From positions 1 through 25,956 of IMG/VR virus record IMGVR_UViG_3300030106_002038: 25,956 nt of DNA. The stretch is one strand, 5' to 3'. The notes below the pieces were generated by a model. That model was given only the letters and a program-made list of their open reading frames with translations, did not search any database and was not told the DNA's origin. This DNA is from a virus. The translations under genes were made by a program, and so were the position numbers. Position 1 is the stretch's first letter. The number at the start of each line of letters is the position of its first letter. Below are positions 1-25,956 of this stretch, in pieces.

Positions 1-32
1 GTCTTGCTCCAAATATGGTTGATTTTGTGCAT
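1..32 (-). CDS. 5' end of an unidentified gene, cut by the window edge
   Basis: An ATG at 32 follows the stop of the upstream 98-aa gene by 3 bases and opens a frame reading MHKINHIWSK before the window ends. The tight spacing is like that of other gene pairs here, so a real start is plausible. Only ten codons are visible, so the product cannot be named. From its place after an HNH gene it could be the small terminase or another packaging gene, but that is position-based inference only. Confidence 0.35.
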   Translation of the reverse strand, partial: MHKINHIWSK

Positions 33-35
33 GGG

Positions 36-332
36 TTACCCCATATCGTCAAAAAATTCGGTGTTTTCATCGTCAAAAATGTCAACATTGCGTTGTTGAC
101 GTTCAGCCCAAAGAATGAGCGCGGCGACGGTTTCGTGCATGGTGTCGACGTCCCAACCGTCGACGATGTTCCGCCACGCGCCGGGCGGCAAATGGTCCAA
201 GAAATGCGATGTCAGTTGCCACACCTGCAAACCGCCCATGTCTGCCAACGCAACGACAGCCGGGCAACGTTCGGCCAAACCAATCAAGGTTTGCCGGACG
301 TTATTTGCGGCCGTTTCGTATTCGTGCGACAT
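36..332 (-). CDS. Small acidic-tailed protein of unknown function (98 aa)
   Basis: A 98-residue product starting MSHEYETAANN. Its first codons overlap the 3' end of the HNH endonuclease gene by 32 bases; an in-frame ATG at 347 (MDGFSM) is the alternative start. The sequence looks largely helical, with a Trp-containing middle (QVWQLTSHFLDHLPPGAW) and a strongly acidic C-terminus (DIFDDENTEFFDDMG). No transmembrane segment or signal peptide is visible and I do not recognise a family. Its place after HNH and before another tightly packed gene suggests the same transcript and possibly the DNA-packaging region. Function unknown. Confidence 0.7.
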   Translation of the reverse strand: MSHEYETAANNVRQTLIGLAERCPAVVALADMGGLQVWQLTSHFLDHLPPGAWRNIVDGWDVDTMHETVAALILWAERQQRNVDIFDDENTEFFDDMG

Positions 333-726
333 GCTGAACCCATCCATCCATTGAGTCGTGGTGGATTCCGTCGCGTTCACATTGCGATTTGACGTTGTGA
401 CAATCACGACACAAACCCCAGACATTTGCAATGTCGAACATGTCAAATTCGTTTCGATGTCGTGCGGAAATATGGTCGGCGTCTGTCGTTGGCGTGACGC
501 GGCCCATGTGGTCGCACACGGGGCAAAACGGCCAACGTTGAAGGACGGCGCGCCGGAATCGTTGCCAACGCGCGGTTTTCAATCGTGGCTCAAGTTCGGA
601 CCCAGTCGGTACTTGGTCGAACGGGCGGCGCGGCGTTCCATCTGAATGGAACGACCGCGACGGTTTGGTGTTCCGTGGTTTGGCTTTCCACGGTCGGCGT
701 CTGTCTTTCTTGGGGATGTTGGGCAT
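301..726 (-). CDS. HNH homing-type endonuclease
   Basis: A 141-aa protein with a basic N-terminus (KKDRRRPWKAKPRN) followed by a classic phage HNH fold. It has a CPVC knuckle at about residues 74-77, the catalytic ADH followed by the HISARH stretch, an asparagine-containing helix (DIANVWGLC), and the second knuckle CRDCHNVKS that supplies the final histidine. Such stand-alone HNH proteins sit beside terminase and portal genes in HK97-type phages and are known to assist terminase cleavage at packaging. Here the large terminase lies at the other end of the window. The start is uncertain: ATG at 726 is chosen because coding-like sequence begins there, but in-frame GTG 798 and TTG 867 are possible. 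No promoter is evident between the upstream terminator and this gene. Confidence 0.87.
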   Translation of the reverse strand: MPNIPKKDRRRPWKAKPRNTKPSRSFHSDGTPRRPFDQVPTGSELEPRLKTARWQRFRRAVLQRWPFCPVCDHMGRVTPTTDADHISARHRNEFDMFDIANVWGLCRDCHNVKSQCERDGIHHDSMDGWVQHVARIRNGRK

Positions 727-914
727 ACTTTCCGAGATACACCACGGGCGAATTGGTGTCCGCCATTCGGCCGCCTTGGGGGCGTCCGATGTCGTCACCG
801 TTCCGCCGCTTGGGTCGTCCTGACTTGGTCGAAGGTAGGCCCGGCGCCGGTGACATGCAATGTCCAAACGAAACGTGTTTTCAACATGGTTGTGTTGGCG
901 TCACCTTTGGACAC
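727..914 (-). other. Non-coding or N-terminal-extension interval before HNH
   Basis: About 190 bases between the terminator at 915-941 and the chosen HNH start. The HNH frame stays open back to 867. Another frame is open from 856 and reads MADTNSPVVYLGKYAQ internally, but it runs entirely over the HNH gene and has no leader. I see no TTTG/TAnnTTTG promoter with correct spacing and no RNA fold. Confidence 0.4.
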
Positions 915-941
915 AAAAAAAACCCGGCGCGGTGGCCGGGT
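915..941 (-). terminator. Rho-independent terminator after the 63-aa gene
   Basis: On the minus strand a 7-bp GC stem (ACCCGGC/GCCGGGT) with a 6-base loop is followed by eight T residues. It lies 23 bases past the stop of the 63-aa ORF and separates that single-gene transcript from the HNH gene. Confidence 0.88.
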
Positions 942-963
942 CCCTTGTTCGGTTGTTTACTTG

Positions 964-1155
964 TTACGCCTTGAACGTCAACGTTCCGTTGGTCCAACGC
1001 TTGCCGGGCGACCATGTGCACAACATGTTCCCGTCCTTGTCACGAATCACACGGTGCGCACCAACTTTGTGTGTGGTGACGGCCGTTGGAAACATTGTTT
1101 TGATTTGCTTGCGTGTTTCCTTTGAGAACGTGCGGTGGTTGGTCTGAATTGTCAT
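964..1155 (-). CDS. Small basic protein of unknown function (63 aa)
   Basis: A 63-residue basic protein beginning MTIQTNHRTFSKETRKQIK and ending in an aromatic, Trp-containing stretch (CTWSPGKRWTNGTLTFKA). It is a single-gene unit: a strong Bacteroidota-type promoter lies immediately upstream, the A/C-rich leader precedes the ATG, and a terminator follows. The size, charge and private promoter resemble early phage accessory or host-takeover proteins, but no family is recognised and function is unknown. The ATG at 1155 is the first start downstream of the predicted transcription start and has the conserved leader directly before it. Confidence 0.78.
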   Translation of the reverse strand: MTIQTNHRTFSKETRKQIKTMFPTAVTTHKVGAHRVIRDKDGNMLCTWSPGKRWTNGTLTFKA

Positions 1156-1178
1156 GGTGTGTGTTTTTGTTTGTTTGA
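1156..1178 (-). promoter_or_regulatory. A/C-rich translation leader, divergent copy
   Basis: This copy reads TCAAACAAACAAAAACACAC then ACC before the ATG of the 63-aa gene. It is related to the leader GTCAAACACAAAACAACACA found before other genes. It has no G and only one T, and it replaces a Shine-Dalgarno site. It carries no ATG of its own, which shows that the leader itself need not be coding. Confidence 0.6.
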
Positions 1179-1183
1179 TGTCC

Positions 1184-1214
1184 TAAAGATACGCACACAA
1201 CGCACACATCCAAA
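1184..1214 (-). promoter_or_regulatory. Bacteroidota-type promoter for the 63-aa gene
   Basis: On the minus strand TTTG at 1214-1211, a 19-base spacer and TATCTTTA at 1191-1184, matching TTTG-N19-TAnnTTTG. The last spacer bases plus -7 box (TTGTGTGCGTATCTTT) are identical in the other three strong promoters of the window. An A-tract lies upstream, like an UP element. Confidence 0.85.
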
Positions 1215-1236
1215 CATTTTCGACATTTTTTTTTTG

Positions 1237-2184
1237 TCACCGTTCCAATGGGCCGAATTGCTTGTTGAATTCATCCCGTTCCACGAACCGGTGTTTGTGT
1301 GGTTGCCACCACATTTTCGCCATGCCCAATTTGCCGACACCCTTGGGTTTTGTCTTTTGACAGTACACCCAACATTCGCCCGGTTCAACCGCGGTCCCGT
1401 CTGGTTCAAGTACCAAACCCGCGGGCGGACGGTAAACCAACAACATCGTGAACGCGCGTCGGAACCACGTTTGACCGCCGGCCCACTCGGTCGGCAACGC
1501 GTGGCCTTGGTAACGAGTCCCACACACGGATTTTTTGTCGGCGGCGACTTTGGCAATGTGGGTCACGACGATGTCGATTCGGTTTTGTTGCGCGGATTCG
1601 CGGCGGATGTCACGCAACGCGTCGGTCAATTGCAAATCCTCGCGTCCGCCGTGTTTTTCCAAATCGCGGTCAATGTCGTTCCACGGGTCCAACACGGTCA
1701 TGTCGAACGCCTCAACACGGGCAATTTGTTGAAATGCGTCCAAGGTGAACGGCGCGTTGGTGTTGGCGATGTCGTCCGGGTCCAGAATGGCGAAATGACG
1801 GTTGACCCATTGCAACGCATCCATAAACGTTTCGTCGGACATGGCGCGTTCGTTTGGCAATCCGCCCGGCGTCGTTTTCCGGGCGTCCGCTTGAATTTTC
1901 ATTTCGCACAAATCAACAATGAGGTCGTCGGCGCTCCCTTCCTCCGCCATGAACAACAACGACCGCCACCCATGCAACACGGCCGCGTTCACGACCAATT
2001 GTTTCACGAAGATGGATTTCCCGTGGTGCGGCGCGCCGGCCACGAACAACGGGAAACCCTTTTTCATTGTCCAGAGTTTGTCGAGGTCACGAAACCCGGT
2101 CCCAACACCACGTTGGGAACCGGTTTCGCGAATCTTTTTGACCGCCTCGAATCGGTCCATCGGACGGACAAAATAGACGTTCAT
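1237..2184 (-). CDS. DnaB/RecA-type replicative helicase ATPase
   Basis: A 315-aa P-loop ATPase resembling the C-terminal motor domain of DnaB-type helicases. The N-terminus carries the typical GVGTGFRDLDKL entry. A Walker A motif (GAPHHGKS, residues 50-57) is followed by the LLFMAEE strand, where DnaB has FSLEM. Walker B is DMTVLDPWND (161-170), and IVVTHIAK (206-212) matches the Gln/His sensor strand. GGQTWFRRAFTMLLVYRP near 236-253 corresponds to the late DnaB strand. There is no N-terminal DnaB domain and no primase domain, so primer supply must come from elsewhere. The start overlaps the stop of the SSB-like gene by ATGA, making initiator, SSB-like protein and helicase a coupled set. An alternative reading is a RecA-like recombination or loader ATPase. 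Confidence 0.87.
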   Translation of the reverse strand: MNVYFVRPMDRFEAVKKIRETGSQRGVGTGFRDLDKLWTMKKGFPLFVAGAPHHGKSIFVKQLVVNAAVLHGWRSLLFMAEEGSADDLIVDLCEMKIQADARKTTPGGLPNERAMSDETFMDALQWVNRHFAILDPDDIANTNAPFTLDAFQQIARVEAFDMTVLDPWNDIDRDLEKHGGREDLQLTDALRDIRRESAQQNRIDIVVTHIAKVAADKKSVCGTRYQGHALPTEWAGGQTWFRRAFTMLLVYRPPAGLVLEPDGTAVEPGECWVYCQKTKPKGVGKLGMAKMWWQPHKHRFVERDEFNKQFGPLER

Positions 2185-2516
2185 GAGAACGGCAAACCGT
2201 CATTGGATGTTGGTTGGCCAAATGCGGGCGTTTGCGGCGGCGTGTTGCCATTCGCGTTTGGTGCGCCGACACTTTGATTTGTGTCGCCGCCGTTCGGCTC
2301 AAACACGCGCGCATTTCCCAGAATCGGCGCTTCCGTTCCGGCGTCGCGTACTTCACGCGGCAAATCTTGTTTCACGACGTAATCGGCGCCAAACTGGTTG
2401 TCCGGCGTGTTGAACAAAACAACGTCAAGATATTTCCCTTTCTTGCCTTGGAACAAATGTGCGGTCAACACCTTGTCGACGTCGATTTTCAATGTTATTC
2501 GTTTTGGAATCTTCAT
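2181..2516 (-). CDS. Putative single-stranded DNA-binding protein
   Basis: A 111-aa protein in two parts. Residues 1-72 are beta-rich with charged and aromatic residues (ITLKIDVDKVLTAHLFQGKKG, then YLDVVLFNTPDN and PILGNARVF). After this comes a Pro/Asn/Gly/Gln-rich disordered tail ending NDGLPFS. That layout, and an end resembling the DDDIPF tip by which bacterial SSBs recruit partners, suggest an SSB-like protein. I recall similar short unclassified proteins in Bacteroidota phages, but have not searched. It is coupled by ATGA to the DnaA-like gene upstream and by ATGA to the helicase downstream, fitting a role at the fork. No canonical OB-fold motif can be proved by eye, so this is inference. 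Confidence 0.68.
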   Translation of the reverse strand: MKIPKRITLKIDVDKVLTAHLFQGKKGKYLDVVLFNTPDNQFGADYVVKQDLPREVRDAGTEAPILGNARVFEPNGGDTNQSVGAPNANGNTPPQTPAFGQPTSNDGLPFS

Positions 2517-2968
2517 AGGGTTTGGGGTTTAGAGTTTGTCCAAATATCAATCGCGTGTTCCATAACCATGTCGACCATGGCGACGGTGTCCGGGTCACCG
2601 ACTGACATCAATTTGGGGATTTGTTTTCTGGCATGGACAACGGAAGCGTGGTGACGATTAAAGATAGCCGCAATGGTTACCAACGCCAACGAAGTATTTT
2701 GGGACAGAAACCACATCAAAACGTGTCGAACTTGCACGCGTTCACGTCGTCTGGATTCCGACAACAATTCGTCCAACGTCAATCCATTGTGGGCGGCCAC
2801 CTTTGACACGAACATGGGGACCAAATGCAATCGTTGGTTCATGTGTTGCCGCATGTCGTGGGACGCGTCAATGTGGGCTAAAATACGGCCGGCCGCGCGG
2901 CGGTGTTTGGTCGTGAATTTGAGCGCATCCGCGACCGGCTTTTGGCAATGGGGACAAATTGTGTTCAT
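2513..2968 (-). CDS. DnaA domain IV-like replication initiator
   Basis: A 151-aa protein. The N-terminus has one CPHC knuckle (residues 5-8). Residues about 58-125 match the helix-turn-helix domain IV of DnaA: VRHVLMWFLSQNTSLALVTI followed by AAIFNRHHASVVHARKQI, where cellular DnaA has the related RDHTTVLHA signature that contacts the DnaA box. The ATPase domain is absent, so this is a DNA-binding fragment, as found in other phage origin-binding or DnaA-mimic proteins. It probably marks the phage origin or redirects host replication, and it is the first gene of the initiator/SSB-like/helicase set. ATG 2968 is chosen because a leader-like A/C-rich stretch precedes it; an in-frame start at 3019 falls inside the hairpin upstream. 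Confidence 0.82.
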   Translation of the reverse strand: MNTICPHCQKPVADALKFTTKHRRAAGRILAHIDASHDMRQHMNQRLHLVPMFVSKVAAHNGLTLDELLSESRRRERVQVRHVLMWFLSQNTSLALVTIAAIFNRHHASVVHARKQIPKLMSVGDPDTVAMVDMVMEHAIDIWTNSKPQTL

Positions 2969-2988
2969 GCGTGTTGATTTTGTGCGTT

Positions 2989-3020
2989 CCAAGGTAGGGC
3001 AAACGACCGCCGGACGCAAA
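2989..3020 (-). promoter_or_regulatory. Possible weak promoter for the replication genes
   Basis: TTTG at 3020-3017, a 20-base spacer and TACCTTGG at 2996-2989 on the minus strand. It differs from TAnnTTTG by one base. The -33 box lies in the loop of the hairpin at 3003-3032. The conserved TTGTGTGCG spacer of the strong promoters is missing, so this is tentative. Confidence 0.35.
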
Positions 3021-3032
3021 CCCGGCGGTCGT
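3003..3032 (-). terminator. GC hairpin after the 101-aa gene, weak terminator
   Basis: A perfect 11-bp stem (ACGACCGCCGG/CCGGCGGTCGT) with an 8-base loop, 5 bases past the stop of the 101-aa gene. Only three T residues follow on the minus strand, so termination may be partial, or the hairpin may stabilise or process the transcript before the replication genes. Confidence 0.6.
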
Positions 3033-3037
3033 GTGTT

Positions 3038-3343
3038 TCAAAGGTCGTCCGCGGTTTTGACGGTGTACCCGTGTTTCATGACCCACCGTCGCAATTGTTC
3101 GACGTAACGTTTGGGAACCTTTGTGCCATGACCCATTCGAAACCATCCGTCCGCCTCAAACGTCCCGTCGGGTTCAACGTGGCAATCGTCCATCCCGTCG
3201 TCGGGATGCCACCGAACAAGTCGCAAAGACACGTCCGGGTCCATCATGTATTCGGCGATTTCTTTTGGGGTGGCTGAATCTTGAAAATGGTCGTCGCGAA
3301 CGACGTCGTACAAACCCCAGTCATATTGAACTGTTTCTTTCAT
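3038..3343 (-). CDS. Acidic protein of unknown function (101 aa)
   Basis: A 101-residue, Asp/Trp-rich protein starting MKETVQYDWGLYDVV. It contains a short helix-like segment (TPKEIAEYMMDPDVSLRLVRW), a central acidic stretch (HPDDGMDDCHVEPDG) and a basic C-terminal end (KRYVEQLRRWVMKHGYTV). No membrane segment or zinc motif is evident. The ATG is preceded by an exact copy of the phage leader, which itself starts directly after the stop of the 66-aa gene, so the two are probably co-transcribed from the promoter at 3595-3625. A GC hairpin follows the stop. Function unknown. Confidence 0.8.
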   Translation of the reverse strand: MKETVQYDWGLYDVVRDDHFQDSATPKEIAEYMMDPDVSLRLVRWHPDDGMDDCHVEPDGTFEADGWFRMGHGTKVPKRYVEQLRRWVMKHGYTVKTADDL

Positions 3344-3365
3344 GGTGTGTTGTTTTGTGTTTGAC
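3344..3365 (-). promoter_or_regulatory. A/C-rich translation leader, exact copy
   Basis: The minus strand reads GTCAAACACAAAACAACACA then CC before the ATG at 3343, identical over 20 bases to the leaders at 24619 and 24382. It begins immediately after the TAA of the gene upstream, with no promoter between, so its role is likely at the mRNA level. Confidence 0.72.
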
Positions 3366-3566
3366 TTACTTGTTCAGGCCCGGACCAACCAACAAAACGG
3401 TCAACCGATGGTTGCTTTCGGGTCGTACATTCCACGCGCCTTTGTGGTTGCGGAAATATACCGTTCGGCCGGCGGACAAATCCTTGTTCATGGTGCGGAT
3501 TTGCGCCATTGAACAATCTAATTTTTTAGCAACGCGGGCCAAAAGGTAATCAGGAAAATAAAACAT
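3366..3566 (-). CDS. Small protein of unknown function with possible HTH (66 aa)
   Basis: A 66-residue basic protein starting MFYFPDYLLARVAKKLDCSM. The segment LLARVAKKLDCSMAQIRTMNKDL could be a short helix-turn-helix; the rest is KGAWNVRPESNHRLTVLLVG. A strong promoter lies upstream. The frame also opens at ATG 3590 (adding MSNTNKHN), but those codons are the conserved leader sequence, which at other genes has no ATG, so ATG 3566 is preferred. If transcription starts close to 3590, a near-leaderless start there cannot be excluded. Likely an early accessory or regulatory protein, function unknown. Confidence 0.74.
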   Translation of the reverse strand: MFYFPDYLLARVAKKLDCSMAQIRTMNKDLSAGRTVYFRNHKGAWNVRPESNHRLTVLLVGPGLNK

Positions 3567-3588
3567 GTTGTGTTTGTTTGTGTTTGAC
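3567..3588 (-). promoter_or_regulatory. A/C-rich translation leader copy
   Basis: The minus strand reads GTCAAACACAAACAAACACA then AC before ATG 3566, a close copy of the phage leader. Here the base pair before it creates an in-frame upstream ATG (3590). Confidence 0.68.
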
Positions 3589-3594
3589 ATGCCG

Positions 3595-3625
3595 TAAAGA
3601 TACGCACACAATTCACACAACCAAA
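3595..3625 (-). promoter_or_regulatory. Bacteroidota-type promoter for the 66-aa and 101-aa genes
   Basis: TTTG at 3625-3622, a 19-base spacer and TATCTTTA at 3602-3595 on the minus strand. The spacer holds two TTGTGTG units nine bases apart. A run of ten A residues lies upstream. It sits between the nuclease stop and the 66-aa gene. Confidence 0.87.
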
Positions 3626-3653
3626 CAAAATGTGATTTTTTTTTTCTGGAATG

Positions 3654-4031
3654 TCAGAATCCGACCACGTCGTCGTTGTTGAAGTAGTCCCGCAACACGG
3701 CCACGGTTTCGTCGAACCCTGTGCAAACAACGGCGCGCCATCCTCGGTCGTTCAGACGACGGATGGCGTCGCGTTGTGCGGCCGACACACGACCGCGTTT
3801 CGCTTTCAATTCGATGGCCAACCCGACAAATTCACCGCGCGGTTCGAAAAACAACATGTCCGGAACGCCGGCCAAATATCCCGCCGCCTTCATTCGTTTG
3901 GCTTGATTCATGGACAATCGCACACCGCCCACGGTGGCGCAAAACATGATGTCCGGCGAATGTTCTTTCAAGCGTCGCACGACCTCACATTGAATGTCGT
4001 GTTCCGGACTCGCATTTTTTCGCGCGGTCAA
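3654..4031 (-). CDS. VRR-NUC family nuclease
   Basis: A 125-aa stand-alone VRR-NUC domain of the PD-(D/E)xK superfamily. Visible motifs are an early helix with the conserved acidic residue (SPEHDIQCEVVRRL, E10), GVPDMLFFEP with the metal-binding D58, the IELKAK strand (E74, K76), and RGRVSAAQRDAI, whose Gln (Q86) is family-typical. Small phage VRR-NUC proteins are thought to act as structure-specific nucleases in recombination or Holliday-junction processing. The start appears to be TTG at 4031, overlapping the TGA of the amidase gene, since the domain begins too early for the next in-frame Met to work. The gene ends 29 bases before the next promoter. Confidence 0.85.
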   Translation of the reverse strand: MTARKNASPEHDIQCEVVRRLKEHSPDIMFCATVGGVRLSMNQAKRMKAAGYLAGVPDMLFFEPRGEFVGLAIELKAKRGRVSAAQRDAIRRLNDRGWRAVVCTGFDETVAVLRDYFNNDDVVGF

Positions 4032-4516
4032 AAGGCCAATGTCTTTTCGGCGGTTAACAACGCCTCATGAATTCCAAGTTCACGCCACGGTTCGTTGTTA
4101 ATGTGCCAAAATTCATCCGTGACGTCGAAACATGGACACGCCTTGTTTGCAAATTCATTGTGACCGTGTACCGTTTTAATGCTCGGAATTGCCACCATCA
4201 GAGCCATGGACAACATCACCATGGCGGCCGTTTGTTCCTCGGTCCGCGTGTCGCGTGGTGTTCCGTCCACGTCCAGTCCCCCGGCGTACGCGATGCCAAT
4301 TGACGATTTGTTTTCACCTTTCACATGGGCGCCGATTTGGTCAATCGGTCGCCCGTGTTCAATCGTCCCGTCGGTACGAATTAAAAAGTGATAACCGACA
4401 TCACGCCATCCGCGACCCTTTGGCGGTTTGTCCATGTGCCATCGGCGCACCGTGGCCACGTCGACATCTCGGGCCGTGGCGGTGCAATGCAAAATGATTT
4501 TGTCAATTCGACGCAT
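4028..4516 (-). CDS. N-acetylmuramoyl-L-alanine amidase (endolysin)
   Basis: A 162-aa protein made of one zinc amidase (amidase_2 / T7 lysozyme-PGRP) domain that cuts the bond between MurNAc and L-Ala in peptidoglycan. The zinc ligands are H10 (IILHCTAT), H119 (VHGHNEF) and C127 (KACPCFDV). The catalytic equivalents of T7 lysozyme Tyr46 and Lys128 are Y42 (VGYHFLI) and K125. No signal peptide or cell-wall-binding domain is present, as expected for a Gram-negative host and holin-dependent release. Its start overlaps the end of the 59-aa membrane protein gene by 14 bases, forming a lysis pair, and its stop overlaps the nuclease start. Confidence 0.93.
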   Translation of the reverse strand: MRRIDKIILHCTATARDVDVATVRRWHMDKPPKGRGWRDVGYHFLIRTDGTIEHGRPIDQIGAHVKGENKSSIGIAYAGGLDVDGTPRDTRTEEQTAAMVMLSMALMVAIPSIKTVHGHNEFANKACPCFDVTDEFWHINNEPWRELGIHEALLTAEKTLAF

Positions 4517-4682
4517 CGTCGACCATGTTTTGCCGTTCCTTTCTTGCCTTCAACGCCCGTTCGACATTCATCCAAATCAATGTCACGGCCCCAATTGCAC
4601 CCAACGCAAAGGTCACGCACTCTGTGACCGTGACGTATGTCCACCCCAATGTTGCAACGTTCAAAATGTTTTCGCGTGTCAT
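4503..4682 (-). CDS. Small holin-like membrane protein (59 aa)
   Basis: A 59-residue ORF translated directly from the sequence: MTRENILNVATLGWTYVTVT, then ECVTFALGAIGAVTLIWMNV, then a charged tail VERALKARKERQNMVDDASN. It has one or two closely spaced hydrophobic segments (about residues 6-18 and 22-40) and a basic C-terminus, typical of small phage holins or spanin-like lysis proteins. The ATG overlaps the TGA of the tail fibre gene (ATGA), and its 3' end overlaps the amidase start by 14 bases. Position directly before the endolysin is the main argument for a holin role. It could also be a signal-arrest regulator, since a second, better holin candidate lies at 20399-20836. Confidence 0.78.
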   Translation of the reverse strand: MTRENILNVATLGWTYVTVTECVTFALGAIGAVTLIWMNVERALKARKERQNMVDDASN

Positions 4683-7600
4683 GTCGTCGCAATTGTTATG
4701 TCGGCGCCAAAAATGAGGCGGTCCGTTGAACCGGGCGCGACTTCAATGACAATCGAAGCGGTCGCCCCCGACGTGATGTCGGTGATGTCAATGTTTGCGT
4801 TTGTGTCCCCCGTGCCAACGCTTGTCGTTGCGCCTGTCGTGTGATTGAACGAATATATTTCGACACCGCCCGAAACGGCCGCGTCGGTGTACACTTGAAC
4901 GTGTGTCGCTTTATATCCCGTCGGGATTTCATTGAATGCGAACATGAGTCCCGTTGCTTGGTTACATGCGGCGCCCAAAGTGTTGGAAGTGTCATCTTCA
5001 ATTCGAATTTGAGTGATGGCGCGTCCAACATCGTTTCCAAAAAATTCGGTCGGAAACACCTTGATGAGCGTACCGGAACCATGCCAACCACCGCCAGCGT
5101 TCGCAAAAGACAAAACACCCGACCCGTTCGTTTGCAGGAATTGACCGGACGACCCATCGGTGACCGAACCCAGAACACCCGACGCGTTGAAGGTCGCAAC
5201 CTCGACGCCGGTTTGCCCCGTGCGGGTGGCGGCGTCGTTGTTCGCTTCATCCAACATATTTTCAACCGCGGTCATCTCGCTTTGAAGCGTCGAAATGCTT
5301 GAACTGTTTGTGGCAATGTTCGACGTGTTGGTTGCAATGTCCGACGTGTTGGTTGCGACGTTGGTGGTATTGGTGGCGATGTTTGTTGCGTTGGTTGTAG
5401 CGACGCCGGCAACCGCAATCAAGGACGTGTTGGTGCTTGCAATGCTTGTCGTGTTCGTCGCAATGCTTGTCGTGTTCGTCGTCGTGTCGTCCCGTACCGC
5501 ATCCAAATCGGTTGTCGCGGTCACCGAAATCAAATCGGTTTTGTCCTCGATGTCCGCAATTGAAGTCGTATGAGATGCCGTCGTCAATGTGTTTGACGAA
5601 ATCGCATTCAACTGTGTTTGTGTTATCAATTGGTGGTCGGTCGACGTCAACAATTTGTCCGCGCGGATGGCGTCTTGTTCGATGCCGATGGACGTGAACG
5701 CCGTCCCCGTTGCGTTCAATGTAAGAGGACCAACTTTTGCGGTGACCGTGTCCAAATCAACGGCCCCGGTCACGGTCAAAAAATCTGTTTTTGCACGAAT
5801 GGCCGTCACCGCATCGTCAGACAATGCAAATTTCAAATCGACCGCCGGTCCAATGGGTTTTGGACCCTTGGACGTCGGTCCGGTCGCAACGGGTTGAATT
5901 GTTCCAATTGGACGCGGACCACGTGGGCGTCGGAAATCGTTGGCCTCTGTAACAGTCGTCAACGGACGAAGGGACGACAATTTGCAAAGGGTCGCGCCGA
6001 CCGTTGCGTTCGTCCATTTCAATTCCAGAATTTGGTAAAACTCTTTCGTGCCGTCGCCATATTCCAACAACACCGGTCGTCCAAAGTGGAGCACCGTAAA
6101 CGCTGACGCGCTGAACGAATTTTTTTGATTGGACAACGACAAATTCATGTTTGAACGGTCCGTGAATGAAATATTCACGTCTTTAATCAACAACGGTTTG
6201 TCACGCTTTTGCAACACCTCAAACGCGCGCAACTCATGAATGTACTTGCCATCGTTCGTCACCGTGTCACACGTCACCCAGTCGCGTTCTGGAAAACGAA
6301 TCGCCCCGGTCGAATGATGTCGAACACGCACCGACCGAAATTGTTGTGTGTCGTCGTATTTGTCGCCCAACACGCTTTCACCCGTCACGATTTTGGACAC
6401 GTTGTTGTCCTGTCGTGCCACAAATTCGACGTCCTCGTCATCTTCGCCGGCACCGACAACAACTTTGAATTGGTGAATCCCGCCAAAATCGGTTCGGTTG
6501 TTGGTAAAGGTTCGACCGTTGGACATGATGTCGAACAAATCGGTTCCCACGATTGATTCGTTGTCTGAATCCAGAAGGGACCACGCGAATGTGATGGTGA
6601 CCCCCGTGTGTTCGATGTTTTCCGGCAATGGTGGCAACGTCCACGCCATGTCAAAAATGGAATCATGTTGCATGGTCCCGTCCCCCGTCAACAAACCTTC
6701 GGTCGTTTTGAATTCGGCTTCGTTGGATGAACGACGTTCGGCATGAAGTCCACCGACAAATTCGAACTCGGTTGTGTCGTCACCGCTTGACAGTATGACC
6801 GTGGCCGCGGGCGGGTCGGACGTGGTTCGCGGCAAAATGAAGTCGTATGTGTTGGCGTTTGTTGTCCATTCAACATCCCCAGATTGGTCAAAAAACTTTG
6901 CCGTTGCGACCTGTACGCCAATCGAATTTTTGATTGGGGCCGTTTCGCTTCGTGTCGTGATGTCGCGTTTGAGGTGATAATCCCCGACTTTGATTGTCAA
7001 ATTGCAACGGTACTTCATGCCGCGACAACGTGTCGTCACATACTGCGACAACAACCGACCCATTTGTTCCAACAGAATTGTCCCCGACAACGTCAAGGTT
7101 TGACCGCCACTAACGACACACGCTTCGTTCGAAAATGTTTTGTCGATGAATGAAATTTGGTTCGATTCGTTTTTTTCGACCTCGAACAAGTCCAAACTAA
7201 CAAAACCAAAATCGGTGTGCTCAAGGGAATGTCCCGTTGAACTGATGATTGACCGCGAACCGCCTTCCAAATGAATCGACGACACGGATTGAACCGGGAA
7301 CATGACGGTTTCAACAACGCCGTCGGTAAGGTCGAACCCGCTTTGGAACGGCGTAAACGAACGCGTGTCCAATGGGTCTGTGATTGGCCCCACGGAAATG
7401 TTGTTGACCAAACGAATTTGACGCAAAAACGCGTGTTGCCTGTGGTCGACCGCCGTTTCGGATTCGGCAACGTGAACGTCGGGGTTGGTAAACCACCACG
7501 AACCCCATGACAAGAAAATTTGCGCCCCAAATAACGACGCGCAATGTTCTAAAACCTCGCCACATGAAGTGAACGAACGCCGGCGAAACTTACCGCCTAA

Positions 7601-8494
7601 CGGGTCCGTTTCGGTGTGGACGTCAACAAATGCTTTGGACGGGACAAATGTGTTTTCAAGAATAGACGCCCCGCCGGGGATGGCGTCGCCGGATTCTGAG
7701 GTTGGCAAGTGTTGGTCCTTGTCCAGAATCCACACGGATTCCCGCAGGAATGGAACAACGGGCTTGTCGGTCGCCGCTGAACGAATGATGTCGGCCGCAA
7801 CGTAATCATGTGACGCGGTCGTTGACCCGTCGTAATTATTCCAACCCCAAAGGGTTGAGGTTGGCAATTTCTCAAAACAACGACCCAACGTTTTGGCCAT
7901 CGAGGCGGAATCTTCGTAGATGCTTTCCCCGGCCGGTCGAAACGGTTCGTCATTCAAAAGAACCAATCCACATTGGGCGGACAATGTCATGACGCGCAAA
8001 GGCGAATCTTTGGACTTCGATTCGCCTTGGTCGGCCATGATTGTTCCAAACCACATTGGCCGCCAATATCCGTTCGCGTTTGCCAATTGGTCGGTTTGCG
8101 TTGGTGTGCTTGAACCCGCGTTTTCGTCTGGTTCAAAGACGAACAACGCCAAACCAAAACGATTGTCCAAATTGCTTTGAATCGCGTCGAACAATTCACC
8201 GTGTTCGGTCGTTTCCTCCAACACTTGAATGGTGAATGTGGACGGAACCAATGGGGTGTGACGTTGGTCCGTGTTGCCGTCGTACTCCAAAAGAAACGCG
8301 CCGGCGTCGTCACCAACCAATTCAATATGGTTCACGGTCGACTCGCTTTGACTAAACGTCCCGGCGGTCGCGCCGGAATCAATTATTTCGACACGGTACG
8401 CGTGGCCATCGGCGCCGCCAACCTCACTTTTGAAACGCGCTTTCCAACCTGAATCCGAACCGTCGGTTGTCCCGTCATATCGTTGTATCGCCAT
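4679..8494 (-). CDS. Tail tip and receptor-binding fibre protein (1271 aa)
   Basis: A single 1271-aa protein between tape measure and lysis genes, where siphoviruses encode tail-tip and fibre proteins. Residues 1 to about 860 look like a mixed beta-rich tip/baseplate region with Trp-rich segments (YWRPMWFGTI, FLSWGSWWFTNPD). A Gly/Pro linker (RRPRGPRPIGT to GPKPIGPAVD) follows. Residues about 1004-1075 are 7-residue repeats of the type ATNTSDIATNTSNI, a trimeric coiled-coil stalk. The motif SSGQFLQTNGSGVLSFANA (about 1115-1133) is typical of fibre tips, and about 135 residues form a C-terminal beta-sandwich-like head, the likely receptor-binding part. No separate Dit, Tal or fibre gene exists here, so this protein may combine those roles. 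It starts 9 bases after the tape measure stop. Confidence 0.83.
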   Translation of the reverse strand: MAIQRYDGTTDGSDSGWKARFKSEVGGADGHAYRVEIIDSGATAGTFSQSESTVNHIELVGDDAGAFLLEYDGNTDQRHTPLVPSTFTIQVLEETTEHGELFDAIQSNLDNRFGLALFVFEPDENAGSSTPTQTDQLANANGYWRPMWFGTIMADQGESKSKDSPLRVMTLSAQCGLVLLNDEPFRPAGESIYEDSASMAKTLGRCFEKLPTSTLWGWNNYDGSTTASHDYVAADIIRSAATDKPVVPFLRESVWILDKDQHLPTSESGDAIPGGASILENTFVPSKAFVDVHTETDPLGGKFRRRSFTSCGEVLEHCASLFGAQIFLSWGSWWFTNPDVHVAESETAVDHRQHAFLRQIRLVNNISVGPITDPLDTRSFTPFQSGFDLTDGVVETVMFPVQSVSSIHLEGGSRSIISSTGHSLEHTDFGFVSLDLFEVEKNESNQISFIDKTFSNEACVVSGGQTLTLSGTILLEQMGRLLSQYVTTRCRGMKYRCNLTIKVGDYHLKRDITTRSETAPIKNSIGVQVATAKFFDQSGDVEWTTNANTYDFILPRTTSDPPAATVILSSGDDTTEFEFVGGLHAERRSSNEAEFKTTEGLLTGDGTMQHDSIFDMAWTLPPLPENIEHTGVTITFAWSLLDSDNESIVGTDLFDIMSNGRTFTNNRTDFGGIHQFKVVVGAGEDDEDVEFVARQDNNVSKIVTGESVLGDKYDDTQQFRSVRVRHHSTGAIRFPERDWVTCDTVTNDGKYIHELRAFEVLQKRDKPLLIKDVNISFTDRSNMNLSLSNQKNSFSASAFTVLHFGRPVLLEYGDGTKEFYQILELKWTNATVGATLCKLSSLRPLTTVTEANDFRRPRGPRPIGTIQPVATGPTSKGPKPIGPAVDLKFALSDDAVTAIRAKTDFLTVTGAVDLDTVTAKVGPLTLNATGTAFTSIGIEQDAIRADKLLTSTDHQLITQTQLNAISSNTLTTASHTTSIADIEDKTDLISVTATTDLDAVRDDTTTNTTSIATNTTSIASTNTSLIAVAGVATTNATNIATNTTNVATNTSDIATNTSNIATNSSSISTLQSEMTAVENMLDEANNDAATRTGQTGVEVATFNASGVLGSVTDGSSGQFLQTNGSGVLSFANAGGGWHGSGTLIKVFPTEFFGNDVGRAITQIRIEDDTSNTLGAACNQATGLMFAFNEIPTGYKATHVQVYTDAAVSGGVEIYSFNHTTGATTSVGTGDTNANIDITDITSGATASIVIEVAPGSTDRLIFGADITIATT
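5270..5485 (-). repeat. 21-bp coding tandem repeats of the fibre stalk
   Basis: Imperfect tandem 21-base units within the fibre gene encode heptads such as ATNTSDI, ATNTSNI and ATNTTNV. Repeats of this kind can change copy number by slippage, altering stalk length in steps of one heptad. Confidence 0.75.
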
Positions 8495-8503
8495 GACTAC
8501 AAA

Positions 8504-11500
8504 TTACAAAACCGACCGCCGCGACAATGCGCGTCCGGCCCGCCGTGTTGAAATTTCCAATGTGTTTCCTTGAATGCGCGTGTGAATGTCCGACTGTTGA
8601 CCGCCGGCCATTTGCATGAACGCCCCCATTTTTTCAAATGGAACAATGAATTCGCCCCGTGACGAAGGTTTTTCCCCAATCAACGCCAACGTTCCACCAC
8701 GGCCGCCCAAGATGGCGCCACCCTCAGCGAACGCCGGAATGCTGGAAAACAACGATTTGGTCGCCGCAATCAATCCGGCCGCCTTTGCGGGTGCGGCCGC
8801 GCCACCCGTCACGATGTTGTCAGGTGACGCGGGCGAAAACGCCGACGCGACCGCGTTTGAAATGGCCGTGGCCAACGCTTGTTTGATTAGACCTTTGACG
8901 ACGCCTTTGGCCGCTTCCAACATGCTTTCACCCAACTTTTGGTTTTTGTCGAATACGGCGTCGACCGCGGCGCCGGCGACGTCGGTTGCGGCCATTTGAG
9001 CGGCGGCGGCGGCGTCGAATTTCTCTTTGTTTTTTTCTTGTTGTTCTTCGACACCTTTCAATCCCTTCCGCAATCGTTCCGCCTCCGCGGTCATCTCCGC
9101 AAATTTCGCCGTGTTCACAAAATCTGGGTCGGACAATGCCATGTCCTGCAACGCTTGGTCCAAGGCGGTCAACGCTTCGTGCGCGGCGTCCATTGACGAC
9201 AAAAGGCCGGCGCCCTCCAAAACCTTCAGTTCCGCCATTTTCGACCGCAACGATTCCAACGGACCCGTCGTTGTGGTTTCCGTTTCCGCGCCCAACGTTT
9301 TGACCGCGGCGGCCAACGCGGCCAACACCGATTCAGAATCGCCGCCGAAATCCTCACCCAATACGGATTGCAACGCGGAAATTTGTTCAGTCGTTAACTT
9401 CAACGCGGACACGTCAAGTTCGCCCGAAACGCCTTCGACGATGTCGCCAATGGCCTTGTTCAAATCGGACAAACGTTCGGCGTCACGTTCCCCGAACGCC
9501 TCGCCAAAGATGCTTTCCGTTTTTGTTGTTTTGGCCAACTCACCCGCCAACCCGGTCACGACGTCGGCCAATGTTTTTGTTTCGTCGGTTTGCGTCTTTG
9601 TCGCGTCGGCGGATTTTTTCTTTGCGTCGGTTGATTCTTCTTCGGCCTTCGTTTCGCTTTCCTTCGTTTCGGCCGCTTTTGTTTGTGTTCCGTCCAGACG
9701 GTCGACCAAAGTTTCGAAATTGCGCACCGCCTTCGACGCGTCGTCTACATTCCGGGCGGCGCTGAATAGTTTTGTTCCAAAGAATCCGCCGCTATCTGTG
9801 GCCCGACGAAGGGCGGTTTCCAAATCCCTTCCCGCGGCGCCACGCAAAGTGTTCAATCGGGTTTGAAATGTAGCAATGTCAATTTCACCCGAACTCAATT
9901 CACCAACCAAATCGCGCACACCGTCCGACAACGCCGCGATTTTGTCGACATCGCCACCGTCCTCAAACGCACGCATTTCAAAATCAATCAAAACTTTTTC
10001 GACAGTCGTGACGGCTTCGGCTTGTTTCTTTGTGGTGTCTGCCAACAATTGCGCCCGAACACGCGACGCCACCGCGTCACGAACTGCGTTTTCCGCTTTC
10101 TCGATGTCCTCCAACGACGCCGTGTTCAAATCCAAGTTCCCCAAGTATTCGCCGTACTGCGAATTAATGTCTTGAATTGCTTCGGACCGGTCGCGCTCGC
10201 CTTTGGCGGCCAATTTCAATTTCCCAAACAACGTCGTCACCTCGCCGCGTTCCTCCGCAATGGCCTTGTTCATTTCCTTCGTTGCGCCCGCCATGGACCG
10301 CGACTTGAATTCCAACGACGACATGCGTTTGATGACCGGACGCAATGCCAATCCCAATCCCACAACCGCCGCGGTCACCGCGAGGAATGGACCGGAAACC
10401 AACACGGCCGCCAAACTTGAAAACGACGTGGCCGCCGACGTTCCCGCCAACGCGGCCGCGCCTTGCAACAACTTGAATCCCTTGGAAATGGAACCAATGG
10501 CGGCGGTCAACTTGCCGCCGACAATCAACAACGGACCCAACGCCGCCGCGGCCATGCCGAATTGAACAATCGTTTGTCGCGTCCCTTCGTCCAAGTTAGC
10601 AAACGCCGACGCCATGTCACGAATCACGTTGACGACTTCCAAAATCGTTGGCGCCAACGCCGTTCCCAATTCGATTTGGGCGGCCTCGATGGCCGATTGC
10701 ATTTCCGCCAACTTACCCGCGGTCGTGTTGCCCATGGCGTCGGACATGCCCAACGCAGTCCCTTCGGCCTCCATGAATGACGCGTTCAACGACGCCAAAT
10801 CTTCCAAATTCTTTCCGAATACGGGTCCAAGAATTGCCGCCCGCGTTCCCAACAATTCCAACGACTCCGTGTACCCGGTCCCGCCTTGAATTATTTTTGT
10901 GAATGTGTCCTTAACCGGGACCCCAGATTTGGCCAATTCACTGAACGCCATTTTCAATTTGGTTCCCGCGTCCGACCCTGCGATGCCGTTGTTTGCCAAC
11001 ACGGCAATGAGCGACGACGTTTCTTCCAAACTAAACCCAAATTCGTTCGCGACCGGCGCGACGTTTTTCATGGATTCTTTGAATTTTTCCAAATCCAAGG
11101 CCGACCCGGCAAACGACGCCGCCATGACGTCGGTCACGCGACCCGTGTCCGCCGAATCCAATCCGAATTGTCGCAACGTTGCACCGACAACCGTTGCCGT
11201 TTCCCCCAAATCTTGGTCAAACGCCTTTGAAAGATTCAACACGGCGTTCGTCATTCCGGGGATTCCATCGCCCCCGGTCAATTCCTTTTGAGTGAATCCA
11301 AGTTTCGACAACTCCAATTGAAGTTCCGAAACCTGTGACGCGCTGAACGACGTCGTGCCCCCAAGGTGCTTCGCTTGTTCCGTTAATGCCCCAAGGGATT
11401 TGGCGCCGCCTCCAGACACGGCGCCGACCTTTGCCATGGCCAATTCAAAATCGGCGGCAACCTTGAATGACGACGCACCAACGACGGCCAATGGGGCCGA

Positions 11501-11641
11501 CAAACCCATGGACAAATTTCGTCCGGCCGTTTGCATTGACTTCGACGCCGACTTGAACCGGGCCAATGAACGGTTCAATCCCCGTTCGAATTTGGAACCG
11601 TCGAGGTCTAAAAGTATCGCAAGCCGTGACGATTTCGCCAT
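8504..11641 (-). CDS. Tail tape measure protein
   Basis: A 1045-aa tape measure protein that sets tail length and is packed in the tube lumen. The N-terminus has the usual basic helical start (SKFERGLNRSLARFKSASKS) and the TMP core (about residues 60-330, including FAGSALDLEKFKESMKNVAPV and GNTTAGKLAEMQSAIEAAQIELG). Hydrophobic segments follow at about 365-440 (MAAAALGPLLIVGG; FLAVTAAVVGLGLAL). A charged coiled-coil/linker comes next (AETKESETKAEEESTDAKKK), and a C-terminus of the form FAEGGAILGGRGGTLALIGE with GEFIVPFEKM is common in TP901-type tape measures. ATG 11641 is used; a TTG at 11647 overlapping the chaperone stop is possible. It follows the G/GT chaperones as in lambda-like order. 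Confidence 0.95.
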   Translation of the reverse strand: MAKSSRLAILLDLDGSKFERGLNRSLARFKSASKSMQTAGRNLSMGLSAPLAVVGASSFKVAADFELAMAKVGAVSGGGAKSLGALTEQAKHLGGTTSFSASQVSELQLELSKLGFTQKELTGGDGIPGMTNAVLNLSKAFDQDLGETATVVGATLRQFGLDSADTGRVTDVMAASFAGSALDLEKFKESMKNVAPVANEFGFSLEETSSLIAVLANNGIAGSDAGTKLKMAFSELAKSGVPVKDTFTKIIQGGTGYTESLELLGTRAAILGPVFGKNLEDLASLNASFMEAEGTALGMSDAMGNTTAGKLAEMQSAIEAAQIELGTALAPTILEVVNVIRDMASAFANLDEGTRQTIVQFGMAAAALGPLLIVGGKLTAAIGSISKGFKLLQGAAALAGTSAATSFSSLAAVLVSGPFLAVTAAVVGLGLALRPVIKRMSSLEFKSRSMAGATKEMNKAIAEERGEVTTLFGKLKLAAKGERDRSEAIQDINSQYGEYLGNLDLNTASLEDIEKAENAVRDAVASRVRAQLLADTTKKQAEAVTTVEKVLIDFEMRAFEDGGDVDKIAALSDGVRDLVGELSSGEIDIATFQTRLNTLRGAAGRDLETALRRATDSGGFFGTKLFSAARNVDDASKAVRNFETLVDRLDGTQTKAAETKESETKAEEESTDAKKKSADATKTQTDETKTLADVVTGLAGELAKTTKTESIFGEAFGERDAERLSDLNKAIGDIVEGVSGELDVSALKLTTEQISALQSVLGEDFGGDSESVLAALAAAVKTLGAETETTTTGPLESLRSKMAELKVLEGAGLLSSMDAAHEALTALDQALQDMALSDPDFVNTAKFAEMTAEAERLRKGLKGVEEQQEKNKEKFDAAAAAQMAATDVAGAAVDAVFDKNQKLGESMLEAAKGVVKGLIKQALATAISNAVASAFSPASPDNIVTGGAAAPAKAAGLIAATKSLFSSIPAFAEGGAILGGRGGTLALIGEKPSSRGEFIVPFEKMGAFMQMAGGQQSDIHTRIQGNTLEISTRRAGRALSRRSVL

Positions 11642-11643
11642 TG

Positions 11644-11961
11644 TCAAGAAAATTCGTCGACCAATTTTTTGATGTCGTCGGCCGACATGGGTTTGTTGTT
11701 TTCCGGCGCGGCCATTCCGCGTCTATACGGGTTGAAGTCCTGCGCGCTTTTTGCAGTTTGACCACGGCCACGGTTGATGTTGAACAACATCGCCATGACC
11801 GCGCCGGTGTGATTCCACCGGGTTTCGTCCGCCTCCAACAAACCACTCTGGAAACATGACCATTCAAAAAAAGTCATGTTCCAAAATTCCTCCGGTCGCA
11901 AACCGGCCCGAAGGCCGGCCGCATAGATTGACCGCCACGTTGGCGGCGGCCCCGTTTTCAC
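11644..11961 (-). CDS. Tail assembly chaperone, T part of G-T fusion
   Basis: A 105-aa ORF beginning (if initiated alone) at GTG 11961, overlapping the stop of the upstream chaperone by GTGA. It contains TWRSIYAAGLRAGLRPEEFW, then MTFFEWSCFQSGLLEADETR, as seen in phage tail assembly chaperones that load tube proteins on the tape measure. It is in the -1 frame relative to the upstream gene, and that frame stays open back across the GGGAAAC slippery site. The main product is therefore probably the T domain of a G-T fusion of about 224 aa. The tape measure gene follows at once. Confidence 0.87.
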   Translation of the reverse strand: MKTGPPPTWRSIYAAGLRAGLRPEEFWNMTFFEWSCFQSGLLEADETRWNHTGAVMAMLFNINRGRGQTAKSAQDFNPYRRGMAAPENNKPMSADDIKKLVDEFS

Positions 11962-12317
11962 TTCGGGGCCGCCTCCACCCCGTTTCCCGACTTCGGGTCT
12001 GGGGCCATCGTGTCGACAACTTCGTTGGTGATTTGTGTGAACGTGTTTTCGTCCTCACAAATGAATGCACACAATTGGTTGAAGTCGGGCAAACTTGATT
12101 CGGGTTTGCCGTGTCTTTGTGCGTGATTCAACATCCCACAAAACACGATTTTTGGGACCGTGTTCAAAGGGTCGTCCGACAATTCCGTGTCGATTTCAGC
12201 CAACGGTATTTCGTACCGTTCGGACAAAAGTCGGAACGCGTTCATGTTCACCAACGCCGGAATGGTCGTGTTGTTGACCTTCACCGACAATTCGCCGCGC
12301 AATTTGTTTTTTGCCAT
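11958..12317 (-). CDS. Tail assembly chaperone, G protein
   Basis: A 119-aa protein at the lambda gpG position between tail tube and tape measure. It starts MAKNKLRGELSVKVNNTTIP, has a helical body (NMNAFRLLSERYEIPLAEID, CGMLNHAQRHGKPE) and an acidic C-terminal part (CEDENTFTQITNEVVDTMAP), as in other TAC proteins that bind tail tube protein before assembly. Near its 3' end a GGGAAAC heptamer sits in the correct zero frame (G GGA AAC), so a share of ribosomes should shift -1 into the downstream ORF. A short stem-loop lies between the tube gene and this start. Confidence 0.88.
   Translation of the reverse strand: MAKNKLRGELSVKVNNTTIPALVNMNAFRLLSERYEIPLAEIDTELSDDPLNTVPKIVFCGMLNHAQRHGKPESSLPDFNQLCAFICEDENTFTQITNEVVDTMAPDPKSGNGVEAAPK
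11982..11988 (-). other. Programmed -1 frameshift slippery site GGGAAAC
   Basis: The minus strand reads GGGAAAC, in frame as G GGA AAC (Ser-Gly-Asn codons TCG GGA AAC of the G gene). This is the X XXY YYZ form and differs from the lambda G-T site (GGGAAAG) only in the last base. Re-pairing to GGG AAA continues as CGG GGT GGA into the downstream ORF without a stop. Confidence 0.85.
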
Positions 12318-12326
12318 TTTTGTTTC

Positions 12327-12345
12327 AATTGGGTTCGCCCCAATT
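12327..12345 (-). other. Intergenic stem-loop between tail tube and chaperone genes
   Basis: A perfect 7-bp inverted repeat (AATTGGG/CCCAATT) with a 5-base loop lies between the tube stop and the chaperone ATG. No T-run follows, so it is more likely an mRNA-stabilising or attenuating hairpin that keeps tube protein in excess than a full terminator. Confidence 0.5.
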
Positions 12346-12352
12346 TACGCAA

Positions 12353-12814
12353 TCAGGCTTGAACCAAAGTCCCGGTTCCCTTCAAAGAACATGAATACGT
12401 TGCGAAGGAATCCACACCCGCGGTGGCCTCCAATGATTCAATGAACGCTGAACCGGTGTAGGTTGCGCCGCCGGTTGTCGCGTCCGCTTTGAAAATGACT
12501 TCGACGGTTTCGCCAGACAACGCCAATTTCGCCAGATTGTTGAAACCGTGTTCGTTTGCGCCGTCCAGAGCGTCCGCGGCGGTTGTGATGTCAACCATGC
12601 CATCCACGGAAAAACTAAACGACGACGCACCGACGGCGGTGTGTGAAATGGATTGCGCCGCTTGCCCGCTTTTAGACGCGGTTTCGACGGAACCATTGTT
12701 GATTGAAACGGAACAATTCGTTGAAACACCAACCAAACGTGACGTCCCCGAACCGGCGGTGTCACCTTTGACGAATAAACCCAACTTATTTCCCGAAATG
12801 CTTGAGAGTGACAT
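12353..12814 (-). CDS. Major tail tube protein
   Basis: A 153-aa protein matching the short siphovirus major tail tube class: compact, Ser/Thr/Gly-rich and beta-strand-rich. Segments include NKLGLFVKGDTAGSGTSRLV, FSFSVDGMVDITT and SGETVEVIFKADATTGGATY. Its C-terminal segment (FIESLEATAGVDSFATYSCS ... GTGTLVQA) is the usual end of this family. It polymerises as hexameric rings around the tape measure to form the tail tube. It sits between the tail completion gene and the chaperones, as expected. The ATG at 12814 is preceded by an A/T-rich stretch (GTAAATTTTTCAAAGA). Confidence 0.9.
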   Translation of the reverse strand: MSLSSISGNKLGLFVKGDTAGSGTSRLVGVSTNCSVSINNGSVETASKSGQAAQSISHTAVGASSFSFSVDGMVDITTAADALDGANEHGFNNLAKLALSGETVEVIFKADATTGGATYTGSAFIESLEATAGVDSFATYSCSLKGTGTLVQA

Positions 12815-12864
12815 TCTTTGAAAAATTTACGTGATGTCCCCCAATTTCGTCACAACACGTTTGG

Positions 12865-12884
12865 ATTTCGTGTCGTCACGAAAT
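12865..12884 (-). other. Stem-loop upstream of the tail tube gene
   Basis: A perfect 8-bp inverted repeat (ATTTCGTG/CACGAAAT) with a 4-base ACGA loop starts one base after the stop of the tail completion gene. It has no T-run. It may protect the tail tube transcript or separate expression levels. Confidence 0.5.
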
Positions 12885-12885
12885 G

Positions 12886-13296
12886 TCAGCGCGCCGTATA
12901 AGATGCCAAAAATGAAACGGTGAAAACCAATTCGACAACGAACACGTTCCCGTCGTCCATGACATCCGACGCGATGGTGTCAAGGGTTGTGGAAGCGATA
13001 TTGTAAACGTTTGACCCAATTGTGTATTCCCCGGCAAGTCCCTCGAAATTGGTTCGAACGATGGTGTGCATACTCCACGCCTCCGAAATACTTTGCGAAA
13101 AACAATTCACGGAAAATTCAAATTCATCGTTGACCGACGTCGTGTTTTTCGTGGGCGAAAACTTCGCGTCGGTTTGTTCAAACATAACCGCGGGCAAATC
13201 GGAACCTTGTTGCCTAAGATATGGGTAAATTCGCGCGCCTGTAATCGCACGCAAAACGGCGTCACCATTTAGCCGTGAATAAAGCAGGTCCAACAT
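12886..13296 (-). CDS. Tail completion protein (DUF3168/gp11-like)
   Basis: A 136-aa protein with the layout of the DUF3168 / HK97 gp11-type tail terminator family: an N-terminal helix and dimer strand (MLDLLYSRLNGDAVLRAITG, ARIYPYLRQQ), then LPAVMFEQTD, the central strand EFEFSVNCFS, and a helix (ISEAWSMHTIVRTNFEGLAG). The product caps the tail tube at the head-proximal end. ATG 13296 is one base after the gp10-like stop; the frame also opens at GTG 13320, inside the previous gene. Placement after gp10-like and before tail tube matches HK97 order. Confidence 0.86.
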   Translation of the reverse strand: MLDLLYSRLNGDAVLRAITGARIYPYLRQQGSDLPAVMFEQTDAKFSPTKNTTSVNDEFEFSVNCFSQSISEAWSMHTIVRTNFEGLAGEYTIGSNVYNIASTTLDTIASDVMDDGNVFVVELVFTVSFLASYTAR

Positions 13297-13297
13297 G

Positions 13298-13795
13298 TCA
13301 CGTTTGTTTTTTGAATTCACGAACCAAAAATTCCCTCACACCTTTTTTGATTCTGAACGGTATGGTGTCGCGGTAACGATTTAACGTCGGTCGAACGAAC
13401 GGTTGTTTGGGAACGCCCGACGTGATTTCTTTGGTTCGAACTAATTTGCCACCCTTCCCGAAAAAAGTGAATTCGCCGCGGGTTGTTCGTTTGGATGGCT
13501 TCACCCCCAGTTCGGCAAAGTGGGCGGTATATGAACGATTCGGTCCGCGGAATCGTGGCCCCAAGCGCACAACCCAAGATTTGGAACTTCGAGAATAGAA
13601 CGTAATTGTCGCGATTGACTTTTTGAGGCGCCCGGATTTTTTGGGGGCCAACGACCGCATCGTGTTGAAGGCCGGTCGAAATGCGCGTTTCATGATTTGC
13701 CCTACCTCACGGCGGGCCACGTTGAACGGCATCCGTTCCAACGCTTTCATGACGCGCGTCGCCTGTGAATCGTCAAATCGTGCGGTGACCTTCAT
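13298..13795 (-). CDS. HK97 gp10-like head-tail/tail protein
   Basis: A 165-aa basic protein of the HK97 gp10-like family, needed at the head-tail junction. Visible features are an N-terminal MKVTARFDDSQATRVMKALE, the strand and helix RSLAPKKSGRLKKSIATITF (the conserved P-x(2)-G-x-L-x(2)-S pattern), YTAHFAELGV, and a C-terminal PKQPFVRPTLNRYRDTI. The AELG and QPF-PT motifs are diagnostic for the family. It starts 3 bases after the head closure gene and is followed by the tail completion gene. Confidence 0.92.
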   Translation of the reverse strand: MKVTARFDDSQATRVMKALERMPFNVARREVGQIMKRAFRPAFNTMRSLAPKKSGRLKKSIATITFYSRSSKSWVVRLGPRFRGPNRSYTAHFAELGVKPSKRTTRGEFTFFGKGGKLVRTKEITSGVPKQPFVRPTLNRYRDTIPFRIKKGVREFLVREFKKQT

Positions 13796-13798
13796 GTG

Positions 13799-14116
13799 TC
13801 AATCGTCGTTTCGTGAACAAATCAATTTCATGAACCGTTTGCGGCCCATCACCAACACCCCGTCGACGCGGTACGTTTGCCCGTCAAATTCAATTCGTGA
13901 TTGTTCCGAAACCGCGGTGTTGTAGCGAATCGTGAATTCCGTTCGCAACACCTGAACGACACGGTCGCCCACGGTGACTTCACCGGCATTCCGGTCAAAT
14001 CGTTTCGCGTAAATGGTCGAAACTTTTGTGAATGTTTCGACCGGTTGACCAAACGAATCGGTTGTGACCGTTGCGTTGTGCAAGTCAATCGGGGTGTCCA
14101 GTTCGCCAATCCTCAT
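13799..14116 (-). CDS. Head closure (head-tail joining) protein
   Basis: A 105-aa phage head-tail joining protein (SPP1 gp16 / HK97 gp7 group). It shows the expected start MRIGELDTPIDLH, a TDSFGQPVETFTKVSTIYAK segment in which xDxxGxxxxxW/F precedes the strand, then TEFTIRYNTAVSEQSRIEFD and YRVDGVLVMGRKRFMKLIC. It closes the connector after DNA packaging and provides the tail docking surface. The start overlaps the connector stop (ATGA), and a gp10-like gene follows. Confidence 0.92.
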   Translation of the reverse strand: MRIGELDTPIDLHNATVTTDSFGQPVETFTKVSTIYAKRFDRNAGEVTVGDRVVQVLRTEFTIRYNTAVSEQSRIEFDGQTYRVDGVLVMGRKRFMKLICSRNDD

Positions 14117-14733
14117 CGAATGCGTCGCAATGATTTCACAATTGATTCAAACGCCAATGGCATCACAAACGGTCGGCCCGTTGCGACACCTCCGGCTTCA
14201 CGGTTTTCGTACAAATGAGCCAAATACAAAAGGCAAGCGCCCTGAAACAATTTGGACGTTTGTGTTGTGCTTGTGGAAACCAAATCGTCGTCACCCAGAA
14301 TTGCGCATTCCAATTTGTACGGGTACGGGTCGTCCAACGCGTAATCGGTTGGCGATTGAAACGTCAATTTTTGTTCCAAGACCGACGGCGACGTGGCGTT
14401 GTGCGTGACGAACGCATCGTTCACCGTGATTGTTTTGGTTGTGTGTTGGTCTGAATTGTACGAAAACGCGTTGACACGGTCCAACCGAAACGGCAGTTCC
14501 AAACGTTCCGGCAATGTGTGAATGTACACATTGGCCGATTTGCTTTGCACGTGACGACCCGTCAGGCCCTCAACATATCGAATCGCCAATTCACCCAACA
14601 TTGCGACATGGTTTCGTTCATTGGACCCCACGTCACCAATGTCGGCGCGAAGGTGTGATTCCACAATGTCAACGCCGCCCAACAACGTGAGAGAGTCGAG
14701 AGCGTAAAAATACTCTATTCGAATGTTTTCCAT
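14113..14733 (-). CDS. Head-tail connector (adaptor) protein, gp6-like
   Basis: A 206-aa protein in the place of the HK97 gp6-type adaptor that binds under the portal. The N-terminal part has the helical pattern VESHLRADIGDVGSNERNHV, then MLGELAIRYVEGLTGRHV, the usual ITAA..YVE..TGR region of these adaptors. A beta insertion follows, and then GACLLYLAHLYENREAG near the C-terminus, another family signature. ATG 14733 is chosen because an A/C-rich leader (GACAAAACACACGACA) precedes it; the frame is open further upstream through 14838 but runs over a tRNA-like fold and near a terminator. It is the first gene after the capsid terminator, so it needs read-through or an unseen promoter. Confidence 0.85.
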   Translation of the reverse strand: MENIRIEYFYALDSLTLLGGVDIVESHLRADIGDVGSNERNHVAMLGELAIRYVEGLTGRHVQSKSANVYIHTLPERLELPFRLDRVNAFSYNSDQHTTKTITVNDAFVTHNATSPSVLEQKLTFQSPTDYALDDPYPYKLECAILGDDDLVSTSTTQTSKLFQGACLLYLAHLYENREAGGVATGRPFVMPLAFESIVKSLRRIR

Positions 14734-14747
14734 TGTCGTGTGTTTTG

Positions 14748-14798
14748 TCGCCGCCATGGATTCGAACCACGCAAACCGCATCCAGACGCGGACGGCGA
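14748..14798 (-). ncRNA. Possible tRNA-like fold upstream of the connector gene
   Basis: The minus strand contains a T-arm look-alike, a 5-bp stem (CGTGG/CCATG) around the loop TTCGAAT. It is followed by GCGGCGA, which can pair with TCGCCGT 44 bases upstream as a 7-bp acceptor-like stem. Between them is a single 4-bp hairpin (CCGC/GCGG). There is no anticodon arm, D arm or CCA end, so it is not a functional tRNA. It may be a leader structure, a remnant tRNA 3' end such as an attachment site, or chance. Confidence 0.28.
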
Positions 14799-14830
14799 AC
14801 CGCAACATGTGCGGCCCCAAGGAATAAGGG

Positions 14831-14862
14831 AAAAACAAACCGCCGGCCGGATTGCCGGCGGT
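14831..14862 (-). terminator. Strong terminator after the major capsid gene
   Basis: A perfect 9-bp GC stem (ACCGCCGGC/GCCGGCGGT) with a 6-base loop, followed by TTGTTTTT on the minus strand, 17 bases past the capsid stop. It should reduce transcription from capsid into the connector and tail genes. Confidence 0.9.
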
Positions 14863-14878
14863 TCGTGTTGTGGTCTAA

Positions 14879-16273
14879 TTACACACCTGTCATTGCGGTG
14901 TTCGCAGTCAAGCCGGCCAAAATAGCGCCGGAACCATTGCGGCGAATTTTGCCGTCAAAGTACGCATCCGCCACGATGCGGACGACGCCTTTCAAATTTT
15001 CCGTGAATGGGTCAACACTTACCGAAACACCGGCCCATGTACACATGACAATGTCGGACGCGTCACACATGACAATTGGTGAAACGCTTGCGATTGTGTC
15101 GTCGGCGTCGGCGTCACCAAAGAACGTCGCACCCAATTTCGTGGTCAACGCGGTCAATTGTCCCGTGTGATATGCGGGGTGGCCCATGATGGTCGACGCC
15201 CCTCCGGCAATGTTTCCGGCCGCGGGAATGAAACCACCGGCGTCGGCCGTTTGTGCTTTCAAATGCGCCATGACCGCCGGCGTCATGAAGAACACCGGAC
15301 GAAGGTTGTCAGGGTTGCCGCCTAAGTACGTGCCCTCCAGACGCGCAATGTCGGCAAACGAAGTCGCCAACGCGGTCGCGGGGTTGTTCGTTTCGTCAAT
15401 GCTTCCAACCTGAATCCGCGACGCGTTTTCCAAGTCGGACACGACACCGTTCAAAATGTGGTTGTCCATCTTTGCGGCGATGGCGGCGCCCAAGTCACGA
15501 CCAAACAAATCGTCAAGGTTTCCGTTCACGGAATACATGAGATTTTTTGACACGTCAACCGCGGCCGCGCAACGGGTTGGTTTCAATGTCTTTCGTGTGA
15601 ACGCGGTTGTTCCGGGCGACACGCCGTCGGCTTCGGTATTGTCCGCGGCGTTTCCACCTGACAACACCGCCGCGTTTCCGGGCATCACGGGCAAATCAAC
15701 GTCACCGGCAAAACCTGACAATTGGGTGACGCCGGCATTGGCCAAAACGGATTTGGATTGCAACGACATGGCGATGTCACTTTGGTTCACCTGAACACCG
15801 GAACCGGTGGAGTGGATATTGGTGGCGCCATCGTCCACACCGTACGCGGTGCGCTCGCCGTAAGCCAACCACGAAGGAATGTTGAAGTCACCACGGACGG
15901 CAACGCCGCATTCGATGGCCTCCTTCCTCGCTTCGGCGTCCATTTCGGCGGCCAATCCTTCCAAACGATTTGCCATTGCACCCTTCACACCTTCGGTGAT
16001 GCTGAATCGCTTTTGGATTTTGGCGCGTTCTTGGGTTTCGCCTGAACCGGTCGAGAACGACACGGGCGCGGCGGTGGCCTTCAACGCGGCCTCCATTTTT
16101 TCGGCCCGTTCAATTTGTTTGTCCAAATCTTCGATTTCGGACATGATGTTTTCGGACGCTTCGATTTCGTCCGCGGTAAATTCACGCGCCTCACCTTCGG
16201 CGGCCTTTACCATTTCATCCAAGGCGGACACGCGTTCGCCCCGGATTTCTTGCAATTGTTTCGCGTTTTTCAT
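14879..16273 (-). CDS. HK97-type major capsid protein
   Basis: A 464-aa HK97-fold capsid precursor. Residues 1-70 are a charged coiled coil (LDEMVKAAEGEAREFTADEI, IEDLDKQIERAEKMEAALK), the delta/scaffold domain normally removed by the prohead protease. The N-arm and E-loop region follow (IQKRFSITEGVKGA), then the P- and A-domain pattern LPVMPGNAAVLSGGNAADNT, VDVSKNLMYSVNGNLDDLFG, and IAAKMDNHILNG (the usual LA..iD..ll.G helix). PVFFMTPAVMAHLKA and IVMCDASDIVMCTWAGVSVS are late-family motifs. The start overlaps the protease stop (ATGA). A strong terminator follows, marking the end of the head operon. Confidence 0.95.
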   Translation of the reverse strand: MKNAKQLQEIRGERVSALDEMVKAAEGEAREFTADEIEASENIMSEIEDLDKQIERAEKMEAALKATAAPVSFSTGSGETQERAKIQKRFSITEGVKGAMANRLEGLAAEMDAEARKEAIECGVAVRGDFNIPSWLAYGERTAYGVDDGATNIHSTGSGVQVNQSDIAMSLQSKSVLANAGVTQLSGFAGDVDLPVMPGNAAVLSGGNAADNTEADGVSPGTTAFTRKTLKPTRCAAAVDVSKNLMYSVNGNLDDLFGRDLGAAIAAKMDNHILNGVVSDLENASRIQVGSIDETNNPATALATSFADIARLEGTYLGGNPDNLRPVFFMTPAVMAHLKAQTADAGGFIPAAGNIAGGASTIMGHPAYHTGQLTALTTKLGATFFGDADADDTIASVSPIVMCDASDIVMCTWAGVSVSVDPFTENLKGVVRIVADAYFDGKIRRNGSGAILAGLTANTAMTGV

Positions 16274-17871
16274 TTTCTTTTGCGAATTTGTTTGATTCGA
16301 TGTTTCAAAACGGCCGAACGAATCTTAGCGCCGTGGGTTTGTATTTTGTCGCTTGGGGCCGTTTCGGGGCCATCCTGCGTGTTTTCTTTGCATTCCGAAG
16401 GGTCACACCCGCAATTCGGACAATCGTCGTTTGACGGTGCGGGAAGCGCGTCCAGAGAACGCAAAACCGACGTCGCGTCCGAATACGCGCCAACCGTGAC
16501 CACGGAAACGTCAACCAATCGCGCCACGCGATTGATGGTCCGCAAATCCTTCATCCCTTCGCGTTTTTCCCACGAATCGCCGTCCGCGCCCAACATGAAC
16601 GCAAATGACGCATCGCGGACAATCCCGCGTTCCATTAGTTCCACTAAGTCACGACCGGCGGTCGTGTCTGGGATGGGGAAGGAATAACGCAAACCGGTGT
16701 CGTCAACGGACAATTCTAAGCCGGCGCCAACCTTCGCCAATGGTTGCAATTGGTTGTGATTAAACACGGCAACAACTGGGTCGGTCAAACGACCTTCGAA
16801 CGCGCCCGGCGCAATCACTTCGGCAAATGCTCCAATGTCAGTTTCGGAATTAAACACCGCCGCGTAACCTTCAACGCGGCGTTCATCCTCCTCGTGTTTG
16901 TACCGAAGTTCCAAACGGCTCGTCGTTTGAAATCGACGTTCCGTTTTCATGTTTTCGGATTCACGATTGTACGAAGGCGCTTCGTCGTCACCCGTGGCGT
17001 CGTCATGTTCTGCACATGCCATGTACACGGTTTGACCTTCCAATTCATGCGTGTGAAAACCTTCGCATCCTTTTTCTTCGGCGTGCTTCAATGCGTCCTC
17101 CTTGTTGTCAAACACCGGTTCGCCGTCAATCGTTCCAACTCTTTGTCGTTCGTCTTCCATTTTGTCGTTGCTTTTTAGGGGATGGCCCGTCGGGAACAAA
17201 TCCGTGTCGTGTTTGCCGCTTCGAAATTTTTCGTTTTTCAAGGCGTATAGAAAAGAATTCAAGCGTGCATACGCCCATTGTTCAGGACTTGAAACCGAAG
17301 GCCGGACCGACCCCGGGTTTGTTTTGTACGCACCGACGCCACGTTTGAAAACCTTTGCCGCCATGGCGTACGTCGCGCGGTGAATTTTGTCGTCGGACCT
17401 TAGTTTGTCGTTGTATTCGTCAACCTTGTTTTCGATGCCTTTTTTCACGGCTTCGCTAAATCCGTCCACACCGCCAACGGATGCGCGTTGATTCTGGACA
17501 ACTTCGCGAATCGCCTTTTTCATTGTCGATTCGCCAATGTCCAGAACGACACCCCATTTGATTGCGGCGACAACGCCGGCAATGTTGCTTTTGTTCGCCT
17601 TGTCACCGGGAAATTGTGAACCGTCGCCGCGATGACGGGCCGCCCACGCTTCACGTTCCCGAATCCAGTCCAACACGGTTTTGGAATCGTCACCGTCCAA
17701 CGCCCGCGTCCAAAGTTTGAACGCCTCATTGCCGCGGATGTTTCCGCCGGCTTTCCACACGTCAGGGTTGGACTCTTTCAAACGTTCCGCAAATGCGCGG
17801 TCGAATCGGTCGAAATTTGAATTCCTAAGGGACACGGCTTTGTCGTCGCCTTTCTTTGGAAAATCCGTCAT
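16270..17871 (-). CDS. Three-module HK97 prohead protease
   Basis: A 533-aa fusion. Residues about 308-475 are the prohead serine protease that matures the capsid: RFQTTSRLELRYKHEEDERR, VEGYAAVFNSETDIG, EVIAPGAFEG, FNHN with catalytic H372, and DASFAFM with nucleophile S422. Residues 1-125 carry a separate conserved-looking module (GGNIRGNEAFKLWTRA, DWIREREAWAARHRGDGSQF, NIAGVVAAIKWGVVL). Residues 165-225 have RGVGAYKTNPGSVRP and QWAYARLNSFLYALKN, and about 242-290 a Cys/His-rich GCEGFHTHELEGQTVYMACA segment. A third Cys cluster (CPNCGCDPSEC, 484-494) lies in the basic tail. Typical prohead proteases are about 180-250 aa, so the N-terminal half is additional. It overlaps both portal and capsid genes by ATGA. 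Confidence 0.92.
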   Translation of the reverse strand: MTDFPKKGDDKAVSLRNSNFDRFDRAFAERLKESNPDVWKAGGNIRGNEAFKLWTRALDGDDSKTVLDWIREREAWAARHRGDGSQFPGDKANKSNIAGVVAAIKWGVVLDIGESTMKKAIREVVQNQRASVGGVDGFSEAVKKGIENKVDEYNDKLRSDDKIHRATYAMAAKVFKRGVGAYKTNPGSVRPSVSSPEQWAYARLNSFLYALKNEKFRSGKHDTDLFPTGHPLKSNDKMEDERQRVGTIDGEPVFDNKEDALKHAEEKGCEGFHTHELEGQTVYMACAEHDDATGDDEAPSYNRESENMKTERRFQTTSRLELRYKHEEDERRVEGYAAVFNSETDIGAFAEVIAPGAFEGRLTDPVVAVFNHNQLQPLAKVGAGLELSVDDTGLRYSFPIPDTTAGRDLVELMERGIVRDASFAFMLGADGDSWEKREGMKDLRTINRVARLVDVSVVTVGAYSDATSVLRSLDALPAPSNDDCPNCGCDPSECKENTQDGPETAPSDKIQTHGAKIRSAVLKHRIKQIRKRK

Positions 17872-19094
17872 TGTTCCGCCGGTTCGGGGTCTGCGCCGAA
17901 TGAATCCAACGGGGCCAAATTCAACGGGACAAAATGACGGTCGCCGCCTTCAATTGGATTTAGGTTTTCCAACGCTTCGCGCGCCTCATTGATGGACACA
18001 ACGCCGTCACGAATCAACGCCGTGAAGTATTCGCCTCGCGTCTTTGCATCGGCGCGCAACAACGACGCAATGTTGAACCGACATTCGACCGAAGATTGTT
18101 CCCGTTCTGAAATCAATTTCACGGTCACTTGTTGTTGGATGCGACGCAACAAGGGCGCGATGGTGTATTGTGCGAAAAAAATGGATTGTTGTTCAACGTT
18201 GTTGTACGTTACGGACGAATCCAAGCCAATCAACGCGGGTGAAACGCCAAACGCCGAACAAACCATTTCCGCTTGAAATTTTCGCGTCTGGATGAATTGC
18301 GCCGATTCGGGCGCCGTTCCGATTCGTTCGTATTTCATCCCGTGTTCCAAAATGGCGGTCCGGTGTTGGTTCCGTGCGCCGTGATAACGGGCCGCCCATG
18401 ACGCCGACAAACGTTCAAATTGTTCGTCCGTCAACGCGTGGTCGGTTTGAATGATTCCGGACACGTTGCCACCTGAACCAAAAAATGTCGAACCGAAATT
18501 TTCCGCGGCCCGCTCAAGGGAAATGGATTCGCGGTGTTGTTCAATCAATGACACACCACGGAAACCGCAAACCATGAACAATTCGTCGTCAACGTACACG
18601 GTTTCGTTGTCCTCCAAAATGTACGCCGGCCGGCCGTCCGCCAATTCCGTTTCGTTCATTCTTGCCGCGTCAACGTAACGAAGGCCCAAAACACGGGCGT
18701 TGTTGTCGCGCTCAATCACGGCAAATCCCTTTCCGTACAAATACGCGTCGGATATAATTTTTTCCCAAAGGTCAAACGCGGTCATTCCGGCCGTTGGCGA
18801 CACCTTCAAAATTTTAGTCAACGGGTGTTCGATTTTCGTTTGACGTTGGCCGTCAACCGCGAACATGTCAACGTCAAGTGACGCGACGGTGTGGGCAATC
18901 TTCTGAACACACGCGCGGACGGTTGTCGAGGCCAACGCCGTTTCGGGCGTCACCACATTTCCCCCAGACGTTCCGCCGAATATCGTTTGAGCGCGGGCGG
19001 CGCCCAAGGCGTTTCCATACGAACGCGACGCGGGTCGCGGCGCTTCATCTTCTGGGATTTGCACCCGTCCCAACAATCGGTCAAACCATGACAT
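17868..19094 (-). CDS. HK97-type portal protein
   Basis: A 408-aa portal of the HK97 family, the dodecameric ring at one vertex through which DNA enters and leaves. Recognisable segments are the N-terminal ALASTTVRACVQKIAHTVAS (the V.ACV..IA..VA.LP helix), HPLTKILKVSPTAGMTAFDL, DAYLYGKGFAVIERD, GLRYVDAARM, then the clip/stem region FGSTFFGSGGNVSGIIQTDH and FQAEMVCSAFGVSPALIGLD followed by YNNVEQQSIFFAQYTIAPLL. The length is normal for the family. It is the first gene of the head set (portal, protease, capsid). An AT-rich 120-base interval with a possible promoter and a hairpin precedes it. Confidence 0.95.
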   Translation of the reverse strand: MSWFDRLLGRVQIPEDEAPRPASRSYGNALGAARAQTIFGGTSGGNVVTPETALASTTVRACVQKIAHTVASLDVDMFAVDGQRQTKIEHPLTKILKVSPTAGMTAFDLWEKIISDAYLYGKGFAVIERDNNARVLGLRYVDAARMNETELADGRPAYILEDNETVYVDDELFMVCGFRGVSLIEQHRESISLERAAENFGSTFFGSGGNVSGIIQTDHALTDEQFERLSASWAARYHGARNQHRTAILEHGMKYERIGTAPESAQFIQTRKFQAEMVCSAFGVSPALIGLDSSVTYNNVEQQSIFFAQYTIAPLLRRIQQQVTVKLISEREQSSVECRFNIASLLRADAKTRGEYFTALIRDGVVSINEAREALENLNPIEGGDRHFVPLNLAPLDSFGADPEPAEQ

Positions 19095-19104
19095 GTTCGC
19101 AAAA

Positions 19105-19130
19105 ATGCAAATTCACCTTTGAATTTGCAT
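19105..19130 (-). terminator. AT-rich hairpin with T-run just before the portal gene
   Basis: A perfect 11-bp inverted repeat (ATGCAAATTCA/TGAATTTGCAT) with a 4-base loop. On the minus strand it is followed by four more T residues and lies 10 bases before the portal ATG. It could terminate the upstream transcript, or act as a leader hairpin/attenuator if transcription starts near 19165. Confidence 0.6.
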
Positions 19131-19170
19131 GTCGATTTGAAAACTTCAATTCACAGATTGCGCACGAATT

Positions 19171-19203
19171 CAAAAATCATTGAAACGCAAAAACCAAAAC
19201 AAA
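19171..19203 (-). promoter_or_regulatory. Possible promoter for the head genes
   Basis: TTTG at 19203-19200, 21 bases, then GATTTTTG at 19178-19171 on the minus strand, one mismatch from TAnnTTTG. It lies in the AT-rich gap before portal. The spacer does not carry the conserved TTGTGTGCG block, so any activation may differ from that of the strong promoters. Confidence 0.35.
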
Positions 19204-19215
19204 TTGTGAACGCTA

Positions 19216-19395
19216 CTATTTCGGACGGGGACATGACGTCGTTGGTGGTTGGTTGGACAACATTTGCAAAAAATCGGATTGGTCCAGAATGCCGTTCCCG
19301 TTGAAATCGAACAATGACGCGTTCGAACCGGGCGTGACCTCACACCCGAAGTTCGTCAAGAACAACAACAAATCCATGATGAAATCGGACCACAT
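19216..19395 (-). CDS. EF-hand/dockerin-like small protein (59 aa)
   Basis: A 59-residue product: MWSDFIMDLLLFLTNFGCEV, TPGSNASLFDFNGNGILDQS, DFLQMLSNQPPTTSCPRPK. DFNGNGILDQSDFLQML has the dockerin/EF-hand pattern D-x-N-G-x-G-x-(I/V)-x-x-x-D followed by an amphipathic helix; the first half (DLLLFLTNFGC) resembles the helix preceding such a loop in tandem dockerin repeats. Calcium binding by residues D30, N32, N34 and D38 is therefore possible. It sits between the zinc-finger mini-gene and the portal gene. An in-frame GTG at 19440 with an A-rich upstream stretch would give 74 aa. A strong inverted repeat spans the ATG. Role unknown: possibly a virion decoration, a protein-protein adaptor, or captured host DNA. 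Confidence 0.62.
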   Translation of the reverse strand: MWSDFIMDLLLFLTNFGCEVTPGSNASLFDFNGNGILDQSDFLQMLSNQPPTTSCPRPK

Positions 19396-19422
19396 GCGTT
19401 TGTGTACGCATGCGGCCCGATT
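19383..19422 (-). repeat. 17-bp inverted repeat over the start of the dockerin-like gene
   Basis: Arms at 19383-19399 and 19406-19422 pair over 17 positions with a 6-base loop. The two non-Watson-Crick positions become G-U pairs in minus-strand RNA, so the RNA helix is uninterrupted. The ATG at 19395 lies inside the 3' arm. No T-run follows, so it is not a classical terminator. Confidence 0.75.
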
Positions 19423-19468
19423 CGCGTTTGGTTTGTTCACCTGTTTTTTGCTTCGTTTTGAAAGGTAG

Positions 19469-19639
19469 TCACAGGCGGTCGTCGCGCCATGCGTCAAACG
19501 CGTCGTCGTCGGGCGTGGGATGCGGTCGCCATTTGCCGGAACCACCGCAACGGTCGCACACAACCCAATGGGGTGAACCCGGCGGGTCAATCCATCCTCC
19601 TGCCCCGTCGCATTCGGGGCAATCAGTACACGACGCCAT
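19469..19639 (-). CDS. DnaJ-type zinc-finger mini-protein (56 aa)
   Basis: A 56-residue ORF translated directly: MASCTDCPECDGAGGWIDPP, then GSPHWVVCDRCGGSGKWRPH and an acidic tail PTPDDDAFDAWRDDRL. It holds two CxxCxGxG-type units (CPECDGAG and CDRCGGSG), the zinc-binding signature of the DnaJ cysteine-rich domain, here a single pair that can bind one zinc. The ATG lies within the last codons of the metallophosphoesterase gene, overlapping by 17 bases, and the codon use (GAC, TGC, CCG) fits its neighbours. Such phage mini-zinc-fingers are widespread but usually uncharacterised; roles in protein or nucleic-acid binding are possible. Function not established. Confidence 0.75.
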   Translation of the reverse strand: MASCTDCPECDGAGGWIDPPGSPHWVVCDRCGGSGKWRPHPTPDDDAFDAWRDDRL

Positions 19640-20402
19640 CGACAATTCGCATGTTTTGAAATGAGAACGACCCAGATTTTCGGATGTCTACAAACCCGAA
19701 TCCGTGATTCCATTGGTTGTGTTGGAGATAGTCCGGCGACAAGTCGCACAAACAACCGACAGACCACGACGTTGAAATTTTGCCGTTGATGTCTTTGGTT
19801 GTGAACTCGGATGTGCGGTGGAAATGACCACAGACGGACGAATGTTGCGTTCGCAAATGCAACCATCGCGCCGGATGTTGACCGCCTGAACCCCGACCGA
19901 CCTCATGGCCATGAACAACGAACAATTTCCCAAACCTTGCAATCCGCCAATCTTCAACGTAATTCACCGACAATCCCGCGTCCGACAAAACCCGGTCCAA
20001 ACTGAACGACGGAACACCCAAAAGTTCAGGCGCACGCGCCGCCAAATATCGGTCAAAGCGGTTTTCGTGATTGCCCATTTTGGCCCAAACGTTTGCGTCT
20101 GGAAACGCGGTCGCGACGGCGTCAACAAACGATTTCGCCATTTCTAATTCGTCAACAAACCTCCGTTCGCGCGGGTCTTTCTCGAATGACGACAACGAAT
20201 AAAAATCCAAAATGTCGCCATTCAACCAAACGTCCGTCACTTTTTCTTGCAAACCAAAATCAATCGCGGCGGCGATGGCTTTGTTGTCGTGAAATGGAAT
20301 GTGGATGTCGGACAAAAACAACACCCGACGCGGCCCGTTGATTTGCAACGGTGCGCGCGTCATGCGCTTGTTCGGTTTCGGCAAATTGAACCGCGATTTC
20401 AT
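19623..20402 (-). CDS. Calcineurin-like metallophosphoesterase
   Basis: A 259-aa protein with all five metallophosphoesterase motifs: SDIH (D32, H34), NGDILD (D63), MGNHEN (N111, H112), VVHGHE (H164, H166) and CGHFH (H193, H195). These bind two metal ions and hydrolyse phosphomono- or diesters. The N-terminus (NLPKPNKRMTRAP) is a basic extension before the first strand. The substrate cannot be read from the sequence; phage relatives include DNA/RNA phosphatases and enzymes that degrade nucleotide signals. It overlaps the 3-TM holin stop by ATGA and its 3' end overlaps the zinc-finger mini-gene, so all are on one message upstream of the head genes. Confidence 0.9.
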   Translation of the reverse strand: MKSRFNLPKPNKRMTRAPLQINGPRRVLFLSDIHIPFHDNKAIAAAIDFGLQEKVTDVWLNGDILDFYSLSSFEKDPRERRFVDELEMAKSFVDAVATAFPDANVWAKMGNHENRFDRYLAARAPELLGVPSFSLDRVLSDAGLSVNYVEDWRIARFGKLFVVHGHEVGRGSGGQHPARWLHLRTQHSSVCGHFHRTSEFTTKDINGKISTSWSVGCLCDLSPDYLQHNQWNHGFGFVDIRKSGSFSFQNMRIVDGVVY

Positions 20403-20836
20403 TTCACGGTTTTTTCAATTGTGCGGCCGGCAAAGTAGGCGCCAAATACGGTCAACAACAACGTTTCGAAAATGCCGGACGACGTTTCATTGAGGTGGAA
20501 AATCGACGGGGCGATTGCGTTGGCAAAAACCAAAATCACGAAACCACACGTCAAAGAAAGCAACACCAACGGCCGAACATTTTTTGACAACCACGAATCC
20601 GATTTCATGTCGGTGGACCATTGGCCCGCAACATCGACCCCGACAATTTCGCGCGTTTCCGTCATGGCAATTTCGAACGCGTCACGTTCTGGTTTTTTGA
20701 ACGACCGTGTTTCAATCAACGACGCGATGGAATCCAGAAGGAACCCGGCCGGAATCATGTCGGCAAACGCCCGCAAAATGTCGGGCGCGTAACGACGCAA
20801 CCAAACGCCAACGGGCGTCGACCGAATGGTTGTCAC
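20399..20836 (-). CDS. 3-TM holin (GTA-holin-like)
   Basis: A 145-aa protein closely resembling the 3-TM holin family first named from gene-transfer-agent release. An amphipathic N-terminal part (WLRRYAPDILRAFADMIPAG) precedes a charged helix (ERDAFEIAMTETREIVGVDV), and then the family signature QWSTDMKSDSWLSKNVRPLV. Two clear membrane segments follow (VLLSLTCGFVILVFANAIA and IFETLLLTVFGAYFAG), with an RTIEKTVK basic tail. The start is likely GTG 20836, or TTG 20842, which overlaps the TGA of the small membrane protein gene; the longer frame to 21061 only covers that other gene. Together with the amidase it can form the lysis system, although it lies far from it. Confidence 0.85.
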   Translation of the reverse strand: MTTIRSTPVGVWLRRYAPDILRAFADMIPAGFLLDSIASLIETRSFKKPERDAFEIAMTETREIVGVDVAGQWSTDMKSDSWLSKNVRPLVLLSLTCGFVILVFANAIAPSIFHLNETSSGIFETLLLTVFGAYFAGRTIEKTVK

Positions 20837-20838
20837 CT

Positions 20839-21033
20839 TCAACCCCGACGTTCGATTTTGTCGTTCTTCGGCTTGTTCGCTTTGTTGTTTGAAACGATTG
20901 CGTTCACCGCGGCGTCCAGCCAACCGAAAACCACGACGTCGTCGGCCGTTGTCGGTGTCAAGTTCGCGACGATTTTTGCGATTCCCAGAATGGCCAACAA
21001 AAGTTCGGCCCAATTTTGAATGATGAAATCCAT
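20839..21033 (-). CDS. Small one-helix membrane protein (64 aa)
   Basis: A 64-residue protein starting MDFIIQNWAELLLAILGIAK. One hydrophobic helix (about residues 9-26) is followed by a polar middle (LTPTTADDVVVFGWLDAAVN) and a Lys/Arg-rich end (NNKANKPKNDKIERRG). This pattern fits class-III-like holins or small lysis-accessory proteins, and it directly precedes and overlaps the 3-TM holin gene. A structural or membrane-anchoring role is possible. The ATG at 21033 lies 37 bases after the stop of the 99-aa gene. Confidence 0.8.
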   Translation of the reverse strand: MDFIIQNWAELLLAILGIAKIVANLTPTTADDVVVFGWLDAAVNAIVSNNKANKPKNDKIERRG

Positions 21034-21070
21034 TTCGCAATGTTTGAAAAAACCGTTTCATTGTCTGGTT

Positions 21071-21370
21071 TCATTTTGTAAGGTTGCACAAATACGCGAT
21101 GTGGTTTTTGATGGCCGTTTTCGAGGGGTTCCGGTCTTCCATTGGGTGTCTACGATTCAACCGCGCCCGTGTCGCGATTTCCTCCAATTCCGCATTTTCA
21201 ATTTCCACCGTTGCGTCGTGTAGGTACTCAACAACCAAATCAATTTCGACAGGGTCACCAACACTTTGCAAAACCAAACCGGCCACCATACGACGACGCG
21301 CCATGTTTTTTTCATGGCCCGACGCATCCGCCGCCGCCCAAAGTTCGTCGAAATCTTCAACGGTCGACAT
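21071..21370 (-). CDS. Helical protein of unknown function (99 aa)
   Basis: A 99-aa, mostly helical protein beginning MSTVEDFDELWAAADASGHE. It contains a Met/Arg cluster (KNMARRRMVAGLVLQSVGD), an acidic helix (VEYLHDATVEIENAELEEIA) and a C-terminal segment KTAIKNHIAYLCNLTK that could be a short DNA-binding helix. No zinc or membrane motif is seen. The start overlaps the stop of the annealing-type protein gene by 14 bases, suggesting the two work together or are co-expressed. Function unknown. Confidence 0.78.
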   Translation of the reverse strand: MSTVEDFDELWAAADASGHEKNMARRRMVAGLVLQSVGDPVEIDLVVEYLHDATVEIENAELEEIATRARLNRRHPMEDRNPSKTAIKNHIAYLCNLTK

Positions 21371-21773
21371 CTTCAACCCCGTGGTGTTCATCCTCACTAA
21401 TGACGCCGGCGTGCGCGTACAGTCCGACAACCTTCAAAACGGCGCGTGACAACGCGCGTTTTTCAGCCATGGCGAACGGGTATTTGGTGCGGTTGTTCTG
21501 TGGCGACGCTTCGCCGTACGTTTCAACCGTCAACACGTTGTCCGTTTCTTTGTCGGTGTGTGTGGCTTTTGCCTTGATGACCACAAACCCCGGATTGTCC
21601 GACACGACTTCAAAGGTGACAACAACGCCGTGACGCGCTTGGATTTTTTCAATTCCAGTTCGTGTGATGATTGCAAATTGCGGCGACATAAACACGTCGT
21701 CAGGCGTCAAGCCATTTTCGACAAACAACGTGTTCAGGTGTTCGCGTTGACTTTTGGTCAATTTCTTTTTCAT
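21357..21773 (-). CDS. Putative ssDNA-annealing (Rad52-like) recombination protein
   Basis: A 138-aa protein. The body has a central beta-sheet (FAIITRTGIEKIQARHGVVV, TFEVVSDNPGFVVIKAKAT, VLTVETYGEAS) and then a helix of the form AMAEKRALSRAVLKVVGLYA, ending in an acidic GVISEDEHHGVEDVDR tail. A beta-sheet followed by an A.AEKRA..RA.LK..G helix is the plan of phage single-strand annealing proteins related to Rad52/Sak, and the acidic tail is common in ssDNA-working proteins. This is a pattern match, not a proven family assignment. ATG 21773 follows the upstream stop by 11 bases; the frame opens earlier at 21821 inside that gene. The VRR-NUC nuclease elsewhere could act in the same pathway. 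Confidence 0.6.
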   Translation of the reverse strand: MKKKLTKSQREHLNTLFVENGLTPDDVFMSPQFAIITRTGIEKIQARHGVVVTFEVVSDNPGFVVIKAKATHTDKETDNVLTVETYGEASPQNNRTKYPFAMAEKRALSRAVLKVVGLYAHAGVISEDEHHGVEDVDR

Positions 21774-21784
21774 GACTTTGGTTT

Positions 21785-22228
21785 TCACATTCCGAATCGT
21801 TCGGAACCACAATTTGAACAATGACCCGTCGGCGTGTTGAACGTTGCCGTTTCACAAACTGGACAATATATTTTCAACGGGACGTTTTGCAAACGGTTAA
21901 TTTCCATTTCCAATTCAATGATTCGGGCGGCGCGGTCCGCGGCGGCCCCCATGGCCGCGCGACACGCGCGCGCCTCACACGTCAATGCATCGTCCAAGGC
22001 GTACGAATGAAGATACAAACGACGGACGAGGTGAACCGCTTTTTGTAGGTGTTGCCGAACGTCGTTTGGCAAGTTGCCCCACGTTTCTAATTCGTGTTCG
22101 ACCAAATCGGCCCAACCGGCCGCGTGTGTCCTCACCCACATGCGGTCCAAAAAATCGCCGTGTGAAGATTCACGGCGGGCATTTACGGAACCAATTTTTG
22201 AATGTCCGTTTTCAATGTTTGAATCCAT
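21785..22228 (-). CDS. Zinc-ribbon protein of unknown function
   Basis: Up to 147 aa. The N-terminal two thirds are helical (WADLVEHELETWGNLPNDVR, HLVRRLYLHSYALDDALTCE, RIIELEMEINRLQN), and the C-terminus is a four-cysteine zinc ribbon, CPVC with a second CSNC knuckle 12 residues later, ending GSERFGM. Start choice is open: ATG 22228 overlaps the upstream gene by 46 bases, while ATG 22141 leaves a 41-base gap and gives 118 aa. Codons between the two look phage-like, so the long form is kept. It precedes the putative annealing protein by 11 bases, so DNA or RNA binding in recombination or transcription is possible. No family recognised. Confidence 0.76.
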   Translation of the reverse strand: MDSNIENGHSKIGSVNARRESSHGDFLDRMWVRTHAAGWADLVEHELETWGNLPNDVRQHLQKAVHLVRRLYLHSYALDDALTCEARACRAAMGAAADRAARIIELEMEINRLQNVPLKIYCPVCETATFNTPTGHCSNCGSERFGM

Positions 22229-22530
22229 TGTTCCAATGTTGTGATGTGGTCCAGATATTCAGACGCCGACGCCACATGGTCGACGGTAAAGCGCAAACCC
22301 AAAATGGTTCCCGTCAAAAGTTCGTGGGCATCGTTCCAACGGTGTTCGTTGGCGTGTTCCGACGCGCGTTCCAAATCTTCAATGACCCACATTTGCATTG
22401 TTCCGGGCCATCTGGTCCGGCCAACCCATTTTGACAACCGTCCAATTCGGTCGGCCATGAATTCGCCGTGGTTTTTTTTGGTTACAAAATCCGATGTCGC
22501 AACGGGAAAAATCAACGATTTGGTTTCCAT
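22183..22530 (-). CDS. Unknown protein after a terminator (115 aa)
   Basis: A 115-aa protein with a Trp/Arg-rich middle (MADRIGRLSKWVGRTRWPGT, MQMWVIEDLERASEHANEHR) and a helical C-terminus (VASASEYLDHITTLEQWIQT). No zinc, membrane or nucleotide-binding motif is visible. It is the first gene after the terminator at 22574-22614, and a possible weak promoter overlaps that terminator's T-run. Function unknown. Confidence 0.75.
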   Translation of the reverse strand: METKSLIFPVATSDFVTKKNHGEFMADRIGRLSKWVGRTRWPGTMQMWVIEDLERASEHANEHRWNDAHELLTGTILGLRFTVDHVASASEYLDHITTLEQWIQTLKTDIQKLVP

Positions 22531-22546
22531 GTGGACAATTTAGGTC

Positions 22547-22577
22547 CAAAAATTGTTGGTTGTGTGGCATTTGCAAA
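22547..22577 (-). promoter_or_regulatory. Possible promoter overlapping a terminator T-run
   Basis: TTTG at 22577-22574, 19 bases, then AATTTTTG at 22554-22547 on the minus strand, one mismatch from TAnnTTTG. The -33 TTTG uses the end of the terminator's T-run. It would restart transcription for the 115-aa gene and those that follow. Confidence 0.4.
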
Positions 22578-22614
22578 AATAAAGCGACCCGGCGTTGTTC
22601 GTGCGCCGGGTCGC
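22574..22614 (-). terminator. Strong terminator after the 86-aa gene at 22622
   Basis: A perfect 11-bp stem (GCGACCCGGCG/CGCCGGGTCGC) with a 9-base loop, followed by TTTATTTTTG on the minus strand, 7 bases past the stop of the 86-aa gene. Confidence 0.9.
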
Positions 22615-22621
22615 AATGCCT

Positions 22622-22882
22622 TCAATCGAATTGGAACGCGTCCCCCAGTTCGCCCGCCATGACCAATTCGGTCATGATTTCGCGTTTAGCGTCGCCTGAA
22701 TGCAACGCGATTCCGCCGCGGTTTTCAATCCATGCGTCCCATTCACGCAACGGTTCGCCCGCAATGATTGGCGGCGTTTTGGTTCCTGTGGATGCCATTT
22801 CGTCGGCCGCGTAAACTTTGCCCAAATTAAACGCCGCCTCGATGGCTTCGTTCAATTTGTGGATGTCGACTTGAATTTTCAT
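22622..22882 (-). CDS. Unknown acidic protein with phage leader (86 aa)
   Basis: An 86-aa acidic protein: MKIQVDIHKLNEAIEAAFNL then GKVYAADEMASTGTKTPPII, followed by GEPLREWDAWIENRGGIALH and an acidic end. The first 32 residues look helical; no zinc or membrane motif is seen. The ATG is directly preceded by a copy of the A/C-rich leader and the stop of the 60-aa gene lies just before that, so both are one transcript from the promoter at 23102-23132, ended by the terminator at 22574. Function unknown. Confidence 0.8.
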   Translation of the reverse strand: MKIQVDIHKLNEAIEAAFNLGKVYAADEMASTGTKTPPIIAGEPLREWDAWIENRGGIALHSGDAKREIMTELVMAGELGDAFQFD

Positions 22883-22905
22883 TGTGTGTTAATTTTGTGT
22901 TTGAC
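22883..22905 (-). promoter_or_regulatory. A/C-rich translation leader copy
   Basis: GTCAAACACAAAATTAACAC then ACA before ATG 22882 on the minus strand. It matches the phage leader over its first 13 bases and then varies, showing that the 5' half is the better conserved part. Confidence 0.68.
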
Positions 22906-22914
22906 TTTGTTAGA

Positions 22915-23097
22915 TTACAAACCCCAATCCATCCGAAGCAAATCCCCGTTTTTGTGCGCGCGCATCAAATCGCGTTTTGTATTGAACTGGATGTTGTTTG
23001 ACGTTTCAATACACATGACCGTGTATTTGCCACCTTCCAAACCAAGTTGTTTTGTAAGGAAAACCCGGAGGGTTGGTTGTGTGTTTGTGTTTGACAT
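22915..23097 (-). CDS. Small unknown protein starting inside the leader (60 aa)
   Basis: A 60-aa basic protein, MSNTNTQPTLRVFLTKQLGL then EGGKYTVMCIETSNNIQFNT and KRDLMRAHKNGDLLRMDWGL. Its first codons are a copy of the phage leader sequence, here translated, because no other ATG is available before coding-like sequence begins. The ATG at 23097 lies only 5 bases after the -7 box of a strong promoter, so the mRNA may be leaderless or nearly so. The open frame continues upstream to 23274, but that part lies over the promoter and the terminator and is not expected to be translated. Function unknown; likely an early protein. Confidence 0.72.
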   Translation of the reverse strand: MSNTNTQPTLRVFLTKQLGLEGGKYTVMCIETSNNIQFNTKRDLMRAHKNGDLLRMDWGL

Positions 23098-23101
23098 GAC
23101 C

Positions 23102-23132
23102 CAAAGATACGCACACAATTCACACGTCCAAA
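23102..23132 (-). promoter_or_regulatory. Bacteroidota-type promoter for the 60-aa and 86-aa genes
   Basis: TTTG at 23132-23129, a 19-base spacer and a perfect TATCTTTG at 23109-23102 on the minus strand, with A-tracts upstream. The 23 bases up to the middle of the -7 box are nearly the same as in the promoter at 3595. Confidence 0.9.
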
Positions 23133-23162
23133 TTTTTTTGGAACTTTTTTTTGATTTTCTGG

Positions 23163-23196
23163 AAAAAACAAAGGCCGCGACGTTTCGCGACCTTTG
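23163..23196 (-). terminator. Terminator upstream of the promoter at 23102
   Basis: On the minus strand a 12-bp stem (CAAAGGTCGCGA pairing with TCGCGGCCTTTG, one G-U pair) with a 4-base loop, directly followed by TTTTTT. It insulates the block upstream from the promoter downstream. Confidence 0.88.
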
Positions 23197-23280
23197 CCCG
23201 GTGGACCATTCCCGTGTTGTCAAACGACGCGACACATGGCGCGCCAGTCCGTTTGCTGAATTAAAAAAAACCAATCACCG

Positions 23281-23532
23281 TCACCGGTTCACTACGAAAC
23301 GAACGACAACGTCCGCCGCCGATTTCAACGAAGGCATGGACGCGAACCGCGTTCGTGTTCCGGCGCAATATCGGTCAACATTCCAAGATTTGCAACCCCG
23401 GATGTCGCGCGCCGTTTGTGACAATGTCCAAACGTCGCCGTCGACCTGACATTGCCACATTGTTTGTCGTCGCCGTCTGGATGGAGGGCCAACTATGACG
23501 GACCGTTTTTGCCAATCCAAATCCATGTTCAT
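23281..23532 (-). CDS. Small basic putative DNA-binding protein (83 aa)
   Basis: An 83-aa basic protein starting MNMDLDWQKRSVIVGPPSRR. The middle GDVWTLSQTARDIRG could be a short helix-turn-helix and the C-terminus is KSAADVVVRFVVNR. The ATG overlaps the TGA of the upstream 63-aa gene (ATGA), which decides this start over the longer frame open to 23685. It is the last gene before the terminator at 23163. A DNA-binding role is an inference from the basic charge and helix pattern; no family is recognised. Confidence 0.68.
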   Translation of the reverse strand: MNMDLDWQKRSVIVGPPSRRRRQTMWQCQVDGDVWTLSQTARDIRGCKSWNVDRYCAGTRTRFASMPSLKSAADVVVRFVVNR

Positions 23533-23720
23533 TTGTATTGAATGACAATCGCGTTCCAACACCGGACCATTTCGGACAACTCCGATTCCGACAACGGGCG
23601 ACGGATGGCCCGGTAAATTTGCCACGTTTGTTCGTGGTGGCGCTTCGTCATGCCACCCCGGATTGTTGACGTCAAAGGCAAACAATCCGCGTGTGGTTGG
23701 GTTGGTTGTGGTTGGTTCAT
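23529..23720 (-). CDS. Unknown small protein (63 aa)
   Basis: A 63-aa protein. The first 20 residues are Pro/Gln-rich (MNQPQPTQPHADCLPL), followed by a helical basic part (MTKRHHEQTWQIYRAIRRPL) and SESELSEMVRCWNAIVIQYK. The start overlaps the preceding stop by ATGA and its stop overlaps the next start by ATGA, which is the best evidence for a real gene. An internal Met at residue 24 could serve as a second start. Function unknown. Confidence 0.65.
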   Translation of the reverse strand: MNQPQPTQPHADCLPLTSTIRGGMTKRHHEQTWQIYRAIRRPLSESELSEMVRCWNAIVIQYK

Positions 23721-24109
23721 TGGTTGATGCTCATTTGGTCGGCAAAAGTGAACGCCCGGTCGTAAAAGTGACGGCGGCGGTGTGCGTTGTAGGCGCGTTC
23801 TTTCAAATACTCAATTTCGGCAATCGGTGTCCATCCGTCATAATTACGAAACCACGCCGGTTGTTTCTTGAAATCATCCGTATCAAACAACCCGAAAAAT
23901 TCGCCACACGGACTTATCATTGCAATTTTGCGAAACACCTTCAAACGTTCTTCGGTCCATCCGTTTGAATCCAAAACCGTGACAAAACCCGGTGTTCGCG
24001 AAACGATTGTGTGAGTCGTGCTTTTGTGGTGTTCTGTGAATTGGTTTTCGTCGTACCCTTGAATATTTTGCGCGTATGTCCGCCCGACTTCAAATGTGAT
24101 GTTGTGCAT
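23717..24109 (-). CDS. Unknown protein (130 aa)
   Basis: A 130-aa protein starting MHNITFEVGRTYAQNIQGYD. The segments HTIVSRTPGFVTVLDSNGWT and ERLKVFRKIAMISPCGEFFG, rich in strand-forming residues, suggest a small alpha/beta domain, followed by a basic helical end (YLKERAYNAHRRRHFYDRAF). ATG 24109 is 11 bases after the previous stop and is preferred to an earlier in-frame start that would overlap that gene by more than 150 bases. The set continues by ATGA coupling into the 63-aa gene. Function unknown. Confidence 0.78.
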   Translation of the reverse strand: MHNITFEVGRTYAQNIQGYDENQFTEHHKSTTHTIVSRTPGFVTVLDSNGWTEERLKVFRKIAMISPCGEFFGLFDTDDFKKQPAWFRNYDGWTPIAEIEYLKERAYNAHRRRHFYDRAFTFADQMSINQ

Positions 24110-24120
24110 GGCTTCAAAAA

Positions 24121-24381
24121 TTATTTGTTGAACGTTTCCCAATTTGCCAAAGGCGTACCTCTCCACGCGTGGCGGTCGGACATGGTTTGCGCGATTGCCA
24201 ACGCTTCGGTCATGGTGTCCGCCAAATCCCATTTCCGGTTGTGGTCCGCGTTTGAAATCATTGGACGTTTGCGGCATGTTCCGCGAAATGTGATTTCAAT
24301 TCGGCCGTCGCAACGTCCCATAAAAGACGCCTCGCCGTATTGGTACACCTTTGAAAGACGGATGTTTTTTGACTGTGACAT
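24121..24381 (-). CDS. Unknown protein with phage leader (86 aa)
   Basis: An 86-aa basic protein: MSQSKNIRLSKVYQYGEASF then MGRCDGRIEITFRGTCRKRP and a helical end (DTMTEALAIAQTMSDRHAWR). A compact alpha-beta fold is likely; no catalytic motif is seen. It begins right after an exact leader copy fused to the T-run of a terminator, with no promoter between, so expression depends on read-through, RNA processing or an unseen start. It leads a four-gene set (24121, 23717, 23529, 23281). Function unknown. Confidence 0.77.
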   Translation of the reverse strand: MSQSKNIRLSKVYQYGEASFMGRCDGRIEITFRGTCRKRPMISNADHNRKWDLADTMTEALAIAQTMSDRHAWRGTPLANWETFNK

Positions 24382-24403
24382 GATGTGTTGTTTTGTGTTT
24401 GAC
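24382..24403 (-). promoter_or_regulatory. A/C-rich translation leader fused to a terminator
   Basis: GTCAAACACAAAACAACACA then TC before ATG 24381, identical to the leader at 24619 over all 22 bases. It starts exactly at the end of the terminator's TTTTTT run. Confidence 0.75.
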
Positions 24404-24431
24404 AAAAAACGGGAGGGGCAAACCCCTCCCG
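24404..24431 (-). terminator. Strong hairpin terminator after the 59-aa gene
   Basis: A perfect 9-bp GC stem (CGGGAGGGG/CCCCTCCCG) with a 4-base loop, followed by TTTTTT on the minus strand, 7 bases past the 59-aa stop. Confidence 0.9.
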
Positions 24432-24438
24432 GTTTTGT

Positions 24439-24618
24439 TTACGACAACCATGGATTGAATACGACGCCCCTCCGCTTCAATTCGTCTTCGATGTGGTGGA
24501 CGGTAGCGCGTGCGCCAGTCACCCAAAATTTTGGAAAAGCGCCTGCCTTGAGGCCGTCAATCGTTCCTTGATGCTCATTCAACAAGGATTTCGTGGTGTG
24601 GTTTGTGTAATTGTACAT
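24439..24618 (-). CDS. Unknown promoter-driven small protein (59 aa)
   Basis: A 59-aa basic protein, MYNYTNHTTKSLLNEHQGTI, DGLKAGAFPKFWVTGARATV, HHIEDELKRRGVVFNPWLS. It forms its own unit between a strong promoter with leader and a terminator. The C-terminal VHHIEDELKRRGV could be an amphipathic helix. The frame opens further at 24642 (adding MSNTKQHI), but that is leader sequence, so ATG 24618 is used. A likely early accessory protein; function unknown. Confidence 0.77.
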   Translation of the reverse strand: MYNYTNHTTKSLLNEHQGTIDGLKAGAFPKFWVTGARATVHHIEDELKRRGVVFNPWLS

Positions 24619-24640
24619 GATGTGTTGTTTTGTGTTTGAC
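24619..24640 (-). promoter_or_regulatory. A/C-rich translation leader, exact copy
   Basis: GTCAAACACAAAACAACACA then TC before ATG 24618 on the minus strand. One of three identical 20-base copies in the window. Confidence 0.75.
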
Positions 24641-24646
24641 ATGGTC

Positions 24647-24679
24647 CAAAGATACGCACACAATCAACAAACCACCAAA
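24647..24679 (-). promoter_or_regulatory. Bacteroidota-type promoter for the 59-aa gene
   Basis: TTTG at 24679-24676, a 21-base spacer and a perfect TATCTTTG at 24654-24647 on the minus strand. The spacer ends in the conserved TTGTGTGCG block. Confidence 0.85.
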
Positions 24680-24688
24680 CATTCGGGC

Positions 24689-24711
24689 AAAAAAAATCGC
24701 CATTTTGGCGA
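24689..24711 (-). terminator. Terminator after the terminase-linked 70-aa gene
   Basis: A short 5-bp stem (TCGCC/GGCGA) with an AAAAT loop, followed by eight T residues on the minus strand. The stem is modest, but the T-run and the promoter right after it support a transcription boundary. Confidence 0.65.
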
Positions 24712-24741
24712 AATCGTAGCAAAACCGGGCGTTTCAAACCG

Positions 24742-24954
24742 TCATTTTTTTGAACGACGCTTCGAAACCCAGACGAAAAACGCGTTCAACGTGGGGAATT
24801 TGAAGACACCAAAAATGTCGTCGTGTGCCATTTCAAGTCGAAAATACGTTTCCGACGCGGTGTCGACACCGTTCAATCGCCGTTTGTATTCGTTCCAAAA
24901 TCCTTCGCGGGTGTAGATTCGACGCGCCAATTCCAGTTTTTCGCGGTCGGTCAC
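24742..24954 (-). CDS. Small charged protein coupled to terminase (70 aa)
   Basis: A 70-aa charged protein: MTDREKLELARRIYTREGFW, NEYKRRLNGVDTASETYFRL, EMAHDDIFGVFKFPTLNAFF, ending VWVSKRRSKK. It is probably helical at both ends. The start is GTG 24954, overlapping the TGA of the large terminase gene (GTGA). It ends about 30 bases before a terminator. Coupling to terminase suggests a packaging or head-related role, but no family is recognised. Confidence 0.75.
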   Translation of the reverse strand: MTDREKLELARRIYTREGFWNEYKRRLNGVDTASETYFRLEMAHDDIFGVFKFPTLNAFFVWVSKRRSKK

Positions 24955-25956
24955 AACACACGAATTTTGATGTCGTCAGGCAATGGCGGCGCCGTGTCAT
25001 CGTCGTCGAAGGTCATGAACTCACCCAACGCCATGATGGCGGCAACAATGCCGTCAACCTTGCCACCGCTTTTTTGCTTGGTCACCTTCATGTTGCCGGC
25101 GGGGTCAAAGGCCAACGCGACGTTGTTCAACATCCAATCTAACACGGGGTCGGGCTTGATAAAAAAGGCACCGTCCAACGCGACACGTTCAAACTGTTTC
25201 GTTGGCGCGGACATACTGACGAACCCTTGCCCGAATGGCGCGCAAACGATACCGTCGTTCACCAAATCCGTCACCAACTGGCTCGAATTGTAACGGTCAA
25301 AGGCCAACGACCGGACGGTGTATTTGGTCGCGATGCAATCGCGGTCAATCACAACGCGTCCATCTTCGTCGACGTGATGGCCGGTCAAAAACCGTCGAAT
25401 GAAATCGTAATCGGTGACGTTGCCCGGCGTGACGTGGACGTTGTCGAATTCGTGAAAACGTCCGTACAAATCCGATTCGTCGGTTTCCAATTTGCGTTCA
25501 ATGGCGCGTTCAGGCACGAAGTAGTGAACGCGCAAAATGAATCCGCCCGAAGGGTCGGGAAACAACAACGCCAACGCCGACATGTCGGACACCGACGCCA
25601 AATCCAGACCGGCGAAACACACCGCGCCCGGTTCCGGTTCCAAGTCACTTTGATTCGTGCGCCACACATCGCGGTCAATCCATTGTGACGACGACGACAC
25701 GAACATGTTGCAATGTTTGGTTTGAAACTCGACGACCGCGCGGCCACCGTGGTTTTGCGCTTGCCGGCATTGACTAAACAAAAATTGTTCGGAAATGGAT
25801 TCACCCAAACCGGGATTCGCCTTGACCCAGACATCCGGATTTTTCCAATCGTCGTCGGGGTCCAGTTCAAAAATCAATGCCAACGTTCGGTCGTCGGATT
25901 TGTCGCCGTCCAAAATCGCTTTCGAAGTTTTTGCGATTGTGTGGGCCGGGCCGTCG
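24951..25956 (-). CDS. terL: Large terminase subunit, C-terminal part (partial)
   Basis: The gene runs off the window edge; 334 codons are visible, and the ATPase domain lies outside. The visible part is the RNase H-like nuclease domain that cuts concatemeric DNA, with metal-binding Asp in CFAGLDLASVSDMSALALLF, the second Asp in the RSLAFDRYNSSQL strand and the last in KVDGIVAAIMALGEFM. The linker DDDWKNPDVWVKANPGLGES and a WI...W segment before the nuclease are typical of HK97-type (Terminase_1-like) large subunits. It ends coupled by GTGA to the 70-aa gene. Confidence 0.93.
   Translation of the reverse strand, partial: DGPAHTIAKTSKAILDGDKSDDRTLALIFELDPDDDWKNPDVWVKANPGLGESISEQFLFSQCRQAQNHGGRAVVEFQTKHCNMFVSSSSQWIDRDVWRTNQSDLEPEPGAVCFAGLDLASVSDMSALALLFPDPSGGFILRVHYFVPERAIERKLETDESDLYGRFHEFDNVHVTPGNVTDYDFIRRFLTGHHVDEDGRVVIDRDCIATKYTVRSLAFDRYNSSQLVTDLVNDGIVCAPFGQGFVSMSAPTKQFERVALDGAFFIKPDPVLDWMLNNVALAFDPAGNMKVTKQKSGGKVDGIVAAIMALGEFMTFDDDDTAPPLPDDIKIRVL

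Follow-up and report, generated by a model that had tools for sequence, protein, structure and literature searches.

A recurrent A/C-rich leader before small phage genes, probably a portable translation-initiation module independent of the Shine-Dalgarno sequence

The cluster K mycobacteriophages carry a repeated sequence, the Start-Associated Sequence (SAS), that overlaps the Shine-Dalgarno sequence and about half of whose copies have an extension holding 17-bp inverted repeats, later described as a putative promoter (PMC3203893, PMC11373665). In Salmonella, clusters of ACA triplets enhance translation, and CA-rich start regions are known targets of small RNAs (PMC3879156). How Bacteroidota choose their start codons without Shine-Dalgarno pairing is only partly understood; in F. 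johnsoniae high translation goes with A at positions -3, -12 and -13, A at -6 is also favourable, and the Bacteroidota spacing from TAHHTTTG to the RNA start is 4-5 nt (PMC6847099). Here we describe an A/C-rich leader that recurs before small genes of a tailed phage and that is probably a phage-borne, interchangeable module for translation initiation independent of a Shine-Dalgarno sequence. A literature search found no earlier report of this leader.

The DNA analysed, referred to here as the window, comprises the whole of a 25,956-base IMG/VR virus record. Its genes are those of a tailed phage and include terminase, portal, HK97-type capsid, prohead protease and amidase; all the genes identified in it lie on the minus strand. 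Its promoters are of the Bacteroidota type and its DnaB-like protein has distant relatives in Riemerella, Flavobacterium and Tenacibaculum phages, so that the host is likely to belong to the Bacteroidota. The seven genes that carry a leader are small (59-101 aa) and none of them has a PHROG match; many other genes of this phage start without a leader.

The repeat GTCAAACACAAAACAACACA is present in the window as three exact copies (20-mers at 3346-3365, 24384-24403 and 24621-24640) and one copy with two mismatches (3569-3588), all on the minus (coding) strand. With up to three mismatches allowed, these four matches compare with 0.06 expected, and 0 shuffles reached four. Related stretches at 22886-22905, 23076-23095 and 1159-1178 lie at edit distances of 3, 4 and 5, respectively. 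Identity between copies is confined to the leader and the ATG and goes no further on either side, and the genes that follow are unrelated to one another; on these grounds segmental duplication was rejected as the source of the repeat. Upstream of the exact copies lie a stop codon (3365), the T-run of a terminator (24403) and a promoter (24640). The GTCAAACACAAAACAACACA repeat is one version of a broader A/C-rich element of about 20-27 nt, in which we distinguish class I leaders, AUGUCAAACACAAAACAACACA, from class II leaders, AUCAAACAAAC plus A/C (Table 1).

The original prediction of a leader lying always directly before a start codon was borne out in part: the three exact copies and the near-exact one at 3569-3588 stand, but some of the copies listed need correction. 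The sequence at 23076-23095 contradicts the word always, as it forms codons 2 onward of an open reading frame (ATG at 23097, MSNTNTQPTLRV...). The copies at 3588 and 24640 do precede an ATG, but an in-frame ATG also lies directly upstream of each (3590 and 24642), 24 nt earlier, and the copy at 1156-1179 is indeed a leader before a start codon, but one of the other class. As for the two weaker echoes, the one at 2968, CACAAAATCAACACGC-ATG, is kept in two relatives, and at 14733 the minus strand has no more than A/C-rich sequence ahead of an internal in-frame Met.

Table 1. Leaders, promoters and associated features in the window.
Positions	Strand	Feature	Gene	Remarks
1156-1179	-	Class II leader ATCAAACAAACAAAAACACACACC-ATG	964-1155 (63 aa)	Predicted +1 at 1179
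1185-1214	-	Promoter		TATCTTT (1185-1191), TTTG (1211-1214); Bacteroidota consensus
2969-2984	-	Weak leader-like CACAAAATCAACACGC	DnaA-like gene	Kept in L224 and L228
3344-3365	-	Exact class I leader, promoterless	3038-3343	Abuts stop codon of preceding gene
3567-3590	-	Class I leader, 2 mismatches	3366-3566	ATG 3590 (predicted +1) in frame with ATG 3566
3596-3625	-	Promoter		TATCTTT (3596-3602), TTTG (3622-3625)
22883-22905	-	Diverged class I leader, promoterless	22622-22882	Edit distance 3
23071-23097	-	Leader sequence as coding start (MSNTNTQPT)	22915-23097	ATG at predicted +1
23103-23132	-	Promoter		TATCTTT (23103-23109), TTTG (23129-23132)
24382-24403	-	Exact class I leader, promoterless	24121-24381	
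24404-24431	-	Terminator-like hairpin and T-run		Directly upstream of 24403 leader; 9 pairs, 8 G-C
24619-24642	-	Exact class I leader	24439-24618	ATG 24642 (predicted +1) in frame with ATG 24618
24648-24679	-	Promoter		TATCTTT (24648-24654), TTTG (24676-24679)

Strong G+C hairpins stand directly before a leader at three places, at 24404-24431 (-) in the window, before the orthologous gene in the relative L010, and at 5320-5345 in L226. The T-run that makes the window hairpin terminator-like is lacking in L010 and L226. Such a hairpin may be an attenuator or may stabilise the RNA.

The leader had been described as holding one G and one T, no Shine-Dalgarno sequence and little structure, and this is correct. 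In a comparison of six leader starts with 17 other starts, the latter hand-picked, the mean MFE was -2.6 kcal/mol for leader starts and -10.0 kcal/mol for the others, and 82% against 56% of the bases from -20 to +5 were unpaired. All six non-coding leaders of the window combine A-3, A-12 and A-13 with low structure and the lack of a Shine-Dalgarno sequence; A-6 is present in none of the six, its place being taken by C. Five ACA triplets fall within 22 nt at each leader start, compared with 0-4 at other starts. Together the low structure, the favourably placed A residues and the ACA clusters make direct recruitment of Shine-Dalgarno-blind ribosomes by the open A/C-rich leader the most likely mechanism, in which an unstructured 5' leader with several ACA triplets would bring in ribosomes without Shine-Dalgarno pairing. 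Low structure is read directly from the sequence; the recruitment itself and the size of its effect are what we infer.

The presence of an exact 20-mer before unrelated genes and in different genomes might also be explained if the leader were the binding site of a trans-acting factor placing the small genes under joint control, be it an RNA-binding protein of phage or host or a small RNA rich in U and G; the small-RNA targets among CA-rich starts in Salmonella (PMC3879156) are in keeping with such a role. We consider this unlikely, as no candidate factor was found, a comparison with Rfam gave no match to the leader, and orthologues live with the other leader class or with none. In the original prediction a phage-specific translation element and a coordinating RNA-binding regulator had been offered side by side. 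No direct evidence for the regulator was found, whereas the translation element is supported by the promoterless use of the leader, by its interchangeability between unrelated small genes and by unstructured starts bearing known Bacteroidota determinants (PMC6847099).

An exact scan found the 20-mer GTCAAACACAAAACAACACA in four viral contigs, two of which are relatives of the window as judged by terminase and DnaB-like searches. A contig of 27,431 bases is 85% identical to the window in TerL and 88% in the DnaB-like protein, for which the figure is 99% in the L005/L224 contig. Other relatives match at 80-88% in one or other of these two proteins. Both leader classes precede many genes in the relatives. 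The 25 leader genes of the clade include only three homologous pairs, and the members of two of these carry leaders of different classes. The orthologue of gene 24121-24381 has a promoter and a class II leader in L227 and a hairpin with AAAAACACAC in L010; the L228 orthologue of gene 3038-3343 lacks a leader of this kind; the DnaA-like gene follows a near-class I leader in L007 and no leader in L225; and the L098 orthologue of gene 22622-22882 retains GTCAAACATCAAACAACACATTCAC. A gene replacement between two leaders is seen when 22900-23140 of the window is set against L098:1-330. Promoter, leader and the first nine codons are common to the two (one base differs); unrelated small proteins follow, and then a common next leader-bearing gene.

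From the unrelated leader genes, the class swaps and the replacement in L098, the element behaves as a module that is not tied to any single gene family; exchange of such a module between genes would leave orthologues with a class I leader, a class II leader or none. An open A-rich leader would not need 20 identical bases, so that the identity of the copies asks for exchange among phages or for a second constraint. Plausibly it is kept by such exchange together with selection on the start site. The alternative that the repeats serve mainly as homology sites at which small-gene cassettes are swapped between phages and have only a secondary role in expression would account for the unrelated gene that lies between common flanks in the window and L098, and for the change of leader class between orthologues. 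We regard it as improbable, since recombination alone is insufficient to explain either the tie of position and orientation to start codons and the predicted +1, or a composition typical of open start sites.

Use of the leader both with and without a promoter, as originally proposed, was confirmed: four copies stand behind a promoter and three (3365, 22905 and 24403) are promoterless. The four, with first bases at 1179, 3590, 23097 and 24642, follow TTTG-N19/21-TATCTTTR-NNNC and place A+1 4 nt after the -7 box. Given the published spacing of 4-5 nt, the predicted first base of the RNA is the A of ATG(TCAAAC) or ATC(AAAC), that is, the first base of each promoter-coupled leader. This linkage, like the recurrence and interchangeability of the leader, is a direct reading of the DNA, and the start of transcription is what we infer. 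An independent test came from loci not chosen for the motif, a set that includes the window's close relatives and redundant loci: of 82 occurrences of CATCAAAC, 22 lay 3-4 nt behind TAHHTTT, and the similar control words CTACAAAC, CACTAAAC, CATCAAAG and CATCTAAC gave 0. With the close clade left out and redundancy removed, the only 8-mers behind -7-like boxes to reach three copies were words of AACATCAAACA (3 against 0.01-0.02 expected, the counts being small); with redundancy kept, the k-mer test was dominated by shared coding regions. A sigma-70-type match on the plus strand (TTGACA...CACAAT) was discarded: it reads the element in reverse complement, on the strand that carries no genes, and matches of this type were at chance level (3 found, 1.9 in shuffles).

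Behind a phage promoter, the RNA would have the first A of A(UG)UCAAAC or AUCAAAC as its +1, and the leader would then make up the whole 5' UTR. Elsewhere, the leader would allow independent starts at genes within operons or after hairpins. The strong linkage of CATCAAAC to the -7 box could also be expected if the conserved 5' end were the initially transcribed sequence of the promoter, serving start selection or promoter escape and not translation. We consider this reading unlikely, as the promoterless copies at 3365, 22905 and 24403 and those in L226 and L008 retain the whole leader. Because promoterless copies sit behind stop codons or hairpins, the arrangement of the copies indicates that the leader acts in RNA.

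For gene 22915-23097, whose start codon coincides with the predicted +1, a leaderless mRNA is predicted, and the +1 AUG of promoter-coupled class I leaders could be the sole start in some genes. That the sequence is in general an N-terminal coding tag (MSNTKQH/MSNTNT) of leaderless genes is highly improbable: it is coding at 23097, L098:47 and L225:11469 and has an in-frame ATG upstream at 3590 and 24642, but there is no upstream ATG at 3365, 22905, 24403 (TTG only), L226:8232, L228:8508 and L008:7145, nor in class II leaders. A double use of the +1 AUG, as part of a leader and as a start, is plausible.

Beyond the clade, class II leaders behind TATCTTT were found in at least 119 viral contigs (29-56% GC), a minority of which by inspection do not represent promoters, compared with one contig when the promoter box was scrambled. 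The scan pattern required CAT-N0-2-CAAACANAC, so the conservation of those positions is by construction. Of 80 non-redundant sites, 71 had within 70 nt an ATG that begins an ORF of 30 codons or more, the median distance being 24 nt. Class I leaders with a +1 AUG are nearly confined to the window's clade. Over many viral loci, leader lengths from the predicted +1 to the ATG peak at 24 and 27 nt; a preference for multiples of three was not significant once similar leaders were merged (13/28, p 0.10). Among four cultivated phages examined, a class II-like promoter unit was seen in one, Bacteroides phage BS-TP3, where it lies (L254:2501) upstream of gp29 and divergent from a gene with a repressor-like annotation. 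The element was not found in three flavobacterial phages with a distant DnaB-like relative, and most of the BLAST matches to the class II unit were chance ones.

The proposal that the leader is phage-specific agrees with its absence from, or lack of enrichment in, the sampled Bacteroidota genomes. A relaxed class II unit was found in 3 of 296 Bacteroidota genomes, in none of them with TATCTTT, and TATCTTT-N4-CATCAAAC in none of 61. Five matches to the class I leader with ATG were found in genome contigs, without an exact 20-mer among them; they came from low-GC Firmicutes, MAGs of other phyla and one Bacteroidales MAG. An origin as a host motif was rejected on this lack of enrichment in a sample of one genome per species.

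A wider reading, which we put forward tentatively, is that Bacteroidota viruses share a portable RNA 5'-end module in place of the Shine-Dalgarno sequence, in which transcripts initiated at the promoter would open with the A of AUCAAACAAAC or AUGUCAAACAC and recruit ribosomes through that end, class I serving as UTR, as a leaderless coding start, or as both through in-frame AUGs 24 nt apart. Standing before unrelated genes and differing between orthologues, the leader appears to be a naturally selected minimal start signal for Bacteroidota. It might be used as a compact part for expression, and its 5' end offers sequence by which promoters and small genes could be located in uncultured Bacteroidota viruses.

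Set beside known systems, the leader resembles the Kozak-like starts of Bacteroidota (F. johnsoniae, PMC6847099) in A-3/-12/-13, low structure and a TAHHTTTG box 4-5 nt before the RNA start, but host starts share single-position preferences whereas the leader is a repeated 20-mer with C at -6. The ACA enhancers of Salmonella yifK and dppA (PMC3879156) likewise cluster close upstream of the start, but their action goes together with a Shine-Dalgarno sequence and GcvB, a small RNA, silences them; neither was found for the leader. The E. coli 5'-terminal AUG mRNAs (PMC4965119) also have an AUG at the 5' end, predicted here, and a second start downstream; in the leader the two AUGs share a frame at a distance of 24 nt, and no Shine-Dalgarno sequence accompanies the second. 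The leader comes closest to the SAS of cluster K mycobacteriophages (PMC3203893, PMC11373665). Both are short asymmetric repeats in one orientation, directly upstream of the starts of many unrelated genes; in both, some copies bear a promoter extension and others do not, orthologous genes occur with or without a copy, and host genomes are nearly devoid of them. SAS is the 13-bp GGGATAGGAGCCC, overlapping the Shine-Dalgarno sequence, whereas the leader is the A/C-rich GTCAAACACAAAACAACACA without one; unlike SAS, the leader begins at the predicted +1 and can be coding, and its promoter extension is TTTG/TATCTTT, in which inspection found no inverted repeat such as that of extended SAS. By this analogy the leader would work like SAS and is not a member of the SAS family but its Shine-Dalgarno-free counterpart.
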